From: Chryseobacterium sp. BLS98
GTDB taxonomy: Bacteria; Bacteroidota; Bacteroidia; Flavobacteriales; Weeksellaceae
Length of the DNA stretch: 64,000 bases
Assembly (NCBI RefSeq): GCF_001045445.1
Contig: NZ_LFNF01000001.1
Coordinates: 620,001 to 684,000, forward strand
Direction: 5' to 3'
The notes under the pieces: generated by a model
What the model was told of the DNA's origin: nothing
What the model saw: the letters and a program-made list of their open reading frames with translations, nothing else
Database searches by the model: none
Shown here: piece by piece, positions 1 through 64,000 of the stretch
How the letters are laid out: every line of letters starts with the position of its first letter
How positions within the stretch are numbered: position 1 is the stretch's first letter
Made by a program: the position numbers and the translations under genes

Positions 1-367
1 TTCCCATTGCTTTGGAGTTCGAGCAGTCTATGGTAAAAACAGATTTCCCGATCTGTCCGCAGACACTTTTCCATTCACTGTCTGCAAGGCTCCAGTAATT
101 GTAACAGTCTTCAGTGGTATTGAAAATGGTAAGCCCATCATCTTTTGCAGGGTTTATAACAATTGTATTTCTCTGAGCTTCCGTAAGACGGGGAATAAGA
201 ATTCCCTTGTTGTTATTGCCCGATACTACATCCAGCACACTGTTGGTATTGGGAGAAGTTGTATTAATCCCGACTGCTCCATTAGTACTTTGTGAGTAAA
301 GCTCCCCAAAAATCAGAAATAAAGCCAGAAGCATGATTCTGATATGAATTGTAGATTTTGTCATCAT
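1..367 (-). CDS. Secreted VGIN-type surface protein, N-terminal part (cut by window edge)
   Basis: An open frame reads on the minus strand from ATG at 367 to the window edge without a stop, so only about 122 N-terminal residues are seen. It opens with a hydrophobic signal peptide ending near LYSQ. The mature start carries VGINTTSPN, then a 'GILIPRLTEAQRN' segment and an N-Y-W-S-L motif. This layout is common in Flavobacteriia secreted proteins of unknown function, often called tail-fibre- or adhesin-like. A -7 box (444-451) and a repeated element (482-516) lie upstream, next to a LuxR-type regulator gene. Two ATGs occur in tandem (367 and 364). Related N-termini appear at 62884-63795. The function is not known. 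Confidence 0.7.
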   Translation of the reverse strand, partial: MMTKSTIHIRIMLLALFLIFGELYSQSTNGAVGINTTSPNTNSVLDVVSGNNNKGILIPRLTEAQRNTIVINPAKDDGLTIFNTTEDCYNYWSLADSEWKSVCGQIGKSVFTIDCSNSKAMG

Positions 368-443
368 TGTATTTTAAATTATTTAGTATTTGTTGCTTTA
401 ATTTTGCTTTGTGCTTAAAAAAAATTATTTGGTTTATGACATG

Positions 444-451
444 CAAAGTTA
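444..451 (-). promoter_or_regulatory. Candidate -7 promoter element of the surface-protein gene
   Basis: The minus strand reads TAACTTTG, an exact match to the Bacteroidota -7 consensus TAnnTTTG, 77 bp before the ATG at 367. The -33 triplet is GTG rather than TTG. The 24-bp shared element lies about 40-70 bp upstream of the expected start of transcription, where an activator would bind. Confidence 0.45.
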
Positions 452-481
452 TCCACAGCAATCCTGCATCACTAAAATATG

Positions 482-516
482 ACTACGCAACACTACGCAC
501 GAGTAGAAAAACTCAT
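482..516. promoter_or_regulatory. Putative activator site, copy A of a shared 24-bp element
   Basis: Bases 493-516 (core ctacgcacgagtag followed by a run of A and actcat) match 2694-2717 at 23 of 24 positions. The octamer actacgca occurs twice here, at 482-489 and 492-499, exactly 10 bp apart, so both copies face the same side of the helix. The core also holds CTAC and GTAG as inverted ends. The site lies upstream of the -7 box at 444-451. The regulator is unknown; the adjacent LuxR-type gene is a natural candidate. Confidence 0.5.
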
Positions 517-523
517 GTTAGGC

Positions 524-1513
524 TTATATCTTAAGTATAAAGTTGTTAATGTTAATATCTGAAGGAATATCCAGTTTCTTTCTTATCCTGTACTTTCTGC
601 TTTCGATGGCCCTTACACTGCTGTTGGTACACAATGCAATTTTTTTGGTATCAAAGTTCAGTCTCATTAACGCACAGATATGTATTTCTGAGCTGATAAG
701 GCCGGAATTTATCTTCAAAAGGCTGGGTATAAAATCCGGAAAATAGGTCTGAAATTTTTCAAGAAAAAGAGGTGAATCTGTTTCTGCCAGTTCCAAAATT
801 TCAGCAATATTATCTTCAGAAAGATTGTTATTAATGATCTGCTGCTTCATCAATTCATTATTGGTCTTAAGCAGATCTTCAATAGTAGAGTCTTTAATTT
901 CCGTCTCCTTCATTAATCCGTTTATGAGTTTATCTTTTTGATGGATAAAGGATATATCGATAAGAAATGTAGTAAAGGAAAAAATAATATTCAGCAAACG
1001 TATGGTTTTAAAGTCTGCATTCATAATATACTTGCTCCTCGGTAAAAAATTCAGTTCAAAAAATAAACATCCGATGAAATTTAATGCAATAATGGCTACA
1101 ATAAACAATATGGAATAATAGTCTTTTTTATAATTGAAAAAGAAAGGCAGCGCAAACAGAATTGAAAAGTAAAAATATTCAACGCCGGCATCCCTGGAAG
1201 TATACACATAGAAAAAACTTACTATAAAAGTCAGGATGATAAAAACTATGATTATGGTATTTTTTAAAATTTTACGGTACCTGCTGATTTTTCCTTCAAC
1301 GGATATTAAAACACACCAGAAAAAAGTAATCATGATGAGAAATACAGAAATTACTGCATCTCCAAAAAAAAGGATAATAAATACCGAATAAAATAAAAAC
1401 AGTAAAAAAAGAAATATCAGATAACGGTTGATCAGTTTGGCGTAATTCTGGTCAAAATCGTTATCAAAAACCTCATTTTCACTGTTCATTATTTCAGAAA
1501 TCTTTTTCATCAT
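524..1513 (-). CDS. Membrane-anchored LuxR-type HTH transcriptional regulator
   Basis: The 329-residue protein has a short polar N-terminus, then about six hydrophobic segments between residues 30 and 190. A coiled-coil-like linker (about 195-225) leads to a C-terminal helix-turn-helix (about 265-329). The recognition-helix region 'NSSVRAIESRKYRIRKKL' resembles the LuxR/GerE-like domain of many Flavobacteriia membrane-bound regulators. It probably senses an envelope or membrane signal and regulates nearby genes; the VGIN surface protein at 1-367 is the most likely target. Two ATGs are in tandem at the start. It lies between the two copies of the 24-bp element. The signal is unknown. Confidence 0.7.
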   Translation of the reverse strand: MMKKISEIMNSENEVFDNDFDQNYAKLINRYLIFLFLLFLFYSVFIILFFGDAVISVFLIMITFFWCVLISVEGKISRYRKILKNTIIIVFIILTFIVSFFYVYTSRDAGVEYFYFSILFALPFFFNYKKDYYSILFIVAIIALNFIGCLFFELNFLPRSKYIMNADFKTIRLLNIIFSFTTFLIDISFIHQKDKLINGLMKETEIKDSTIEDLLKTNNELMKQQIINNNLSEDNIAEILELAETDSPLFLEKFQTYFPDFIPSLLKINSGLISSEIHICALMRLNFDTKKIALCTNSSVRAIESRKYRIRKKLDIPSDININNFILKI

Positions 1514-1847
1514 ATTCTAAAACATTTAAAGTGAAATTAAAAAATACGCAGGTAGACATTTGTACATATAAATTTATGAATTATCAAGATTCAATATTAT
1601 AATATTTGTAATAAAATGTGTTTTTTAATAAAAAATACATAGATTATATCCCTGTTTATTGAAAAACAAAAATAACTATGCTCTTTTATGAATAAAAAAA
1701 CAAATAAGTTTACAAGAAAAATTTAAAAGCTTACATTGGTAAATAAGTAAAATGGTAACTGTAAATCAGAAGATTATTCTCCTAAAAACAGAGGCAACAG
1801 AATATTTTTTTGACAAAACATTCAACTCTAACTACAAATTGCCGAAG
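1514..1847. other. AT-rich intergenic region upstream of the LuxR-type gene
   Basis: These 334 bp separate the LuxR-type gene from the end of the 106-residue HTH gene. They are very AT-rich with many short A and T runs. I find no convincing open frame, strong hairpin terminator or clean TAnnTTTG box. A weak resemblance to the 24-bp element (tacgcaggtag at 1545-1555) lies just upstream of the LuxR-type start; it is too degenerate to count as a copy. Confidence 0.5.
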
Positions 1848-2168
1848 TTATATTTTAAATATGCGCTTCCACTTTGAAATAGTGTTCCGGCTCATCTTAA
1901 AATGATTTGCCGTTTCTGCATTGTTAAGTTTATTTTTTTTCTGATATTCGAGGATATTTACTATTGATTTATGATCGTAGGAGCGAAGTTTTTGGTTTCC
2001 ACATTCTGTTAAAAGTTCCGATTTACCAAAGATCAGGTTGTTTAAGGTAATAATATCTATTGCACTGCTGATCCTTTCAATCTTCTGCATAATCTTCATA
2101 TCACCAATTTTTTCCGGGAATTTTTCTTCAATGATATCGGTATATATCTGTTTATAATCCGGTCCCAT
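1848..2168 (-). CDS. Small helix-turn-helix protein (transposase-like HTH)
   Basis: The 106-residue protein has an acidic helical N-terminal half and a C-terminal HTH (about 68-106: SIVNILEYQ..., 'NAETANHFKMSRNTISKWKR'). This is the homeodomain-like fold of IS3/IS630 OrfA proteins and related regulators. It starts 6 bp after the stop of the 137-residue HTH gene, so both probably share one transcript. No catalytic transposase domain (DDE) follows and no terminal inverted repeats were found. A domesticated regulator is more likely than an active mobile element. Many Chryseobacterium genomes carry similar pairs, often labelled transposase. The targets are unknown. Confidence 0.6.
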   Translation of the reverse strand: MGPDYKQIYTDIIEEKFPEKIGDMKIMQKIERISSAIDIITLNNLIFGKSELLTECGNQKLRSYDHKSIVNILEYQKKNKLNNAETANHFKMSRNTISKWKRIFKI

Positions 2169-2174
2169 ATCTTT

Positions 2175-2588
2175 TTATGCTTTTTTAATCCATTTATGAA
2201 GTGTTGTCTTAGGTATTCTGTATTTCAGAATCACTTCATTCACTGTCATTTCTTTGCTGGAGATCTTTCCTAATATGAAACTCTTCACTTCCTCGGTGTA
2301 TATATTTTTCCTGAAAACAGGCAGATTACCTTTTTGTTGAGAAGGAGTTCCGGGATTGGCCGGAGGTGCATAAAGAATCAAATGCGCACTGTATATTCTG
2401 AAAAAATTGTAGCCCAGCAGCTTGCTCCATCTTAAAAGAAGAAAAGTGTCGATACTGCTTTGAAGATACATATTTTCAATTTCCTCTTCACTGCATTTCA
2501 TAAACTTCTCTATTCTGCCGACAGGCATCTGAAGCTCGTTAACCCTTTCATGTATGAGTTTTCCAATGTGTATATTTTTTAAATTCAT
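2175..2588 (-). CDS. Small two-HTH protein, partner of the 106-residue HTH gene
   Basis: The 137-residue protein has an N-terminal helical domain (about 5-60: 'GKLIHERVNELQMPVGRIEK', 'CSEEEIENMY') resembling an XRE-like fold. A Pro-rich linker (about 73-90, 'APPANPGTPSQQ') leads to a C-terminal HTH (about 100-137, 'NEVILKYRIPKTTLHKWIKK') of the transposase OrfA type. It precedes the 106-residue HTH gene in one probable operon. Upstream are a -7 box (2645-2652), three copies of CAATAGCA and the second copy of the 24-bp element, so the unit is probably regulated and perhaps autoregulated. There is no sign of transposase catalysis. Confidence 0.6.
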   Translation of the reverse strand: MNLKNIHIGKLIHERVNELQMPVGRIEKFMKCSEEEIENMYLQSSIDTFLLLRWSKLLGYNFFRIYSAHLILYAPPANPGTPSQQKGNLPVFRKNIYTEEVKSFILGKISSKEMTVNEVILKYRIPKTTLHKWIKKA

Positions 2589-2624
2589 CCTCCATTAGTT
2601 TACCTTATAGAAAAATATAACTAT

Positions 2625-2684
2625 TGCTATTGTGTTATCACAGACAAAATTATCAATAGCATTTATATTATCCTTACAATAGCA
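2625..2684. promoter_or_regulatory. Triple octamer repeat around the promoter of the HTH pair
   Basis: The octamer CAATAGCA lies at 2654-2661 and 2677-2684 and, inverted (TGCTATTG), at 2625-2632. A TAATTTTG -7 box on the minus strand sits at 2645-2652, between the copies. Repeats on both sides of the promoter suggest operator sites, possibly for the HTH protein encoded downstream. This is a sequence observation; binding is inferred. Confidence 0.45.
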
Positions 2685-2693
2685 TACTCATCG

Positions 2694-2717
2694 CTACGCA
2701 CGAGTAGAGAAACTCAT
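2694..2717. promoter_or_regulatory. Putative activator site, copy B of the shared 24-bp element
   Basis: It matches 493-516 at 23 of 24 positions, including the core ctacgcacgagtag. It lies about 50-80 bp upstream of the expected transcription start of the HTH pair, a position similar to that of copy A relative to the surface-protein gene. Confidence 0.5.
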
Positions 2718-2777
2718 ATGGGCGGATCATGAAAAAATGGGGTTCAACACATCTCAGTTTTCATATTAAAAACAAAA

Positions 2778-2802
2778 AAAGGAGAAATTTAATTTCTCCT
2801 TT
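2778..2802 (-). terminator. Intrinsic terminator after psd
   Basis: A perfect 12-bp inverted repeat (aaaggagaaatt / aatttctccttt) with a one-base spacer lies 22 bp beyond the psd stop. On the minus strand it is followed by a T run (plus-strand A run, 2773-2780). It ends the LUD-cdsA-psd transcript. Confidence 0.75.
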
Positions 2803-2823
2803 CAATATTTTGATTGATCCCTA

Positions 2824-3477
2824 TTAATCTTTCATTCTGGCAATTACATCCAGACCTCCTTTTGTAATATCTCCGATCTTACAGATAATTTCAGTGTCCA
2901 AAGGCAGAAATACATCCATTCTGGACCCGAATTTAATAAAACCAAACTCATGTCCCGCTTTTGCCTGATCCCCTTCATTACAGTAAAAAACAATCCTTCT
3001 GGCCACATATCCCGCAATCTGCCGGAAAACTACTTTATGATTGGTCCCAGTTTCCACGGCTACCGTAGTTCTTTCGTTCTCTGTAGATGATTTTTCATGC
3101 CAGGCAACAAGATATTTACCCGGATGGTATTTTTTATAGATCACTTTTCCCGAAACCGGATATCTGCAGATATGGACGTTTAACGGCGACATGAAAATAG
3201 ACACCTGGATGGCTTTTTCCTTCAAGAATTCAGTCTCATCCACTTCTTTGATCATCACCACTTTTCCGTCTACCGGAGCAATCACATTTTCTCTGTGTTC
3301 CAAAATATTACGATCCGGAACTCTAAAGAACCAAAATACTAAACTGTAAACAACCAATAATGGCATAATGATCAGTAACGACCACATTTTAAGAAAATAA
3401 ATAGCCAATACACTTATGATGATAAACAGTATTGTTGCTACCGTAATCGTTCCTTTCGATTCTCTGTGTAGTTTCAT
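2824..3477 (-). CDS. psd: Phosphatidylserine decarboxylase (short, archaetidylserine type)
   Basis: The 217-residue enzyme should decarboxylate phosphatidylserine to phosphatidylethanolamine at the inner membrane. Two hydrophobic segments (about 12-50) anchor the N-terminus. The catalytic core includes 'APVDGKV' near residue 67 and the self-cleavage site Gly-Ser in 'KFGSRMD' near residue 183, where Ser becomes the pyruvoyl group. The length fits the short Psd class of Bacteroidota and alpha-proteobacteria, not the longer E. coli type. It lies 4 bp after cdsA, which makes the CDP-diacylglycerol needed upstream in the same pathway, so the two form a phospholipid operon. Confidence 0.93.
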   Translation of the reverse strand: MKLHRESKGTITVATILFIIISVLAIYFLKMWSLLIIMPLLVVYSLVFWFFRVPDRNILEHRENVIAPVDGKVVMIKEVDETEFLKEKAIQVSIFMSPLNVHICRYPVSGKVIYKKYHPGKYLVAWHEKSSTENERTTVAVETGTNHKVVFRQIAGYVARRIVFYCNEGDQAKAGHEFGFIKFGSRMDVFLPLDTEIICKIGDITKGGLDVIARMKD

Positions 3478-3481
3478 GAGA

Positions 3482-4354
3482 TTAAATAAATTTTTCTAAA
3501 ATAAAGTACAAATATACGACAGGAACGCAGATTAAAAAACTGTCCAGTCTGTCCAGCACACCTCCATGCCCCGGAATGATGTTTCCGCTGTCTTTTACCC
3601 CGAAATTTCTTTTCAGCTGACTTTCTACAAGATCTCCCAACGGAGCAAATGCAGCTACAAGGAAACCTACTACCATCCAGTTCCCGCGAAGTTCAGGCTG
3701 ATAATGCTCTACAAAATAGGATAAAACCAATGTTAAGACAACGCCCCCGGCATACCCTTCCCAGGTCTTCTTTGGAGAGATTTTTGGGGCCATTTTATGT
3801 TTTCCGAAAAATTTTCCGGTAAGGTAGGCAAAAGTATCACTGCTCCATATCAGGATAAACAGGAAAAGAACTTCAAGCGAGAAGGTTCCGTCATAACTGG
3901 AAAACTTAGGCAGCCCCAGTGCAAAGCTGAAAGGCAATGCTACATAGATAACTGTAAAGATCAGCTTTCCGCTGTCGTAATAAAGCTCGTTGGGATATTT
4001 GAATAAAGTAATTACTGCAATAACAATAAGGGAAATTGCCAGTATTTCATTCAGCCTGAAATCAAAAAAGAAATCATGGTGGAAATATCTTTTGGAAAAA
4101 ACATAGTAAATAAAAATGACAAGCGGAAGTACAATCCATTTTTCGTAGCCTTTCCCGAATTTCATGATCCTGATGCATTCCCATGTACCCACCAGCAGCA
4201 AAAGACTAATCAGTCCGAAATACAGGTATTCCTGCCTGATAAGTCCCGGATGGATATTGTTGATAAGCCGGGCTCCCAGCGGTGTTGTGCAAAGAATGAT
4301 AACGGCAACGTAAACAAGTCCGGAAATGGTTCTTTGAATAAGGTTTTTGTCCAA
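3482..4354 (-). CDS. cdsA: Phosphatidate cytidylyltransferase (CDP-diacylglycerol synthase)
   Basis: The 290-residue integral membrane protein has about eight hydrophobic helices. It should convert phosphatidic acid and CTP to CDP-diacylglycerol, the branch point of phospholipid synthesis. The C-terminal family signature is complete: 'SQLKRNFGVKDSGNIIPGHG' runs into 'GVLDRLDS' (about residues 243-271), with the conserved K-D and H-G-G-x-x-D-R-x-D residues. 'SPKKTWEG' near residue 192 is also typical. It lies between the LUD gene (24 bp away) and psd (4 bp away) in one probable operon. Confidence 0.95.
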   Translation of the reverse strand: MDKNLIQRTISGLVYVAVIILCTTPLGARLINNIHPGLIRQEYLYFGLISLLLLVGTWECIRIMKFGKGYEKWIVLPLVIFIYYVFSKRYFHHDFFFDFRLNEILAISLIVIAVITLFKYPNELYYDSGKLIFTVIYVALPFSFALGLPKFSSYDGTFSLEVLFLFILIWSSDTFAYLTGKFFGKHKMAPKISPKKTWEGYAGGVVLTLVLSYFVEHYQPELRGNWMVVGFLVAAFAPLGDLVESQLKRNFGVKDSGNIIPGHGGVLDRLDSFLICVPVVYLYFILEKFI

Positions 4355-4378
4355 AATGTAAAATTTATAAGTTGATGC

Positions 4379-4960
4379 TTAATCTTCAAGCAGCAATAAA
4401 AACAGTTTTGTATTCGTATGGGAAGAAGTATCCAGACTTGACTGGCCTCCGCTAATGGAAGTAAGGTTTTTGATATTCCCGTTTCTTTTTATTTTCCCCA
4501 TTGCATCATTCAGGTTGTTCACGATTTGCGATACATTGGCCATGATAATGATTTTCCCGGGAAGCCTTGAAGAATGATAATGCAGGATATTATTGTGCGA
4601 AAGCATGATTCTGCCGTCATAGGCAATAAGGTATTCACAGGTAATAAAAGCCGCATCATTGGAACTCTCCATTTCTGAGGTAAACGGAGTTTTTACAACG
4701 TTCAAAAAACTTTGAAGTTCTTTATCCCAGCAGAAAACATTGGTGATTCCTTCTATTTTGACTATCTGATTCAAAGTCTGCAGGGCTTCCGCCTCATCGG
4801 CACAATAATTAAAAAATCCCCCTGAATGCGTAAACAGTTGCGCAAACTTATAGTCAAGATCCGCATTTTTCAGCGAATCCCCGAGCTTCTCCAGACTCTG
4901 TTTTTCCTCTTCCTCAGGCTGGTTGGTAAGTTTGCTTACAATCTTCTTGAATAAATTCAA
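4379..4960 (-). CDS. LUD-domain protein (LutC/YkgG-like)
   Basis: The 193-residue protein resembles the LUD (lactate utilisation) domain of LutC. It has a mixed alpha/beta core with 'ADEAEALQTL', 'AFITCEYLIAYDGRIML' and 'LPGKIIIMANVSQIV'. LutC helps LutA/LutB oxidise L-lactate, but no lutA or lutB lies here. In Flavobacteriia a lone LUD gene is often found between ftsH and cdsA, so its role may differ. No signal peptide or metal motif is seen. It heads the operon with cdsA and psd and is separated from ftsH by a hairpin terminator. The family call is fairly secure and the function is not. Confidence 0.65.
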   Translation of the reverse strand: MNLFKKIVSKLTNQPEEEEKQSLEKLGDSLKNADLDYKFAQLFTHSGGFFNYCADEAEALQTLNQIVKIEGITNVFCWDKELQSFLNVVKTPFTSEMESSNDAAFITCEYLIAYDGRIMLSHNNILHYHSSRLPGKIIIMANVSQIVNNLNDAMGKIKRNGNIKNLTSISGGQSSLDTSSHTNTKLFLLLLED

Positions 4961-5044
4961 CTTAAATTATTTTTAGTCAACTTTATACAAAAATAGAAAT
5001 AAATTATAATAGATTCTAAAAAACTGCCTTTAAATATGAAAAAA

Positions 5045-5077
5045 ACCTGACAATTCTAAGACTGTCAGGTTTTTTTT
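5045..5077 (-). terminator. Intrinsic terminator after ftsH
   Basis: An inverted repeat (acctgaca 5045-5052 / tgtcaggt 5063-5070) has A runs before and T runs after it, so it can work in both directions. It lies 21 bp beyond the ftsH stop and 84 bp before the LUD start, separating the two operons. Confidence 0.8.
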
Positions 5078-5097
5078 AATATGTTTGGGAAGTATTT

Positions 5098-7113
5098 TTA
5101 AAGTTGAGTCGGGCTTTCCGGAGCCTGAATTTCATTACCTTCTTCCTTGTCTTTAATAATGATCTGCTCCTCCGGTTCTTTTGCCGTAGCAATTGTACTG
5201 GTAACAGGTCTTTCCGTTAATTCGGGATCCCATGCTCTTTTACCGAAGATATCTTCAAGGTCTTCACGGAAGATCACTTCTTTTTCCAGAAGCTTATTCG
5301 CTAAGGCATCAAGCTTATCTTTATTCTCATTTAGGATCTGAACAGCTCTTTGGTATTGATTTTCGATGATCGATTTGATCTCTGCATCAATTTTCGTAGC
5401 GGTTTCTTCAGAATAAGGTTTCCCGAAAGAATACTCAGACTGTCCTGAACTGTCATAATAGGATATGTTTCCGATATTTGGGCTTAACCCGTAGACTGTA
5501 ACCATAGCCTGAGCTCTTTTCGTTACAGATTCCAGATCAGATAATGCACCTGTTGAAATATTGTTAAATATCACTTGTTCGGCAGCTCTTCCTCCTAATG
5601 TTGCACATAATTCGTCCAGCATTTGTTCAGTCGTCGTAAGCTGTCTTTCTTCCGGAAGATACCAGGCTGCTCCTAAAGAGCGCCCTCTCGGAACAATTGT
5701 TACTTTTAAAAGCGGAGCTGCATGTTCTACCAGCCATGAGATGGTGGCATGCCCTGCTTCGTGGTAAGCTACTCTCCTCTTCTCAGAAGGTTTGATCGCC
5801 ATGTTTTTCTTTTCAAGACCACCGATGATTCTGTCTACAGCATCAAGGAAATCCTGTTTAGTTACAGAAGTATGACTGTTTCTCGCGGCAATAAGCGCTG
5901 CTTCGTTACACACATTGGCAATATCTGCCCCGCTGAATCCAGGAGTCTGCTTCGCAAGGAAATCTCTGTCTACATTCTCATCCAGCTTGATTTTCTTCAG
6001 GTGAACATCAAATATCTCTCTTCTTTCATGCAGTTCCGGAAGATCTACATAGATGGAACGGTCGAAACGTCCGGCTCTCATTAAAGCTTTATCTAAGATA
6101 TCAGCTCTGTTGGTAGCAGCCATGACAATGACGTTAACATCTGTTCCGAAACCATCCATTTCTGTAAGAAGCTGGTTAAGGGTATTTTCTCTTTCATCGT
6201 TCCCGCCTGAGAAATTATTTTTTCCTCTTGCACGTCCGATTGCATCAATCTCATCAATAAAGATAATAGCCGGAGATTTGGCTTTTGCCTGGGCAAAAAG
6301 GTCTCTCACTCTCGATGCACCTACTCCAACGAACATTTCAACGAAATCTGAACCTGAAAGGGAGAAGAACGGCACTTTGGCTTCCCCTGCAACAGCTTTC
6401 GCCAATAAGGTTTTACCGGTTCCCGGAGGGCCTACTAAAAGGACACCTTTAGGAATCTTACCTCCCAGTTTCGTATATTTTTCTGAGTTTTTAAGGAAAT
6501 CCACTACTTCCTGTACCTCTTCTTTAGCTCCTTCAAGACCTGCAACATCTTTAAATGTCACCTGGATTCTTTCCTTTTCGTCAAAAAGTTTCGCTTTGGA
6601 TTTTCCGATGGAGAAGATCTGTCCGCCAGGACCTCCGCCTCCACCCATCTTTCTGAAAAGAAGGAAGTAGAAAAGTCCTAAAATCGCGATCCATATCAAT
6701 GCCGAAACCAGGATATCCATGAATGGATTTTTGCCTGCTCCGTAATCTTTGGTTGTCGTGATTTTAGCATCTGCTGCTTTTATCTGATCAAATTTCTGAA
6801 GGAAAAGCTGAAGATCTCCATATTTTACAGAAAAATCTGCTTTTGGAGCCATATCGAATGCAGAAAGAGGATTGTTCTGATTGGCTGATTTATTGACCAT
6901 TGCCGTCTTTGCTGCTTTTGTCAGGAAAACATCTGCTTTCTCTGTGTCTTTGTATATGATAACGTTTTGGACCTTTCCTGCCTGCATTTCCCTAAAGAAA
7001 GCATCCTCATCAATAGATTTTGCACTGTCGCCTCCTAAAAAATTGGAACCGAAAAATAACAAAAGAGCCACGATTGCAATTGGAAAAAACCAGTTGAATC
7101 CTTTATTGTTCAT
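5098..7113 (-). CDS. ftsH: ATP-dependent membrane zinc metalloprotease FtsH
   Basis: The 671-residue protein degrades misfolded and regulatory membrane and cytosolic proteins. A first transmembrane helix (about 8-26) and a second (about 133-153) flank a periplasmic domain. Next comes the AAA+ ATPase with Walker A GPPGTGKT (228-235), Walker B IIFIDE (283-288) and the SRH arginines near 345-352. The M41 protease follows, with HEAGH (451-455) supplying zinc ligands and the catalytic Glu. A Gly-rich stretch (157-164) joins membrane and ATPase parts. The tail after 640 is Glu-rich and low in complexity. It starts 16 bp after rsfS and probably shares its transcript. Confidence 0.98.
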   Translation of the reverse strand: MNNKGFNWFFPIAIVALLLFFGSNFLGGDSAKSIDEDAFFREMQAGKVQNVIIYKDTEKADVFLTKAAKTAMVNKSANQNNPLSAFDMAPKADFSVKYGDLQLFLQKFDQIKAADAKITTTKDYGAGKNPFMDILVSALIWIAILGLFYFLLFRKMGGGGGPGGQIFSIGKSKAKLFDEKERIQVTFKDVAGLEGAKEEVQEVVDFLKNSEKYTKLGGKIPKGVLLVGPPGTGKTLLAKAVAGEAKVPFFSLSGSDFVEMFVGVGASRVRDLFAQAKAKSPAIIFIDEIDAIGRARGKNNFSGGNDERENTLNQLLTEMDGFGTDVNVIVMAATNRADILDKALMRAGRFDRSIYVDLPELHERREIFDVHLKKIKLDENVDRDFLAKQTPGFSGADIANVCNEAALIAARNSHTSVTKQDFLDAVDRIIGGLEKKNMAIKPSEKRRVAYHEAGHATISWLVEHAAPLLKVTIVPRGRSLGAAWYLPEERQLTTTEQMLDELCATLGGRAAEQVIFNNISTGALSDLESVTKRAQAMVTVYGLSPNIGNISYYDSSGQSEYSFGKPYSEETATKIDAEIKSIIENQYQRAVQILNENKDKLDALANKLLEKEVIFREDLEDIFGKRAWDPELTERPVTSTIATAKEPEEQIIIKDKEEGNEIQAPESPTQL

Positions 7114-7129
7114 TTATACTTTTTAAAAT

Positions 7130-7498
7130 TTAAAATTCATTTTCTATTTTCGTAATGGCTGCATCTCCCCAAAGTTCTTCAATATCGTAATATTCACGTA
7201 TTTCTTTCTGGAAAATATGCACCACCACTGTTACGTAATCTACCAAAACCCACATGGAATTTTCGGTACCCTCTACATGCCAAGGTCTATCTTTAAGATC
7301 GTTTCTTACTTTTTTCTCTACACTTCCTGCCAATGCAGAAACCTGCGTATTGGAGTTTCCGCTACAAATTATAAAAGTTTCCGCTACAGAATTTTCTATT
7401 TTCGAAAGGTCGAAAATCATGATATCTTCTCCTTTTACATCCTGGATGGCTTCAACAATTTTATCTATTAGTGCCTGCTTTTCTGCTGTTTTATTCAT
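7130..7498 (-). CDS. rsfS: Ribosome silencing factor RsfS
   Basis: The 122-residue protein binds ribosomal protein uL14 and blocks subunit joining in starvation. The Oligomerisation/RsfS domain is complete: 'IVEAIQDVKGEDIMIFDLSK', 'FIICSGNSNTQVSALA', 'PWHVEGTENSMWVLVDY' and 'HIFQKEIREYYDIEELWGDA'. The frame extends upstream to a TTG at 7519. I chose the ATG at 7498 because it gives the usual family length and the 'MNKTAEKQALID' start typical of flavobacteria. It is followed after 16 bp by ftsH and is divergent from birA. Confidence 0.92.
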   Translation of the reverse strand: MNKTAEKQALIDKIVEAIQDVKGEDIMIFDLSKIENSVAETFIICSGNSNTQVSALAGSVEKKVRNDLKDRPWHVEGTENSMWVLVDYVTVVVHIFQKEIREYYDIEELWGDAAITKIENEF

Positions 7499-7583
7499 TA
7501 AAATATCTATAATCTGCAAATTTATTGTTTTTCTTTTACTTTAACCTTACTTTTAGCCCTTTAAAGTCTTAAAGTTTTCTTAA

Positions 7584-8300
7584 ATGGGTCAATTATTTTA
7601 TTTAAAAGAGTGTTCTTCTACTAATGACGAAATATCACGGTTTTTACTTTACGGAGATTCGGATTTTATAGCTTTACATACGTTTAATCAAACTAAAGGC
7701 CGCGGACAATATGGAAACACATGGGCAGCGGCGGCCGGAAAAAATGTAGCGTATACACTGGCTGTAAAGGCTGAAAACGTTCTGCTCTCAGATTTTATAT
7801 TCAATTACTATACCGCAGTTGTTATCCGGGATTTCCTTGCCAATTTGACTGATCATGATGTAAAAATAAAATGGCCGAACGATATTATCCTTAAAAATAA
7901 AAAAATCGTCGGAATTCTGATTGAAAAGAAAAAAATTAATCAAAATAATTATTTCATCATAGGTGCGGGATTCAATATCCTGCAGGATCAATTTGAGGAA
8001 ATATCGCAGGCAGGATCACTTCTGACGCAGACCAGGCAGGTTTACGACCTTGATGAATTCGTCCTGAACCTTCATGAATATTTATTGGGGAAACTGAAAA
8101 ATATTCCTTCCGAACAAGAAATTATCGACAGGTTCAACCTGAATTTATACCGTAAAAACGAAATCTCGGTCTTCGAAATTGAAAAAGAGAGACAAAATGG
8201 CATTATCCGGAATGCGGACGAAAAGGGCGAACTTTGGATAGAACTTGAGAAAGGCGGCTTAAAATCTTTCTACCATAAAGAAATCAAGCTTCTTTACTGA
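7584..8300 (+). CDS. birA: Biotin--[acetyl-CoA carboxylase] ligase, catalytic form
   Basis: The 238-residue enzyme attaches biotin to the carrier protein of acetyl-CoA carboxylase. The ATP/biotin loop 'GRGQYGNTW' (39-47) and 'KWPND' (96-100) with the catalytic Lys are clear. 'SSTNDE' (11-16) marks the start of the catalytic domain. There is no N-terminal HTH, so unlike E. coli BirA it is a ligase only and not a repressor of biotin genes. It is divergent from rsfS. Its stop codon overlaps by 7 bp the end of the convergent LptF/G gene, with no room for a terminator between them. Confidence 0.93.
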   Translation: MGQLFYLKECSSTNDEISRFLLYGDSDFIALHTFNQTKGRGQYGNTWAAAAGKNVAYTLAVKAENVLLSDFIFNYYTAVVIRDFLANLTDHDVKIKWPNDIILKNKKIVGILIEKKKINQNNYFIIGAGFNILQDQFEEISQAGSLLTQTRQVYDLDEFVLNLHEYLLGKLKNIPSEQEIIDRFNLNLYRKNEISVFEIEKERQNGIIRNADEKGELWIELEKGGLKSFYHKEIKLLY

Positions 8301-9406
8301 TTGGCTCTTTTCAGATACAAATAAAGGGTAAGCGGGAAGAAAACCATGTTAGGCAGCCACATCGCTACAGCCGGCGACAGGCTTTTGTTCTCCGAAACTA
8401 CTTTCAATGCTTCAAAAGAGAAAACAAAAACAAAGGCCAGGGAAATCCCTATGGCAAGATTGACTCCCAAACCTCCTCTTTTTTTCTGGGAAGCCAGGGA
8501 AAGTGCCAGGAACGTTAAAATAATAATAGAAACAGGCATTGAGGTTCTCTGATGAAACTCGTTAAGATAGGAATTCAGGTTACTGTTTCCTTTTTCTTTT
8601 TCCCTTTCTATAAATTTTATAAGCTCGGGAGTGGTTTTGTTCTGACCGAGAAGCTCATTCGGGAAAAGCTCTTCAGGAGAATGCCCGTAACTTTTCCTTA
8701 TTTCGACGCCATTCCCCAGTTTTTCAGTATTGTCTTTGTTGATGGTTTTTTCTAAATAATTGGTGAGAATAAACTGTTTTTTTGCTTTATCCCAATATAC
8801 TTCGGATGACTTGAGTTCATAGGTCATCTTTCTGGATTTATCAAATTTCTGGTACACAAAGCCTGAACCTCTGGTTTCTCTTTTATTCCAGGAGTTAACG
8901 AAGATGTATTCCGTTTTGCTTAACTGGGCGGATGCAGGACCTGTGCCCAGGATTTTTTCTTTATTGGCAGCGTTATAGGTATAGGCTTCCAGCTCATTTT
9001 TTTTGATATTGGCCCACGGAAGCACCATGTGATTCACTACAAGCGATATCATTGCAATAAAAAGGGAAGTATAAAGATAAGGTTTTGCAAATCTGTGAAA
9101 ACTGGCTCCACTGCTGATTACCGCAACAATTTCAGTATTATTTGCCATTCTGGAGGTGAAATAAATCACGGAAATAAATACCAGAATGGAAAGGAAGGTT
9201 ACAACCAGATTAATGATCCAGAAGGGATAGAAGTTAATCAGAAAGTACATTAAATCCAGTTTGGGATCTAATGCTTTTGCGTTTTCTATCCTTGGGATTT
9301 TCTGCTGTACATCGATTACCAATACAACAATAGACAGCAATATCAGCATGAAACTGAATGTTCCAAGGTATTTTTTTATGATATATCTGTCTATAATCTT
9401 GATCAT
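8294..9406 (-). CDS. LptF/LptG family lipopolysaccharide export permease
   Basis: The 370-residue protein has three N-terminal and three C-terminal membrane helices around a periplasmic beta-rich domain, the YjgP/YjgQ layout. It would be the membrane part of the ABC machine that lifts LPS into the Lpt bridge. 'MIKIIDRYIIKKYLGTF' at the start and 'NTEIVAVISSGAS' near residue 90 (coupling-helix region) are typical. Bacteroidota often encode LptF and LptG at separate sites, so I cannot say which this is. It lies 13 bp after tgt, probably in one operon with it. Confidence 0.9.
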   Translation of the reverse strand: MIKIIDRYIIKKYLGTFSFMLILLSIVVLVIDVQQKIPRIENAKALDPKLDLMYFLINFYPFWIINLVVTFLSILVFISVIYFTSRMANNTEIVAVISSGASFHRFAKPYLYTSLFIAMISLVVNHMVLPWANIKKNELEAYTYNAANKEKILGTGPASAQLSKTEYIFVNSWNKRETRGSGFVYQKFDKSRKMTYELKSSEVYWDKAKKQFILTNYLEKTINKDNTEKLGNGVEIRKSYGHSPEELFPNELLGQNKTTPELIKFIEREKEKGNSNLNSYLNEFHQRTSMPVSIIILTFLALSLASQKKRGGLGVNLAIGISLAFVFVFSFEALKVVSENKSLSPAVAMWLPNMVFFPLTLYLYLKRANQ

Positions 9407-9419
9407 GATATTCTCTATT

Positions 9420-10550
9420 TTAAAGTCTCTGTCTAAGAACCGGTACTACAGATTTTTTCCATTCGTAGAAGTCACCTGCCACGATATGTTCTCTTGCCAC
9501 TTTCACAAGGTCTAAGTAAAATGCCAGATTGTGTACGGATGCAATCTGCTTGGCAAGATATTCTTTTGACACAAATAAATGGCGTAGATATGCTTTTGAA
9601 TACTCTCTGTCTACATAACTTGTTCCAAACTCATCCAGAGGGGAAAAGTCACGCTTCCATTTTTCATTTTTAAGATTCATCACGCCCTGCCACGTGAAAA
9701 GCATGGCATTTCTTGCATTTCGGGTAGGCATTACGCAGTCCATCATATCGATTCCAAGGCCGATGGATTCAAGGATATTCCAGGGAGTTCCTACTCCCAT
9801 CAGGTATCTTGGTTTGTCTTTTGGAAGGATATCCGTTACTTCATCGGTAATTCTGTACATTTCTTCTTCCGGTTCTCCTACGGAAAGCCCTCCGATGGCA
9901 TTTCCTTCTGCCCCGGCTTCAGAAATCACTTCAGCTGAAATTTTTCTGAGATCCGAATAGGTAGAACCCTGAACAATCGGGAACAGCCTTTGCTTATGAC
10001 CGTAAATCTCTTTATTTTCTTCTGTCCAGTCAATACATCTCTTCAGCCAGCGGTGGGTAAGCTCCATGGATAATTTTGCCTGGTTGTATTCGCAAGGATA
10101 AGGTGTGCATTCATCAAAAGCCATAAATATATCCGCTCCGATCTGTCTCTGGATCTCCATAGACTTTTCAGGGGTAAACATATGATAGCTTCCATCAATA
10201 TGAGATTTGAATTTCACTCCTTCTTCCGACATTTTTCTGCTTTTGGAAAGTGAAAACACCTGAAAACCTCCTGAATCGGTAAGAATAGGCAGATCCCAGT
10301 TCATAAATTTGTGCAGCCCTCCTGCTTCCTGCATAATATCCATGGTAGGACGAAGATACAGGTGATAAGTATTCCCCAGGATAATCTGGGCTTTAATGTC
10401 TTCTTTTAATTCTCTCTGATGAACGGTTTTTACACTTGCTACCGTTCCTACAGGCATAAAGATAGGCGTCTGAATCTTTCCGTGATCTGTGGTGATCTCT
10501 CCTGCCCGTGCTTTTCCTTCAGAGGTTTTTTCTATATTAAAAAATTTCAT
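9420..10550 (-). CDS. tgt: tRNA-guanine transglycosylase lacking the zinc cysteines
   Basis: The 376-residue enzyme exchanges G34 of GUN-anticodon tRNAs for preQ1 on the way to queuosine. The nucleophile region 'DSGGFQVFS' with Asp92 and the second Asp in 'MDCVMPTRNARNAMLFT' (Asp272) are intact, as is 'GGLSVGEP' (221-228). The usual zinc site C-x-C-x2-C is absent: residues 309-315 read FGTSYVD. His341 remains. The rest of the zinc subdomain, 'YSKAYLRHLF', is conserved, so this looks like a lineage-specific loss of zinc rather than decay. The gene precedes an LptF/G permease. Confidence 0.95.
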   Translation of the reverse strand: MKFFNIEKTSEGKARAGEITTDHGKIQTPIFMPVGTVASVKTVHQRELKEDIKAQIILGNTYHLYLRPTMDIMQEAGGLHKFMNWDLPILTDSGGFQVFSLSKSRKMSEEGVKFKSHIDGSYHMFTPEKSMEIQRQIGADIFMAFDECTPYPCEYNQAKLSMELTHRWLKRCIDWTEENKEIYGHKQRLFPIVQGSTYSDLRKISAEVISEAGAEGNAIGGLSVGEPEEEMYRITDEVTDILPKDKPRYLMGVGTPWNILESIGLGIDMMDCVMPTRNARNAMLFTWQGVMNLKNEKWKRDFSPLDEFGTSYVDREYSKAYLRHLFVSKEYLAKQIASVHNLAFYLDLVKVAREHIVAGDFYEWKKSVVPVLRQRL

Positions 10551-10609
10551 TCGTATATTCTTTTATTTCAACGGGCCTGTACTGGACAGAGCTCGTTTCC
10601 GCATCATTA

Positions 10610-10981
10610 TTATCTATTGAAAGCGGGTGGTGTACTCCCGTTTTTTTTCAGTTTATCCTGAATATATTGATCTGCTTTCGGATCTTTTTTTACTACTATT
10701 TTCTGTGCATCCTCCGCAATATCCTTCATTTTGTCTTTAACGACATAGTATTTAAAACTATCTATAAAATCCTGCGATTTTATGTTGTGTGTTTTGAGTA
10801 CAAATCTTGTTCCTGCTTCTAAATTTTTGTTTGGGTATACGATAACCGCCTGATCCGTTATAGAAAGATCGGCTAGGATCTCAGCCATCTTGTCGGGCTC
10901 GATCAGGTTTTTAGGTTTGTCGATATAGTCGCCGCATGAGAACATGCACAGCATAACGAAAATGAAGATCAGCTTTTTCAT
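10610..10981 (-). CDS. DUF4296 lipoprotein
   Basis: The 123-residue protein has a lipoprotein signal peptide (MKKLIFIFVMLCMFSCGD) with the lipobox Cys near residue 16. A DUF4296 domain follows, with 'KMAEILADLSITDQAV' and 'FVLKTHNIKSQDFIDSFKYY', a family of unknown function in Bacteroidota. I chose the ATG at 10981 over the upstream start at 11005: it puts the signal peptide at the N-terminus and gives a 4-bp ATGA overlap with the glycosyltransferase stop, a sign of translational coupling. The tail is Lys-rich. Confidence 0.8.
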   Translation of the reverse strand: MKKLIFIFVMLCMFSCGDYIDKPKNLIEPDKMAEILADLSITDQAVIVYPNKNLEAGTRFVLKTHNIKSQDFIDSFKYYVVKDKMKDIAEDAQKIVVKKDPKADQYIQDKLKKNGSTPPAFNR

Positions 10982-11694
10982 AATCTGTTGATTATTGACT
11001 TCCATTTTAAATTTAAAACTCCAAACACGGCTTCATGAATAATACCGCCATTCATTTTGCTTTCTCCTAAAATTCTGTTGGTAAATATAATAGGAACTTC
11101 CACAATTTTAAAACCTTTTTTAAAAGCACGGAATTTCATTTCAATCTGGAAGCCATAGCCTTTCAGTTTTACATTATCCAATCCTATCTCTTCAAGAACT
11201 TCCCTGGAAAAGCAGACAAAGCCTGCTGTAGTATCATGAATAGGAAGTCCCAGAATAAACCGCACATATTTAGAAGCAAAATAAGACAGCAATACCCGTC
11301 CCATAGGCCAGTTTACCACATTTACCCCTTTTGAATACCGTGACCCGATTGCCATATCTGCATTCAGACAGGCTTCAAAAAGTTTGGGCAGATCATTCGG
11401 ATTATGTGAGAAATCGGCATCCATCTCAAAAATATAGTCATATTTATTTTCGATGGCCCATTTAAATCCATGGATATAGGCTTTTCCCAAACCGTCTTTC
11501 ACATGTCTTACCGACAGGTGAAGATAATGAGGAAATTGCTTTTGCAGCTTCCTTACAATATCAGCCGTTCCATCCGGAGAAGAGTCATCCACCACTAAAA
11601 TATGAAAATCGTCCTCCAATGCAAAAACCGCGGAAATAATATTTTCAATATTTTCCTTTTCGTTATAGGTAGGGATAATGACGAGTTTTTTCAT
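10978..11694 (-). CDS. Polyprenol monophosphomannose synthase-like glycosyltransferase (GT2)
   Basis: The 238-residue GT-A enzyme should transfer a sugar, probably mannose, from a nucleotide sugar to a polyprenyl phosphate. 'VIIPTYNEKENI' opens the GT2 fold, 'VVDDSSPDGTAD' follows near residue 37, and 'EMDADFSHNP' near 96 carries the D-x-D metal site. 'HDTTAGFVCFSREVL' and 'GYGFQIEM' are typical of the DPM1-like branch. There is no C-terminal membrane domain. ATG 11694 was chosen because the 15 extra upstream residues are unlike the family. The next gene is coupled by a 4-bp overlap. The products may feed protein O-mannosylation or envelope glycans. Confidence 0.85.
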   Translation of the reverse strand: MKKLVIIPTYNEKENIENIISAVFALEDDFHILVVDDSSPDGTADIVRKLQKQFPHYLHLSVRHVKDGLGKAYIHGFKWAIENKYDYIFEMDADFSHNPNDLPKLFEACLNADMAIGSRYSKGVNVVNWPMGRVLLSYFASKYVRFILGLPIHDTTAGFVCFSREVLEEIGLDNVKLKGYGFQIEMKFRAFKKGFKIVEVPIIFTNRILGESKMNGGIIHEAVFGVLNLKWKSIINRL

Positions 11695-11748
11695 TTCAGT
11701 TTGCAAAGATAGTTTATTTAACCTTTTTATTTTATACAAAATAATCTA

Positions 11749-11756
11749 TAATTTTG
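11749..11756 (+). promoter_or_regulatory. Candidate -7 box for the DUF4271 gene
   Basis: TAATTTTG matches TAnnTTTG on the plus strand in the short gap between the divergent glycosyltransferase and DUF4271 genes. Transcription would start near 11762, downstream of the first ATG of the DUF4271 frame (11678), so that ATG cannot be the start if this promoter is used. Confidence 0.45.
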
Positions 11757-11773
11757 CAAAAAAAATATTCCTT

Positions 11774-12442
11774 TTGCTGTTATCACAAAATTTCATAAAC
11801 CATGTAAGAATACCTGAGAATAATGACTGGGTAATCTTTATTTTAATAGGATGCATATTCTTATATGTCTTCATGATGAATGTTATCGAAAGGGATGCCA
11901 GCCTGAAAGATTTTCTGCTTCAGAAATATTTTGATGCCAGCAATAACCTTCCGAGTTGGATTATAACCTCTTGTGTAACGGCCCTTACCCTGTCTGTTTT
12001 ACTTTCACAATACATCCCTGTTATTCCAAAATATATTAATGATCTGCATGTTTTAGGATACCAGCTTAATAAATTTGGGTATACATTACTAGCAGTTGCA
12101 TTTTTTTACGTTTCTAAATCTGCCCTGGGCTTTTTATTTTATCAAAGTATAGGCGACGGCAGAAAATGGTCTGTTTTTTATTTTACCTCCACAAAATTTT
12201 ACTTCATCCTGTCATTTTTACTGATAATTTTGTGTGTAACCCACTATTATTTCCCCGTAGACAGAAATAAAATATTTTTATACTATTTCGGATTCTTTGC
12301 ATTTGTCGCCGTTTTCAAGATTTTCTTCTATTTGTTTCACAAAAACAACATACTTCCCGAAAAATGGTATTATAAATTTTTGTATATTTGCACCCTCCAA
12401 ATCGCACCTTTATTGTTGCTTTGGAAGTTGTTATTTTTTTAA
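11774..12442 (+). CDS. DUF4271 integral membrane protein
   Basis: The protein has five to six hydrophobic helices and matches the DUF4271 family of Bacteroidota, for example 'WVIFILIGCIFLYVFMMNV' near the start, then 'RDASLKDFLLQKYFDASNN'. Its function is unknown. The open frame reaches back to an ATG at 11678, but that lies inside the divergent glycosyltransferase gene and upstream of the likely promoter. I propose the TTG at 11774 (222 residues) with low confidence. It ends 9 bp before the hemD-like gene, the neighbour usually found with DUF4271 in this lineage. Confidence 0.7.
   Translation: MLLSQNFINHVRIPENNDWVIFILIGCIFLYVFMMNVIERDASLKDFLLQKYFDASNNLPSWIITSCVTALTLSVLLSQYIPVIPKYINDLHVLGYQLNKFGYTLLAVAFFYVSKSALGFLFYQSIGDGRKWSVFYFTSTKFYFILSFLLIILCVTHYYFPVDRNKIFLYYFGFFAFVAVFKIFFYLFHKNNILPEKWYYKFLYICTLQIAPLLLLWKLLFF
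12383..12390 (+). promoter_or_regulatory. Candidate internal -7 box for the hemD-like gene
   Basis: TATATTTG, followed by C, matches the -7 consensus and lies inside the 3' end of the DUF4271 gene, 62 bp before the hemD-like ATG. It would let hemD be transcribed separately. Confidence 0.4.
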
Positions 12443-12451
12443 TAAAAGTCA

Positions 12452-13195
12452 ATGATGAGAATAAAGTCTATATTGGTTTCTCAACCAGCGCCTAGTGAGT
12501 CTTCTCCATATCTGGATATAGCAAAGAAGGAAAAAATAAAGATTGATTTCCGTCCTTTCATCCACGTCGAAGGAGTTGACAACAAAGAACTCAGAACTCA
12601 GAAGATAGATCTGACGCAGTTTACCGGGATTATTTTCACCAGCAAAAATGCGATAGACCACTACTTCAGACTTGCCGAAGAATTGCGTTTTGCCGTTCCG
12701 GATACGATGAGATACATCTGCCAGTCTGAGGCGATTGCCAACTATCTTCAGAAACATATTGTTTATAGAAAGAGAAAGATCAGCTTTGGGGAGAAAAACT
12801 TCTCGGATCTTCTGCCTCTGTTTAAAAAATTCCCGACTGAAAAATACCTTCTGCCATCTTCAGATGTCTTAAGCCCGGATATTGTGAAAACAATGGAAAC
12901 AGCGAATGTAGACTGGACAAGAGCCATTATGTACAGAACGGTATGCAGCGATCTTACGGATATCAATGCCAAGGATTATGATATGCTGATATTTTTCAGC
13001 CCGCAGGGAATCAAATCTCTTCAACAGAACTTCCCGGACTTCAAACAGGAGGAAACAAAAATCGGTGTTTTCGGAAATACGACTTTAGCAGCAGCGGAAG
13101 AAGCAGGCTTAAAGGTAGATCTTATGGCTCCTACAAAGGAAACCCCATCGATGACTATGGCCCTTGAAAAGTATATTAAAGCGCTTCATAAATAG
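12452..13195 (+). CDS. hemD: Uroporphyrinogen-III synthase family protein
   Basis: The 247-residue protein has the two-lobed Rossmann-like layout of HemD, which closes hydroxymethylbilane into uroporphyrinogen III in haem synthesis. 'GIIFTSKNAIDHYF' (lobe 1), 'DMLIFFSPQGIKSL' and 'IGVFGNTTLAAAEEAGLKVD' (lobe 2) are the conserved patches. 'PTKETPSMTMALEKYI' near the end matches the substrate-side tail. HemD sequences diverge strongly, so the fold is surer than the exact activity. No other haem gene is adjacent. A strong terminator follows. Confidence 0.82.
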   Translation: MMRIKSILVSQPAPSESSPYLDIAKKEKIKIDFRPFIHVEGVDNKELRTQKIDLTQFTGIIFTSKNAIDHYFRLAEELRFAVPDTMRYICQSEAIANYLQKHIVYRKRKISFGEKNFSDLLPLFKKFPTEKYLLPSSDVLSPDIVKTMETANVDWTRAIMYRTVCSDLTDINAKDYDMLIFFSPQGIKSLQQNFPDFKQEETKIGVFGNTTLAAAEEAGLKVDLMAPTKETPSMTMALEKYIKALHK

Positions 13196-13217
13196 CTTTT
13201 AATATTTAATATAATAT

Positions 13218-13254
13218 AGCCGTCTTTTCAATACAGGAAAGATGGCTTTTTTTT
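13218..13254 (+). terminator. Intrinsic terminator after hemD
   Basis: The arms agccgtcttttc (13218-13229) and gaaagatggct (13237-13247) pair with one G-T, and a run of T follows to 13254. It lies 22 bp beyond the hemD stop. Confidence 0.8.
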
Positions 13255-13257
13255 AAC

Positions 13258-13265
13258 TAAATTTG
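13258..13265 (+). promoter_or_regulatory. Candidate -7 box for the oligopeptidase gene
   Basis: TAAATTTG matches TAnnTTTG just after the hemD terminator and 101 bp before the ATG at 13366. No clear TTG -33 element was seen. Confidence 0.35.
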
Positions 13266-13365
13266 AACAAAAATTAATATTGAATGAAATGACACTTTAT
13301 CAGTTACCCATAAAAAGGAAAATTGATAATGTAAATTCCACCAAGCCCATAAATTAAAATATTGA

Positions 13366-15411
13366 ATGAAAGCTCCACAGGCAAAAAAAATAGAACACAT
13401 ACTGGAAATACACGGCGACAGAAGAATTGATAATTACTTCTGGCTTAATGAAAGGGAAAATCCTGAAGTCATCAAATACCTTGAAGAGGAAAATGCCTAT
13501 GAAGAGTTCATGATGAAAGACACAGAAGCTTTTCAGGAAGAGCTTTTCGAAGAAATGAAAGCACGTTACAAAAAAGACGATGAATCACTTCCTTATTTCT
13601 TTAACGGATACTGGTATATTGTACGCTATGAAGAAGGAAAAGAATATCCGATCTTTTGCAGAAAGCATAAAAGCCTCGATAATACTGAGGAAATTATCGT
13701 TAACGTTAATATTTTGGCAGAAGGAGAAACCTATTTTGAGGTAGGAAGCGTTGCTGTTTCCCCGGACAACAAGCTGGTTTCTTTTTCTTCAGACAACGTA
13801 AGCCGCAGGATCTATACCATTAATTTTAAAGATCTTATAACCGGGGAAACTTTACCGGACCAGATTCACAACACCACAGGAAAAGCGGTCTGGGCAAATG
13901 ATAACGAACACGTTTTTTATATCAGAAAAGATGAAAGCCTGCGTGCATTTCAGGTTTACCGTCATAAGCTGGGCACTGATTCCGCAGAAGACATTCTGAT
14001 TTTTCATGAAGAGGATGATACTTTTGATGTAAATGTTTTCAAGACAAAGTCTATGGAGTACATCTTCATTGCAAGCTCAAGTACCATTTCCGATGAGCAC
14101 AGATTCATTCCTTCAGACAATGTTTTTGCAGAATGGAAAATTATCCAGCCCAGAATAGATGATCTGGAATATTCAGTAGAGCATTTTGAAGATGAATTTT
14201 ATATCATTACGAATGCAGATGGGGCAACCAATTTTAAGATCGTAAAAACTAAAATTGACAATTGCGGAATGGAAAACTGGGTAGATGTAATTCCACACCG
14301 TGCTGAAGTCCTCCTGGAAGGTTTTGAAATTTTCAGGGATTACCTTGTTCTTGAAGAAAGAGAAGAAGGGCTTCTGCAGATCAAGGTTATTGATGAGAAA
14401 ACCCAGGAAGCTTACTACCTCCCATTTTCTGACCCAACTTATACTGCTTACATCGGGATCAATATGGAGTTTGACACGGAAGTCCTTCGCTATGGCTATA
14501 CATCGCTAACGCAGCCAAGCTCAACGTATGAGTATAACATGAAGGAGAAAACCACCCAGCTTCTGAAACAGCAGGAAGTTCTTGGAGGAAAATTCCTTCC
14601 CGAAAATTATATCTCTGAAAGAATCTGGGCAGAATCCAGAGACGGGGAAACAAGAATTCCTATTTCATTGGTTTACCATAAAGACACGAAGAAATCTGCA
14701 GATACTCCATTGCTTTTATATGGCTACGGAAGCTACGGGCATACCGTGGATGCCAGCTTTTCCAATGTAAGACTTTCCATTTTAGACAGAGGATTCATTT
14801 ATGCTATTGCTCACATCCGTGGTGGAGAATACCTGGGAAGAGAATGGTATGAGGACGGGAAAATGCTTTATAAGAAAAATACATTCTTCGATTTTATTGA
14901 TGCAGGGAAGCATTTAATTAAGGAAAACTATACATCATCACAACATATATACGCAATGGGCGGAAGTGCTGGCGGTCTTCTTGTGGGAGCTGTGGTCAAT
15001 TACGAGCCAAAGCTTTTTAACGGAATTGTAGCACAGGTTCCTTTTGTAGATGTGGTGACCACCATGCTGGATGAAACCATTCCGCTGACCACCGGAGAAT
15101 ATGATGAATGGGGAAATCCCAACGATAAGGAATATTATCAGTACATGAAGGAATATTCACCCTATGACAATGTAGAGGCAAAAGATTATCCTCACATGCT
15201 GATCACAACAGGCCTTCACGATTCCCAGGTACAATATTGGGAACCGGCAAAATGGACTGCAAAACTACGAGAGCTGAAAACAGACAATAATCTTTTATTA
15301 TTCAAAACGGATATGAGCTCGGGCCACGGCGGAGCCAGCGGAAGATTTGAATCCCTGAAGGAAGATGCGCTGGAATATGCATTTTTACTTAAAATAAATG
15401 ATAATCGATAA
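13366..15411 (+). CDS. ptrB: Oligopeptidase B-type prolyl oligopeptidase (S9A)
   Basis: The 681-residue serine peptidase should cut short peptides after basic residues. An N-terminal beta-propeller (about 60-400) gates a C-terminal alpha/beta-hydrolase. The nucleophile is Ser534 in 'GGSAGG', with Asp619 in 'GLHDSQVQYWEP' and His654 in 'SGHGGASGR'. 'HIRGGEYLGREWYEDGK' is typical of oligopeptidase B rather than prolyl oligopeptidase. No signal peptide is visible, so it is probably cytosolic. The last codons (INDNR) lie within a 'gataaatgat' repeat that runs directly into the next gene, so the C-terminal tail may have been changed by that repeat. Confidence 0.93.
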   Translation: MKAPQAKKIEHILEIHGDRRIDNYFWLNERENPEVIKYLEEENAYEEFMMKDTEAFQEELFEEMKARYKKDDESLPYFFNGYWYIVRYEEGKEYPIFCRKHKSLDNTEEIIVNVNILAEGETYFEVGSVAVSPDNKLVSFSSDNVSRRIYTINFKDLITGETLPDQIHNTTGKAVWANDNEHVFYIRKDESLRAFQVYRHKLGTDSAEDILIFHEEDDTFDVNVFKTKSMEYIFIASSSTISDEHRFIPSDNVFAEWKIIQPRIDDLEYSVEHFEDEFYIITNADGATNFKIVKTKIDNCGMENWVDVIPHRAEVLLEGFEIFRDYLVLEEREEGLLQIKVIDEKTQEAYYLPFSDPTYTAYIGINMEFDTEVLRYGYTSLTQPSSTYEYNMKEKTTQLLKQQEVLGGKFLPENYISERIWAESRDGETRIPISLVYHKDTKKSADTPLLLYGYGSYGHTVDASFSNVRLSILDRGFIYAIAHIRGGEYLGREWYEDGKMLYKKNTFFDFIDAGKHLIKENYTSSQHIYAMGGSAGGLLVGAVVNYEPKLFNGIVAQVPFVDVVTTMLDETIPLTTGEYDEWGNPNDKEYYQYMKEYSPYDNVEAKDYPHMLITTGLHDSQVQYWEPAKWTAKLRELKTDNNLLLFKTDMSSGHGGASGRFESLKEDALEYAFLLKINDNR

Positions 15412-15813
15412 ATGATGATTGATATGGATACAGATAACAATTATAATCAGATATTTTCAAAAAGGACCAAATCTTTGACAATAACTATTATTAATGAGTT
15501 GTCTGATGTTCCTTATTCGGATAAGATATCAAATATCAGAAAGCAGATTTTCAGGTCAGCATCATCAACAGCCAGTAATTACAGGGCAATGTGCAGAGCC
15601 CGTTCTTTAAAAGAAAAGTATTCCAAAATATGTATTGTTGTAGAAGAAGCAGATGAAACATTATTTTGGCTGGAGCTCATTGATGAACTAAATCTTCTTG
15701 AAGTAGAAAGAGTTAAAAACCTACTTAAAGAAGCAGATGAAATAGTAAAGGCAACATCGTCTTATAAAAAGAAATTAAGTGAAGACTTAAAACGTATTAA
15801 TAATCAATTATAA
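15412..15813 (+). CDS. Four-helix-bundle protein (TIGR02436, 23S IVP/Avd-like)
   Basis: The 133-residue helical protein carries the family hallmark 'IRKQIFRSASSTASNYR' (about 43-59) and 'KICIVVEEADETLFWLEL'. Relatives are encoded in 23S rRNA intervening sequences and, as Avd, in diversity-generating retroelements. Stand-alone copies are scattered through Bacteroidota genomes and their function is unknown. The ATG directly abuts the stop of oligopeptidase B. Both gene ends lie in 'gataaatgat'-type simple repeats in opposite orientation (15396-15420 and 15811-15833). This suggests the gene was inserted with its flanks. Alternative starts are M2 and M5. No reverse transcriptase is nearby. Confidence 0.8.
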   Translation: MMIDMDTDNNYNQIFSKRTKSLTITIINELSDVPYSDKISNIRKQIFRSASSTASNYRAMCRARSLKEKYSKICIVVEEADETLFWLELIDELNLLEVERVKNLLKEADEIVKATSSYKKKLSEDLKRINNQL

Positions 15814-15832
15814 ATTATCATTTATCAATTAT

Positions 15833-16174
15833 ATGAACGAATCCGAATACTGGCAAAAAGTAGAGCAGTTTTTTATAGAAAATTTTGACACTGAAAAAAA
15901 CGCCCCCATTGAAACTTATTTGTTTTTAATAGGCCTTCAGGAATTGGGAAGCGGCCAGCAGAAATATACAAAAGATGATAAAGTGAATTTAATTCATATT
16001 GCGGTTTGCAGATTGCTGGAACCTTTTGGATATTACAAATTCACTCATTACGATGATGATGGATATCCTCATTTTGATAAACTGGAAGAACTTCCGGAAC
16101 TGAAGCCAAACGAGCAGTCTCTTTTAATGAAAAAAGCAATTATACAATATTTTCAGGAAGAAGAGTTGATTTGA
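15833..16174 (+). CDS. Conserved hypothetical protein
   Basis: The 113-residue acidic protein has no signal peptide or membrane helix. It is predicted mostly helical with a central 'YYKFTHYDDDGYPHFDKLEE' segment. I do not recognise the family beyond its look of a conserved Flavobacteriia hypothetical. It follows the four-helix-bundle gene by 19 bp. It may originally have been the partner of oligopeptidase B before that gene was inserted. A 31-bp inverted repeat starts 12 bp after its stop. Confidence 0.6.
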   Translation: MNESEYWQKVEQFFIENFDTEKNAPIETYLFLIGLQELGSGQQKYTKDDKVNLIHIAVCRLLEPFGYYKFTHYDDDGYPHFDKLEELPELKPNEQSLLMKKAIIQYFQEEELI

Positions 16175-16186
16175 TAAGTTTAAATC

Positions 16187-16367
16187 AATTTGAGAATTTG
16201 AAAATGAGTTAATTTGAAAATTTGATGACGGTCATTTTTCAAATGAATTCCTGAATTCCGAAAGCAAAAAAACAGATTGGTCTGCCTGTATAAATTTCTA
16301 GAGAATAATAGATCTGAAGCAAGCACAAAATCATTCTCAAATTAACTCATTTTCAAATTCTCAAATT
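16187..16367. repeat. Perfect 31-bp inverted repeat with 119-bp spacer
   Basis: The arms 16187-16217 and 16337-16367 are exact reverse complements. Each is built of a repeated 'aatttgaaaat' theme. The element lies between two convergent genes; the right arm covers the last two bases of the SRPBCC stop codon. It may serve as a bidirectional terminator or be a small non-coding repeat (MITE-like). The spacer has no open frame. Confidence 0.85.
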
Positions 16368-16848
16368 AAATAATTTCTGCAAGCTGTGTCAGTCCCATTT
16401 TAAATCCCTCCTCAAATCCCATTTCCAGCTGTTGATTCATAGCTTCCGGTGTCGAAAAGTAAATATTGATGGTCACTTTTGTCCCTTCTTCCACTCCCGT
16501 AAAGCCAAACAGCCATTTCGACTGCGCAAAATCTTCATTGATATTGCCATTTTCATCACAAAAAGCATCTACTCCATCAAAGCTGCGGTGCTCTGTAATT
16601 TCACCATAATTTACTTTGGCATAATGTCTTTCTCCTTCCGGACCAACCATTGAATATAACCATTCGCCTCCTTCTTTGAAGTCCTGTGATTTTGTTTCAC
16701 ATTTCCAGGGTTTCGGAGCCCACCATTGATCCAATAATTCAGATTTGGTAAAATAATCCCATACTTTTGAAACATCAGCATCATATATTTTCATGACATA
16801 TACGCTGTTCGAATCAAAATCTTTGTTAAAAATGATATCAGAGTCCAT
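16366..16848 (-). CDS. SRPBCC (AHSA1-like) domain protein
   Basis: The 160-residue protein fits the START/SRPBCC fold: 'DADVSKVWDYFTKSELLDQW' is the first helix region, 'WWAPKPWKCE' follows, then 'FKEGGEWLYSMVGPEG', and the long final helix is 'AMNQQLEMGFEEGFKMGLTQL'. AHSA1-type bacterial members bind hydrophobic ligands, but the ligand is unknown here. No signal peptide is present. It is monocistronic and convergent with the hypothetical gene at 15833. The stop codon touches the right arm of the 31-bp inverted repeat. Confidence 0.82.
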   Translation of the reverse strand: MDSDIIFNKDFDSNSVYVMKIYDADVSKVWDYFTKSELLDQWWAPKPWKCETKSQDFKEGGEWLYSMVGPEGERHYAKVNYGEITEHRSFDGVDAFCDENGNINEDFAQSKWLFGFTGVEEGTKVTINIYFSTPEAMNQQLEMGFEEGFKMGLTQLAEII

Positions 16849-17049
16849 AAATAATTATTTTTATTAAAGCTAGGTATTTAAACGTTTACAGGACTTTCCA
16901 TAGGACAAGTTATTTTAAATTCATAAATAATTGTTAAAAAACTCCCTTTTAAGAGAAATTATACAATTTTTTGGCTCGTTTTTTGTTTATGAAGTCTTAA
17001 AATAATTAATTTTAACATTCATTTTTTTCCAATATATTAAAATCAGATA

Positions 17050-18597
17050 ATGAATAATAAATTCATCCCAATAATTTCGGTGTTTATGACAATCTCACTG
17101 ATTGTTTTTGTTACGCTCCAATTTTATTGGCTGAAAAGATATTACAATGTCCTGGAACAGGATTTTTCAAGCAAAGTATATACCGCATTAGAAAGTACTG
17201 TAAAAAATGTTTCAGAAATCGAGGTGGAAAAATACATGAATGAAAACAATAAGAATTTCAGAAACAATATTATTGCCAACAGTAAGCAACCTTCTCTGAC
17301 TACGATACAGCAGGTAGAAGATTCCGGTACACAAAGACAAATTATCTATTCTAAAAATATCATTGAAAAAACACAGCTTCCCATTTCTCAAAGAGGAGAT
17401 TCTATAAAATGGACCACTCTTTACAGTGACGAAGCAGCATACAAAATAAAAAGGGACACTACCAAACCCGAACAGCTCACTGCAGAGATCAATAATGATA
17501 TTGAAAACGGTGATTATACCATAAAGGAATTTGCTAAAATTTATGGAAATAATTTACCCATTACAAAAAGAGTTGACGATAAAGTTCTTGATTCGGTTAT
17601 CACCAAAGAACTGAAAATAAGGGGAATTTCTGCAAAATTCGGATATGGAGTTACCGATAAAAACAATAATCTCACCAGTATTGTCAATAAGGCTTATAAG
17701 GAAAAAAAGGATAACAATACGTATTCATATCCCCTTTTCACAGATACAAAAGACCGGACTTTATACAGTCTGGCTTTGGTATTTCCTAAAAAAGAATACT
17801 CCCTGGCCATGAATAACTGGCCGATGCTCCTGGGAACTTTCCTTTCATTGCTGACCATTCTTGGGATTTATATTATTTCCATCAATTATATGATGAGACA
17901 AAAGAAGCTGGCGGAAGTAAAGACAGATTTCATCAATAATATGTCTCATGAATTCAAAACCCCGCTGGCAACAATTTCCGTAGCTACGGATTCTTTGGCC
18001 AATGACAAGATTGCTACAAACCCGGATAAGGTAAAATATTATTCGGAGCTGATCAAGCAGGAAAACTTAAGGATGAAAAAGCAGGTGGAAAACGTTTTGA
18101 ATATGTCCAAGCTGGAAAGAAACGAAGTGGAGCTATTCTTAAAAGAAACCAATGTACGGGAACTGATCAAGAAAACAACGGAGTCTTTCAACCTTATTGT
18201 TCAGCAGAGAAACGGGTCCCTGAGACAGGAATTCAATGCGACCAATTATATTTTTAAAATAGATGAGTTCCATATCTCAAATATGCTGGTGAATCTTCTG
18301 GATAATGCCAATAAATACTCCCCGGAAGCACCTGAGATTGATGTAAAAACAAGAAATGAAGGAGACTGGTACGTCATAGAAATTTCCGATAAAGGGATGG
18401 GAATGGAAACCCAGAACAAAACCAAGATTTTTGAAAAATTCTTCAGGGAAGAGACCGGTAACATTCACAATGTGAAAGGACAGGGACTGGGACTTTCTTA
18501 TGTAAAGAAAATTGTAGAGCTCCATAAAGGACAGATCATCGTAGAATCTCATAAAGACAAAGGAAGTACGTTTACGATCAAACTGCCGATGAGCTAA
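17050..18597 (+). CDS. Sensor histidine kinase
   Basis: The 515-residue kinase has a membrane helix at 7-26, an extracytoplasmic sensor of about 230 residues, a second helix (258-280), then HisKA with phospho-acceptor His300 in 'MSHEFKTPLATIS'. A HATPase domain follows with 'NLLDNANKYSP', 'DKGMGME' and 'GQGLGLSYVKKIV'. There is no HAMP or PAS domain. The sensor region has no motif I recognise. The response regulator is next, 165 bp downstream, with a repeat in the gap. The metal-related genes that follow hint at a metal or envelope signal; that is inference. Confidence 0.92.
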   Translation: MNNKFIPIISVFMTISLIVFVTLQFYWLKRYYNVLEQDFSSKVYTALESTVKNVSEIEVEKYMNENNKNFRNNIIANSKQPSLTTIQQVEDSGTQRQIIYSKNIIEKTQLPISQRGDSIKWTTLYSDEAAYKIKRDTTKPEQLTAEINNDIENGDYTIKEFAKIYGNNLPITKRVDDKVLDSVITKELKIRGISAKFGYGVTDKNNNLTSIVNKAYKEKKDNNTYSYPLFTDTKDRTLYSLALVFPKKEYSLAMNNWPMLLGTFLSLLTILGIYIISINYMMRQKKLAEVKTDFINNMSHEFKTPLATISVATDSLANDKIATNPDKVKYYSELIKQENLRMKKQVENVLNMSKLERNEVELFLKETNVRELIKKTTESFNLIVQQRNGSLRQEFNATNYIFKIDEFHISNMLVNLLDNANKYSPEAPEIDVKTRNEGDWYVIEISDKGMGMETQNKTKIFEKFFREETGNIHNVKGQGLGLSYVKKIVELHKGQIIVESHKDKGSTFTIKLPMS

Positions 18598-18598
18598 A

Positions 18599-18680
18599 AT
18601 ATAAATGATAAGTGATAAGTGATGAATGATAAAAGTTCAAGAATCAATCATCGATCATCATTTATCAATAATAAAATAGA
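18599..18680. repeat. Simple 'gataagtgat' repeat with inverted halves
   Basis: The left half (18599-18632) is made of direct repeats of gataagtgat/gatgaatgat. The right half (about 18645-18672) reads roughly as their complement (atcatcgatcatcatttatcaa), so the RNA can fold into a hairpin. It resembles the repeats flanking the four-helix-bundle gene. Here it holds no gene and separates kinase from response regulator. Confidence 0.6.
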
Positions 18681-18762
18681 AACCAAATAACAAAATATAA
18701 GAAGATAGAGTGAGAACGTTCATTCTTAAATTTTTAATTATTAATTTATAATTATTAAAATC

Positions 18763-19449
18763 ATGAGCAACAGAATATTATTAGTAGAAGATGATCAGAG
18801 TTTCGGGGCTGTGCTGAAGGATTATTTAACAATCAACAACTTTGAGGTAACCCTTGCTACCGATGGAGAGCAAGGTTTGAAAGAATTTACAGAAAATGAG
18901 TTTGACATCTGTATTTTTGACGTAATGATGCCTAAAAAAGACGGGTTTTCATTAGCTGAGGACGTAAAAAAAATCGATAAAAACACCCCTATCATATTCC
19001 TTACCGCAAGAAATATGAGAGAAGACATCCTTAAAGGATACCAACTTGGGGCAGATGACTATATTACAAAACCGTTCGATACAGAACTTCTTTTATACAA
19101 GATCAAAGCCATCCTGCAGAGAAGCTCCACTTTGGAAAATGAAGAGCAGGAGCAGTTCAAGATCAGCAACATTTTCTTCGATTCCATGCTGAGACAGCTG
19201 AAAGTAGGCGATAAAGAATACAAACTTTCTCCAAAAGAAAATGAACTTTTGAAACTTCTTTGTATCCACAGAAACGATTTCATGCCGAGAGACCTTGCCC
19301 TGAGAAAGATCTGGAAAAAAGAAAATTATTTTACCGCAAGAAGTATGGACGTGTATATTGCAAAACTTCGTAAACTCTTAAAAGATGATGAAGGATTGGA
19401 AATCATTAACGTTCACGGTGAAGGATTCAGGCTTTTGGTTAAAAATTAA
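18763..19449 (+). CDS. OmpR-family response regulator
   Basis: The 228-residue protein has a receiver domain with the acidic pocket 'EDD' (9-11), phospho-acceptor Asp53 in 'CIFDVMMPKKDG', and 'FLTA' plus 'YITKPF' downstream. A winged-helix DNA-binding domain follows (about 130-228: 'LSPKENELLKLLC', 'SMDVYIAKLRKLL', 'NVHGEGFRLL'). It is the natural partner of the kinase upstream. Its terminator at 19473-19510 overlaps the promoter of the next gene. Targets are unknown; the metal-related genes downstream are candidates. Confidence 0.93.
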   Translation: MSNRILLVEDDQSFGAVLKDYLTINNFEVTLATDGEQGLKEFTENEFDICIFDVMMPKKDGFSLAEDVKKIDKNTPIIFLTARNMREDILKGYQLGADDYITKPFDTELLLYKIKAILQRSSTLENEEQEQFKISNIFFDSMLRQLKVGDKEYKLSPKENELLKLLCIHRNDFMPRDLALRKIWKKENYFTARSMDVYIAKLRKLLKDDEGLEIINVHGEGFRLLVKN

Positions 19450-19472
19450 GCCTAAATACCAATTATAAATAT

Positions 19473-19511
19473 AAAATTAGCAAAACAATTAAAAATGTTT
19501 TGCTAATTTTG
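19473..19511 (+). terminator. Terminator whose 3' arm doubles as a promoter -7 box
   Basis: A perfect 14-bp stem (19473-19486 with 19497-19510) and a 10-base loop lie 23 bp after the response regulator stop. The 3' arm ends in TAATTTTG (19504-19511), a match to the -7 consensus, 17 bp before the lipoprotein ATG. Termination and promotion may therefore share bases. Confidence 0.65.
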
Positions 19512-19528
19512 TTTCATACCGATTGGAT

Positions 19529-20155
19529 ATGAAAAATACATTCTTGGGCGTTATCGCCATTTCAATATTGGCTGTTTCCTGCAAAAAAGACGAAAGACCT
19601 ACTTATATAAAAGAAGAAGCGGGTATTCAGCAGCCCAGCGTGGCAGTTAATTCAACTTCCAAAACTGTACTGATGGATCAGGCAGGTGTACAGTCCAATC
19701 CAAATCCGGTTTCTGCCACAGTAGTTCCGGGAATTAAAAATCCTCCTCACGGACAGCCTGGCCACAGATGCGATATCCCCGTAGGACAGCCGCTCAATGT
19801 AAATCCGGCGACTATTCAGACAACCCCCGGCCAAAATCCTAATAATTCCATTAAGATAGATGCCAATTCTATGTCATCAGGCAAAGTGGTAGTCGATAAT
19901 AATGCAAAACCGGTTAAAACGGCTCCGGGAATGAATCCTCCACACGGACAGCCCGGGCACAGATGTGATATTCCTGTAGGACAGCCTCTCAACAGCAAGC
20001 CTGTTCCGGCACCACAGCCTGTTCAAAGTGCCGCACAAAATGTTCCCGGCCCGGTAACAGCACCGGCCCCCACAGGCGAAAAACCTAAACTTAACCCGGC
20101 ACATGGAGAGCCATGGCACAATTGTGCCTTAAAAGTTGGTGATCCTTTATCTTAA
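19529..20155 (+). CDS. Lipoprotein with three His/Cys repeats (HxxxxHxC)
   Basis: The 208-residue protein has a lipobox (ILAVSC, Cys18) and a disordered, Pro/Gln/Asn-rich body. It holds three copies of a motif read as NPPHGQPGHRCDIPVGQPL at about 71-90 and 136-154, and a degenerate one (NPAHGEPWHNC) at 189-208. Each has H-x4-H-x-C, which could bind Cu(I), Zn(II) or another soft metal. Similar repeats occur in hypothetical Bacteroidota lipoproteins. The ATG at 19529 is preferred to 19523 because it gives a normal signal peptide. Neighbours (Cys-rich protein, HMA-TonB receptor) support a metal role. Function is unproven. Confidence 0.7.
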   Translation: MKNTFLGVIAISILAVSCKKDERPTYIKEEAGIQQPSVAVNSTSKTVLMDQAGVQSNPNPVSATVVPGIKNPPHGQPGHRCDIPVGQPLNVNPATIQTTPGQNPNNSIKIDANSMSSGKVVVDNNAKPVKTAPGMNPPHGQPGHRCDIPVGQPLNSKPVPAPQPVQSAAQNVPGPVTAPAPTGEKPKLNPAHGEPWHNCALKVGDPLS

Positions 20156-20168
20156 TTTTGTATTTTTG
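20153..20168 (+). promoter_or_regulatory. Candidate tandem -7 boxes for the Cys-rich gene
   Basis: TAATTTTG (20153-20160) and TATTTTTG (20161-20168) both match TAnnTTTG and end 5 bp before the ATG at 20174. A TTG at 20136-20138 could be the -33 element of the second box. Transcription would start at or near the start codon, giving an almost leaderless mRNA. Confidence 0.4.
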
Positions 20169-20173
20169 CAGGG

Positions 20174-20533
20174 ATGAAGCTGTTTCACATTCTTACAGTT
20201 ATTTTTTGTCTGGGAATTTTTTTGGTTCCCAAGGATAGCTTCTACTCTCAATCTATGCAGGATACCTGCTGTAAAGCGGAGACCGGAAAAAATGACTGCT
20301 GCAAAAATCACCCGACAAAAGACAGTAAAAACAACCCAGCAAAATCTTCATGTAATGACGACTGCTGTTCAACATGCGTTGCATGCTATACTTACATAGA
20401 AACACCTTTTTCGAGGAATTTACACTTTGAACTGTCTTATTACAAGGCTAATAAGAATCCACAGTTCCACTATTCACCACCCCATTTATCAGACCGTTTA
20501 AAAGAGATCTGGCAACCTCCCAAAATAGCTTAA
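20174..20533 (+). CDS. Small Cys-rich secreted protein
   Basis: The 119-residue protein has a hydrophobic N-terminal signal (about 1-25) and a Cys-rich, Lys-rich centre: 'DTCCKAE', 'NDCCKNH', 'SSCNDDCCSTCVACYTY', with 10 Cys between residues 32 and 74. The C-terminus 'YSPPHLSDRLKEIWQPPK' has the IWQPPK ending seen in short proteins encoded just before metal-related TonB receptors in Flavobacteriia. It probably binds a soft metal in the periplasm. It precedes the HMA-TonB receptor by 68 bp. It could alternatively be a redox or disulphide protein. Confidence 0.7.
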   Translation: MKLFHILTVIFCLGIFLVPKDSFYSQSMQDTCCKAETGKNDCCKNHPTKDSKNNPAKSSCNDDCCSTCVACYTYIETPFSRNLHFELSYYKANKNPQFHYSPPHLSDRLKEIWQPPKIA

Positions 20534-20601
20534 TTATCACACAGTGAGTTCATTAAACAATTTAATGAGCCGTTTTTAATTAATCTAAATTTTTAAACAA
20601 A

Positions 20602-23286
20602 ATGAAATTATATATTACCAGGTTTATACTTGGTCTAATGATCCTTTCTGCAAACTTTATATCTGCTCAAAACCTTTCAAAAAGCCAGTTTAAGGTCAAG
20701 GGAAACTGTGATATGTGCAAATCCAGAATAGAAACAGCAGCCAGAAAAGCAGGCGCTAAAACTGCTGTATACTCTATTGATCTTCAAACTTTAACATTGG
20801 AAACTGACAGCAGGGTTTCTACAGACGAAATTTTAAAGAAAGTAGCCGAGGCCGGCCATGATAATGAAAAATTCAAGTCCTCCGATGAAACCTATAAAAG
20901 TCTACCGGGATGCTGCCATTATGAAAGAGACCTTCAGCCTTCCATTGCAGAAGCTCATCAGCATCATTCTAAAAAAGAAAATGAGTTTTATGTAAAAGGA
21001 AACTGTGCTTCATGTAAAGCGAGAATAGAAAAAACCGCAAAAGAAGCCGGTGCGGATTCCGCAGAATGGAGTGCGGAAAAACAGACGGTAACCTTAAGCT
21101 TTGATCCTTCAAAAACTTCATCGGATAAAATTTTAAAAGCAATTGCAGATGTCGGTCATGACAATGAAAAATATAAAACCTCTGATACGGTTTACAAAAG
21201 CCTTCCCGGATGTTGTCTATACGACAGAGATATTCCGTTCGGAGAAACCAACCCGAATGTACATTATGAAGAAGGGGCAAAACACGACGATCATACAGAA
21301 CATGGCGCATCCCTTAATGAAACTCATGAGCAGCACGAGAAAAGCATTGAAGGGGTAACGGTTACCGGTTCGAAGGCCGCCACTGCATTAAGTAAAAAGG
21401 AAGCAGGTCTTGTTTTTAATATTGATAAGAAAGAATTACTAAAAGCAGCTTGCTGTAACCTGTCTGAAAGCTTTGAAACCAATGCAACTGTAGATGTGTC
21501 TTTCAGTAATGCTGTTACCGGTACCAAGCAGCTTAAAATGCTCGGTCTTGACCAAAAATATACCAGCTTAACCAAGGAACTTCTTCCTGAAATCAGAGGG
21601 CTGGCTTCGGCTTACGGGCTGAATTTCATTCCCGGAAGATGGATCGAGAGCATCCAGCTGACAAAAGGAGGAAGTACAGTAACCAACGGCTATGAAAGCA
21701 TCACGGGACAAATCAATACTGAACTTCTGAAAAATGCCAAGGAACCTGAAACTTCATTAAATATTTTCGCTGATTTCAACGGAAGAGCGGAAGCCAATAT
21801 TACCAGCGTCTCCCCTATCAATGAGAAATGGTCACAGACCTTTTTACTGCATGGAAACGGAACTTTCGGGGATACGGACATGAATCACGATACTTTTCTT
21901 GACAGACCGAAAGGCACACAGATCAATGCAGCTTATCTCCTTAATTATAATGACCTGGAAAAATCGGGATTCGGATCACATTTCGGAATCAATTTTATCA
22001 GGGATGAGAGAACAGCCGGACAAGTTGGATTTGATAAGAAGCTGGGGCAGGATGAACAGCCTGCTTACGGTGTAGGTATTGATATTTCAAGATTCCAGGT
22101 CTGGAATAAGACAGGATATGTCTTCAAAGGAAAGCCTTACCAAAGCCTGGGATGGATGAATCAGTATGTATACCACCAGCAGGACAGCTTTTTCGGACTG
22201 AGAAATTATGCAGGGAAACAACATACGTATTATTCAAATTTAATATTTGAAAGCATTATCGGGAATACCAATCATAAGTACAAGGCCGGAGCCAGCTTTT
22301 TATATGATGGCTATGAGGAAACGTACTTAACAGACAATATGAAAAGAAATGAGATCGTTCCGGGAATTTTTGCAGAATATACATTAACAGGGTTAAAATA
22401 TACTTTAGTAGCAGGAGCCAGAGCAGATTTTCATAATCTGGCAGGAACCCAGTTTACCCCGAGACTTAATTTTAAATATGATTTCACGCCTCAGACGATC
22501 TTAAGACTTTCTGCAGGAAGAGGATTCAGAACGGCTAACGTTTTTGCTGAAAACCAGCAGTATTTTGCATCGAACAGAAGTATTCAGATCTTACAGAATG
22601 GCGGTAATATTTATGGGTTAAAGCCGGAAATCGCATGGAACTATGGGGCAAGCTTACAACAGGAGTTTAAGCTTTTCGGAAGAAAATCTTCGGTTGTCGC
22701 TGATTTTTTCAGAACGGATTTCCAGGATCAGGTACTTATTGACCTCGATCATGCTCCACAGCAGCTTACCTTTTATAATTTAGAAGGAAAGTCTTTTGCC
22801 AATTCTTTCCAGACCCAGTGGGATTTTACGCCTTTCAAAAATTTTGATGTAAGATTGGCTTACAAATATTATGATGTTCAGGCAGATTATATAGACGGCA
22901 GAAGAGAAGTTCCGTTCATGGCAAAGCACAGAGGATTTGTAAACCTTGCCTATACAACTAATAAAAATGACAAAGGAGGATTCTGGAGTTTTGATACAAC
23001 GCTGAATTGGGTAGGAAAGCAAAGACTTCCAAATACTTCAGGCAATCCGGCAGAATTCCAGCTTCCTGTATACTCTGATTCTTATGCTGTGTTGAATGCT
23101 CAAATCTCGAGGAATTTCAATAAAAAGATCAGAGCTTATGCAGGAGGTGAAAACCTTACATCTTATTACCAGAAAAATGCAATCGTAGATTTCAGAAATC
23201 CTTTCGGAAATTATTTTGACGGAGGGATGGTATATGCCCCTATCATGAAAGCTAATTTTTATGTAGGACTGGATGTAACTTTCTAA
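20602..23286 (+). CDS. TonB-dependent receptor with two N-terminal heavy-metal (HMA) domains
   Basis: The 894-residue protein starts with a signal peptide (about 1-22). Two HMA domains follow, with 'GNCDMCKSR' (Cys36, Cys39) and 'GNCASCKAR' (Cys135, Cys138), each followed by 'SLPGCC' (101-105 and 201-205). Next are a His-rich linker (about 220-246), a TonB plug ('GVTVTGSKAAT', 'AACCNLSESFETNATVDVSF') and a 22-strand-type barrel to the C-terminal Phe. HMA domains pass Cu(I) or other soft metals by Cys pairs. TonB receptors usually have a CarboxypepD-like domain at this position, so the HMA pair is unusual. The likely role is copper-related import or sensing across the outer membrane. Confidence 0.88.
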   Translation: MKLYITRFILGLMILSANFISAQNLSKSQFKVKGNCDMCKSRIETAARKAGAKTAVYSIDLQTLTLETDSRVSTDEILKKVAEAGHDNEKFKSSDETYKSLPGCCHYERDLQPSIAEAHQHHSKKENEFYVKGNCASCKARIEKTAKEAGADSAEWSAEKQTVTLSFDPSKTSSDKILKAIADVGHDNEKYKTSDTVYKSLPGCCLYDRDIPFGETNPNVHYEEGAKHDDHTEHGASLNETHEQHEKSIEGVTVTGSKAATALSKKEAGLVFNIDKKELLKAACCNLSESFETNATVDVSFSNAVTGTKQLKMLGLDQKYTSLTKELLPEIRGLASAYGLNFIPGRWIESIQLTKGGSTVTNGYESITGQINTELLKNAKEPETSLNIFADFNGRAEANITSVSPINEKWSQTFLLHGNGTFGDTDMNHDTFLDRPKGTQINAAYLLNYNDLEKSGFGSHFGINFIRDERTAGQVGFDKKLGQDEQPAYGVGIDISRFQVWNKTGYVFKGKPYQSLGWMNQYVYHQQDSFFGLRNYAGKQHTYYSNLIFESIIGNTNHKYKAGASFLYDGYEETYLTDNMKRNEIVPGIFAEYTLTGLKYTLVAGARADFHNLAGTQFTPRLNFKYDFTPQTILRLSAGRGFRTANVFAENQQYFASNRSIQILQNGGNIYGLKPEIAWNYGASLQQEFKLFGRKSSVVADFFRTDFQDQVLIDLDHAPQQLTFYNLEGKSFANSFQTQWDFTPFKNFDVRLAYKYYDVQADYIDGRREVPFMAKHRGFVNLAYTTNKNDKGGFWSFDTTLNWVGKQRLPNTSGNPAEFQLPVYSDSYAVLNAQISRNFNKKIRAYAGGENLTSYYQKNAIVDFRNPFGNYFDGGMVYAPIMKANFYVGLDVTF

Positions 23287-23405
23287 GTTTTAAACAAAAA
23301 ATTTAAAGGATACCGATGATTTCTGTCGATAAAATTCTACAGCCTGTCGATATATATCGATGACTTTTATAAGGAATTTTATTTTAGAATATTGTTACTT
23401 TGTAA

Positions 23406-23607
23406 CTGTAAAACCAACCCAATAAGAATACTGATAGTTATTCCGGTGGGAAGGTTTACAGGAACAAAAATGATGAAATAAAATACAGAAGTAGGGATAA
23501 CCTTGAACTTTTTGAAAAATTAAAAAAACACAAAGATTTAAAAAAGTAAACTTGGTTTATAGGTTATTTTGACACAAAAAAAGACTGTTTTAAAAACAGT
23601 CTTTTTT
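23406..23607 (+). ncRNA. Candidate structured RNA ending at an intrinsic terminator
   Basis: The 334-bp gap after the receptor gene has no open frame. It holds a foldable stretch: ctgtaaaacc (23406-23415) pairs with ggtttacag (23453-23461), enclosing CCC/GGG and GAATA-type inner pairs. The same 5' arm can pair with ggtttatag at 23554-23562, so two exclusive folds are possible. A weak -7-like TACTTTG lies at 23396-23402 and a terminator at 23581-23607. It may be a small RNA or the 3' UTR of the receptor mRNA. A 14-bp palindrome (23347-23360) lies upstream. I cannot assign it to a known family. Confidence 0.3.
23581..23607. terminator. Bidirectional intrinsic terminator
   Basis: The stem aagactgttt (23581-23590) and aaacagtctt (23594-23603) has A runs before and T runs after it. 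It lies between the convergent HMA-receptor and cupin genes and can serve both. Confidence 0.8.
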
Positions 23608-23620
23608 ATTTTACAGATAT

Positions 23621-24118
23621 TTATCTTCCGAAATCATCCTGTACCCTCACAATATCATCTTCATCCGAAGGATTTGAGGCATCGGTATGCTGCCATATTT
23701 CAGCCACTACACCCCAACCATCCAAACCTATCAGCCTGTGTCTTTCACCCTGCTGAAGCTTGATCTGATCTTTTGGGTGATATTCTTTCAGCTCGCCTTC
23801 TTCATCGGTATTGCTGGTTTTTATCCCAACGGTACCTTCCACAACCTGCCAGATCTCGGCTCTGCGGTGATGGTACTGCCAGCTTAAACGAGCGTTCGGG
23901 GCAACAAGAAGGATCTTCGGGCTCAATTTTCCACCTATTTTAAGGCTTTCTACATCAATCCCGTCAAAATACTGATTGGCAAAATTCTGCGCCTGGTTTT
24001 CATCAATCACGAAAAATCCCCCCCATGGCCTGGTATTATCTTTTGATGCAATAGTAAACCCCTGGGATTCAAGCACTTTTTCTATCTTATCGAATATTTC
24101 TGTTTTCTCTGCATTCAT
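23621..24118 (-). CDS. Mannose-6-phosphate isomerase-type cupin
   Basis: The 165-residue single cupin matches the isomerase domain of type II mannose-6-phosphate isomerases (PF01050): 'RPWGGFFVIDE' (30-40), 'LSWQYHHRRAEIWQVVEG' with metal-binding His, 'GERHRLIGLDGWGVVAEIWQ' and the ending 'DEDDIVRVQDDFGR', close to the usual EDDIVRxxDxYGR. It lacks the nucleotidyltransferase half. Annotation pipelines often name such proteins phosphoheptose isomerase. Beside a mannosidase and a sugar kinase gene, interconversion of mannose-6-P and fructose-6-P is the most sensible role. It is the last gene of the locus on this strand, with a terminator behind it. Confidence 0.75.
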   Translation of the reverse strand: MNAEKTEIFDKIEKVLESQGFTIASKDNTRPWGGFFVIDENQAQNFANQYFDGIDVESLKIGGKLSPKILLVAPNARLSWQYHHRRAEIWQVVEGTVGIKTSNTDEEGELKEYHPKDQIKLQQGERHRLIGLDGWGVVAEIWQHTDASNPSDEDDIVRVQDDFGR

Positions 24119-24167
24119 AAATTGTATTTCTTTCTAAATTATTTTTTAAATATAAAGGTTGTAATGA

Positions 24168-26438
24168 TTATTCTTTCGACATTGAATAAGGAAAATCTTT
24201 TTCCTGTGATCCTCTTTCTTTATTCGGTTTATTATCCATTTGGAAATCCAGTACGGCTCCATTCGTCAACTCTTTGTGGTTCAGCCAGTTTTTCGAATAT
24301 GATTGATTATTTACTTTCAATGACTTAACGTATAGATTTTCTGCACTGTTTTCCGCGGCATTTATTACAATTTTCTTGCCGTTTTCCAAATGGATTACAG
24401 CTTCTTTAAAAAGCGGCGCTCCCAAAACATATTGGTCTGTAGCTGGTGTTACGGGATAGAATCCTAAGGCAGAAAATACATACCACGCAGAAGTCTGGCC
24501 GTTATCTTCGTCCCCGCAATATCCATCCGGGGTTGCATAATAAAGCTTATCCATCACCTGTCTTGCCCAGTACTGCGTTTTGTATGGGGCACCTGCATAA
24601 TTGTACAGGTAAATCATATGTTGGATCGGCTGATTTCCGTGAGCATACTGTCCCATATTCATGATCTGCATTTCGCGGATCTCGTGAATCACACTTCCGT
24701 AATAGCTGTCATCAAATACCGGCGGAAGCGAGAATACTTCATCCAGTTTGGTTTCGAATTTCTTTTTTCCGCCCATCAACTGGGATAAACCGTCAATATC
24801 CTGGAAAACAGACCAGGTATAATGCCAGCTGTTTCCTTCGGTAAAAGCGTCACCCCATTTAAACGGATTGAATGGTGACTGAAATTTCCCATCCTTGTTT
24901 TTACCGCGCATCAGACCTGTTTGCGGATCAAACATATTTTTATAATTATACGCTCTTTTTTTATAAATATCAATTTCTGAAGCCGGTTTTCCCAATGCTT
25001 TTCCCAACTGATAAATGGCAAAATCATCGTAGGCATACTCCAGGGTTCTGGCAGCATTCTCATTAATCTTAACATCATAAGGAACGTAGCCTAAAGTATT
25101 GTAATATTCTACTCCTCTACGGCCTACAGCATCGATCGGGCCTTCATTATTGGCTCCGTGTTTTACAGCCTGCCAAAGAGTTTCTATATCGTATCCGCGA
25201 AGTCCTTTGATATAAGCATCCGCAACCACTGAAGCGGAATTGTTCCCAATCATAATATCAGAGTATCCGGGGCTGCTCCACTCCGGAAGAAATCCGCCTT
25301 CCTTATACGTATTGGCCAAACCTTCCTGCATTTCGACATTCATGCCCGGATACACAAGGTTCAGGAAAGGATAAAGAGCGCGGAAGGTATCCCAAAATCC
25401 GGTTCCTGCGAACATTTTCCCATCCAGGATTTTCCCGTTATAGGGGCTCCAGTGTTTTACTTTGTTCTGAGCATCAATCTCGTATAATTTCTGAGGAAAG
25501 AATAATGTCCTGTACAGCGAAGAATAAAAGGTCCTCATCTGCTGATCCGTACCACCTTTTACTTCAATTCTTCCCAGGGTTTTGTTCCAGATATTTTTTG
25601 CATCTGTTTTTACCTGTTCAAAATTCCTGCCTGCGATTTCCCTTTTAAGATTCAGTTCTGCCTGCTCGAAACTGATGAAAGAGGAAGCCGTTCTTGCATA
25701 AACGCTTTCTTTATTTTTTAATTTAAAACCAACAATTGCACCTGCGTGATCACTTGTGATTTCCAGCTGGTTTTTCACAAAAACACTGTCTTTCCAGGTG
25801 GTAGTCAAATCAAAATCCTTGTCAAACTGGACAACGAAATAGTTTTTGAAATTGTTATATTTCCCCCTGGAATATTTAGTGGTGTACCCAAGAATTTTTC
25901 TTTCTTTAGGAAGGATTTTGATGTAAGATCCTTTATTCAGTGCATCAATAACGATATAGGCGCTGTCTGTCTTAGGAAAATCAAATTTGAAGAAAGCTGC
26001 TCTTTCTGTAGGAGTAAGTTCTGTAGTCACATTAATGTCGGCCAGATAAACGCTGTAGCTGTAAGGCTTTGCCACCTCAGCTTTGTGGCTGAACCAACTT
26101 GCCCGTTCTTCCTCCTTAAATTTTAGTTTACCCACACCCGGCATGATCGCAAAAGCGCCGTAATCATTCATCCAGGGTGATGGCTGATGGGTTTGCTTAA
26201 AACCTTTTATTTTGTCTGCATCGTAGGTATATGCCCATCCGTCACCCATTTTCCCCGTTTGCGGAGTCCAGAGATTCATTCCCCAGGGAAGTCCTATAGC
26301 AGGATAGGTATTTCCATTGGACAAAGAAGGTTTGGACTGTGTTCCCATTAAAGGGTTCACATAATCGGCAAGAGATACTTGTTGGCCAAATGCCAAGATA
26401 TTGAATAGAATAAAAAAACTTGAGAATAAAGACTTCAT
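24168..26438 (-). CDS. GH92 alpha-mannosidase with Gln at the catalytic-acid position
   Basis: The 756-residue protein has a signal peptide (1-19), the GH92 N-terminal beta domain ('YVNPLMGTQ', 'THQPSPWMNDYG' at 83-94) and a C-terminal alpha/alpha barrel. The base region 'GDEDNGQTSAWYVFSALGF' (642-660) is intact. The usual acid motif G-[ND]-E-P reads 'GNQPIQHM', with Gln603 for Glu. In a Cellulosimicrobium GH92 the same change goes with cleavage of mannose-1-phospho-6-mannose, where phosphate leaves without acid help. It may therefore uncap phosphorylated fungal glycans. The second GH92 (33704-35944) keeps Glu. It is 4 bp after the ROK gene and is exported to the periplasm. Confidence 0.9.
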   Translation of the reverse strand: MKSLFSSFFILFNILAFGQQVSLADYVNPLMGTQSKPSLSNGNTYPAIGLPWGMNLWTPQTGKMGDGWAYTYDADKIKGFKQTHQPSPWMNDYGAFAIMPGVGKLKFKEEERASWFSHKAEVAKPYSYSVYLADINVTTELTPTERAAFFKFDFPKTDSAYIVIDALNKGSYIKILPKERKILGYTTKYSRGKYNNFKNYFVVQFDKDFDLTTTWKDSVFVKNQLEITSDHAGAIVGFKLKNKESVYARTASSFISFEQAELNLKREIAGRNFEQVKTDAKNIWNKTLGRIEVKGGTDQQMRTFYSSLYRTLFFPQKLYEIDAQNKVKHWSPYNGKILDGKMFAGTGFWDTFRALYPFLNLVYPGMNVEMQEGLANTYKEGGFLPEWSSPGYSDIMIGNNSASVVADAYIKGLRGYDIETLWQAVKHGANNEGPIDAVGRRGVEYYNTLGYVPYDVKINENAARTLEYAYDDFAIYQLGKALGKPASEIDIYKKRAYNYKNMFDPQTGLMRGKNKDGKFQSPFNPFKWGDAFTEGNSWHYTWSVFQDIDGLSQLMGGKKKFETKLDEVFSLPPVFDDSYYGSVIHEIREMQIMNMGQYAHGNQPIQHMIYLYNYAGAPYKTQYWARQVMDKLYYATPDGYCGDEDNGQTSAWYVFSALGFYPVTPATDQYVLGAPLFKEAVIHLENGKKIVINAAENSAENLYVKSLKVNNQSYSKNWLNHKELTNGAVLDFQMDNKPNKERGSQEKDFPYSMSKE

Positions 26439-26442
26439 GATA

Positions 26443-27318
26443 TCATTTTGTTAAATTGATCCTGGCTTTCTTCAAAGCATACCCTGCAGCACCAAGAATA
26501 GCCGCATCTTCAAAAATAGCAGAAATTTTAATAGGAAGATTGATTTTATGCTCTGCTAAGTGCTGATTTAACCTCCTTTTAAAGTAAGGATATATTTTTG
26601 CAATATTTCCGCCTATGACAAGTACTTCAGGATTGTAATCCTTTACGTATTTCACTATAAATTCGGCAAAGGAATCTGCATAGTCGTTAAATATTCTGGT
26701 TTGTATCTCTTCGGGCTGATCCAATAAATCTTTGGTTCCGGATATGGTTCCACCGGTCAAAGCAGCATACTGATTAACGAACCAGCGTGTTGCCAGGTAA
26801 TCTTCACAGATAGAATCTTTGAAAGGCGAGTCCCATAAATCTTCGTCCGAAGCTGTTTCTCCATTATAGAAAGCTGTTCCCAAACCTGTTCCAAGGGTTA
26901 CCCCAAAAATCTTATGATATTCCTGTACGCAACCGCCAAAAACTTCTCCTTCAAGAAAGGCTCCGGCGTCATTCACAAAATGAATCTGATCCGGGGAAAC
27001 TGAAAGTCTTTGGGCTAATTCTTCTTTAATATTAACTTTATAAATATCAATAAATTTTCCCTGCTGCATCAGCGATATTCCATTTTCATAATCGAAAGGG
27101 CCCGGCATGGCTATACCGATCAGAAGCTCATTTCTGACAAGATTATGGATCACCTTTTCAATGGCTGAAATCCAGGCAGAAAAAATGGTTTCCCGTGCCT
27201 CGAAGGAGTCAACATGTTCTCTTACATAGGTAGAACTGATAATTTCACGTTTTTCAGGATCAACCTGCGCCATGGTGATGTGCGAACCGCCGATGTCTAT
27301 TCCTACTATATTCTGCAT
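26443..27318 (-). CDS. ROK-family sugar kinase
   Basis: The 291-residue protein has the actin-like kinase fold: 'GIDIGGSHIT' (6-15, phosphate loop), 'GIAMPGPFDYENGI', 'FVNDAGAFLEGE' (catalytic Asp in ND) and 'GVTLGTGLGTAF'. The zinc motif CxCGxxGCxE of many ROK kinases is missing ('DSICEDYLATRWF' stands there), as in some Bacteroidota glucokinase-like members. There is no HTH, so it is a kinase and not a repressor. Within this locus it would phosphorylate released mannose or GlcNAc. It is cytosolic. It is 4 bp upstream of the first GH92 gene. Confidence 0.88.
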   Translation of the reverse strand: MQNIVGIDIGGSHITMAQVDPEKREIISSTYVREHVDSFEARETIFSAWISAIEKVIHNLVRNELLIGIAMPGPFDYENGISLMQQGKFIDIYKVNIKEELAQRLSVSPDQIHFVNDAGAFLEGEVFGGCVQEYHKIFGVTLGTGLGTAFYNGETASDEDLWDSPFKDSICEDYLATRWFVNQYAALTGGTISGTKDLLDQPEEIQTRIFNDYADSFAEFIVKYVKDYNPEVLVIGGNIAKIYPYFKRRLNQHLAEHKINLPIKISAIFEDAAILGAAGYALKKARINLTK

Positions 27319-27365
27319 TATATTCTTTCTTTATGTTCTGTAAATTATTCTTTTTCATTAAAAGA

Positions 27366-27398
27366 GACAGACAGGAAAGTAATGACTCCCCGTCTGCC
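27366..27398 (-). terminator. Possible terminator after the first endoglycosidase gene
   Basis: The arms gacagac (27366-27372) and gtctgcc (27392-27398) form a 7-bp stem with one G-T pair. On the minus strand a T-rich tail follows. It lies 58 bp past the GH18 stop, before the ROK gene. Confidence 0.4.
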
Positions 27399-27456
27399 AT
27401 CCTAAAATCCCCTAATTTTATTTTTACTTTTTATACGCCTTTTGAGGATTCAATTT

Positions 27457-29871
27457 TTATTCTATGATCACCTTCCCTGAAGATTTTATCTTACTGTCTT
27501 TTGAATTTATTTTATAGATATAAGTTCCTGCAGATAAATTCCCGGTACTGATCAGTATATCATTTTTATCAATTTTCCGGTTGATGATTAACTTTCCCGC
27601 CATATCATACAATGCAATTTCGCTGACTGTGTTATCTTTAATAGTAAAGTGAATATCATTTCCTTTTTTAACCGGATTGGGATAGGCAAAAACTGTATTA
27701 TTTTTTTCTGAATCAATATCTTTCGTGGAAAGCGCAACAGCACAGGCTACATCTGTTCTCCAGTTTGTCGCTGACATATTGACCAGAGTTGCAAAATGAG
27801 TATTTACCGTAGCGTCCAAAGCCCCGTTTCCGCTGCCTTCGTTCATTTTCCAGTTGGCTTCAAGATTGGGAGAGTTAGCCGGAACATTGCAATTATTAGC
27901 AAGAATTTCGGAAGACGTCAAGGCTCTTTTCCAAACTCTGAATTCATCCAGAAATCCGTTAAGGGTACGGGAATTGTCATAATTCCTGGCCAGATAAAGA
28001 ATCCCGTTGGCTGTAAAATTTCCGGAAGCCGCTACACTGGCATCAAGCACCCCGTTGATATAAATTTTCATGGTTGATCCATCGTAGGTTGCAGCTACGT
28101 GATTCCATGTATTAGTTGTCAATGCTGAAACACTGTTAAGTTTTACCTGAGCAGATCCGAAACTTAATATAAACTGCAGTTTGTTATTGGCCAGATTTCC
28201 GTCTCCAAACCTCAGCATTGCAGAATTACTATCGCCTACTTCAATTCCGATTACCGAGGAAATATAGGGAAATGCTGTTTTAAAAGCATTTACTTTTACC
28301 CAGCCTTCGAACGTTATGGCATTACCGCTAAGATTAAACTGCCCTGCATTCAGGTAGTTTGTGCTTCCGTTAAAAGAAAGAGATCTTGCCCCCGGGCTCT
28401 GAACAGGTGTAAAGCCACTGTTGAAAGAGGCATCAGCAGTATATGAACTGCTGTTTGTTGCGCTGCATACTGCCTGTACTCTCCAGACATAATTGGTATT
28501 TTCCGTTAATCCGGAAAGTGTATAGTAAGTTGAAGAGATATTCTGAACATCAATCCAGGTGCTTGCAGCAGCTGTTTTGTACTGCAGATTGTATGAAGAT
28601 GCCCCTGGTACAATATCCCAGGACACTTTTGTTGTAGCTCCCAAAAAGCCCTCAGATTTTACTCCGGACGGCGTGGCGCACCCGTTTCCCGAATTAAATC
28701 TCGGGGCAAAAATGTAAGTACTTTTTAGTGTTGCCGAGCAGTTAGACTGTATTCTCCAGTCATAGTCTGTATTTAGAGTGAGGTTATTAACTGTGATATT
28801 GCTTCCTGTATAGTTGCTTGCAATATTGGTCCAGGTGGTTGAATTAGCCGGTTTATAATCAATATTATAAGTCTGTGAGCCATTGACTGTCCAGTTTAGT
28901 TTGGCTGAAGTACCTGTAATATTTGTAGCTTCAAGTCCCAGTGGCGGATTACAGGTATCTCCCTGTGTCCAGGAGTAAAGAGGACCGGTAAGCAGCGTAT
29001 TTTCAGTGTAGAGAATATTTGATCCTGTACTCAGGTAACTTGCATTGTCAACTCCATTAAGATCGTACCACATGAATACGCCGTAACCATCATTTTTGGT
29101 ATTGGTTGCCAGCGTGGTAAGTGTAGCGGCAGAAGTGGATTGAGGGTTAGAATTGCGGATCCATGTAGCCGCAGCCGAAAGCTTGGCATTGGTAAGAGGC
29201 GGTACTGAAGGTGCACTGTAAGTTCCATAGTAAGGATTCCAACTGTAATTGATATAATTTCCGGCTGCATCACCGTTGTAGCTTTGTCTTGACGTTGCGG
29301 GCCCCAGGTAATAAAAAGTGATTAATTTATCCGGCATTGCAGCTTTGAGTTCCTGTAAAAGCATTACAAAAGAACTGGAGTTGGGCTGCCCGGTTCCGTT
29401 GTTTCCATAGTCTGCATATTCGTCATCCAGATCAATACCATCCAGACCGTAAGTGTACACTGTATGTGCAAGCTGCAGGGCAAAATCTTTTGCGGCTTCC
29501 CTGTTCGGGAAATTTGAAATTCCGGCTCCCTGATGGTTTCCGAGGATGTCCAGAAGTACCTTAATTCCTTTTTGCTGCAGAGGTCTTACATAAGTGTTCA
29601 CATCATTCAACACTTTTGTCACGTTATTGTTATTGGCAATGTAAGCCCTGTTTTTGGAGACATCATAATTGATATTGGCAGCAAAAATAATGGCAACATC
29701 AAAAAGCTGCCTGTTCGTATTCTGCAAAGTATACGATCCTGCATTCAGCATATTATTATTGTTCACTTCTACATAGCAGACTCCCACAGGATTGAGCTGC
29801 TGGGCTTTAAGTATGGATGCCCCTTGAACGACCAGTAAGATCAGGGCGGTAAGAATAGATTTTTTTTTCAT
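27457..29871 (-). CDS. Secreted GH18 endo-beta-N-acetylglucosaminidase, two FN3 domains, LamG and T9SS tail
   Basis: The 804-residue protein begins with a signal peptide (about 1-23). The GH18 domain (about 27-300) aligns by eye with Endo F1/H: 'FAANINYD', 'KGIKVLLDILGNHQGAGISN' and the catalytic 'DGIDLDDE' (144-151, acid Glu151). Two fibronectin-III domains (about 305-395, 398-485), a LamG-like lectin domain (about 495-670) and a type A T9SS sorting domain (about 725-804) follow. It should cut between the two core GlcNAc of high-mannose N-glycans at the cell surface or outside the cell. The next gene upstream is a paralogue with one FN3 domain. Confidence 0.9.
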   Translation of the reverse strand: MKKKSILTALILLVVQGASILKAQQLNPVGVCYVEVNNNNMLNAGSYTLQNTNRQLFDVAIIFAANINYDVSKNRAYIANNNNVTKVLNDVNTYVRPLQQKGIKVLLDILGNHQGAGISNFPNREAAKDFALQLAHTVYTYGLDGIDLDDEYADYGNNGTGQPNSSSFVMLLQELKAAMPDKLITFYYLGPATSRQSYNGDAAGNYINYSWNPYYGTYSAPSVPPLTNAKLSAAATWIRNSNPQSTSAATLTTLATNTKNDGYGVFMWYDLNGVDNASYLSTGSNILYTENTLLTGPLYSWTQGDTCNPPLGLEATNITGTSAKLNWTVNGSQTYNIDYKPANSTTWTNIASNYTGSNITVNNLTLNTDYDWRIQSNCSATLKSTYIFAPRFNSGNGCATPSGVKSEGFLGATTKVSWDIVPGASSYNLQYKTAAASTWIDVQNISSTYYTLSGLTENTNYVWRVQAVCSATNSSSYTADASFNSGFTPVQSPGARSLSFNGSTNYLNAGQFNLSGNAITFEGWVKVNAFKTAFPYISSVIGIEVGDSNSAMLRFGDGNLANNKLQFILSFGSAQVKLNSVSALTTNTWNHVAATYDGSTMKIYINGVLDASVAASGNFTANGILYLARNYDNSRTLNGFLDEFRVWKRALTSSEILANNCNVPANSPNLEANWKMNEGSGNGALDATVNTHFATLVNMSATNWRTDVACAVALSTKDIDSEKNNTVFAYPNPVKKGNDIHFTIKDNTVSEIALYDMAGKLIINRKIDKNDILISTGNLSAGTYIYKINSKDSKIKSSGKVIIE

Positions 29872-29896
29872 AGTATTAATTTAGTTTTGGTAAAAC

Positions 29897-29916
29897 CACC
29901 GGGCCTGAGCCCGGTG
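29897..29916 (-). terminator. Hairpin after the second endoglycosidase gene
   Basis: A perfect GC-rich 8-bp stem (caccgggc / gcccggtg) with loop CTGA lies between the two GH18 genes, 11 bp past the stop of the upstream one. On the minus strand only TTTT follows, so it may be an attenuator that lowers expression of the second copy. Confidence 0.55.
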
Positions 29917-29926
29917 ATGGTGATTC

Positions 29927-32062
29927 TTATTTTATAATTAATTTTTCAGTCTGCTTAAGGCTTCCGTTCTGAGATTCAAATTGAATAATATAATTTCCTT
30001 CTTTAAGCCTTGAAAGGTCATACTGCTGATCTCCTGTATTGATTGTTTGTGTTTCCAGAGGATTACCGGTAAGGCTATATACCGTTAGTTTTCCTTTGTT
30101 ATATTCTTCCGGAACTGAAACTGTAAATGGTGAAGATTTGCTTGCAGGGTTCGGGTATAATTTCACCTGCTTTTTAGCTGTAACCTCTTCCAGGATTGTT
30201 GCATTTTGATTTCTTGCTGCCGCAGAGCCTGCCGGACATGGTATATCTGTTCCCCAGTTGGACGCATCCACTCCCGTTAATGTCAGAGTAATTCCGTTTC
30301 CTGAGCTGTCCTGAACAGATGAACCGCTTCCTTCGTTAAATTTCCAGTAAGCGGCAAGAGAAGTCGCCGGAAGTGTGACATTGCACATATTCTGGCTGAT
30401 TTCTGTCTGACTTAATGCTCTTTTCCAAACACGTACCTCATCTACTTTACCATTGAAATTCCTTGATGTATTATACAAATATCCTACATTGAATGCTCCA
30501 TTAGAGTTCACACTTCCCGTCTGGGATTTGCTTGCATCAAGAACTCCATTGATATAAATTTTCATTGATGAGCCATCATAGGTTGCCGCAACATGATACC
30601 ATGTATTGGCATTCAAAGCTGTATTGGCAGTTAGTTTTTGCTGTACATTATTGATACTTACCACAAACTGAAGCTTATTGTTGGCAATATTGGCATCGCC
30701 CAGTCTTAAAAACGCAGAATTGCTGTCGCTTACCTCCGTTCCCCAAAGAGACGAAATATAAGGTGATGCAGATTTAAAAGAAGATGGTTTTATCCAGCCT
30801 TCCATTGATAATGCAGATCCGCTTAGATTAATGTTTCCCGCTGCACCTGATTCTGTGCTTCCGTCAAGTGAAAGAGAAGTGGATCCCGAAGGAGCTGTTC
30901 CTGTCCCGCTGTTGAATCTCGGGGCAAACATATAGGTACTTTTTACACTGCAATTGGTTCTGATTCTCCAGTCGTATTCCGTATTGGCTGTTAATCCTGA
31001 GATGGTTACGGAAGTAGCAGTGGTAGCTGTTGCAGCGTTCGTCCATGTAGCAGAAGTAGCAAGCTTATAATCTACATCATAGGTGCTGGTTCCTACTGCT
31101 GACCAGTTTAATTTTGCACTTGTTCCTGTAAGGTTACTTGTAAATAATCCGATCGGGGCATCACAATTGGTTCCCTGCGTCCATGACTGTAAAGCAGTGC
31201 TTAAGATAGTCTGTTCTCCGTATAATGTCTGTGTTCCGGCTGAAAGCTGTGATGTTTCATTGGTTCCGTGGAGGTCATACCACATAAATACTCCGTATCC
31301 GCCATTCTTCGTCTGGGTAGCCAGGCTGGTTGTAGTGGAATTGGAAGTATTTCCAAGCCATACGGCTGCCGGAGAAATCTGTGCATTGGTAAGAGGCGGT
31401 ACGTTTGGTGCAGAGAAAGTTCCATAATTGGCATTCCAGCTGTAGTTGACATAATCTCCCACTCTGAGTCCGTTCCATGAAAGTCTTGAAGCTGCCGGAC
31501 CATAATAATAAAAAGTAATCATTTTATCCGGCAATAGGGCCTTTAATTCCTGTACAAGCATCACAAAAGAACTTGTATTGGGCTGGCCGGTGCCGTTTTG
31601 TCCGTAATCCGAATATTCATCGTCAAAGTCGATTCCGTCCAGACCATAAGTATTTACAGTATGGGCAAGCTGTTGGGCAAAATCTCTCGCCGATTCACGG
31701 GTCGGAAAATTACAAATACCTGCTCCCTGATGGTTCCCCAAAATAGTCAGCACTACCTTCATCCCTTTTGCCTGAAGGGGCTTTATGTAGGTATCTGCAT
31801 TGGTGAGCACTTTTGTAACGTTATTGTTACAGTACAGGTAAGGTCTGCCTCTGCCCGTATCATAATTGATATTGGCGGCAAAAATATTGACGACATTAAA
31901 CAAATATTTACCTGATGTCTGCAGTTTGTATGAACCGGCATTCAGGATATTATTGTTGTTTACCTCCACATAGCATATTCCCGTAGGATTAAGCTGCTGC
32001 GCATTCAGCACAGGAATTGCATGAATGATCATTACGATCAACATAGTAATGGCTTTTTTCAT
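29927..32062 (-). CDS. Secreted GH18 endo-beta-N-acetylglucosaminidase, one FN3 domain, LamG and T9SS tail
   Basis: This 711-residue paralogue of the gene at 27457 has a signal peptide (about 1-21), GH18 with 'DGIDFDDE' (142-149, acid Glu149) and 'LTILGNHQGAGICNFP', one FN3 domain (about 305-395), a LamG-like domain (about 410-590) and a type A T9SS tail. It lacks the second FN3 domain. The ATG at 32062 was chosen over 32116 because the 18 upstream residues are charged and not signal-like. The two copies are in tandem, so one arose by duplication. They may differ in glycan or protein preference, a point not visible in sequence. Confidence 0.9.
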   Translation of the reverse strand: MKKAITMLIVMIIHAIPVLNAQQLNPTGICYVEVNNNNILNAGSYKLQTSGKYLFNVVNIFAANINYDTGRGRPYLYCNNNVTKVLTNADTYIKPLQAKGMKVVLTILGNHQGAGICNFPTRESARDFAQQLAHTVNTYGLDGIDFDDEYSDYGQNGTGQPNTSSFVMLVQELKALLPDKMITFYYYGPAASRLSWNGLRVGDYVNYSWNANYGTFSAPNVPPLTNAQISPAAVWLGNTSNSTTTSLATQTKNGGYGVFMWYDLHGTNETSQLSAGTQTLYGEQTILSTALQSWTQGTNCDAPIGLFTSNLTGTSAKLNWSAVGTSTYDVDYKLATSATWTNAATATTATSVTISGLTANTEYDWRIRTNCSVKSTYMFAPRFNSGTGTAPSGSTSLSLDGSTESGAAGNINLSGSALSMEGWIKPSSFKSASPYISSLWGTEVSDSNSAFLRLGDANIANNKLQFVVSINNVQQKLTANTALNANTWYHVAATYDGSSMKIYINGVLDASKSQTGSVNSNGAFNVGYLYNTSRNFNGKVDEVRVWKRALSQTEISQNMCNVTLPATSLAAYWKFNEGSGSSVQDSSGNGITLTLTGVDASNWGTDIPCPAGSAAARNQNATILEEVTAKKQVKLYPNPASKSSPFTVSVPEEYNKGKLTVYSLTGNPLETQTINTGDQQYDLSRLKEGNYIIQFESQNGSLKQTEKLIIK

Positions 32063-32243
32063 AATGTTTTTTTTAAGTTGTTTAATGTATTTATATCTAT
32101 TCATCCTCTCCGGCAATGAAGAAAATGACCAGCTGCTGGCCGAAAAATTTCATACGGAACTCCTTCAATGAAATTTTTGTAAAACACTGAAACTAAAAAA
32201 ACGGGAATAAAGGGTATGCTGCTACCTGCTGCAAATATCGAAT

Positions 32244-33671
32244 CTAAGTCAGTAAATCCTGATTCTCGTTAAAGGTTTTCCATAACAATTCTCCAAATAA
32301 TGTATTGGCCCAGGCAAACCATTCTCTGGTAAATTTTTTATCGTTATCCTTGTGGAAGGATTCATGCATAAATCCTGTTCCGCCATGGGTTTTCTGTAAT
32401 GTTTCTATGCACCATCTGATCTCCTTCTTATCGTTGGAAGTAAGCGCTTTCATGATGATACTCATCGGCCAGATCATATCAAGCCCAATATGTGGTCCGC
32501 CGATTCCTTCCGCCAGCTTTCCTTTGAAGAAAAACGGGTTGTCCTTTGACCAGACGTATTTCCTGGTATTCAGATAAACGGGATCGTCTGCTTTTACCGC
32601 ATCCAGATAGGGTAATCCAAGCAGGCTCGGACAGTTGGCATCATCCATCAGGTTGTAGCTTCCAAATCCGTTGGTTTCAAAAGCGTATATTTTTCCATGT
32701 TGCGGATGATCATAGATTCCATATTTTTTAATGGCCGCATCCACCTCATCGGCAAGGCTATTCAGCTGCTGAGCCAGCTTCTGGTCATTCTTGATCTTTG
32801 AAACCATTTCTGCTGCCTGGCGTAAACTTATAACAGCAAATAAATTGGATGGTATGAGAAAAGCATAGATGGTCGCATCATCACTTGGACGGAACATGGA
32901 ATTGATCAATCCAACAGGGTTTGTTGGGTAGCCGTAGCCTCCCATCGGAATTCCGTCTGTAGCCCAGGCTGTGGTACGCTCGAATTTGTATGGCCCCAAG
33001 TCTGTTTTCCTCTGCTGTTCTTTAAAAGTCTGTAGAGTAAGCTTGATACCTTGTAACCAATTGCTGTCAAACGGTTTTGTATCCCCTGTTGTTTTCCAGA
33101 AGTGATAGGCCAGACGGATAGGATAGCAAAGTGAATCTATTTCCCATTTTCTTTCATGGATGCCGGGTTTCATATCCGTATGATCATATTCTTTCCATTT
33201 GCTTATTTTGTTTTCATCGTTATAAAAAGCATTGGCATATGGATCTTTCAGAATGAATTCTGTCTGTTTGTGAATAACTCCCGAGATCAGTCTGTGAAGT
33301 TTTTCATCTTTTTTTGAGAACTGCAGATAAGGAAAAACCTGTGCAGAGCTGTCACGAAGCCACATGGCATCAATATCTCCTGTAATAACATAAGTATCCG
33401 GAGCTCCATTTATTTCTTTATAAAAAACAGTGGTATCTAAAGTATTGGGAAAACAGTTTTCGAAGAGCCAGACAAGTTCTTTATTTTTTACTTTCTTTTT
33501 AAAGGCCGAAATTGCATTTTCTACCGCTTCACTGGTAAAATGTCTTTTATCTTTAGGAACGCGGACAACAGGGAAATCTTTCGTACCCAGCGTTTTTGCA
33601 AAAACATTCTGAGTAAAGAATAATCCAGCTCCAGCCAGTGCACTTGTCTTTATAAAGTTTCTCCTTTCCAT
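32244..33671 (-). CDS. GH125 exo-alpha-1,6-mannosidase
   Basis: The 475-residue protein has a Tat-like signal ('ERRNFIKTSALAGAG') and the (alpha/alpha)6 barrel of GH125: 'DIDAMWLRDSSAQVFPYL' (99-116), 'WEIDSLCYPIRLAYHFW' (176-192, acid Asp179 by motif), 'ERTTAWATDGIPMGGYGYPTN' and 'GTGFMHESFHKD' with a probable base Glu437. GH125 enzymes remove alpha-1,6-mannose without a metal. This would remove the alpha-1,6 arm of the N-glycan core after GH92 enzymes trim alpha-1,2 and alpha-1,3 residues. It is periplasmic, 32 bp after the GH92 gene. Confidence 0.92.
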   Translation of the reverse strand: MERRNFIKTSALAGAGLFFTQNVFAKTLGTKDFPVVRVPKDKRHFTSEAVENAISAFKKKVKNKELVWLFENCFPNTLDTTVFYKEINGAPDTYVITGDIDAMWLRDSSAQVFPYLQFSKKDEKLHRLISGVIHKQTEFILKDPYANAFYNDENKISKWKEYDHTDMKPGIHERKWEIDSLCYPIRLAYHFWKTTGDTKPFDSNWLQGIKLTLQTFKEQQRKTDLGPYKFERTTAWATDGIPMGGYGYPTNPVGLINSMFRPSDDATIYAFLIPSNLFAVISLRQAAEMVSKIKNDQKLAQQLNSLADEVDAAIKKYGIYDHPQHGKIYAFETNGFGSYNLMDDANCPSLLGLPYLDAVKADDPVYLNTRKYVWSKDNPFFFKGKLAEGIGGPHIGLDMIWPMSIIMKALTSNDKKEIRWCIETLQKTHGGTGFMHESFHKDNDKKFTREWFAWANTLFGELLWKTFNENQDLLT

Positions 33672-33703
33672 TATACTTTTTATTTCTTTAATTTTTTATT
33701 GAT

Positions 33704-35938
33704 TTATTTTACAGGCTTGCTTCCCATGACAAATTTCAGTTCGCCTCCGTTCATGATATCGCTGTGGCTGATTTCCCAGCTTTTGAACTCTTTACCATTT
33801 AAGAACATTTTCTGAACGTAGATGTTTTTATCTGAAATTTTATCCGCAATTACTGTGAAGGTTTTTCCGTTTTCCAGCTTTAAAGATGCTTTTGGAAACT
33901 GTGGCGCTCCGATGGCATAGACGGGTTTTCCGGGTGTAACAGGGTAAAATCCTAATGATGAGAAAATATACCAGGCAGACATCTGGCCACAGTCTTCGTT
34001 GTTGACAATTCCATCCGGTTTTGCTGCATACATATTATCACGGATGAATTTCACCATTTTCTGGGTTTTGTAAGGACTTCCTGCATAATTGTAAAGGTAA
34101 GGAACGTGATGTCCCGGCTCGTCGCCAAACCCAAGAGAACCAATAAATCCCGAAATATCAACATGCTGCTCTCCTTCCATTTTTAAAGTTTCAGTAAAGG
34201 TTTTATCCAATTTTTCTTCAAAGCCTTTTTTTCCACCGTACAGATTCATCATTTCATCGATCTGATGAGGGACGAAGAAATCATAGGCCCAGATATTTCC
34301 GGAAACCCAGTGTGGCTGAAGTTTTTTCCAATCATTTAATTTAAAATCAGCAATGAATTCCCCGTTCTTCTGTCTTGGCCAGAAATGGTTGTTTTCTTTG
34401 TTGAAGGTATTCAGGAAGTTCATGGAACGTTTTTTATAAACTTCTGCTTCTTCCTTTTTACCCAGCTTTTCAGCAAGCTGCTGAATGCACCAGTCATCGT
34501 ATGCGTATTCCAGGGTTGCAGAGACTGAAGCACCGTTTTCGGATGGCGTGTAGCCCAGTTTGATATAATCATTCAGGCCTCCTCCTCCATCGCTGCTACT
34601 CATTTTATCGGTTAAAGAAGCATCTTTCATGGCTGCAAATGCTTTTTCCTGATCTATTCCCGGTACGCCTTTGGAAATGGCATCCCAGATTACAGATACA
34701 CTGTGATATCCGAGCATACAGAAATTATCATATCCACACAGCTCCCAGATCGGCATATGATCTTTGCGATCTGTATACCTGCTGATTAAGGAATTGGCAA
34801 ATTCTTTCGTATGTTTCTGATCCATAATAGTCAGCAAAGGGTGTGTTGCCCTGAAGCCGTCCCAATAGGAATAGGTGCTGTAATTGGTAAACCATTTCGT
34901 GTTCATGTTTTCCTGTGCGGCAACATAATCTCCGTTGGTATCCATATATAGGTTAGGCGCTATAAAGGTGTGATACACTCCGGTATAGAAAATTTTTCTC
35001 TGGTCATCCGTGCCTCCTGTCACCTGGAATCTGCTGATAAGGTCTCTCCATGTTTTCTGGGCAGTTTCTTTAGCTTTTGCAAAATCTACATTCTTTGCCT
35101 CGGCATCGAAGTTTTGCTGTGCTCCTTCCGTGCTTACCGGCGACAGGGAAACTTTCACTTCTATACTTTCATTTTCCTGAGTAGAAAATCTTACGAAAGC
35201 TTTGGCGTCTTTGGCAAGCGCTATTTTTTCATTTTCTTTTATCTTTCCTTCAGAATAAGTTCCGTAAGATTTGAATGGTTTTGAAAATTCCATCACAAAA
35301 TAGGCGAATCTTTTGCCTCCCCAGCCGTTGCTGTAGCAATATCCTTTAATCTTATTGTTTCCCTCTATACTTACCAGCGTATGGTAAATATTTCCGAAAA
35401 TCTTATTGGTTGGATCTATAATAATATTGGCCTCTTCACTTTTCGGGAAAGTATATTTGTGAAATCCAACTCTTGGTGAAGCTGTCAGTTCGGCTTTAAT
35501 TCCGTAGCTGTCCAGCATGACTGAATAGTATCCCGGTGAAGCGGTTTCCTTATCATGAGTGAATGTCGAGCGGTAGCCGCTTTCCGGTTTGTCTTCTGTA
35601 CCCGGAAGCATTTTTATATTTCCTACGGTTGGCATCACCAGAATGTCCCCAAGATCTGCCCAGCCTGTTCCGCTAAGGTGATTATGACTGAACCCCATAA
35701 TGGTTTTACTGCTGTAATGGTATCCTGAACACCAGTCCCAGTCACCACTTTTGGTATTCTGATCCGGACTTAGCTGAACCATTCCGAAAGGAGTTGTAGC
35801 TCCCGGAAAGGTATGGCCATGCCCTCCGGTTCCTATAAAAGGATCTACCCAGGAAAGAATATCGTCTTTCCGTTGCTGGGCATTTCCGATATTGGAAACG
35901 AGAGTCAGTAATAAAAATATCAGGAGTTCTTTTTTCAT
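33704..35938 (-). CDS. GH92 alpha-mannosidase (canonical catalytic residues)
   Basis: The 744-residue protein has a signal peptide (about 1-20) and both GH92 domains: 'WVDPFIGTGGHGHTFPGATTP' and 'GFSHNHLSGTGWADLGD' in the beta domain, then 'GFGDEPGHHVPYLYNYAG' with the catalytic Glu (residue 607 from this start) and 'NNEDCGQMSAWYIFSSLGF' with the base Asp. It requires Ca2+ in characterised relatives. The HNHLSGTG motif is common among alpha-1,2 and alpha-1,3 mannosidases. The ATG at 35938 or 35944 could start it. It works with GH125 in the periplasm on imported high-mannose glycan. Confidence 0.93.
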   Translation of the reverse strand: MKKELLIFLLLTLVSNIGNAQQRKDDILSWVDPFIGTGGHGHTFPGATTPFGMVQLSPDQNTKSGDWDWCSGYHYSSKTIMGFSHNHLSGTGWADLGDILVMPTVGNIKMLPGTEDKPESGYRSTFTHDKETASPGYYSVMLDSYGIKAELTASPRVGFHKYTFPKSEEANIIIDPTNKIFGNIYHTLVSIEGNNKIKGYCYSNGWGGKRFAYFVMEFSKPFKSYGTYSEGKIKENEKIALAKDAKAFVRFSTQENESIEVKVSLSPVSTEGAQQNFDAEAKNVDFAKAKETAQKTWRDLISRFQVTGGTDDQRKIFYTGVYHTFIAPNLYMDTNGDYVAAQENMNTKWFTNYSTYSYWDGFRATHPLLTIMDQKHTKEFANSLISRYTDRKDHMPIWELCGYDNFCMLGYHSVSVIWDAISKGVPGIDQEKAFAAMKDASLTDKMSSSDGGGGLNDYIKLGYTPSENGASVSATLEYAYDDWCIQQLAEKLGKKEEAEVYKKRSMNFLNTFNKENNHFWPRQKNGEFIADFKLNDWKKLQPHWVSGNIWAYDFFVPHQIDEMMNLYGGKKGFEEKLDKTFTETLKMEGEQHVDISGFIGSLGFGDEPGHHVPYLYNYAGSPYKTQKMVKFIRDNMYAAKPDGIVNNEDCGQMSAWYIFSSLGFYPVTPGKPVYAIGAPQFPKASLKLENGKTFTVIADKISDKNIYVQKMFLNGKEFKSWEISHSDIMNGGELKFVMGSKPVK

Positions 35939-36066
35939 AATCATAATACGGAAATCTTAAAAATCCTTCAAGATAGGAGTTTATTTAACAATACAAAAAC
36001 CTCAACCATGATTTCAACAAGAGGAAAAATAAAGTTGACGGGCATATTTCACAGGTTTTAATCAGT

Positions 36067-37038
36067 TTAAAGCGAATTCTTCTTCATAAAATCAATGATT
36101 TCTGAAATATATCCAAATGCAATAGCTACAACGGTATCCGCCGCGCCATAATAGACTGTTACCTTATCCCCTTCTGAAAGTGCCGCACACGGGAATACCA
36201 CATTCGGAATATCTCCTGTAAGCTCATACAATTCAGCCGGAGCCAGTAAGTAAGGTTTTGTTCTGTACAATACTTTTGACGGATCTTCAAGATCCAGTAA
36301 TGATGCTCCCATAGAATAACGGAAACCTCTGCAGGTATTGATCACACCATGATAGAAAAGCAGCCATCCTTCTTCTGTTTTGATAGGAACAGGTCCAGCC
36401 CCGATTTTGGTACATTGCCATGCGCTGTCTTCAAACGGAGCCACTTTCATCACACATCTGTGCTCGCCCCAGTATTTCATATCCGGGCTGTAGCTGATGT
36501 AAATATCTCCGAAAGGGGTATGGCCATTATCACTTGGCCTGCTCAGCATGGCATATTTACCATTTATTTTTTCAGGAAAAAGAACTCCGTTTCTGTTGAA
36601 GGGCAGGAATGCATTTTCGCACTGAAAGAATTCTTTAAAATCAAAAGTATAGGCAATTCCGATCGTTGGACCGTGGTATCCGTTGCACCATGTGATCCAG
36701 TAGCGGTCTTCTATAAAGGCAACACGGGGATCGTATTTATAATCGGATTCTATCATTTCGGTATTTCCAGCTTTCATATCGATAGGATCGTGATTGATTT
36801 CCCAATTGATCCCATCCTTACTGAAACCTGCAAAAATATTCATCTGCACTGCTTTGTTGTCGCAACGGAAAACTCCTGCGAACCCGTCCTCAAAAGGAAC
36901 TACTGCACTATTGAAAATGCTGTTGGAGGTAGGGATCGCATATCTGTTGATGATCGGATTTGCAGAGTAACGCCACATAATATCATGGCTGTCTTCCGGA
37001 CGATCCTGCCAAGGGATCTTTGCTGGTTGAAATGTCAT
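36067..37038 (-). CDS. GH130 mannoside phosphorylase (Man-beta-1,4-GlcNAc type likely)
   Basis: The 323-residue five-bladed propeller has no signal peptide and is therefore cytosolic. '[22 protein letters not shown]' near 99-120 carries the catalytic Asp103. '[20 protein letters not shown]' holds phosphate-binding residues and '[14 protein letters not shown]' is a family ending. GH130 enzymes phosphorolyse beta-1,4-mannosides to mannose-1-phosphate. In an N-glycan locus the substrate is probably Man-beta-1,4-GlcNAc left by endoglycosidase and alpha-mannosidases (subfamily GH130_2); that specificity is inferred from context. It is beside the MFS carrier gene. Confidence 0.9.
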
Positions 37039-37079
37039 AAAGTATTTTTACTTTTTATTTAATGTATTTGATAAATGAT

Positions 37080-38372
37080 TTAGTGTTCTTTTGGTTGTTC
37101 AGGATACGAGAATGGAACAAGCATTGTTACGACAAATGCCGGTATGGTAGCAATCAGAACCCAGATAAAAAACATTTTGTAGCCTACCCAATCGCTGATC
37201 ATCCCGCTGAACATCCCGGGGATCATCACCCCAAGATTCATTATACCGGTAGCAAAGGCGTAATGAGCAGTTTTGTGCTCGCCGGGTGCAATTTGCTGCA
37301 TGATATACAACATCAGGCCTACAAACCCGAATCCATAGCCAAAATACTCCACAACGACCGCAATACCCACCGGGAGCAGCTCTGACGGCTGAAAATGAGC
37401 CAGTAGTGCATAGACCACAAATGGAATATTAAAAGCAGAGCACAACCAGATCAATGATCTTTTCAATCCTCTTGCCGCAATGAAATAGCCGGCCAGCACG
37501 GATCCTAAAATAAATGCCGCTGAGCCGTAAGTTCCGTAAATAAGTCCTATATCTGAAGTGGATAATCCAAGCCCTCCCGATGTCCTCGGCGCTTTAAAAA
37601 ACAAGGGGGCAATCTTTATCGCAAATCCTTCTGCAAAACGGTAGAGAATAATAAAGAGTACTGCCCACAGGATATTCTTTTTTCTGAAGAAAGAAGTAAT
37701 AACCTCCAACAGCTCTTTACGGATATTCCGTGTTTTTCTGGCTTCCCTTTGCTCATCCTTTTTATTTTCTTTAGGCAAAACAGCATAATGATAAATGGCC
37801 AGAAGAAAAAATAGAAGACCATAAATTCCCATAATGATCATCCATGCATTGGTAACTCCTTTTGTTTTCTCCAGAACTCCTGCGAAATAGACCAGAACTC
37901 CACTGCTTATAATTTTTGCCAGATTGTAGAAAGCACCCTGCCAACCGATATATTTTGCCTGCTCCTTATTTGTCAGAAAATTGATATAAGTTCCGTCTGC
38001 TGCTATATCGTGTGTAGCACCGCAAAATGCAACAACAGCAAAAAGGGCAATGCTGTACCTGAAGAAGTCCTGCATCGGTAAGCTTAAAGCAATTAACGCA
38101 AATAGAATCCCTATGGCAAACTGGGTGGCTACAACAAAAAACTTCTTTGTTTTATAGATCTCCAGGAAAGGGCTCCAAAAAGGCTTCAATGTCCAGGAAA
38201 ACATAATCAGGGCAGTCCAGAATGTAATTCTGGAATCTGAAATCCCCATATCTTTGTACATGATCCCGGAAACTGCATTAATGGTTACAAAGGGAATTCC
38301 CATTGCAAAATATAATGTTGATATCCAGAATATCGGTTTCACCGACTGTGTTTCAGAATTGTTGCTTCCCAT
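37080..38372 (-). CDS. MFS transporter, probably for mannosyl-GlcNAc
   Basis: The 430-residue protein has 12 hydrophobic helices with a charged central loop (about 195-225, 'KENKKDEQREARKTRNIRKE'). 'KPFWSPFLEIYKTKKFFVVA' is like the loop of AmpG/PAT-type carriers. It should carry the final disaccharide or mannose across the inner membrane to the GH130 phosphorylase and ROK kinase. Placement between SusD and GH130 genes supports this. It is separated from susD by 183 bp that hold an inverted repeat, so it may have reduced or separate transcription. Confidence 0.88.
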   Translation of the reverse strand: MGSNNSETQSVKPIFWISTLYFAMGIPFVTINAVSGIMYKDMGISDSRITFWTALIMFSWTLKPFWSPFLEIYKTKKFFVVATQFAIGILFALIALSLPMQDFFRYSIALFAVVAFCGATHDIAADGTYINFLTNKEQAKYIGWQGAFYNLAKIISSGVLVYFAGVLEKTKGVTNAWMIIMGIYGLLFFLLAIYHYAVLPKENKKDEQREARKTRNIRKELLEVITSFFRKKNILWAVLFIILYRFAEGFAIKIAPLFFKAPRTSGGLGLSTSDIGLIYGTYGSAAFILGSVLAGYFIAARGLKRSLIWLCSAFNIPFVVYALLAHFQPSELLPVGIAVVVEYFGYGFGFVGLMLYIMQQIAPGEHKTAHYAFATGIMNLGVMIPGMFSGMISDWVGYKMFFIWVLIATIPAFVVTMLVPFSYPEQPKEH

Positions 38373-38390
38373 GTTTAAACTAAATATTAA

Positions 38391-38535
38391 AGAAAAAGAG
38401 AGCCTCCCAAAAGCATCATTCCGAATTGAAACGAAACTAAAATTGAAGAACCTAAACTAACGTGTATCAGAAATTTCTTCTACCGGAATGAAAAATCAAA
38501 TTAAATCTAACTTTTGAGACGGCCTCTTTATCTTT
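38391..38535. repeat. Long imperfect inverted repeat between susD and the MFS gene
   Basis: The arms 38391-38413 and 38511-38533 match as reverse complements at 18 of 23 positions. An inner pair (attccg near 38419 and cggaat near 38484) nests inside. Transcribed RNA from either strand could fold. It may act as a weak terminator or mRNA stabiliser that separates SusCD from the downstream enzymes, or be a resident repeat. Confidence 0.5.
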
Positions 38536-38555
38536 ATACTGATCTGCTAAAATTA

Positions 38556-40184
38556 TTACTTTTTATCCCACCATAGCTTGGTTCCCCCTGTATCAGGCCC
38601 TCCAAGGTACTGCAATGCTTGAGCATAGTTCAGGGTATTGTTTCTGTATTTGGTCGGAATAGGAACTCTTCTGATCATAGCATCGGTGCTGATGGTTCCC
38701 TGACTGTCATTGAGAACGTTTTTGAAAATAACAGGATAACCGGTTCTTCTCTGTTCTGCCCATGCCTCGGATCCGTCAGGATAAATAGCGATCCATTTCT
38801 GGGTCATAATTCTTTCTAATTTTCTTTCAAAAGAATCTCCTTCATTCCATTTAATAGTAATGGTGCTTAGCATTGGGTTTCCTGCTAAAATACTGTTTGA
38901 TGCATTTTTAGGATCAATATAGGGAGCTTCCTTAGAAACGGCATCTGCCACATAAGTAGCATAAGATGCACTTTTCCCCCATTCTGCAAATGACATTTCG
39001 ATACCTTTGTTGTAGTTTGTTCCTGCATCTCCTGCTCCGGCATACCCTCTAATGGCGGCTTCCGCTTTCAGGAACCATATTTCCGCAGCAGTAAATACTT
39101 TATTTTTACCATTGCTATTGGAAAAATAATCTCCATTGGCAGATGCTGCGATAGGCTGGGAGAAGTCTCCATATCTGTCTTTACTTCCTCCCATATCAAC
39201 TCCCTGTCTTATTCCGATATACTGTCCGGCTACACTAGGATCGGTGGCAGGTTTTGCATAAGCAGATCTTCTCGGATCATTAAATCCGTTCATAAATGCC
39301 ATTAATGGTGCCCCTATTTTACAGTCGCCCCAGGAATAAATAATATCGCTGAGAGGAGAAGCTCCTCCATAGTTAATCAGTGCATTTGCAGAATTGTCAT
39401 CAATAAGCCCCACAGGAGATGCCAAAGCCTGTTCTGCATACGATCTTGATTTGGCAGGATCGGCATAACTTATTCTCATTGCAAATCTTAATTTTAAGGA
39501 ATTGGCAAGTTTTGCCCAGTTGGCCAGGTTACCGCCATATATAAGGTCCGATTTGGTAATAACTGCCTTATCTTCAACACCCGGAGTCTGCTGCAGGTCT
39601 GAAATTGCAGAACTAAGGTCTGCAATGAAATTGTTATAAGCTTCCTGCTGTGAATCGAAATCCGTAATTCCCGTTGTAGGATTAGGTGTTTCAAATTTAC
39701 TGTAAATGATGGGTCCGTGTGCATCTGAGACTTTACTTGCAGAGATTACTTTAAGAATTTTTGCAACAGCAAGAGATGCCTTAAAATTGATACCCGGATA
39801 GTTTTCTTTGATCACATTGTTAATTGTCTTTGACTTGTCAAAAACATCTTCCAGCTGCGTCATCATAATCCTTTCATTCCATCCGTCCATTATGAAATAA
39901 GTGGTGTTATTTCTCCCTCCATTATAAGGGGTAGCTGTACTGAATAAGCCACTAAACATATCCGCGTTAAGGTTGGTCTGTAGCTGATAGATCCAGTTGG
40001 TAGAACTTTGCTGGTTTCTCTGCATCAATTTCAGGGGATTTACAATCTGGGTGAAATCGGCATTGAAATTTTCAGGACCTCCAATGTACTCCTGGTTATA
40101 TTTATCAAATTCGCCCGTGCAGCCTAAAGCAGCAAATAGCATACATGCACTGAGTGAAATGGTTTTAATATGAGATATTTTCAT
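38556..40184 (-). CDS. SusD/RagB-family glycan-binding lipoprotein
   Basis: The 542-residue surface lipoprotein has a lipobox with Cys22 ('FAALGC'). The body is the helical SusD-like fold with TPR-like repeats (the SusD-like_2 form), with 'LKLRFAMRISYADP' near 225 and 'ERIMTQKWIAIYPDGSEAWAEQRRTGYP' near 465, both typical. It sits 10 bp after susC and caps the SusC channel, binding glycan for TonB-driven import. No separate surface glycan-binding protein gene follows, unlike many Bacteroides loci. Confidence 0.94.
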   Translation of the reverse strand: MKISHIKTISLSACMLFAALGCTGEFDKYNQEYIGGPENFNADFTQIVNPLKLMQRNQQSSTNWIYQLQTNLNADMFSGLFSTATPYNGGRNNTTYFIMDGWNERIMMTQLEDVFDKSKTINNVIKENYPGINFKASLAVAKILKVISASKVSDAHGPIIYSKFETPNPTTGITDFDSQQEAYNNFIADLSSAISDLQQTPGVEDKAVITKSDLIYGGNLANWAKLANSLKLRFAMRISYADPAKSRSYAEQALASPVGLIDDNSANALINYGGASPLSDIIYSWGDCKIGAPLMAFMNGFNDPRRSAYAKPATDPSVAGQYIGIRQGVDMGGSKDRYGDFSQPIAASANGDYFSNSNGKNKVFTAAEIWFLKAEAAIRGYAGAGDAGTNYNKGIEMSFAEWGKSASYATYVADAVSKEAPYIDPKNASNSILAGNPMLSTITIKWNEGDSFERKLERIMTQKWIAIYPDGSEAWAEQRRTGYPVIFKNVLNDSQGTISTDAMIRRVPIPTKYRNNTLNYAQALQYLGGPDTGGTKLWWDKK

Positions 40185-40194
40185 TTTGTTAAAA

Positions 40195-43095
40195 TTAGAA
40201 GTTAGCTTTTAATGACAGACCAACTGATCTGGTAATCGGCATTCCAAACATATCGATACCTACACCTCCAGGATTAACTCCTGATACTTGTTCAGGATCG
40301 AATGGAGCGTCTTTATATAAGAAAAACAGGTTGCTTCCGATTAAGCTTATTGTTGCATTTTCCATATATTTTGAATGTACACCAAACGTGTATGAAATAG
40401 AAGCCTGTCTCAAACGCACGGCTGTCGCTTTATACATGTATGGTTCATCAATAGATCCTGATACTTTAGAATAGTATTTTTCAGCATCAGTCAATCCTGT
40501 ATAAGGAGTACCGTTTTCGTAAACTGCATTTGGAATGGATACTCCTCCGTTATCACGGGCATCTGCGCTGGCCTTGCTTACCCCATACTGATCATTTTTA
40601 GCCTGGGTGTAGCCTAATACTTTTCCACCAAATTTTCCGTCAATAAGGAAACTGATTCCCAGTTTTCCGATATTGAATGAGTTGTTGAAGCCAAGGATGA
40701 ATTTAGGGTTTGGATTTCCAAGGTACTGAACCTGGTTCTCATCCCTTAACGGAACTCCGTCTGCATCCACAATGATTCTTCCCTGACCGTCTCTTTTGAA
40801 TACTGATCCATAAATATCACCGAAGGAACCTCCTACTTTTAATCTGTTATATCCTCCTCCTGTAAGCACAAAGGTTTTGTCTGCAGGAATCTGTAATCTG
40901 GATGGGAAAAGTTCTTTAATGGTATTTTTATTGGCGGAAGCATTTATTGTAGTTGTCCAGTCAAATTTGCTTCCCGCAAATACTTTATAAGATAAGCTGG
41001 ATTCAAATCCTACATTCTGAATTTTTCCGGCATTAACATCAAATCTTCCGGTTCCGAATCCTAAGTTGGAAGATATTTCCACTGCCTGCAAAAGCTGGTT
41101 GGATACTACTGAATTATAGTAAGTGAAGTCAAAGCTTAAACGGTTATTTAAAAGTTTAAGTTCTGTTCCTGCCTCAAAAGTTTTGTTAAGTTCCGGTTTC
41201 GCAAAGAGTTCAGAAAATTCCGGATTGGTAACCGGTGATGAATTAGGAGTAATCATAGTTCCTGCATTTACCTGATAACGGTAAATATTAGGAGCTGTCA
41301 GGTTGGAATACAATCCGTTTCCAACTTCTGCATAGGAAGCTCTCACTTTCCAGAAATTGATGGATTCTGAAATATTAAAGATTTCTGATAAGATGGCATT
41401 GAAACCAATCGATTCATAATCAAAAGAAACTCTGCCGGTTCCCGACAGCGTTGAATCCCAGTCATTTCTGAAGGTAAGATCCAGATATAAGAATTTTTTA
41501 TATCCTAAGTTAGCACTGGCAAAGACGGACTGGGTCTGTTTTTTTGTTCTGTATATTACATAACTCACTCCATTTCCGTTCTGGCCTGGCCATTGTAAAT
41601 TATTCAATTCAAACAGGTTAGGAATTACCAAAAGATTATTCTCTAAACTACTTGATGAATATCTTTGTGTATTTATACTCCCGCCCACCGTAAAATCCAA
41701 AGAAATATCATCAGTAATTTTCGGGCTTCCGATTAATAATGCGTCGCCGTAAGTAGATGTACTTTCAATTACATCTTTGTAAATCTTACCATTATCATTT
41801 CCACCTAACAAAACAGGCAACGAATAAACTGCTACATTACGCTGGCTGTCTGAGGTAGTATAATTGTAATTTCCTCTTACCCTGGCCGATAGCCAAGGAT
41901 TGATCTGATAGCTCAATGTCGCTGCACTGTAAAGATTTTTATTCTTTGTTGTCACAGGGTTTTTATAAAGAATCCAATATGGGTTTTGAGATTCCACGCT
42001 AAAGCTTCCGTCCGGTTTTATGGCCCACCAGTTCTGTGCAGGAAGCAGTCTGTTATTATTTTGATATGCATATTTTGAACCGCTGAACTGATCGAAATCA
42101 ACACCTCTCGGTAACCAATACAGGTTTACAAGCGGGGAGTAATAGGAACCCGGAGTCAGCCTGTTTTTGCTGTTTTGTAACGATCCCATGAAGTTAGCAT
42201 CAAGTGTCAGCTTATCATCAAGGAATTTACTTGAATTCCTGAAATTAATATTATACTGATCAAATACTGATGTAGGAATAATTCCTTTATTTGTCGTATT
42301 CCCTATAGAGAAAAAGTTATTGGACTTTTCATTTCCTGACTGGAATGAAAGGTTGTTAACCCATGTAGTCCCGGTCTGTAAAAAATCTTTCAGATAATCT
42401 TTTGAAGCTCCTTTTGGACCCCAGCTCTGTTGGGAACCTGTTTGTCCTGTATTAGGATCATAAGGAATAGTCTGAAGATAGCTGTGTTGCAGTTCAGGCA
42501 GGCTATAGGCCTGATCAAGAGTTAAACTTGTTGTATAAGATAATTTACTTCTACCTGCTTTTCCTTTTTTCGTTACAATCAAAACGGCACCGTTACCTCC
42601 CGCAGCACCGTATAATGCCGCCGCTGAAGCACCTTTAAGGAAATTGATGCTTTCAATGTCTTCAGGATTGATTGTACTTAAAACATCTCCGGTATCCGGC
42701 ATGGAAGCAAAAAAGTCTACATTGGGTCCCTTTGTATTGTTAATGATAGGAATCCCATCAATCACATATAACGGCTGGCTGTTTCTTGTAGATTTATCCC
42801 CTCTCATCACCACCCTCACGGATCCTCCTACACCACCATTGGTTTTATTAATCTGCACATTGGAAACTTTTCCGTTGATTGAATTCAAAAGATTGGGTGT
42901 TTTTACTTCTGTAAGCTCATCCCCTCCAATCTGCTGGCTGGAGTACGTTAAGGACCGTACCTGCCTTTTTATCCCCAAAGAAGTAACAACCACCTCTTCT
43001 ATTTTGGTTGTTTTAGCAGTATCTGCCTTTTTTGTTTCCTGTGCGTAGGCAGATAAAGAAATAGCTAATAAAACCGGTATAACAGTTTTTCTCAT
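40195..43095 (-). CDS. SusC/RagA TonB-linked outer-membrane importer
   Basis: The 966-residue protein has a signal peptide (about 1-18), a TonB-box-like 'IEEVVVTSLG' (32-41), a plug with 'QPLYVIDGIPI' and 'FLKGASAAALYGAAGGNGAVLI', and a C-terminal barrel ending in Phe. The usual N-terminal CarboxypepD-like domain of SusC proteins is absent; the box follows the signal almost at once. With SusD it should import high-mannose glycan in an energy-dependent way. It heads the locus, about 400 bp from an AraC-type regulator gene. Confidence 0.95.
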   Translation of the reverse strand: MRKTVIPVLLAISLSAYAQETKKADTAKTTKIEEVVVTSLGIKRQVRSLTYSSQQIGGDELTEVKTPNLLNSINGKVSNVQINKTNGGVGGSVRVVMRGDKSTRNSQPLYVIDGIPIINNTKGPNVDFFASMPDTGDVLSTINPEDIESINFLKGASAAALYGAAGGNGAVLIVTKKGKAGRSKLSYTTSLTLDQAYSLPELQHSYLQTIPYDPNTGQTGSQQSWGPKGASKDYLKDFLQTGTTWVNNLSFQSGNEKSNNFFSIGNTTNKGIIPTSVFDQYNINFRNSSKFLDDKLTLDANFMGSLQNSKNRLTPGSYYSPLVNLYWLPRGVDFDQFSGSKYAYQNNNRLLPAQNWWAIKPDGSFSVESQNPYWILYKNPVTTKNKNLYSAATLSYQINPWLSARVRGNYNYTTSDSQRNVAVYSLPVLLGGNDNGKIYKDVIESTSTYGDALLIGSPKITDDISLDFTVGGSINTQRYSSSSLENNLLVIPNLFELNNLQWPGQNGNGVSYVIYRTKKQTQSVFASANLGYKKFLYLDLTFRNDWDSTLSGTGRVSFDYESIGFNAILSEIFNISESINFWKVRASYAEVGNGLYSNLTAPNIYRYQVNAGTMITPNSSPVTNPEFSELFAKPELNKTFEAGTELKLLNNRLSFDFTYYNSVVSNQLLQAVEISSNLGFGTGRFDVNAGKIQNVGFESSLSYKVFAGSKFDWTTTINASANKNTIKELFPSRLQIPADKTFVLTGGGYNRLKVGGSFGDIYGSVFKRDGQGRIIVDADGVPLRDENQVQYLGNPNPKFILGFNNSFNIGKLGISFLIDGKFGGKVLGYTQAKNDQYGVSKASADARDNGGVSIPNAVYENGTPYTGLTDAEKYYSKVSGSIDEPYMYKATAVRLRQASISYTFGVHSKYMENATISLIGSNLFFLYKDAPFDPEQVSGVNPGGVGIDMFGMPITRSVGLSLKANF

Positions 43096-43429
43096 AAGGT
43101 TAGTTTTATTAAGATTTATTTGAGAATCAACTACATCGCTTTAAATATTACATGCATTTCAAAATGATATTTATCTTCATTTTTCAGCAACATTTGCATC
43201 AAATAATTAAAGTTTTGTTAAGATTTAATTCATATTAGCAAATCTAAATTTTGTTCACAGCCAGATATAATGCTATTTTATCATAAAACGATATTATTTT
43301 TTCACATACTTTAAAAACACCGCATTTATCAATTGATTATCAATAAAATAACACAAATTCTTACTGTATTTCACCTCCTGTTATATAATGCTTTTTTTGC
43401 ATTTTTTGATTAAAATACATCGACATCAT
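43096..43429 (-). promoter_or_regulatory. Upstream region of the susC operon
   Basis: The gap of 397 bp between susC and the AraC gene (43096-43492) is AT-rich and has no good open frame. On the minus strand a TAGATTTG box lies at 43239-43246, matching TAnnTTTG, and would give an mRNA leader of about 140 bases. A clear -33 TTG was not found. The rest holds the terminator of the AraC gene (43430-43457). Long leaders are common for regulated susCD operons. Confidence 0.4.
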
Positions 43430-43457
43430 AAAAAAATCCGGATATAACTACCCGGAT
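43430..43457 (-). terminator. Intrinsic terminator after the AraC gene
   Basis: The stem atccgg (43436-43441) and ccggat (43452-43457) is followed on the minus strand by a run of T (plus-strand A run, 43430-43436). It lies 36 bp past the AraC stop and insulates susC from it. Confidence 0.7.
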
Positions 43458-43492
43458 CTAATGACAAAAAACGCCTATTTTCAATAAACATC

Positions 43493-44371
43493 TTATTCTA
43501 TTTTCTTCACTCCTTTAAAAAGTTCTTTAAATTCAGTAGGAGTCGTTTTTTTAATCGATTTGAAAACTTTATTAAAGTTCGCTATGTTATTGAAGCCTGC
43601 CTCAAATGCAGTTTCAAAAACGGTGAGGTTCTTCTCCATCAGCCAGCGTGCAGCGTAACTGATCCTGATCTCGTTTAAGTAATTCACAAAAGTCTTACCT
43701 GTTCTTTTCTTGATGAACCTGTTGAAAGTCACACTGCTCATATTAATAAGGGATGCAGCATCATGAAGGGTTATTTTGCTTTCAAAATTTTTATGGACAA
43801 AATCATGTACAATCTTCATTTTATCATTATCCGCAAAGGTCTCCAGCTCTATACTGTAGGAAGACAATAGTGTTTTGTCCTCTGCAACGGCCAGCTCGTT
43901 GAGAATCTTCATGATCTCGATAAAAGATTCGAAACTGTTCATTTTGGACAGGTTGAAAAAAGAATCTTTAAGCTTTTCTGCCGTTTCCTGGGAAAACAAT
44001 ATTCCCCGGATAGACTCTTTCATCAGGTTACTGATAGGTTTCAAAATATTTTTATCCATCATGGACTGATTGAAAAAGTCCTGATTGAATTGAACCGTAA
44101 TCTCGTGGGTCTTCCGGTTCTTGCATTTATAATTAGCCCAACAGTGCGGAAGATTGGGGCCCACCAAAACCAGCTCAATATCGCCGATCTCACCGGTATG
44201 GTCACCAATCATTCTGCGGTATCCCTTTCCTTTGCTGATAAAATTGATTTCAATCTCCGGATGATAATGATAGGGAAAATCAAAAGATGCCTTTATCCGG
44301 TCAAACACAAGAAAACTGTCCTCGGGAGATAATGGCGTTATTTCTCTCAAAATATTTTCTAGCTTGCTCAT
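43493..44371 (-). CDS. AraC-family regulator beside susC
   Basis: The 292-residue protein has an N-terminal cupin ('FPYHYHPEIEINFISKGKGYR', 'LVLVGPNLPHCW') for ligand sensing and a C-terminal double HTH (about 188-290: 'ITLHDAASLINMSSVTFNRF', 'YAARWLMEKNLTVFETAFEAGFNNIANFNKVFK'). It is transcribed in the same direction as the glycan locus and ends 397 bp before susC. It probably activates the locus in response to a mannose-containing sugar. No hybrid two-component or ECF sigma/anti-sigma pair is present, which are the more usual controls of such loci. The link to the locus is by position only. Confidence 0.85.
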   Translation of the reverse strand: MSKLENILREITPLSPEDSFLVFDRIKASFDFPYHYHPEIEINFISKGKGYRRMIGDHTGEIGDIELVLVGPNLPHCWANYKCKNRKTHEITVQFNQDFFNQSMMDKNILKPISNLMKESIRGILFSQETAEKLKDSFFNLSKMNSFESFIEIMKILNELAVAEDKTLLSSYSIELETFADNDKMKIVHDFVHKNFESKITLHDAASLINMSSVTFNRFIKKRTGKTFVNYLNEIRISYAARWLMEKNLTVFETAFEAGFNNIANFNKVFKSIKKTTPTEFKELFKGVKKIE

Positions 44372-44608
44372 CTAATTTTTGAAGAAATTAAAGTTATAAT
44401 TCAAATACAGTATTTTTTTACAAATTTGATAAAAAACCCAATAACTACTACATAATTTTTAGATTTTTTATTTTTTTATTAAAAAAGATGAAAAAACAAG
44501 GAATACCTATTTTAAAAAATTTCTGATATATGAGGAAACTTTGAAAGACGGTTTTGCTTATTAATGTGGGTAAAATATTCTTTTGTATCTTTAGACTAAA
44601 GTAAAAGT

Positions 44609-45475
44609 ATGCAGGAGCAACTTATTTTTGAAGATCACTACAAAAAACTCGGACTTGAAATTTTCTCCGAAAAAAATCTGGAAACCATCAATGGAAATAA
44701 ATTCAGATATGATATTAAAATCCTCTTCATCCCGGCAGGTTATGAACTTACCGTAGATTTTAATCATTATAAAGTTTCTGTGCCTTCCCTGTTTTTTCTT
44801 ACCAGCCAGCACCTGAAAATAGAAAAAGGAAAAGAAGACTCCATGCTGCTGTACTACAACCGGGATTTTTACTGTATTCAGATTCATGACAAAGAGGTAG
44901 CCTGCGACGGGCTTCTTTTTCACAATGTATTCGAAATACCTTTTGTAGAGCTTACTAATAAGGAAACATCCGATATTAAAAATTTATTCGGAAATATAAA
45001 GGATGAGCTGGAATGGAAAGATTCCTCTGCCGAGGAAATGATCAGAACGTATGTAAAGCAGATCATCATCCGTGCTACAAGAAGCTGGAAAAAGCAGCAC
45101 CTTAATAATGATACTGTAAAAATTCCCGGCAGTGAACTGGAGGTTTTCAGGGATTTCAGCAGGTATCTGGAAATTCATTTCAGGGAAAAACATAATGTAT
45201 CAGATTATGCAGAACTTCTTCATCTGGCTCCCAAAACGTTAACCCATAAATTTAAAACCCTGAACCTGGAATCTCCAAATCAGCTAATCATCAACAGGAT
45301 TTTACTGGAAGCCAAAAGACTTTTATTTTATACCGATAAACCCGTTAAAGAGATTGCCTATGATTTAGGCTATGAAGATCCGGCTTACTTCAACCGCCTT
45401 TTCACCAATAAAACGGGAAATACACCTGCAAATTTCAAAAAAAATTACCATTCGGGAAAAAAGTACAATATTTAA
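44609..45475 (+). CDS. AraC-family transcriptional regulator
   Basis: The 288-residue protein has an N-terminal beta-rich sensing domain (about 20-120, 'LFIPAGYELTVDFNHYKVSVPSL') and a C-terminal AraC HTH pair (about 185-285: 'VSDYAELLHLAPKTLTHKFKTL', 'PVKEIAYDLGYEDPAYFNRLFTNKTGNTPANFKK'). It is divergent from the susC-side AraC gene, with 237 bp between. The next gene is an OsmC protein with its own clear promoter, so OsmC may be a target. It belongs to a widespread flavobacterial AraC group with unknown signals. Confidence 0.85.
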   Translation: MQEQLIFEDHYKKLGLEIFSEKNLETINGNKFRYDIKILFIPAGYELTVDFNHYKVSVPSLFFLTSQHLKIEKGKEDSMLLYYNRDFYCIQIHDKEVACDGLLFHNVFEIPFVELTNKETSDIKNLFGNIKDELEWKDSSAEEMIRTYVKQIIIRATRSWKKQHLNNDTVKIPGSELEVFRDFSRYLEIHFREKHNVSDYAELLHLAPKTLTHKFKTLNLESPNQLIINRILLEAKRLLFYTDKPVKEIAYDLGYEDPAYFNRLFTNKTGNTPANFKKNYHSGKKYNI

Positions 45476-45488
45476 TCCTTTTTATCTA

Positions 45489-45519
45489 TTGAATCGGGCA
45501 AAGAACCAACATATCTTTG
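45489..45519 (+). promoter_or_regulatory. Canonical Bacteroidota promoter of the OsmC gene
   Basis: TTG at 45489-45491 and TATCTTTG at 45512-45519 are separated by 20 bp, the spacing of the consensus TTG-N19-21-TAnnTTTG. The ATG is 43 bp after the -7 box. This is the best promoter in the window. Confidence 0.7.
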
Positions 45520-45562
45520 TATTATCAAAATCAACATATTAAACAATAAAAAAACAAACATT

Positions 45563-45979
45563 ATGAGACGTAACGCAACTGCCGTTTGGAACGGTAACAT
45601 CAAAGAAGGTAAAGGACATTTAACTACTCAAAGTACAACTTTGAACGAAACTCAATATTCTTTCAACAGCCGTTTCGCGGACGGAGTAGGAACAAATCCT
45701 GAAGAATTACTGGCAGCAGCCCATGCAGGATGTTTTACGATGAAACTTAGTGCTGAGCTTTCCCAGGCAGGTTTCACTCCGGAAGAATTAAAAACAACTT
45801 CCGTGATCACCCTTGATCCAAGTATCGGGAAAATCACCAAATCCGAATTAACCCTTGCTGCAAAAGTTCCGGGGCTTTCTGAAGAAGAATTCCAGAAGTA
45901 TGCAAAAATAGCAGAGGAAGGATGCCCGGTAAGTGCTGCTTTTAATTTTGAAATTACCCTGAATGCTACTTTAGCTTAG
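45563..45979 (+). CDS. OsmC-family peroxiredoxin
   Basis: The 138-residue protein is an OsmC/Ohr-type thiol peroxidase that reduces organic hydroperoxides. Both redox Cys are present: Cys57 in 'AAAHAGCFTM' and Cys121 in 'AEEGCPVSAAF'. The N-terminal 'RRNATAVWNGNIKEGKGHLT' and 'GTNPEELLAAAHAGC' match OsmC rather than Ohr. It is cytosolic and monocistronic, with a canonical promoter and a downstream hairpin repeat. Confidence 0.93.
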   Translation: MRRNATAVWNGNIKEGKGHLTTQSTTLNETQYSFNSRFADGVGTNPEELLAAAHAGCFTMKLSAELSQAGFTPEELKTTSVITLDPSIGKITKSELTLAAKVPGLSEEEFQKYAKIAEEGCPVSAAFNFEITLNATLA

Positions 45980-45998
45980 TTGTATAGAATTTTACCTG

Positions 45999-46118
45999 AA
46001 CCGTTAAGATTTTTAAGGGGATAAAGAAGGTTAAGGAAGTATCTGATGATATTTTAGGCAGCCTGTATCTGCCTGCAGCTTCTTAACTATACTTTACTGC
46101 TTAATAATCTTAATGGTT
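45999..46118. repeat. Long nested hairpin repeat after osmC
   Basis: Three nested pairs are seen: 45999-46011 with 46106-46118 (12 of 13, one G-T), gttaaggaag (46030-46039) with cttcttaac (46079-46087), and aggcag (46056-46061) with ctgcct (46069-46074). The 'ttaag' theme recurs through it. It may be a terminator of osmC or a dispersed repeat of this lineage. It has no open frame. Confidence 0.6.
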
Positions 46119-46168
46119 TATTTTTTTAGAGGTTTATTATCTGAGTTTTTTTAAAACAATTTAAAAAT

Positions 46169-46202
46169 AAAATATACCGATCGGTATATTTTTGTATATT
46201 TG
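46169..46202 (+). promoter_or_regulatory. TetR operator (24-bp palindrome) and -7 box
   Basis: A perfect 24-bp palindrome at 46169-46192, centred on ATACCGATCGGTAT, lies 2 bp before TATATTTG (46195-46202), a match to the -7 consensus. It would block the -33/-7 spacer. The form is typical of TetR operators and the tetR gene starts 21 bp downstream, so autoregulation is likely. Confidence 0.75.
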
Positions 46203-46223
46203 TATTGAAATTTAAATACTTCA

Positions 46224-46829
46224 ATGTCAAAAGCAGAAAAAACCAGACAGTTCATTATTGAAAAAACAGCCTCTTTGTTCAATACCAAAGGCTATTTGTC
46301 TACGTCTTTGTCTGACATTTCGGAAGCTACGGGTCTTACAAAGGGAAGTATCTACGGAAATTTTGAAAATAAAGACGAAGTTGCACTGGAGGTTTATAAG
46401 TATAATGCTGCATTGCAGGCAAAAAACATGACGAGATCTTTCAGTGATGAATTTGCAACTACTATAGATAAACTCCATGCTATTGTCGGTTTTTACCGGA
46501 AAAACTGGAAAGTAGTATTCGAAAACGGAGGCTGCCCCCTGATGAATGCAGCCACAGAAGCTGATGATATTTTTCCTGACCTGAAAAAACAGGTAACCCA
46601 GTCTTTTGAAAGCTGGATCCAAAAAATAACATCCGTCATTATTGATGGACAGGAAAATGGAGAAATACAACCGGACATTCATGCTGATGAATACGGATCG
46701 CTCTTCATTATGCTTATAGAAGGCGGAATACTCCTCTCCAAAACAACAGGAGATGAAAAGTATTTAAACCGTGCCTTAAACAGAATAGCACTCATGATCG
46801 ACAAAGAACTAAAAATACTTCCGTCATAA
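46224..46829 (+). CDS. TetR/AcrR-family repressor
   Basis: The 201-residue protein has a TetR HTH (about 6-50: 'RQFIIEKTASLFNTKGYLSTSLSDISEATGLTKGSIYGNFENKDEV' shortened here in meaning to the classic start) and a helical ligand domain with 'GCPLMNAATEADD', as in the TetR_C family near YxaF. It is the first gene of an operon with thiolase, thioesterase and FabF genes, and a 24-bp palindrome overlaps the promoter. An acyl-CoA or related lipid is a sensible ligand, by analogy with FadR/PsrA-type TetR proteins; this is inference. Confidence 0.88.
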   Translation: MSKAEKTRQFIIEKTASLFNTKGYLSTSLSDISEATGLTKGSIYGNFENKDEVALEVYKYNAALQAKNMTRSFSDEFATTIDKLHAIVGFYRKNWKVVFENGGCPLMNAATEADDIFPDLKKQVTQSFESWIQKITSVIIDGQENGEIQPDIHADEYGSLFIMLIEGGILLSKTTGDEKYLNRALNRIALMIDKELKILPS

Positions 46830-46839
46830 AATTTTCATT

Positions 46840-48108
46840 ATGGAAACAAAAAAAGTGGCCATCGTAGGATACAGCAGAATTCCTTTCGCCAGAATCAATA
46901 CCGCCTATGCAGACCTGGATAATCAGGAACTTCTGGAAGCAACACTTAACGGACTGATCTCGAAATACCATTTGCAGAGAAAGCTTCTTGGTGAAGTGGC
47001 TGGAGGAGCCGTTATCAAGCATATTTCAGAAAGCAACCTCATCCGGGAAACCGTAATGAATACGGCTCTTGATCCGGCAACACCTGCATGCGATCTTCAG
47101 CAGGCCTGCGATACGGGAATTGAAGCAGCAGTGTACATCGGAAATAAAATTGCTTTAGGCCAGATCGAAAGCGGAATCGCCTGCGGAGTTGAAGCGATGA
47201 GCAACATTCCGTTTGAATCCGCACCGAGATTGAGAAAAGCACTATTAAAAGCCAATAAAGAAAAATCAGCATTTGGAAAACTGAAACAGCTCCTCACCCC
47301 AAAACTGAAAGACTGGATGCCGGTACCTTACAAAGGTCAGGAACCCAAAACAGGCCTGGTCATGGGTGGACACACAGAAATAACAGCCAAATATTACAAG
47401 ATCTCCCGTGACGAACAGGATGAATTGGCTTTAAAAAGTCATCAGAATATGGCCAAAGCTTATGATGAAAGATTTTTTGATGATATGATTGTGCCCGCGT
47501 TCGGTTTAGATAAAGACAACAATCTCCGCAGAGATACCAGCCTTGAAAAGCTCTCCCAACTGAAACCTGCTTTTGATAAAGAGAACGGAACCCTGACTGC
47601 CGGAAATTCAACACCATTTACAGATGGGGCATCTGCCGTTCTGCTGGCCAGTGAGGAATGGGCCAAGGCTAATAACCTTCCTGTTTTAGCCTATATTACA
47701 TTTTCAGAAGTAGCAGGGATAGAATATGTTGAAAATAAACAAAACCTTCTTCTTGCCCCTGTTTTCGCTGCGGAAAGAATGCTTAAAAAAGCAGGAATAG
47801 GTCTGGAAGATTTTGATTATTATGAAATTCATGAAGCATTTGCTGCGCAGGTTCTTGCCACCGTCAAAATCTGGGAAAATGATGATCTGGCTAAAAAATT
47901 TGGTCTCGAAAAAGCATTGGGAAAAATCGACAGAAATAAACTGAATGTAAAAGGCGGAAGTCTGGCCGTAGCCCACCCTTTTGCAGCAACAGGCGGAAGA
48001 ATTATCGGAACTCTGGCAAAACTTCTCCACGAAAAAGGAAGCGGAAAAGGCTTTATTTCTATCTGTGCCGCACGGGGGCAAGGGGTTACTATGATTTTAG
48101 AAAAATAA
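46840..48108 (+). CDS. Acetyl-CoA C-acyltransferase (thiolase, FadI-like)
   Basis: The 422-residue thiolase has its nucleophile Cys90 ('LQQACDTG'), His331 in 'HEAFAAQ', His379 in 'GGSLAVAHPFAATGGR' and Cys409 in 'CAARGQG'. 'HEAFAAQ' and 'HPFAATG' point to the FadI (beta-oxidation) branch more than to acetoacetyl-CoA thiolase. It could cut 3-ketoacyl-CoA or, in reverse, condense acyl-CoA with acetyl-CoA. No hydratase/dehydrogenase partner (FadJ) lies here. It is 10 bp after tetR in the operon. Confidence 0.9.
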   Translation: METKKVAIVGYSRIPFARINTAYADLDNQELLEATLNGLISKYHLQRKLLGEVAGGAVIKHISESNLIRETVMNTALDPATPACDLQQACDTGIEAAVYIGNKIALGQIESGIACGVEAMSNIPFESAPRLRKALLKANKEKSAFGKLKQLLTPKLKDWMPVPYKGQEPKTGLVMGGHTEITAKYYKISRDEQDELALKSHQNMAKAYDERFFDDMIVPAFGLDKDNNLRRDTSLEKLSQLKPAFDKENGTLTAGNSTPFTDGASAVLLASEEWAKANNLPVLAYITFSEVAGIEYVENKQNLLLAPVFAAERMLKKAGIGLEDFDYYEIHEAFAAQVLATVKIWENDDLAKKFGLEKALGKIDRNKLNVKGGSLAVAHPFAATGGRIIGTLAKLLHEKGSGKGFISICAARGQGVTMILEK

Positions 48109-48116
48109 ACAGAAAT

Positions 48117-48542
48117 ATGGACAGATTAGCACAGCTGCAGCAATTCATCGGAAAAGAATTCGATCAGTCACCATCACCGTTTATGAAGTGGCTCAACCCC
48201 ATCGTTCTTTCAGCAGAAGAAGGGCATCTGGAGTTTCAATATAAAGTAAGGTCTGAATGGCTCAATCCTATCGGAAACCTCCACGGTGGAGTAACAGCAG
48301 CCATTATTGATGATATCATCGGAGCCACTATGTTTTCGCTGAATGAAAATTCTTTTATAACAACCATCAATAATGTGATCGATTATTTTTCAGCTGCAAA
48401 AGAAAATGATAATATTGTAGCTGAAACGAAAATTATAAAAAGAGGCCGGCAGTTTGTGAATGCCCAATGCGAAATATGGAACGCAGACAAAACAAGACTG
48501 ATTGCCCGAGGAACCTCTAACCTATTCAAAATTAATAACTAA
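48117..48542 (+). CDS. PaaI-type hot-dog thioesterase
   Basis: The 141-residue protein has the hot-dog motif 'NPIGNLHGGVTAAIIDDIIGA' (shortened: HGG with Asp in the helix) near residues 52-72, then 'TTINNVIDYFSAAKEN' and 'KRGRQFVNAQCEIWN'. It should hydrolyse an acyl-CoA. It lies 8 bp after the thiolase gene and 2 bp before FabF, so all are translated from one message. The chain length preference cannot be read from sequence. Confidence 0.88.
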   Translation: MDRLAQLQQFIGKEFDQSPSPFMKWLNPIVLSAEEGHLEFQYKVRSEWLNPIGNLHGGVTAAIIDDIIGATMFSLNENSFITTINNVIDYFSAAKENDNIVAETKIIKRGRQFVNAQCEIWNADKTRLIARGTSNLFKINN

Positions 48543-48544
48543 AT

Positions 48545-49786
48545 ATGAAAAGAGTTGTCATTACAGGACTGGGCGCAGTAACGCCTTTGGGGAACAATGT
48601 CGAAGATTTTTGGCAAAACAGTATTAACGGTGTCAGCGGAGCGGGTTTAATTACTCATTTTGATTCAGAGAAATTTAAAGTACACTTTGCCTGTGAAGTG
48701 AAAAACTTTGATCCGAAAGTTTACCTGACCCACAACGAAATAAAAAGAAGCGATTTATTTTCACAATATGCTATGTACGCTTCTACCGAAGCTATTCAGG
48801 ATTCCGGACTTGAACTGGAAAAAATGGATCCTTTTGATACCGGCGTGATCTGGGGAACCGGACAAGGCGGGATGGTGACCTTTGAAGGTGAAGTCATGAA
48901 TTTTGCAGGCGGAGACGGAACACCCAAATTCAATCCTTTCTTCGTTCCTAAATTTATTGCCAATATGGCTTCGGGAATGATTTCTATGAAATTCGGCCTG
49001 CAGGGGATTAATTATACTACCATTTCAGCATGTGCGACAGGAAATACAGCTTTGATGGATGCCTTCAATTATATTCGTCTTGGAAAAGCCAAGGTCATCA
49101 TAAGCGGGGGATCTGAAGCCGCAATCACACCTGCTTCTATAGGTGGATTTTCGGTGATGAAGGCGATGTCTACCAGAAATGATGATTATGCAACCGCAAG
49201 CCGTCCTTATGATGCCGAAAGAGACGGTTTTGTAATGGGTGAAGGTGCCGGTGCCCTGGTTCTTGAAGAATATGAACACGCGAAAGCAAGAGGCGCTAAA
49301 ATTTACGCAGAACTGGCCGGAGCTGCCATGACTGCCGATGCTTACCACATGACCGCACCTCATCCGGAAGGCATAAGTGCCATTAAAGCAATGCAGCTTG
49401 CCATGAAAGAGGCTGGCGCCAATACAGAAGACATTGATTATCTAAACCCTCACGCTACTTCTACTCCGATTGGAGATGTGATTGAGCTGAATGCGATCAG
49501 TAAAATATTTAGAGGAAATAAAAACCTTGACATCAGTGCAACGAAATCTATGACAGGTCATTTACTGGGTGCCGCAGGTGCTGCTGAAGCGATCCTTTCC
49601 ATTAAAGCTGTAGAAAAAGGAATTATTCCTCCTACAATCAATCTTCACAATATTGATGAAAACATTCCTAAAGATGTGAATATTGTTTTCGGAGAAGCTA
49701 AAGAAAAGAATATTAATTTTGCCTTAAGCAATGCTTTCGGATTCGGGGGGCACAATGCCACTCTGGTTTTTAAGAAGTTTTCTTAG
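48545..49786 (+). CDS. fabF: Beta-ketoacyl-ACP synthase II
   Basis: The 413-residue condensing enzyme has Cys163 ('TISACATG'), His303 ('NPHATST', usually NAHGTST), Lys334 and His339 ('KSMTGHLLGAAGA'). It should extend acyl-ACP with malonyl-ACP. No acyl carrier gene lies beside it, so it is probably a second FabF copy and not the housekeeping one. It is in an operon with a repressor, thiolase and thioesterase, an unusual mix of CoA and ACP enzymes that may adjust fatty acid composition. Confidence 0.92.
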   Translation: MKRVVITGLGAVTPLGNNVEDFWQNSINGVSGAGLITHFDSEKFKVHFACEVKNFDPKVYLTHNEIKRSDLFSQYAMYASTEAIQDSGLELEKMDPFDTGVIWGTGQGGMVTFEGEVMNFAGGDGTPKFNPFFVPKFIANMASGMISMKFGLQGINYTTISACATGNTALMDAFNYIRLGKAKVIISGGSEAAITPASIGGFSVMKAMSTRNDDYATASRPYDAERDGFVMGEGAGALVLEEYEHAKARGAKIYAELAGAAMTADAYHMTAPHPEGISAIKAMQLAMKEAGANTEDIDYLNPHATSTPIGDVIELNAISKIFRGNKNLDISATKSMTGHLLGAAGAAEAILSIKAVEKGIIPPTINLHNIDENIPKDVNIVFGEAKEKNINFALSNAFGFGGHNATLVFKKFS

Positions 49787-49808
49787 CTTTATTCTCAAAA
49801 ATAATTTC

Positions 49809-50378
49809 ATGTCAAAACTAAAAGAAATACGGGAGCTTCAAAACCTGACTCAGGAAGAGTTGGCTAAAAGCTCCGGTATTTCTGTAAGAACAATACAAAG
49901 AATAGAAGCCGGGACCATTCCTAAAGGATACACTCTTCGAACATTATCAAAAACCTTAGGAATTTCAGAAGACGTACTTCAAAATATTCCAATCCCAGAA
50001 ACTGAAAAAGAGAACATTTTAGCTCAGGAAAATAAGGAGGAACCAACAATCAATTATTCTTTACTCAAGATCATCAATCTATCATCGATCCCTTTTATAT
50101 TATTCCCTCCTCTGAATATTTTGGTGCCTATTCTTTTAATGTTTAAACTCAAACAGAAAAATATTTTGGCAAAACAGATCATTTCTATTCAGATTCTATG
50201 GACAATTATAGGACCTGTTATTTTTATGTTGTGGATCTTTTTAAAGCTTAGAGGAAACTATACTTTAGCGATAATGGTGATCATTGTCTTATCAAATCTT
50301 TTTGTGGTCATTCGAAATACATTTGAAATTGACAAGAAACAAAAATTACTTTATAAGCTGAATTTCAACATGATATAG
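49809..50378 (+). CDS. XRE-type HTH protein with membrane tail
   Basis: The 189-residue protein has an N-terminal XRE HTH (about 1-57, 'LQNLTQEELAKSSGISVRTI', 'IPKGYTLRTLSKTLGI') and three to four hydrophobic segments in the C-terminal half. It is a membrane-linked regulator of a type common in Flavobacteriia. The frame opens further upstream inside fabF, but ATG 49809 gives the standard HTH start. It is 22 bp after fabF, so it may share that transcript. The signal is unknown. Confidence 0.8.
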   Translation: MSKLKEIRELQNLTQEELAKSSGISVRTIQRIEAGTIPKGYTLRTLSKTLGISEDVLQNIPIPETEKENILAQENKEEPTINYSLLKIINLSSIPFILFPPLNILVPILLMFKLKQKNILAKQIISIQILWTIIGPVIFMLWIFLKLRGNYTLAIMVIIVLSNLFVVIRNTFEIDKKQKLLYKLNFNMI

Positions 50379-50466
50379 CCAAATAAAGTAATTGTCGGGT
50401 TTTTGTCGGGCTAATTTTTTTGTCTTGGAAACAAGAAATTGAAACTTTGCTGAAAAATTAAAAGCA

Positions 50467-51522
50467 ATGACAAAGACCATTTATTTTTCATTTTTCTTCT
50501 CCATTCTTTTTTTATTTAAAGCTAATGCACAGACAGAAAAAGTCGATCCTGTCTTCAATAATGATATTACCATCGAAAATTGGTTAAAGGAAAATCATAT
50601 CCACACTCTCGGACTCGGAATTATTGAAAGCGGAAAACTGAAACAAATACAAGTTTTTGGCGAAATCAAGGATGGAATTTCCGCTCCTTATAATACAATG
50701 TTCAATGTGGCATCGCTTACCAAACCCATTACTGCAATGGTTGCTTTGCAATTAATTAGTTCAGGAAAATGGGACCTTGATGAGCCTGTCTACAAATATT
50801 GGATAGATCCTGATATTATAAATGATCCGAGAAGCAGAAAACTAACCACCAGAATCATCTTGAGCCATCAGACAGGATTTCCAAACTGGCGATGGATGAA
50901 GGAAAATAAAAAATTAACTTTCGATTTTGAACCCGGGACAAAATATCAATATTCGGGCGAAGGAATGGAATATCTTAGAAAAGCTATGGAAAGCAAATTC
51001 AAAAAAAGCATAGAAGAATTAGCCAAAGAACTTCTGTTTCAATCTCTGGGAATGCATGATACCAATTATATTTGGGACAATAAAACCGATGAATCAAGAT
51101 TCGCGATCGGATATGATAAAACAGGAAAACCTTATAAGACCGTAAAAAATGAAACAGCAAACGCAGCAGACGACCTGCACACAACAATAGAAGATTACGG
51201 AAATTTTCTGGTCAATATTATTAACGGAGGAAATCTGAATAAATATATTTATTCTGAAATGATAAAAAAGCAGGTGAAAACAAAAGAAAATAAATATTTC
51301 GGACTTGGGTTTGAGATCTACGACCTGGGAAATGATGAATTTGCATTATCTCACGGAGGTTCAGATTTAGGAAGTCAGTGTATCACTTTCATTTTACCTA
51401 AATCCAAGCAGGGAATCTTAATTTTTACAAATGCTGATGAGGGCTATAAGGTCTTTGAAAAATTGATCCTTCATTATCTAGGAGAAAAAGGGCAAAAGAT
51501 TATAGACATAGAAACAAAATAA
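50467..51522 (+). CDS. Secreted serine hydrolase (beta-lactamase/PBP4* family)
   Basis: The 351-residue protein has a signal peptide (about 1-21) and the class C-like fold: S-x-x-K in 'ASLTKPI' (Ser83, Lys86), a Tyr motif 'YSGEG' near residue 160, and a late 'HGGSDLG' in place of K-T-G. These features fit esterases, D-aminopeptidases and peptidases of family S12 rather than a resistance lactamase. The substrate is unknown. A bidirectional terminator follows. Confidence 0.85.
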   Translation: MTKTIYFSFFFSILFLFKANAQTEKVDPVFNNDITIENWLKENHIHTLGLGIIESGKLKQIQVFGEIKDGISAPYNTMFNVASLTKPITAMVALQLISSGKWDLDEPVYKYWIDPDIINDPRSRKLTTRIILSHQTGFPNWRWMKENKKLTFDFEPGTKYQYSGEGMEYLRKAMESKFKKSIEELAKELLFQSLGMHDTNYIWDNKTDESRFAIGYDKTGKPYKTVKNETANAADDLHTTIEDYGNFLVNIINGGNLNKYIYSEMIKKQVKTKENKYFGLGFEIYDLGNDEFALSHGGSDLGSQCITFILPKSKQGILIFTNADEGYKVFEKLILHYLGEKGQKIIDIETK

Positions 51523-51548
51523 AAAAGCAGTCAATTTTGACTGCTTTT
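51523..51548. terminator. Bidirectional intrinsic terminator
   Basis: A perfect 12-bp stem (51523-51534 with 51537-51548) with A and T runs lies between the convergent serine hydrolase and cupin genes. Confidence 0.8.
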
Positions 51549-51585
51549 CCTTTTATAACTGGTCCCAAATAATGAAATAAATTTC

Positions 51586-51966
51586 CTATCTGGTATCAGA
51601 AATAAAATAATCCTCTGCATGGTCAGCAATCGGAATATAAAGCCTTTCCCATTTTTCCCCTTCTATTATATCCCAGCTGTGTCCTTCTCCTTTAGTATCT
51701 TCAGCGAGCAAAATGATCCCAGGTTCAATAATAAACGTAGAACCATTGCTTACCGTGAATCTTATATTTCCCTTTAATGTTACAACATATTGCCTTCTTG
51801 GAGCCGGATGGGTAACCTTTTCCCATTCTTCAACAGTGTTGCTGATCCAAAAAGTGGTTGTATTCATTGGCTTTAGGGTCGGAATTTTCCCTTTTTCGAA
51901 CGTACATGTTCCATCGGGATTATTCGTCAGCCTAACGGCAGAAATAAATTCTGAAGAATCTTCCAT
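51586..51966 (-). CDS. Small cupin-domain protein
   Basis: The 126-residue protein has a single beta-barrel fold typical of cupins: 'HPAPRRQYVVTLKGNIRFTV', 'IIEPGIILLAEDTKGEGHSW'. Only some of the usual metal-binding His are seen, so it may bind a ligand without catalysis. Similar proteins are named hypothetical or cupin in flavobacteria. It starts 9 bp after the stop of the L,D-transpeptidase-like gene and may be cotranscribed with it. Confidence 0.7.
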   Translation of the reverse strand: MEDSSEFISAVRLTNNPDGTCTFEKGKIPTLKPMNTTTFWISNTVEEWEKVTHPAPRRQYVVTLKGNIRFTVSNGSTFIIEPGIILLAEDTKGEGHSWDIIEGEKWERLYIPIADHAEDYFISDTR

Positions 51967-51975
51967 TTCAGATCA

Positions 51976-52731
51976 TTATGACTTTAACCACTCTGAAGAA
52001 GAAAGATAATTCTGATCCGGATAATAGATGAAAAGGCAGTTTCGTCCTTTTATCGTATTAATAATCGGCTGTGTCAATGCTTTCGGTATTGCCGGACATC
52101 CCCAGCTTCTTCCGATTCTTTTGTGCATGGATGCAAATTCATCACTTACATAATCTGCTCCATGCATGACGATTGCTCTTCTGTACGCTGCGTCATTAAA
52201 GCCTTTATCCATCCCCAACAGTTTCAAAGAATATCCGTTGTCTCCCTGGTAAGTGGCATCTGTGATATAAAATCCTAAGCTGCTCTGCAGCGAACTTTCC
52301 GTATTAGAAAAATTCGTCGCAAATTCTTCGCCTGTATTTTTCCCGTGTGCTACCAGTGAATTGAACAGTACCTTTTTCTCATTGGTATCAATCACCCAAA
52401 GTCTTTTAGTATTCGAAGACATAGAAAAATCGCAGATAGTCAATAAATGCGACTCCGGGCTCAATAATCCTGATTTTTTTAAATTTTCAAAACCTGTTAA
52501 TGCTTTTGCGAAAACTTCGTAATTCAGTTCGTGCTCAGGTTCAAATTGAATTGATTTGTACAATTCTTCTGATGAAGATGTGGTAGAAGTGGTCTTCTCA
52601 GATTTCGTGTCTGCTGCTTTTACAATTTTTGTTGTGCTGACATTCTCACTCTTTACAGCCTTTTTTGGCGAAAGATAGAATGAAGTCGTGACCAGATATA
52701 ACAGGCCTAATACACTATAAATTCCTTTCAT
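51976..52731 (-). CDS. Murein L,D-transpeptidase-like protein (PF13645)
   Basis: The 251-residue protein has a signal peptide (about 1-24), a Ser/Thr/Lys-rich linker (about 25-55) and a YkuD-like catalytic domain with 'VMHGADYV' and 'RSWGCPAIP' (Cys212 as nucleophile). These match the murein L,D-transpeptidase catalytic family, which acts on peptidoglycan peptides or attaches proteins to it. It is periplasmic. The cupin gene follows after 9 bp. Confidence 0.85.
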   Translation of the reverse strand: MKGIYSVLGLLYLVTTSFYLSPKKAVKSENVSTTKIVKAADTKSEKTTSTTSSSEELYKSIQFEPEHELNYEVFAKALTGFENLKKSGLLSPESHLLTICDFSMSSNTKRLWVIDTNEKKVLFNSLVAHGKNTGEEFATNFSNTESSLQSSLGFYITDATYQGDNGYSLKLLGMDKGFNDAAYRRAIVMHGADYVSDEFASMHKRIGRSWGCPAIPKALTQPIINTIKGRNCLFIYYPDQNYLSSSEWLKS

Positions 52732-52860
52732 TCAATACTATTAAATTCCAAATTAGTGAGGCAAAATTATAAAAACATAATTACCAGACCCATATAAATC
52801 TACAAAGTTTAACTGAATTTAAGAAACTTTAACGTCCTGATTTCGTGAATTAAAGGCAGT

Positions 52861-53388
52861 TTATTTTTGAGAATCGCCAACAAATTCCAGGCTTACAGAA
52901 TTCATGCAATATCGTAATCCTGTGGGTTTCGGGCCGTCGTCAAAAACATGTCCAAGGTGTGAATCGCAGCGCTTGCAAAGAACTTCCACTCTTTCCATTC
53001 CATACGCAGTATCCCTTTTATAATAAACTCCTTCTTTATCTGCTTCAAAAAAGCTTGGCCATCCGCAGCTGCTTGCAAATTTTGAGGTTGAACGGAAAAG
53101 ATGGTTTCCACAAACGGCACAATAATAATCGCCCGTTTCGTCAAATTCATTATATTTTCCAGTAAATGCTCTTTCGGTAGCTGCTTCCCTGGCAATTGCA
53201 TACAGGTCCGGAGCAAGGATCTTTTTCCACTCTTCATTGGAAATGTTAAGTTTTGTGGTATCGGTTCTGGAATAGTATGGATTGTTTTTTGCTTCTTTAT
53301 TTTCCATAAGGGATGTTTTAATAGACTGATATTTCTGCGGACACGCCTGCAAAAAAGTTAATAATATGATGAAAACTAAAAATTTCAT
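52861..53388 (-). CDS. msrB: Peptide-methionine (R)-S-oxide reductase, exported
   Basis: The 175-residue enzyme reduces R-methionine sulphoxide in proteins. A lipoprotein-like signal ends in 'FLQAC' (Cys16), so it acts in the envelope. The MsrB domain has zinc pairs 'CAVCG' and 'CKRCD', 'CGWPSFF', and the catalytic Cys161 in 'GLRYCMNSVSLEF'. The N-terminal spacer (17-45) is specific to exported forms. It is divergent from the DUF445 gene. Confidence 0.93.
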   Translation of the reverse strand: MKFLVFIILLTFLQACPQKYQSIKTSLMENKEAKNNPYYSRTDTTKLNISNEEWKKILAPDLYAIAREAATERAFTGKYNEFDETGDYYCAVCGNHLFRSTSKFASSCGWPSFFEADKEGVYYKRDTAYGMERVEVLCKRCDSHLGHVFDDGPKPTGLRYCMNSVSLEFVGDSQK

Positions 53389-53463
53389 TGTAAATTTTAG
53401 TCCAGAATTTCATTCCAGTTCAGGAATGATGGTTTCATTACCAAATTTAGTAAATTTGAGAAT

Positions 53464-54708
53464 ATGAATGATGAAGCAAAAAGAAAACAACTAAGAAAAT
53501 ATAAAATGTTTGCCACCGGATTATTTATCCTGATGGCTGTTATTTTTATTGTCACAACCATACTTCAGAAGTCGAATCCATCACATTGGATCGGGTATGT
53601 AAGGGCTTTTTCTGAGGCAGCAATGGTGGGTGCGCTTGCGGACTGGTTCGCTGTAACCGCTTTATTCCGGCATCCTCTAGGACTTCCTATTCCTCATACC
53701 AATCTTATTGAAAACAGCAAACAGAGGCTGGGTGACAATCTCGGAAGCTTTGTGGTGAGCAATTTCCTTTCGCCACAGAATATACGTCCATACATCCAAA
53801 AGCTTAAAATTTCAAATTTTGTAGGCGAATGGCTGACCAAGGAGAAAAATCAGGACATTCTGATCAGAAACCTGTCGGATATCGTCCTGGATATTCTCAA
53901 TAAACTTGATGATACCTCAGTAAGCCAGTTTATCAGCAAGAAAGTATCCGAAATGACGGATGATATCAAATTAAACAAAGTAGTAGGAAACGGAATCAGC
54001 TATATTCTGGAAAAAAATGATCACCAGAGAATGGTAACCAATCTTTCCAGACAGATAAAAGATTATATTATTGAGAATGATGAAATGATCAAAGACCGTG
54101 TGCAAAAAGGAAGCTACTCCTTTATTCCGGCTTTCGTTGATAACAAGATTGCCGATAAAATTGCCAGCGGGCTTTCAGATTTCTTCAAAGAAATTGAAGG
54201 GGATCCGGAGCATGAAATCCGGAACCTTGTTACCCGGAAAATTCAGGAGTTTTCTACAGACCTGAAAGAAGACCCGAAATGGGACGAGGAATTTAAAAGC
54301 ATTAAAAATGGTCTCCTGAAAAGTGATAAACTGGATGAATATTCCACTGATATCTGGGTTTCCATTAAGAAAACCCTGATGAAGGAATTACAGGATGATC
54401 AATCTTCTTTAAAAAACTATCTTAGCAAAAACCTGAACGAGTTTTCCCAAAATTTAAAAACGGATGAAAATCTTCAGAATAAAATAGATCATTGGGTAAG
54501 GGTAACTGCCTACAAATATATTCTTAAAAACACCCACCAGTTCGGAAACCTCATCAGTTCTACGGTAGGCAACTGGCAGGGCAAAGAATTAAGCGAAAAG
54601 CTGGAACTGGAAGTGGGAAAAGACCTTCAGTTTATCCGGGTCAACGGAACTTTGGTCGGCGGGCTGGTCGGACTGATTATCTATACGATAGCTCATTTCT
54701 TTCTCTGA
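53464..54708 (+). CDS. DUF445 membrane protein
   Basis: The 414-residue protein has an N-terminal helix (about 15-32), a second near 46-62, a long helical region (about 80-385) with repeated SMP-like amphipathic segments, and a C-terminal helix (about 393-412). 'SEAAMVGALADWFAVTALFRHPLGLPIPHTNLI' is the DUF445 hallmark (given in part). The function is unknown; the family is widespread in bacteria and may shape membrane or envelope contacts. It is divergent from msrB, with 75 bp between. Confidence 0.85.
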   Translation: MNDEAKRKQLRKYKMFATGLFILMAVIFIVTTILQKSNPSHWIGYVRAFSEAAMVGALADWFAVTALFRHPLGLPIPHTNLIENSKQRLGDNLGSFVVSNFLSPQNIRPYIQKLKISNFVGEWLTKEKNQDILIRNLSDIVLDILNKLDDTSVSQFISKKVSEMTDDIKLNKVVGNGISYILEKNDHQRMVTNLSRQIKDYIIENDEMIKDRVQKGSYSFIPAFVDNKIADKIASGLSDFFKEIEGDPEHEIRNLVTRKIQEFSTDLKEDPKWDEEFKSIKNGLLKSDKLDEYSTDIWVSIKKTLMKELQDDQSSLKNYLSKNLNEFSQNLKTDENLQNKIDHWVRVTAYKYILKNTHQFGNLISSTVGNWQGKELSEKLELEVGKDLQFIRVNGTLVGGLVGLIIYTIAHFFL

Positions 54709-54736
54709 AAAGCTCAATAAAAACTATAACCCAACC

Positions 54737-55621
54737 ATGAAAAAAATCTTTACTTTATTATTTTCCTTAAGCTTAACATTTTTTCTTTGCCAGAAAGTTG
54801 AACTTAAGGAAATAACCGATTCCTCACAGGTTTTTAAAGGTGAAATTGCAGGAATCCCCATTACCATGCAACTCAATTATACCGGAATTGTAGATTGCAG
54901 TCAATATCAGCATTTTGTGGACGGCTGGTATTATTATAACAAACATCAGAAGAAGATTCCCCTATCCGGAATTTATGATTATGGTAAACTATATCTCTAT
55001 AATTTTGGAAGTAAACAAAAGCAGAGTTTTAAAATACTTCAGGATAAGATTACTTCTCCCCAGCTTATCGAAAAAACAGACAGTATAGCACAGACACTAA
55101 AGCCAAAAGAAAGCTTTGACTTTACGAATGAAGATCTGCACACAGATATTACCGGAAATTTTCATTTGAAAAATAAAACTTATGCGGTAAAATTATTTAC
55201 CATTGACAATACAATTTATAGGTTTAATAATTACCTCATCCTTCCTGATAATAAGAAAATAAACACCTATGATTTCATAGACCGATATGGCGGTAATGAA
55301 TTAATATCCTATAAATCTGACAATGCAGGAAACAGGGTTCTTTTATATTTTGAACATACGTCCAATTTCAATGCATGCGGAATGTGCGGGGCAAGTGAAG
55401 GCGAAAAAGGCTACAGAATCCTGTATTTTACCAAGGACTGGAATTATAAAAACTATGAGGAATTCCTGACCGAAAGCTGTCTGCAAAACATCTACGACAC
55501 GACTGAGACAAAATCTAAAGACCGGAAAATATTAAAGTATAAGATCGGCAAAACCACAACTTCTCCGGCTTATACCCTTACTGTTGATCTAAACAATGTT
55601 TCTGTAATAAAAACAAAATAA
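54737..55621 (+). CDS. Secreted hypothetical protein
   Basis: The 294-residue protein has a signal peptide (about 1-18) and a predicted beta-rich body. 'SNFNACGMCGASEGEKGYRILYFT' near 210-235 has two Cys that may form a disulphide or metal site. I do not recognise the family. It follows DUF445 by 28 bp and ends at a terminator, so the two may form an operon. Confidence 0.65.
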   Translation: MKKIFTLLFSLSLTFFLCQKVELKEITDSSQVFKGEIAGIPITMQLNYTGIVDCSQYQHFVDGWYYYNKHQKKIPLSGIYDYGKLYLYNFGSKQKQSFKILQDKITSPQLIEKTDSIAQTLKPKESFDFTNEDLHTDITGNFHLKNKTYAVKLFTIDNTIYRFNNYLILPDNKKINTYDFIDRYGGNELISYKSDNAGNRVLLYFEHTSNFNACGMCGASEGEKGYRILYFTKDWNYKNYEEFLTESCLQNIYDTTETKSKDRKILKYKIGKTTTSPAYTLTVDLNNVSVIKTK

Positions 55622-55647
55622 AAAAGAGAGCTTTTCAACTCTCTTTT
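55622..55647. terminator. Bidirectional intrinsic terminator
   Basis: The arms aaaagagag (55622-55630) and ctctctttt (55639-55647) form a 9-bp stem between the convergent secreted-protein gene and pyrD. Confidence 0.75.
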
Positions 55648-55650
55648 GTC

Positions 55651-56688
55651 TTATCTTGGAAGCCTGCTCGCTCTTTTTAAAAGTTCTTTATTGATCTCAT
55701 TGATCAGTTCCGGCCCTTCGTAGATAAATCCGGTGTAAAGTTGTACCAGAATTGCTCCGGCATCCAGTTTCTCCATTGCATCCTTTGCAGAATGAATCCC
55801 TCCTACCCCGATGATCGGAAAAGCTCTGTTGCTTTTATCAGAAAGGTATCTGATCATTTTTGTACTTCTTTCGCGGATAGGTTTCCCGCTTAAACCCCCG
55901 TTTCCGATTTCTGCTAAAGTCTCAGGGGAAGTTTTCAGCCCTTCTCTGTTGACAGAAGTATTAGAAACTACAATTCCATCGATTTTTGTTTCTGCAATCA
56001 ATTCTATAATTTCATCTAATTGATTATTATTCAAATCCGGGGCGATTTTCAGTAATATTGGTTTCTGTACAGCTTTTGACTGATTGATTTTTTTAACTTC
56101 AGTAATCAGCTCACGCAGGTATTCCACATCTTCCAGCTTGGCGTGGCTTCCTACATTCGGGCAGCTTACATTCAGGACGAAGTAATCTACATGGGGATGA
56201 AGACCTTCAAAACAGTCCAGATAATCCTGGGTATAGTTTTCCGGTTTTGTATCGGTATTTTTTCCGATGTTTCCACCGATGATTATTTTTCCTTTGTTGG
56301 ATTTCAGCTTTTCGATTGCTGCTTCAAGACCATCGTTATTGAACCCCATCCTGTTGATAATTCCACCATCTTCAATGAGACGGAACAGTCTTTTCTTAGG
56401 ATTTCCAGCCTGAGCTCTTGGAGTTACCGTTCCAATTTCTACAAAGCCGAAGCCCAAATCGCCCAATTCATTAAATAAAACAGCATTTTTATCAAAACCT
56501 GCGGCCAGTCCTACAGGATTTTTAAATTTCAATCCGAAAACTTCTCTTTCCAGACGTTTGTCTTCAATAGGTTTGGGTAAAAATAGCTTGGTAAGAAATC
56601 CAAAATTTTTAAGCATTGAAAATGTAAAATGATGAACTTCTTCGGGATCAAATTTGAAGAGAATGGGTCTGATGATACTTTTGTACAT
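55651..56688 (-). CDS. pyrD: Dihydroorotate dehydrogenase (quinone, class 2)
   Basis: The 345-residue flavoenzyme oxidises dihydroorotate to orotate in pyrimidine synthesis, with electrons to quinone. The N-terminal membrane-contact extension ('[20 protein letters not shown]') is the mark of class 2. '[13 protein letters not shown]', '[11 protein letters not shown]', 'NVSCPN' (catalytic Ser region) and '[19 protein letters not shown]' bind FMN and substrate. It is monocistronic. Confidence 0.96.
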
Positions 56689-56811
56689 TGAAAAAAAGTT
56701 TTACAAAAATACTTATTTTAAAATTAATCTTTAATTGACCTGTGATATTTTATCAAAATGCATTTTATATACAACATCTATAAATGTGAATCTGCATAAT
56801 CGTAACAGCAC

Positions 56812-57507
56812 TTAAGAATAAGAACTTAAATCGAAATTCAAAATATCCCCTACTCTTCTGAACTCGTCATCTATAGTGGCATTTACCGTAATTCTTTCGT
56901 TAGAAACAGGATGATTAAAAATCAATTGATGGGCGTGAAGCGTCATTTTGTTGATACCAAATGTTTGAAGCCACAATTTATTTTGTTTATTGCAACCATG
57001 TTTGCGACAGCCTAAAATCGGATGCAGGATATGTTTGAAATGCTTTCTCAACTGATGAAATCGTCCTGTTTCAGGAATAGCCTCCACCAGACAATATCTG
57101 GAAGTTCGATGTTTTAAAAAAGGCAGGTCTATTTCCGAAGCCTGTAAACGGTGATAATAAGTAACTGCATTCTGCTTGACTTCATTTTCATTAACTAAAT
57201 CGTAATCAATCGTTTCTTCTTCTTTTGCCCAACCTCGGAGAATGGCTATGTATTTCTTTTCTACTATTTTTTCCTCAAATTGAGTGCTCATCATTCTCAG
57301 CGTATCTTTATCTAAAGTGAATAACAAAACCCCCGAAGTTTTTCGGTCTAAACGATGTACAGGATAAACTTTCTGTCCGATTTGCTTTCTCAATTCCTGA
57401 ATGGCGTAAGTATCGGCTTCTCCAGAATAAAAAGATTTATGAACCAGTAATCCGCTTGGTTTATTGATAGCAATAAGATGTTCGTCGCGATAAAGAATTT
57501 CTAACAT
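56812..57507 (-). CDS. RluA-family pseudouridine synthase (TruC-like)
   Basis: The 231-residue enzyme has the catalytic motif 'HRLDRKTSGV' (51-60, Asp54), 'INKPSGLLVH' (14-23) and 'ETGRFHQLRKHF' near 146. It has no S4 domain. The size and 'LYRDEHLIAINKPSGLLVH' start resemble TruC, which modifies U65 of tRNA, but RluA-like targets are also possible. The upstream gap holds a strong hairpin repeat. Confidence 0.87.
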   Translation of the reverse strand: MLEILYRDEHLIAINKPSGLLVHKSFYSGEADTYAIQELRKQIGQKVYPVHRLDRKTSGVLLFTLDKDTLRMMSTQFEEKIVEKKYIAILRGWAKEEETIDYDLVNENEVKQNAVTYYHRLQASEIDLPFLKHRTSRYCLVEAIPETGRFHQLRKHFKHILHPILGCRKHGCNKQNKLWLQTFGINKMTLHAHQLIFNHPVSNERITVNATIDDEFRRVGDILNFDLSSYS

Positions 57508-57540
57508 GGGGCAAAAGTAGAGATTTTTTGACTGATCTCC

Positions 57541-57653
57541 AGCCCTGATTGAGTGGTATGTCTGAGCTCTTTTCTAGGTTTTGGGTTGCGGCGGCGGAGC
57601 CGCAGCAATCCAAAACCTAGAAAAAGCGAGTAGCGAAAGCAGGTTCCCGGCTC
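57541..57653. repeat. GC-rich hairpin repeat upstream of glyS
   Basis: A long hairpin spans 57570-57624: a perfect 15-bp outer stem (57570-57584 with 57610-57624), then TTGC/GCAA and GCGGC/GCCGC pairs around a GGA loop. It is bounded by AGCC (57541) and GGCT (57648-57651). The base composition is more GC-rich than its surroundings. The overall plan (AGCCCTGAT..., variable hairpin, AGCGAAAGCAGG...GGCTCC) looks to me like a dispersed REP-like repeat of flavobacteria; that recollection should be checked. Confidence 0.75.
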
Positions 57654-57711
57654 CTAATTGTCATGTATATAAAAACTTCCATCTTCCCTCCTCAACTTCC
57701 CGCTTTTTCAC

Positions 57712-57719
57712 TATTTTTG
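57712..57719 (+). promoter_or_regulatory. Candidate -7 box of glyS
   Basis: TATTTTTG matches TAnnTTTG, 21 bp before the ATG at 57741. It lies downstream of an in-frame ATG at 57663, which supports 57741 as the true start. Confidence 0.45.
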
Positions 57720-57740
57720 CACATCAGACGTAAAAAAATT

Positions 57741-59282
57741 ATGGCAAAGCAAGAAGATGTTTTCAAGAAAGTGATTTCTCACGCTAAAGAATATGGTTTT
57801 ATTTTTCCTTCCAGTGAGATCTATGACGGTTTATCCGCTGTTTATGATTATGGACAGAACGGTGCCGAATTAAAAAACAATATCAAACAATATTGGTGGA
57901 AAGCTATGGTACAGCTTAACGAAAATATTGTGGGTATTGATTCCGCGATCCTTATGCACCCTACCACATGGAAGGCATCGGGCCACGTAGACGCTTTCAA
58001 CGATCCATTGATTGACAATAAAGATTCTAAAAAACGTTTCAGAGCAGACGTTTTGGTAGAAGATTACTGTGCTAAAATTGAAGACAAAGAGAATAAAGAA
58101 ATTGAAAAGGCAGCGAAAAGATTCGGTGATGCTTTCGATAAGGATCAATTTGTTGCAACGAATCCAAAAATTCTTGAATACAGAGCAAAAAGAGAGGCTA
58201 TCCTTTCCAGGCTGGCAAAATCTCTTGAAAATGAAGACCTTGCTGATGTAAAAGCTTTAATTGAAGAGCTGGAAATTGCTGATCCTGATACGGGTTCTAA
58301 AAACTGGACGGAGGTAAGACAGTTCAACCTGATGTTCGGAACTAAATTGGGTGCTTCTGCAGATTCTGCAATGGATCTTTACCTAAGACCAGAGACAGCT
58401 CAGGGTATTTTCGTGAACTTTTTAAATGTTCAGAAAACTTCACGTCATAAGCTTCCTTTTGGTATTGCCCAGATCGGTAAAGCCTTCAGAAATGAAATCG
58501 TTGCCAGACAGTTTATTTTCAGAATGCGTGAATTCGAGCAGATGGAGATGCAGTTTTTTGTGGCTCCGGGAACTGAACTTGAATTCTACGAAAACTGGAA
58601 GCAAAAACGTCTGAACTGGCACTTAGCGCTTGGATTAGGGAATGAAAATTACAGATTCCATGATCATGAAAAATTAGCTCATTATGCAAATGCTGCTGCA
58701 GATATTGAATTCAACTTCCCATTTGGATTTAAGGAACTGGAAGGTATTCACTCCAGAACAGATTTCGATTTGAAAGCTCACGAAGAGTTCTCAGGAAGAA
58801 AGCTTCAGTTCTTCGATCCTGAAAGAAACGAAAACTATGTTCCTTATGTTGTGGAAACATCGGTAGGTTTAGACAGGTTATTCCTTTCTATATTTGCTCA
58901 CTGTCTGAAAGATGAAACGCTTGAAGACGGTTCAGAAAGAACAGTATTGTCCTTACCTCCTGCATTGGCTCCTATCAAGGCTGCTATTCTTCCGTTGATG
59001 AAAAAAGACGGCCTGGCAGAATATGCAGAAAAAATCTTCAACGACCTGAAATATGATTTCAACCTGTTCTACGAAGAAAAAGATGCCATCGGAAAACGTT
59101 ACAGAAGACAGGATGCCATCGGTACCCCTTATTGTATAACCATCGATCATGATTCTTTAACGGATCACACAGTAACGATAAGAGACAGGGATACAATGCA
59201 GCAGGAAAGAGTTCCTGTTTCAGATTTGAGAAGAATCATCGACGAAAAAACGAATTTCAGAAATTTACTTTCTAAAATATAA
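57741..59282 (+). CDS. glyS: Glycyl-tRNA synthetase (single-chain, alpha2 type)
   Basis: The 513-residue class II synthetase is of the eukaryote/archaea/Gram-positive type, not the alpha2beta2 form. It shows 'YGFIFPSSEIYDGLSAVYDYGQNG', motif 2 'FRNEIVARQFIFRMREFEQMEMQFF' (quoted in part) and motif 3 'VETSVGLDRLFLSI', and the anticodon-binding domain at the C-terminus. An upstream frame extension to 57663 was rejected because ATG 57741 has the usual family start 'MAKQEDVFKKV' and lies just after a promoter box. A terminator follows. Confidence 0.96.
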   Translation: MAKQEDVFKKVISHAKEYGFIFPSSEIYDGLSAVYDYGQNGAELKNNIKQYWWKAMVQLNENIVGIDSAILMHPTTWKASGHVDAFNDPLIDNKDSKKRFRADVLVEDYCAKIEDKENKEIEKAAKRFGDAFDKDQFVATNPKILEYRAKREAILSRLAKSLENEDLADVKALIEELEIADPDTGSKNWTEVRQFNLMFGTKLGASADSAMDLYLRPETAQGIFVNFLNVQKTSRHKLPFGIAQIGKAFRNEIVARQFIFRMREFEQMEMQFFVAPGTELEFYENWKQKRLNWHLALGLGNENYRFHDHEKLAHYANAAADIEFNFPFGFKELEGIHSRTDFDLKAHEEFSGRKLQFFDPERNENYVPYVVETSVGLDRLFLSIFAHCLKDETLEDGSERTVLSLPPALAPIKAAILPLMKKDGLAEYAEKIFNDLKYDFNLFYEEKDAIGKRYRRQDAIGTPYCITIDHDSLTDHTVTIRDRDTMQQERVPVSDLRRIIDEKTNFRNLLSKI

Positions 59283-59287
59283 ATTAA

Positions 59288-59311
59288 AGCCCCATCATTT
59301 GGGGCTTTTTT
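59288..59311 (+). terminator. Intrinsic terminator after glyS
   Basis: The arms agcccc (59288-59293) and ggggct (59301-59306) with a T run lie 5 bp after the glyS stop. Confidence 0.85.
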
Positions 59312-59316
59312 ATTCC

Positions 59317-59466
59317 TTATCTACAACATAAGCAGATGACACAGATTCTTTTTATTAAGAATTCTTTTCTCTGAAGATAGTCTGCGGTGTCAATCATTTT
59401 ATAGGTCTGGGCTGCTCCCATCACTGAAAAAATGAGAAGCACAAATACAATAAATTTTCTGGCCAT
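59317..59466 (-). CDS. Possible small exported peptide (49 residues)
   Basis: A 49-residue frame starts at ATG 59466 on the minus strand. It opens with a plausible signal peptide (MARKFIVFVLLIFSVMGAA, cleavage near AQT) and ends in a Cys-rich tail 'ICVICLCCR'. Its promoter region would overlap that of the divergent serine hydrolase gene. It ends just beyond the glyS terminator. No homologue is known to me. It could be chance, but a good signal sequence in the only gap on this strand makes it worth listing. Confidence 0.35.
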   Translation of the reverse strand: MARKFIVFVLLIFSVMGAAQTYKMIDTADYLQRKEFLIKRICVICLCCR

Positions 59467-59534
59467 ATTTTCATCATTAATCGCAAAAATAGTTTATTTA
59501 CCACTCGTTTCTTATTTTCTTATCAAAATTATTT

Positions 59535-59542
59535 TAAATTTG
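59535..59542 (+). promoter_or_regulatory. Candidate -7 box of the serine hydrolase gene
   Basis: TAAATTTG matches TAnnTTTG, 24 bp before the ATG at 59567. It lies downstream of an in-frame ATG at 59432, supporting 59567 as the start. Confidence 0.4.
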
Positions 59543-59566
59543 TTTGAGACTGATTCTCATGATCAT

Positions 59567-60700
59567 ATGAAGGCATTAAAATATGTAATAGGCGGAGCAG
59601 CCGTAGGTGCAGCCGCAGTTTATCTTTTGGGATACGATTATTTATTAAGCGGAATTTCCAAAACCTATCTCAAAGGAAAGTTAAGCGCTAATATCGACGA
59701 TGGAAACCTCTTTCCGGGAAACCTCATCGCTACCAAAGAACCGGTACTCTGGACGGAAGATCCCGAATATAATCATAAGGAACTGCCTGAACACATGATT
59801 GAGAATTTAAAACACTCCAAAACAGCTGCTTTTGTAGTGATAAAAAACGGAAAAATTCTTCATGAGCAGTATTGGGACGGCTATAACCAGCTTTCCAGTA
59901 CCAATTCTTTTTCTATGGCAAAAGCAGTCACTGTCATGCTATTAGGAAAAGCTCTGGAAGAGGGTATTATCCAAAATATTGACGAAAAACTCTCTGACTT
60001 TTACCCTGAATTTAAAGAGAAAGAATTCGGATGTAATGTTACTCTCAAAAATTTAGCCCAGATGGAAGCAGGACTTGACTGGGATGAAAACTACAGCAAC
60101 CCCTTTCTGCCAAATGCAAAAGCTTACTATGGCAAAGATCTTGTAAAAGCTACATTTTCCAGAAGGTTTAAAGAAGAGCCCGGCACCAGATTTGAATACC
60201 AGAGCGGGTCTACCCAGCTTCTCGGATTTGCCCTGAAAAAGGCCCTTAATCAAACGTTAGCAAGCTATTTATCTGAAAAATTCTGGATTCCCATGGGAAT
60301 GGAACAAAATGCCACATGGAGCACGGACGATAACGGCATGGAAAAAACATATTGCTGCATCCACTCCAATGCAAGGGATTATGCCAAGTTGGGGCAGTTA
60401 TTTCTGGATAACGGAAAAGTAGGTGAAAAACAAATCTTCAGTCTGGATTTTATCGAACAGATGAAAACGCCTACTCAAAAATCCGAAGAAATCTACGGAA
60501 TGGGCCTTTGGATCAATGATGATAATCCTGTTAAACATTATTACTTTCTGGGACTGCAGGGACAATATATCATCATGGTTCCGGAACACAATATGGTGAT
60601 CGTAAGAACCGGAAGCTATAAGAATAATCCCAAAAATGACAGGGGAAGACCCGATCAGGTAAGATTTCTTGTTAACGAGACCGTACAATTATTTCAGTAA
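59567..60700 (+). CDS. Membrane-anchored serine hydrolase (class C beta-lactamase-like)
   Basis: The 377-residue protein has an N-terminal hydrophobic anchor ('YVIGGAAVGAAAVYLLGY'), then a beta-lactamase/S12 fold: S-x-x-K in 'NSFSMAKAV', 'YQSGSTQLLGFAL' (Tyr motif), and 'GLQGQYIIMVPEHNMVIVRTG' near the end. 'EAGLDWDENY' is common in 6-aminohexanoate-dimer-hydrolase-like members. The substrate is unknown. The upstream start at 59432 would add a second anchor and lies before the promoter box, so it was rejected. The YdeI-like gene follows by 2 bp. Confidence 0.85.
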   Translation: MKALKYVIGGAAVGAAAVYLLGYDYLLSGISKTYLKGKLSANIDDGNLFPGNLIATKEPVLWTEDPEYNHKELPEHMIENLKHSKTAAFVVIKNGKILHEQYWDGYNQLSSTNSFSMAKAVTVMLLGKALEEGIIQNIDEKLSDFYPEFKEKEFGCNVTLKNLAQMEAGLDWDENYSNPFLPNAKAYYGKDLVKATFSRRFKEEPGTRFEYQSGSTQLLGFALKKALNQTLASYLSEKFWIPMGMEQNATWSTDDNGMEKTYCCIHSNARDYAKLGQLFLDNGKVGEKQIFSLDFIEQMKTPTQKSEEIYGMGLWINDDNPVKHYYFLGLQGQYIIMVPEHNMVIVRTGSYKNNPKNDRGRPDQVRFLVNETVQLFQ

Positions 60701-60702
60701 AA

Positions 60703-61317
60703 ATGATGGAAAAATACAGTCCTAAAATAGATGCTTATATCGAGAAGTCCCAGGATTTCGCGAAACCTGTTTTACAGTATATCCGCGAAACTGTTCATGA
60801 ATTCTGTCCCGATGCAGAAGAAACTATGAAATGGAGCTTTCCGAATTTTACCTATAAAGGGAAGATTCTCTGTGCGATGGCTTCTTTCAAACAGCATTGC
60901 ACTTTCGGATTCTGGCTGGAAAAAGAAATGAAAACAATGAATGAGATTACCCGGGATATTGAAAAAAATTCCATGTTCAGCTTAGGAAAGATCGCAAAAA
61001 TTGAGGATCTACCCTCCAGAACCCTGCTAAGAAAAGCAATTGCTGAAGCGATGGAGCTTACAGATATGGGAGTTACGGTAAAAAAGACAACACCCTCTAA
61101 AGTGGAGACTGAAGTTCCCGACTATTTTCAGGATGCCCTGGAAAAAAATAAAAAGGCTTTAGCTGTTTTTGAAAAAGGTTCACCTTCCTTCAGAAAAGAA
61201 TACATTAACTGGATCACGGAAGCTAAAACGGAAACGACCAGAAATAAAAGAATGGAACAATCTTTGGAATGGTTAGCCGAAGGAAAATCCAGAAACTGGA
61301 AATACGAAAAAAAGTAA
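60703..61317 (+). CDS. YdeI/OmpD-associated, DUF1801-like protein
   Basis: The 204-residue protein has an N-terminal DUF1801/YdhG fold ('LQYIRETVHEFCPDAEETMKWSFPNFTYKGKILCAMASFKQHC', quoted in essence) and a C-terminal Lys/Glu-rich YdeI tail with 'FEKGSPSFRKEYINWITEAKTETTRNKRM'. The family is small, soluble and of unclear function. It starts 2 bp after the serine hydrolase stop and precedes a TPR-HTH gene by 15 bp, so the three are probably one transcript. Either of two tandem ATGs (60703, 60706) could be used. Confidence 0.8.
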   Translation: MMEKYSPKIDAYIEKSQDFAKPVLQYIRETVHEFCPDAEETMKWSFPNFTYKGKILCAMASFKQHCTFGFWLEKEMKTMNEITRDIEKNSMFSLGKIAKIEDLPSRTLLRKAIAEAMELTDMGVTVKKTTPSKVETEVPDYFQDALEKNKKALAVFEKGSPSFRKEYINWITEAKTETTRNKRMEQSLEWLAEGKSRNWKYEKK

Positions 61318-61332
61318 ACACAATAAACACAA

Positions 61333-62883
61333 ATGGAGAAAAAAATTATATTCTTTCTCTTCCTTATATTGTCAAGCACACTTTTTTCTCAAAAATTTGA
61401 TTTTGAGGACCAATATCAATATGCCCGGTCACTGGCCTCTAAAAACCCTGACAGTTCCGAAATTGTACTGAATGCTATTATAGATTCTGCACAAAGGAAA
61501 AACAAGCCCAGTTATGTTGCCAAAGCTTACTATCTGAAATCCTATAACAGATATTTAAAATCGGATGCAAAAGGAACTCTTGATTTCGCAGAAAAAGCAT
61601 TGAAAATTTCTTCTGAGAACAATTATGCACCCGGAAAAGCCCTCGCCTACAGGATGCTGGGAACACAATATGCAAAGCTGGGACTGCTGAAAGAAGCTTA
61701 CCAAAGCCTGGATAAAGGCCTGTTCGAAATAAAACATGAAAACACTGATGAAGGGCACGAACTGAAAGGAATGATTTATAATTCTTTTTTAATCCTTCTT
61801 AATCAGGATGAGCACCAGAAGAAAGAATTTTACTCTAAAAATGCAGTCCGAGAATTTCAGCAGATCAAAAATATTCCGAGGCGGAACGAACTCCTGGTCT
61901 CTGCTTACACTAATCTGGGCTATAATTTATCTGAAACTAAGAAATTTGATGAAGCCAAGTCTTTTTTTGTGAAAGCCCTCGCCCTGGTTGGGAATGATAA
62001 TTATTACCTGAGATCCAATATACTTCATGATATCGGGTTTTCATTTGCCCAGCAGAATAAGCAGGACAGTGCTGTTTTGTATTATCAGAAAGCTTTAAAA
62101 ATTGCCAGTAGATACGGTTTTAACGAAAAGAAAATAGAAATTACAAAAAACCTGCAAGAGGCCTACACCCAACTGAATGACCTTCAAAATGTTCAGAAAT
62201 ATAAATTGAAGAATCTTGAGCTGAAGGACAGCGTTGCTTACAACCAAAAAATGGCTGTGAATGAAACCCTCAGTCACAAGGAAGAAAATTTCGACCGTCA
62301 GCTGGTAAAAAGCCACAGCCTCTCCAAAGGTCTGATTATAGCCTGTATTATTCTTCTTATCGTTTTGGGAGCAGTTATTTTTAATATGTTCAGCCTTCGA
62401 AAAAAACACAAAAGATCTGTTGCCCAAATTTATCAGCAGGGAATTACTCCTGTTGCTTATGAAGAAGACCTTCAGGAAACCGAAGATCATTCCGGGAACA
62501 ATATTACAGCCGACATTAAAATTTCCCCCGAAACAGAAGAACATATCCTGGCAGGATTAAAAGCCTTTGAAGAGAACTCTGACTTTAACAAAAAAAATAT
62601 TTCACGTTATAATTTATCTAATGCACTGAACGTGAACACAAAGTATTTATCTGCAGTTATTAAAAAACATAAAAATTTCAATTTCAACCAATACATCAAT
62701 CATCTGAGGATCAATTATGTAGTTGATCAATTAAAGAACGAACCTCAGTTCCGCAAATACAAAATCAACCACCTCGCTGAGATTACCGGATATTCTTCCC
62801 ACAGTGCTTTCTCGCTTGAATTCAAAAAAATTACGGGAATGCACCCTTCCGCATTTATCAAAGCTCTTGAAGGAATTTCCTGA
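61333..62883 (+). CDS. TPR-containing membrane regulator with AraC-type HTH
   Basis: The 516-residue protein has a signal peptide (about 1-20), about six TPR repeats in the periplasm (30-300), one membrane helix (about 329-350, 'GLIIACIILLIVLGAVIFNM') and a cytosolic AraC-type HTH (about 415-515: 'ISRYNLSNALNVNTKYLSAVI', 'INHLAEITGYSSHSAFSLEFKKITGMHPSAFI'). It resembles the flavobacterial one-component regulators that sense periplasmic signals by TPR. Its stop directly abuts the stop of the convergent surface-protein gene, which is a likely target by position. Confidence 0.85.
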   Translation: MEKKIIFFLFLILSSTLFSQKFDFEDQYQYARSLASKNPDSSEIVLNAIIDSAQRKNKPSYVAKAYYLKSYNRYLKSDAKGTLDFAEKALKISSENNYAPGKALAYRMLGTQYAKLGLLKEAYQSLDKGLFEIKHENTDEGHELKGMIYNSFLILLNQDEHQKKEFYSKNAVREFQQIKNIPRRNELLVSAYTNLGYNLSETKKFDEAKSFFVKALALVGNDNYYLRSNILHDIGFSFAQQNKQDSAVLYYQKALKIASRYGFNEKKIEITKNLQEAYTQLNDLQNVQKYKLKNLELKDSVAYNQKMAVNETLSHKEENFDRQLVKSHSLSKGLIIACIILLIVLGAVIFNMFSLRKKHKRSVAQIYQQGITPVAYEEDLQETEDHSGNNITADIKISPETEEHILAGLKAFEENSDFNKKNISRYNLSNALNVNTKYLSAVIKKHKNFNFNQYINHLRINYVVDQLKNEPQFRKYKINHLAEITGYSSHSAFSLEFKKITGMHPSAFIKALEGIS

Positions 62884-63795
62884 TTACTGTTCCGCTATGG
62901 TCAGGTTATTATATCCCCCTGTATTGTTGAGTGAAAAGCCTGCTGTAGCTAATCCGTTCAGATTAAACCAGATATAAGGCATCAGGCGTTGTCCCGTGGT
63001 CATATAAAATGAAGCCGTACAGTTGCTCCCTGCATCAATATTCCCGTTACTGTTTGAAGACATCGTATTGACACATTTTACGGTATTTACAATATTTGCG
63101 GGAAGTACTCCCGTTGTATTATCGTAAAGCTGCCATATCGCTTCTATCTGGATCGGGTTTAAAGGATCTGTTGTATAATTAATGGCAAGCGGAGCCAGAT
63201 CTGTGGTAAAAGTAGCCACATAAACTCCATTCCTTGGGGCTGTGAAAATTCCTGTTGAAGCATTAAAACTGGTTCCGGAATTGCTCTCAAAAGCTTTCGT
63301 CCAGCCTACCAGATAATTACTAGCCCGGTTCTGCAGCCCCGTGGTGGTAGCTGCGGAAGGCGTAACCAGCTTTACCGTATTGTCCGTTTTTGCTGCAATA
63401 ACAATCACCTTGTTAGCGGCCGGCTGTGCAGTAAGCAGGGGAAGCCACTGATTTCCATTGGAATATTCTATTCCGGAATTGTAACGTACTGCTCCTTCAT
63501 CTGCCGATGCTGCTGTAAGTGTAGAAGTTCCAAAGCCAATTGCCCCGTTTCCGGAATTCCTGGCATCTACTTTCACTGCCGGGCTGTGTGTTCCTGCTCC
63601 TATTCTTCCCTCACTGGTAATTAAAACATCATTACTCTGCTGAGCGGGCGTAAATGAAGTTCCTGATACAGGATTATCTTTCTGGCCATCGGTATGAAGA
63701 ATCCCTCTTGGGTTTGGGGTATTGATTCCCACCTGTGAAAATGTAAAATTGAAGCTCAGCGCTAAGATTATTAATAAATATCTTTTTTTCATCAT
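62884..63795 (-). CDS. Secreted VGIN-type surface protein (C1q/TNF-like C-terminus)
   Basis: The 303-residue protein has a signal peptide (about 1-20) and the mature start 'QVGINTPNPRGILHTDGQ', like the gene at 1-367. The body is Asn/Thr/Gly-rich. The C-terminal half (about 140-303) has a beta-rich pattern with 'GIFTAPRNGVYVATFTTDL' and 'SFYMTTGQRLMPYIWF' that resembles the C1q/TNF jelly roll. It is likely an outer-surface adhesin or structural protein. The neighbouring frame at 63804 ends in the same style, and they lie 8 bp apart in one operon. The function is unknown. Confidence 0.75.
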   Translation of the reverse strand: MMKKRYLLIILALSFNFTFSQVGINTPNPRGILHTDGQKDNPVSGTSFTPAQQSNDVLITSEGRIGAGTHSPAVKVDARNSGNGAIGFGTSTLTAASADEGAVRYNSGIEYSNGNQWLPLLTAQPAANKVIVIAAKTDNTVKLVTPSAATTTGLQNRASNYLVGWTKAFESNSGTSFNASTGIFTAPRNGVYVATFTTDLAPLAINYTTDPLNPIQIEAIWQLYDNTTGVLPANIVNTVKCVNTMSSNSNGNIDAGSNCTASFYMTTGQRLMPYIWFNLNGLATAGFSLNNTGGYNNLTIAEQ

Positions 63796-63803
63796 TCCTG
63801 TTT

Positions 63804-64000
63804 TTATAGTCCGAAAATACTTAGAGAAGTCAGTGAACCGTCTGTATCCAGCGTTTTTGCAGTTCCTAAAGCCTGGTTCAGACTTACCGTAATGTTATCC
63901 CCCTGATTAAGGTTAAAAATTCCTGAGCAGCCTCCCGCCACACGATTGGACAACGAATTGGTTCCCGGATAGCTTCCCACACATTTGAACACCTTGTTCG
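63804..64000 (-). CDS. Partial C-terminus of a second secreted surface protein
   Basis: A frame enters from the right window edge and ends at 63804. About 65 residues are visible: 'CSGIFNLNQGDNITVSLNQA' and the end 'DGSLTSLSIFGL', the last beta strand of a C1q-like fold. It precedes the VGIN gene at 62884 by 8 bp and is probably the first or an earlier gene of that operon. The N-terminus lies outside the window. Confidence 0.7.
   Translation of the reverse strand, partial: NKVFKCVGSYPGTNSLSNRVAGGCSGIFNLNQGDNITVSLNQALGTAKTLDTDGSLTSLSIFGL

Follow-up and report, generated by a model that had tools for sequence, protein, structure and literature searches.

Eleven genes on the minus strand of Chryseobacterium sp. 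BLS98 (positions 23621-43095 of the 64,000-nt stretch analyzed here, the window) raise the question of which glycan they serve and how far their products could carry it toward glycolysis. The initial annotation described them as a high-mannose N-glycan locus with two GH92 mannosidases and a candidate enzyme for every step to fructose-6-phosphate. A search with Pfam and NCBIfam profiles placed all eleven open reading frames, confirming the gene set and its single strand, in the order SusC, SusD, MFS, GH130, GH92a, GH125, GH18a, GH18b, ROK, GH92b, and cupin. We put a probability of about 85% on the reading that the locus is a polysaccharide-utilization locus for the high-mannose N-glycans of other organisms' glycoproteins. 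This reading draws on the computed gene families, gene order, closeness to characterized enzymes and conservation over 30 Chryseobacterium loci, from which we infer the substrate, the transport steps, control by an AraC-type protein and the sugar of the kinase. The proposed substrate class and compartments are supported, but two working GH92 mannosidases and a full route to fructose-6-phosphate are not supported in the form first given.

Organization and conservation of the locus

Relatives were compared as the best 80 of 579 loci, each with 10-kb flanks. Among these, all 30 Chryseobacterium loci (30/30) display the order AraC-SusC-SusD-MFS-GH130-GH92a-GH125-GH18, so that the conserved gene order suggested earlier as a check is present. 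The ROK gene follows in 26 of the 30; in the remaining four the 10-kb flank stops close to this point. Most flanks end before the cupin gene. The set also occurs in two further genera, once with a single GH18 gene (L154) and once with no GH18 match (L153), and the latter counts against the N-glycan reading. A weak GH18 match in a further locus (L071, 32% over a fifth) was left out of the count. A literature search of open-licence PMC papers found no paper on a Chryseobacterium N-glycan locus.

An AraC-family gene (43493..44371, minus strand, 292 aa, HTH_18 64.5 bits) lies upstream of the set, outside the stretch originally annotated, and its product is the probable regulator. A strong terminator-like hairpin is located between GH18b and ROK (27398-27366), the single -7 box of the Bacteroidota type that was detected ahead of SusC has no -33 partner, and sigma-70-like promoter matches are no more frequent than expected by chance. 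The hairpin and the partnerless box both count against a single transcription unit. No RNA families or tRNA genes were found in the 64-kb window.

The predicted route from glycoprotein to sugar phosphate

The first step would be cleavage of the chitobiose core outside the cell by two exported endo-H-type endoglycosidases, GH18a (29927..32062, 711 aa counted from the ATG) and GH18b (27457..29871, 804 aa). Both exceed the cut-off of 300 bits of the curated Endoglyc_H model NF045482 (397 and 378 bits), which is reached in only 3 of 295 genomes sampled from the class, the BLS98 genome included. GH18b scores 286 bits against Endo H (6ve1), 139 against Endo F1 and 117 against BT3987; GH18a, queried without its last 17 residues, scores 306 bits against Endo H. 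The catalytic DxDDE motif is present in 53/53 GH18 sequences from the window and the 30 Chryseobacterium loci, and high-mannose specificity is predicted for both enzymes. The catalytic domains are followed by FN3 (one stretch in GH18a, two in GH18b according to Pfam), LamG and a type A sorting domain of the type IX secretion system (T9SS; TIGR04183, cut-off 23, 39.7 bits in GH18a and 48.6 bits in GH18b). The genome encodes the T9SS core part SprA (2056 bits), the protein on which presence of the system was judged, and both GH18 proteins are thus predicted T9SS type A substrates.

N-termini were judged by eye, without a signal-peptide predictor. Sec-type leaders were seen on GH92a, GH92b and GH18b, and on GH18a if translation starts at the ATG at 32062 and not at the listed TTG at 32116. 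GH125 begins with a twin-arginine-type leader (MERRNFIK...), SusD carries a lipobox, and no leader was seen on GH130, ROK or the cupin. The distribution of leaders over extracellular, periplasmic and cytosolic enzymes thus agrees with the one first described, and the compartment logic and the substrate class are backed by close relatives among characterized enzymes and by the conserved gene order.

The freed Man5-9GlcNAc would be imported into the periplasm by the SusC-type TonB-dependent transporter (40195..43095, 966 aa, TIGR04056 491 bits, cut-off 368) and the SusD-like lipoprotein (38556..40184, 542 aa, PF12741 480 bits). No surface glycan-binding protein is encoded in the locus, which counts against the reading. 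In the periplasm, alpha-1,2-mannose would be removed by GH92b (24168..26438, 756 aa) and alpha-1,6-mannose by GH125 (32244..33671, 475 aa, PF06824 572 bits), which scores 600 bits against 3p2c and 589 bits against BT3781. GH92b aligns with BT3990 over 732 residues (1113 bits) and keeps Glu534 (acid), the alpha-1,2 pair His585-Glu586 and the bases Asp643/Asp645, the signature expected of an alpha-1,2-specific enzyme of the BT3990 type. The segment GNQPIQH had made GH92b a candidate for an acid-less enzyme; this was rejected, as BT3990 shares that stretch, and the acid Glu lies instead in FTEGNSW, where GH92b retains it. A clear alpha-1,3-mannosidase is absent from the locus and this, too, counts against the reading.

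The AmpG-like MFS carrier (37080..38372, 430 aa, MFS_1 89.7 bits; 144 bits against TIGR00901, below its cut-off of 350) is a candidate importer of Man-beta-1,4-GlcNAc into the cytosol, and its gene immediately precedes GH130 in 19 of the 50 non-Chryseobacterium loci among the best 80 of 579 relatives. The cytosolic GH130 (36067..37038, 323 aa) probably splits Man-beta-1,4-GlcNAc with phosphate into mannose-1-phosphate and GlcNAc, judging by its match to Uhgb_MP (4udg, 501 bits over 316 residues) and the kept equivalent of the catalytic Asp104. No NCBIfam GH130 model is matched above its cut-off (best 199 against 550). The locus contains no beta-mannosidase or GH20, as had been noted. The route needs neither: the beta-mannoside is left to GH130, and antennary GlcNAc is not part of high-mannose glycans.

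Sugar phosphates would be fed to glycolysis by a divergent ROK kinase (26443..27318, 291 aa, PF00480 61 bits) and a stand-alone mannose-6-phosphate isomerase-type cupin (23621..24118, 165 aa, PF01050 43.5 bits, cut-off 23.6). Among PF01050 matches in the genome, that of the cupin alone exceeds the cut-off (the second reaches 21.5 bits), and a search aimed at mannose-6-phosphate isomerases of type I was negative there. An importer for free mannose is absent from the locus, a further point against the reading. The ROK protein has the ROK/hexokinase fold (best Z 27.6). Its top structural matches, to an N-acetylmannosamine kinase and to a ROK hexokinase, differ by less than 1 Z, and neither sequence nor fold nor match rank points to one sugar. 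A NagB-like gene occurs in 5/30 sister Chryseobacterium loci among the best 80 of 579 relatives and in three further Chryseobacterium genomes, which rules it out as a peculiarity of L153, where the NagB-like protein adjoins ROK; this neighborhood hints at GlcNAc as the sugar of the kinase. Neither NagA nor NagB was found above cut-off in the BLS98 genome, where the best NagB match (54.7 bits, cut-off 236.9) is a 236-aa PF01182 protein. The NagB-like fusion of the sister species is also absent from this genome, the same search being positive in 14 of 32 other genomes. Both absences are held against the reading. An enzyme for every step to fructose-6-phosphate can thus be claimed for mannose at most and not for the GlcNAc branch.

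A GH92 protein without its general acid

The two GH92 proteins, both listed as mannosidases before, are not equivalent. GH92a (33704..35944, 746 aa) retains the GH92 fold but carries Ser548 at the position of the general-acid Glu (Glu533 in BT3990), and the serine is present in 86/86 GH92a orthologues (at least 80% identity, from 296 genomes sampled within the family). For the wider alignment, open reading frames of up to 600 aa and alignments of up to 400 residues were left out; one of its 32 GH92a orthologue rows (L003) repeats GH92a of the window and one of its 55 other rows (L002) repeats GH92b. The Glu is kept in 55/55 other GH92 rows, whereas 32/32 GH92a rows keep the general base Asp651 and the residues of the -1 mannose site. 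With no general acid in any orthologue examined, it is doubtful that the locus provides for alpha-1,3-mannosidase activity. GH92a may cleave a bond that needs no protonation of the leaving group (e.g., mannosyl-phosphate), may only bind mannose, or may use another acid.

A non-catalytic mannose binder, for example one holding glycan in the periplasm, would account for the fixed serine and for the kept -1 residues, which are expected of a binder as well, and acid mutants of related enzymes point the same way: those of AnGH92A are inactive (PMC12858847) and Ala and Gln variants of the BT3990 acid are substantially impaired (PMC10167667). This possibility is entertained tentatively, for Asp651, which binding alone does not need, is kept in 32/32 rows, and the dN/dS of GH92a (0.016-0.022 over seven pairs, dS partly near saturation) lies between those of GH130 (0.007-0.018) and GH125 (0.028-0.044), although a binder can be conserved too. 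Held with the same reserve is an ordinary alpha-1,3- or alpha-1,4-mannosidase that takes its acid from elsewhere, such as Asp555, which is found seven residues after Ser548 in 32/32 GH92a rows and 0/55 others. The closest solved GH92 structures by sequence are BT3130 (590 bits, likely alpha-1,3), BT3965 (536 bits, alpha-1,4) and 7zgm (516 bits, a plant N-glycan alpha-1,3-mannosidase), in line with such an activity. However, Asp555 would sit about two helix turns away, judged by sequence, and the fold matches are nearly tied across linkages (Z 47.4 for BT3130, 47.1 for 7zgm and 46.3 for the alpha-1,2 enzyme BT3990), so that the linkage cannot be read from the fold by itself. A relocated acid is not known from any GH92 enzyme. 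Rather speculatively, GH92a could found an acid-less GH92 branch that removes mannose from Man-alpha-PO4-Man on fungal N-glycans, with the locus tuned to phosphomannosylated fungal glycoproteins.

Such mannosyl-phosphate caps would also suit a locus for fungal alpha-mannan, the outer chains of cell-wall mannoproteins, in which the endo-H-type enzymes merely free mannan from protein; endo-H-type enzymes act on fungal high-mannose chains too. GH92 and GH125 both serve in the described yeast-mannan route, but so do GH76, GH99 and GH38 (PMC10154615), which are absent among the locus proteins, and the GH130 matches the Man-beta-1,4-GlcNAc type at 501 bits against 51 bits for the beta-1,2-mannosidase model (cut-off 550). 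Fungal mannan is thus an improbable main substrate, and high-mannose N-glycans remain the preferred reading. Most of the path that leads from a glycoprotein to sugar phosphates would then be gathered in a single locus of a bacterium other than the gut Bacteroides that served to establish it. GH92a, consistently without its general acid in an otherwise intact active site, could turn out to be either a novel decapping enzyme for mannosyl-phosphate or a pseudoenzyme that binds glycan.

Comparison with known systems

The locus resembles PUL72 of Bacteroides thetaiotaomicron (BT3983-BT3994) in its SusC/SusD pair, its exported high-mannose GH18 and its BT3990-type GH92 (PMC11180146, PMC7021837). The two systems differ in several respects. 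A single endoglycosidase, BT3987, stands in PUL72 where the Chryseobacterium locus has two T9SS-tailed endo-H-type GH18 proteins; the alpha-1,6 step is assigned to a GH125 within the Chryseobacterium locus, unlike PUL72, which also has no acid-less GH92. For the alpha-1,3-mannosidase role of BT3991 the counterpart would be GH92a, nearest to BT3130, BT3965 and 7zgm yet without the general acid. PUL72 is controlled by an ECF sigma factor, whereas no ECF sigma/anti-sigma pair was found here and an AraC-type gene occupies that place. GH130, MFS, kinase and PMI genes lie inside the Chryseobacterium locus; the PUL72 route, by contrast, stops at a trisaccharide, which is then processed elsewhere (PMC11180146).

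The secreted, instead of lipoprotein, endoglycosidases singled out initially are a real difference from Bacteroides. They are not unprecedented, as Endo F1 of Elizabethkingia was reportedly purified from culture filtrate. With Endo H of Streptomyces plicatus the Chryseobacterium enzymes share the catalytic domain (286-306 bits), the DxDDE motif and the Asn and His segments of the high-mannose site, and they differ from it by the added FN3, LamG and T9SS tail and by their Bacteroidota host. GH130 was compared by alignment with Uhgb_MP, which it resembles in score and catalytic Asp. GH92a shares its fold with CcMan5, a GH92 of Cellulosimicrobium (Z 36.9), which is the most remote GH92 in the comparison list (26%) and whose residue at the general-acid position we take to be Gln. 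CcMan5 removes mannose from Man-PO4-Man with phosphate as the leaving group (PMC5930347). If GH92a does the same, it would represent a second origin of CcMan5-type decapping chemistry, fixed beside N-glycan genes in three genera.

Gene order and predicted substrate

The locus lies on the minus strand of a 4.41 Mb genome (window at C1:620001-684000) and runs from 43095 to 23621 in the order SusC, SusD (both within 38556-43095), MFS, GH130, GH92a (33704..35944), GH125 (32244-33671), GH18a (29927..32062), GH18b (27457..29871), ROK (26443..27318), GH92b (24168..26438) and a stand-alone cupin (23621..24118). An AraC-type regulator (43493-44371, minus strand) is encoded upstream of SusC on the same strand as the locus. 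A strong terminator-like hairpin is located between GH18b and ROK (27366-27398), which may divide the locus into two transcription units, and a second one between AraC and SusC (43434-43459). The neighboring gene at 20602-23286 is convergent with the locus and encodes a TonB-dependent receptor with a heavy-metal-associated domain near its N-terminus.

The initial annotation described a high-mannose N-glycan locus, and this assignment holds based on the enzyme families, their closest solved relatives and the conserved gene order. GH18a (397 bits) and GH18b (378 bits) both exceed the cut-off of 300 of the curated Endoglyc_H model, Endo H is the closest solved structure for each, and both keep the DxDDE motif, which is shared by every one of the 53 GH18 sequences from the window and 30 related loci. 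GH92b aligns with BT3990 of Bacteroides thetaiotaomicron over nearly its full length (1113 bits). Its acid and base residues are retained, as is the His-Glu pair, which determines alpha-1,2 specificity in GH92 according to the residue roles described in PMC5930347 and PMC5215778. The closest solved chains for GH125 are 3p2c (600 bits), 3on6 and BT3781 (589 bits). None of the NCBIfam GH130 models scored the locus GH130 over its cut-off (best 199 of 550); among the matches listed, the protein is 99% identical to records from Chryseobacterium oranimense and five other Chryseobacterium, on which basis the genome was assigned to this genus. Jointly, the predicted Endo H-type enzymes, alpha-1,2- and alpha-1,6-mannosidases and Man-GlcNAc phosphorylase point to high-mannose N-glycan as the substrate.

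Both GH18 proteins carry T9SS type A tails and SprA is present in the genome. The listed start of GH18a is TTG 32116, but a clean leader is obtained from ATG 32062, which is the likelier start. Read by eye, GH125 carries a twin-arginine-type leader, in contrast to the Sec-type leaders on both GH92 proteins. In a sample of 295 genomes from the class, only three, this one included, have a protein over the Endo H cut-off, so endo-H-type GH18 enzymes look rare in the class, and horizontal transfer is a plausible origin.

At the cytosolic end, the cupin is the sole PF01050 match over the cut-off in the genome (second place 21.5 bits, cut-off 23.6), and the type I mannose-6-phosphate isomerase profile, positive in 7 out of 14 control genomes, found no match in this one. 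These PF01050 and type I searches leave the cupin as the leading candidate for the mannose-6-phosphate isomerase of the cell. The ROK protein is divergent (61 bits) with a ROK/hexokinase fold; a second, ordinary ROK is encoded elsewhere in the genome.

Conservation across related genomes

The comparison covered the best 80 of 579 relatives, fetched by GH130, of which 30 loci belong to Chryseobacterium and 50 to other genera. AraC, SusC, SusD, MFS, GH130, GH92a and GH125 occur in the same order in all 30 Chryseobacterium loci, followed by at least one GH18 (two copies in 23 loci, one in seven). ROK was found in 26 out of 30; in the remaining four (L008, L011, L030, and L031) the 10-kb flank stops within GH18b. 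Exceptions to a fully constant arrangement are a gene inserted between GH125 and GH18 in five loci (described below) and, in L014, an additional 445-codon frame between GH18 and ROK. A midpoint-rooted tree separates the 53 GH18 sequences into groups of 25 and 28 (support 1.0 and 0.71), and the GH18a/GH18b duplication thus looks older than these species.

Of the 50 loci of other genera, some of which lie on short contigs, 19 have the MFS gene immediately upstream of GH130, 28 show one or more GH92 and three show GH125. Orthologues of GH92a (at least 80% identity) were identified in 86 out of 296 family genomes, 84 within the genus and one in each of two further genera, where the remaining set is also present, except that one of the two loci (L153) lacks a GH18 match.

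SusC and SusD diverge jointly while their neighbors do not (identity correlation 0.98 over 351 locus pairs); loci L006 and L010, for example, share 98% identity in four flanking proteins, 61.5% in SusC and 60.6% in SusD. This looks like either a cassette exchange of the pair or diversifying selection, and BLASTN of three locus pairs did not find a sharp breakpoint at both SusCD ends in all three. The SusD-MFS gap (38373-38555) contains a palindromic element with ends resembling an insertion-sequence repeat. Its left end recurs in L005 and L008 and a right end in L011; the searched motif is absent from the other 27 Chryseobacterium loci.

The putative GlcNAc branch

No protein of this genome exceeds the cut-off of the NagA profile (best 25.3 of 225.65 bits) or the NagB profile (best 54.7 of 236.9 bits). 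The best NagB-like place encodes a 236-aa member of the glucosamine isomerase/6-phosphogluconolactonase family (228.5 bits), which was taken to be the lactonase. A different NagB-like gene of approximately 775-784 codons is inserted between GH125 and GH18 in 5 out of 30 Chryseobacterium loci (L008:14799-17138, L011, L015, L030, and L031), and one lies between ROK and GH125 in L153 (L153:9054-11378). The first half of the inserted protein is NagB-like (best model 170.7-191.6 bits, below the cut-off of 384), and the L153 protein has a weak match to PIG-L de-N-acetylase (21.8 bits, cut-off 28.2). Judged from these similarities, the protein may convert GlcNAc-6-phosphate to fructose-6-phosphate without NagA.

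With the L153 protein as query in 33 genomes, matches at 75-77% identity were found in 8 out of 30 Chryseobacterium genomes and a shorter, remote NagB-type protein of approximately 660 residues in six, one genome having both kinds; 17 of the 30, the genome of the window and one further genome (G051) gave no match. Besides the five genomes with the inserted gene, three have the NagB-like protein by this search but not within the fetched locus. This patchy pattern across the 33 genomes indicates that the putative GlcNAc branch is an optional part of the locus, present in some species and absent from this one.

The general-acid position of GH92a

The best sequence matches of GH92a are BT3130 (590 bits), BT3965 (536 bits) and 7zgm (516 bits), the last being an N-glycan alpha-1,3-mannosidase from plants. 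The fold matches of its predicted model (pLDDT 85, pTM 0.89) are a near tie between BT3130 (Z 47.4), 7zgm (47.1) and BT3990 (46.3). The general acid and base of BT3130 are given as Glu535 and Asp637 in PMC5930347; GH92a has Ser548 at the acid position and Asp651 at the base position. In the alignment, Ser occupies the acid position in all 32 GH92a rows (one of which repeats the window) and Glu in all 55 other GH92 rows, including the other GH92 of this genome, and Asp555 is present in 32/32 GH92a rows versus 0/55 of the others. A DNA pattern for the motif that allows Ser, Thr, Cys, Arg or Trp at the acid codon matched once each in 84 out of 296 family genomes, and all 84 printed matches spell Ser. 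Two orthologues missed by the pattern (in genomes G141 and G177) keep Ser and have one neighboring change each, so Ser is found in 86/86 GH92a orthologues.

The dN/dS of GH92a is 0.016-0.022 in seven comparisons, between that of GH130 (0.007-0.018) and GH125 (0.028-0.044), so the gene is not decaying; the values are rough, as six of the seven GH92a comparisons have a dS above 1. Another GH92 enzyme, CcMan5 of Cellulosimicrobium, presumably has Gln at the general-acid position. Removal of mannose from a phosphate is described for CcMan5 in PMC5930347, acid mutants of the GH92 enzyme AnGH92A are reported as inactive in PMC12858847, and those of BT3990 as substantially impaired in PMC10167667. 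GH92a is the enzyme that deserves an assay, in a locus that is ordinary in plan, variant in its enzymes and common to a large part of the genus.
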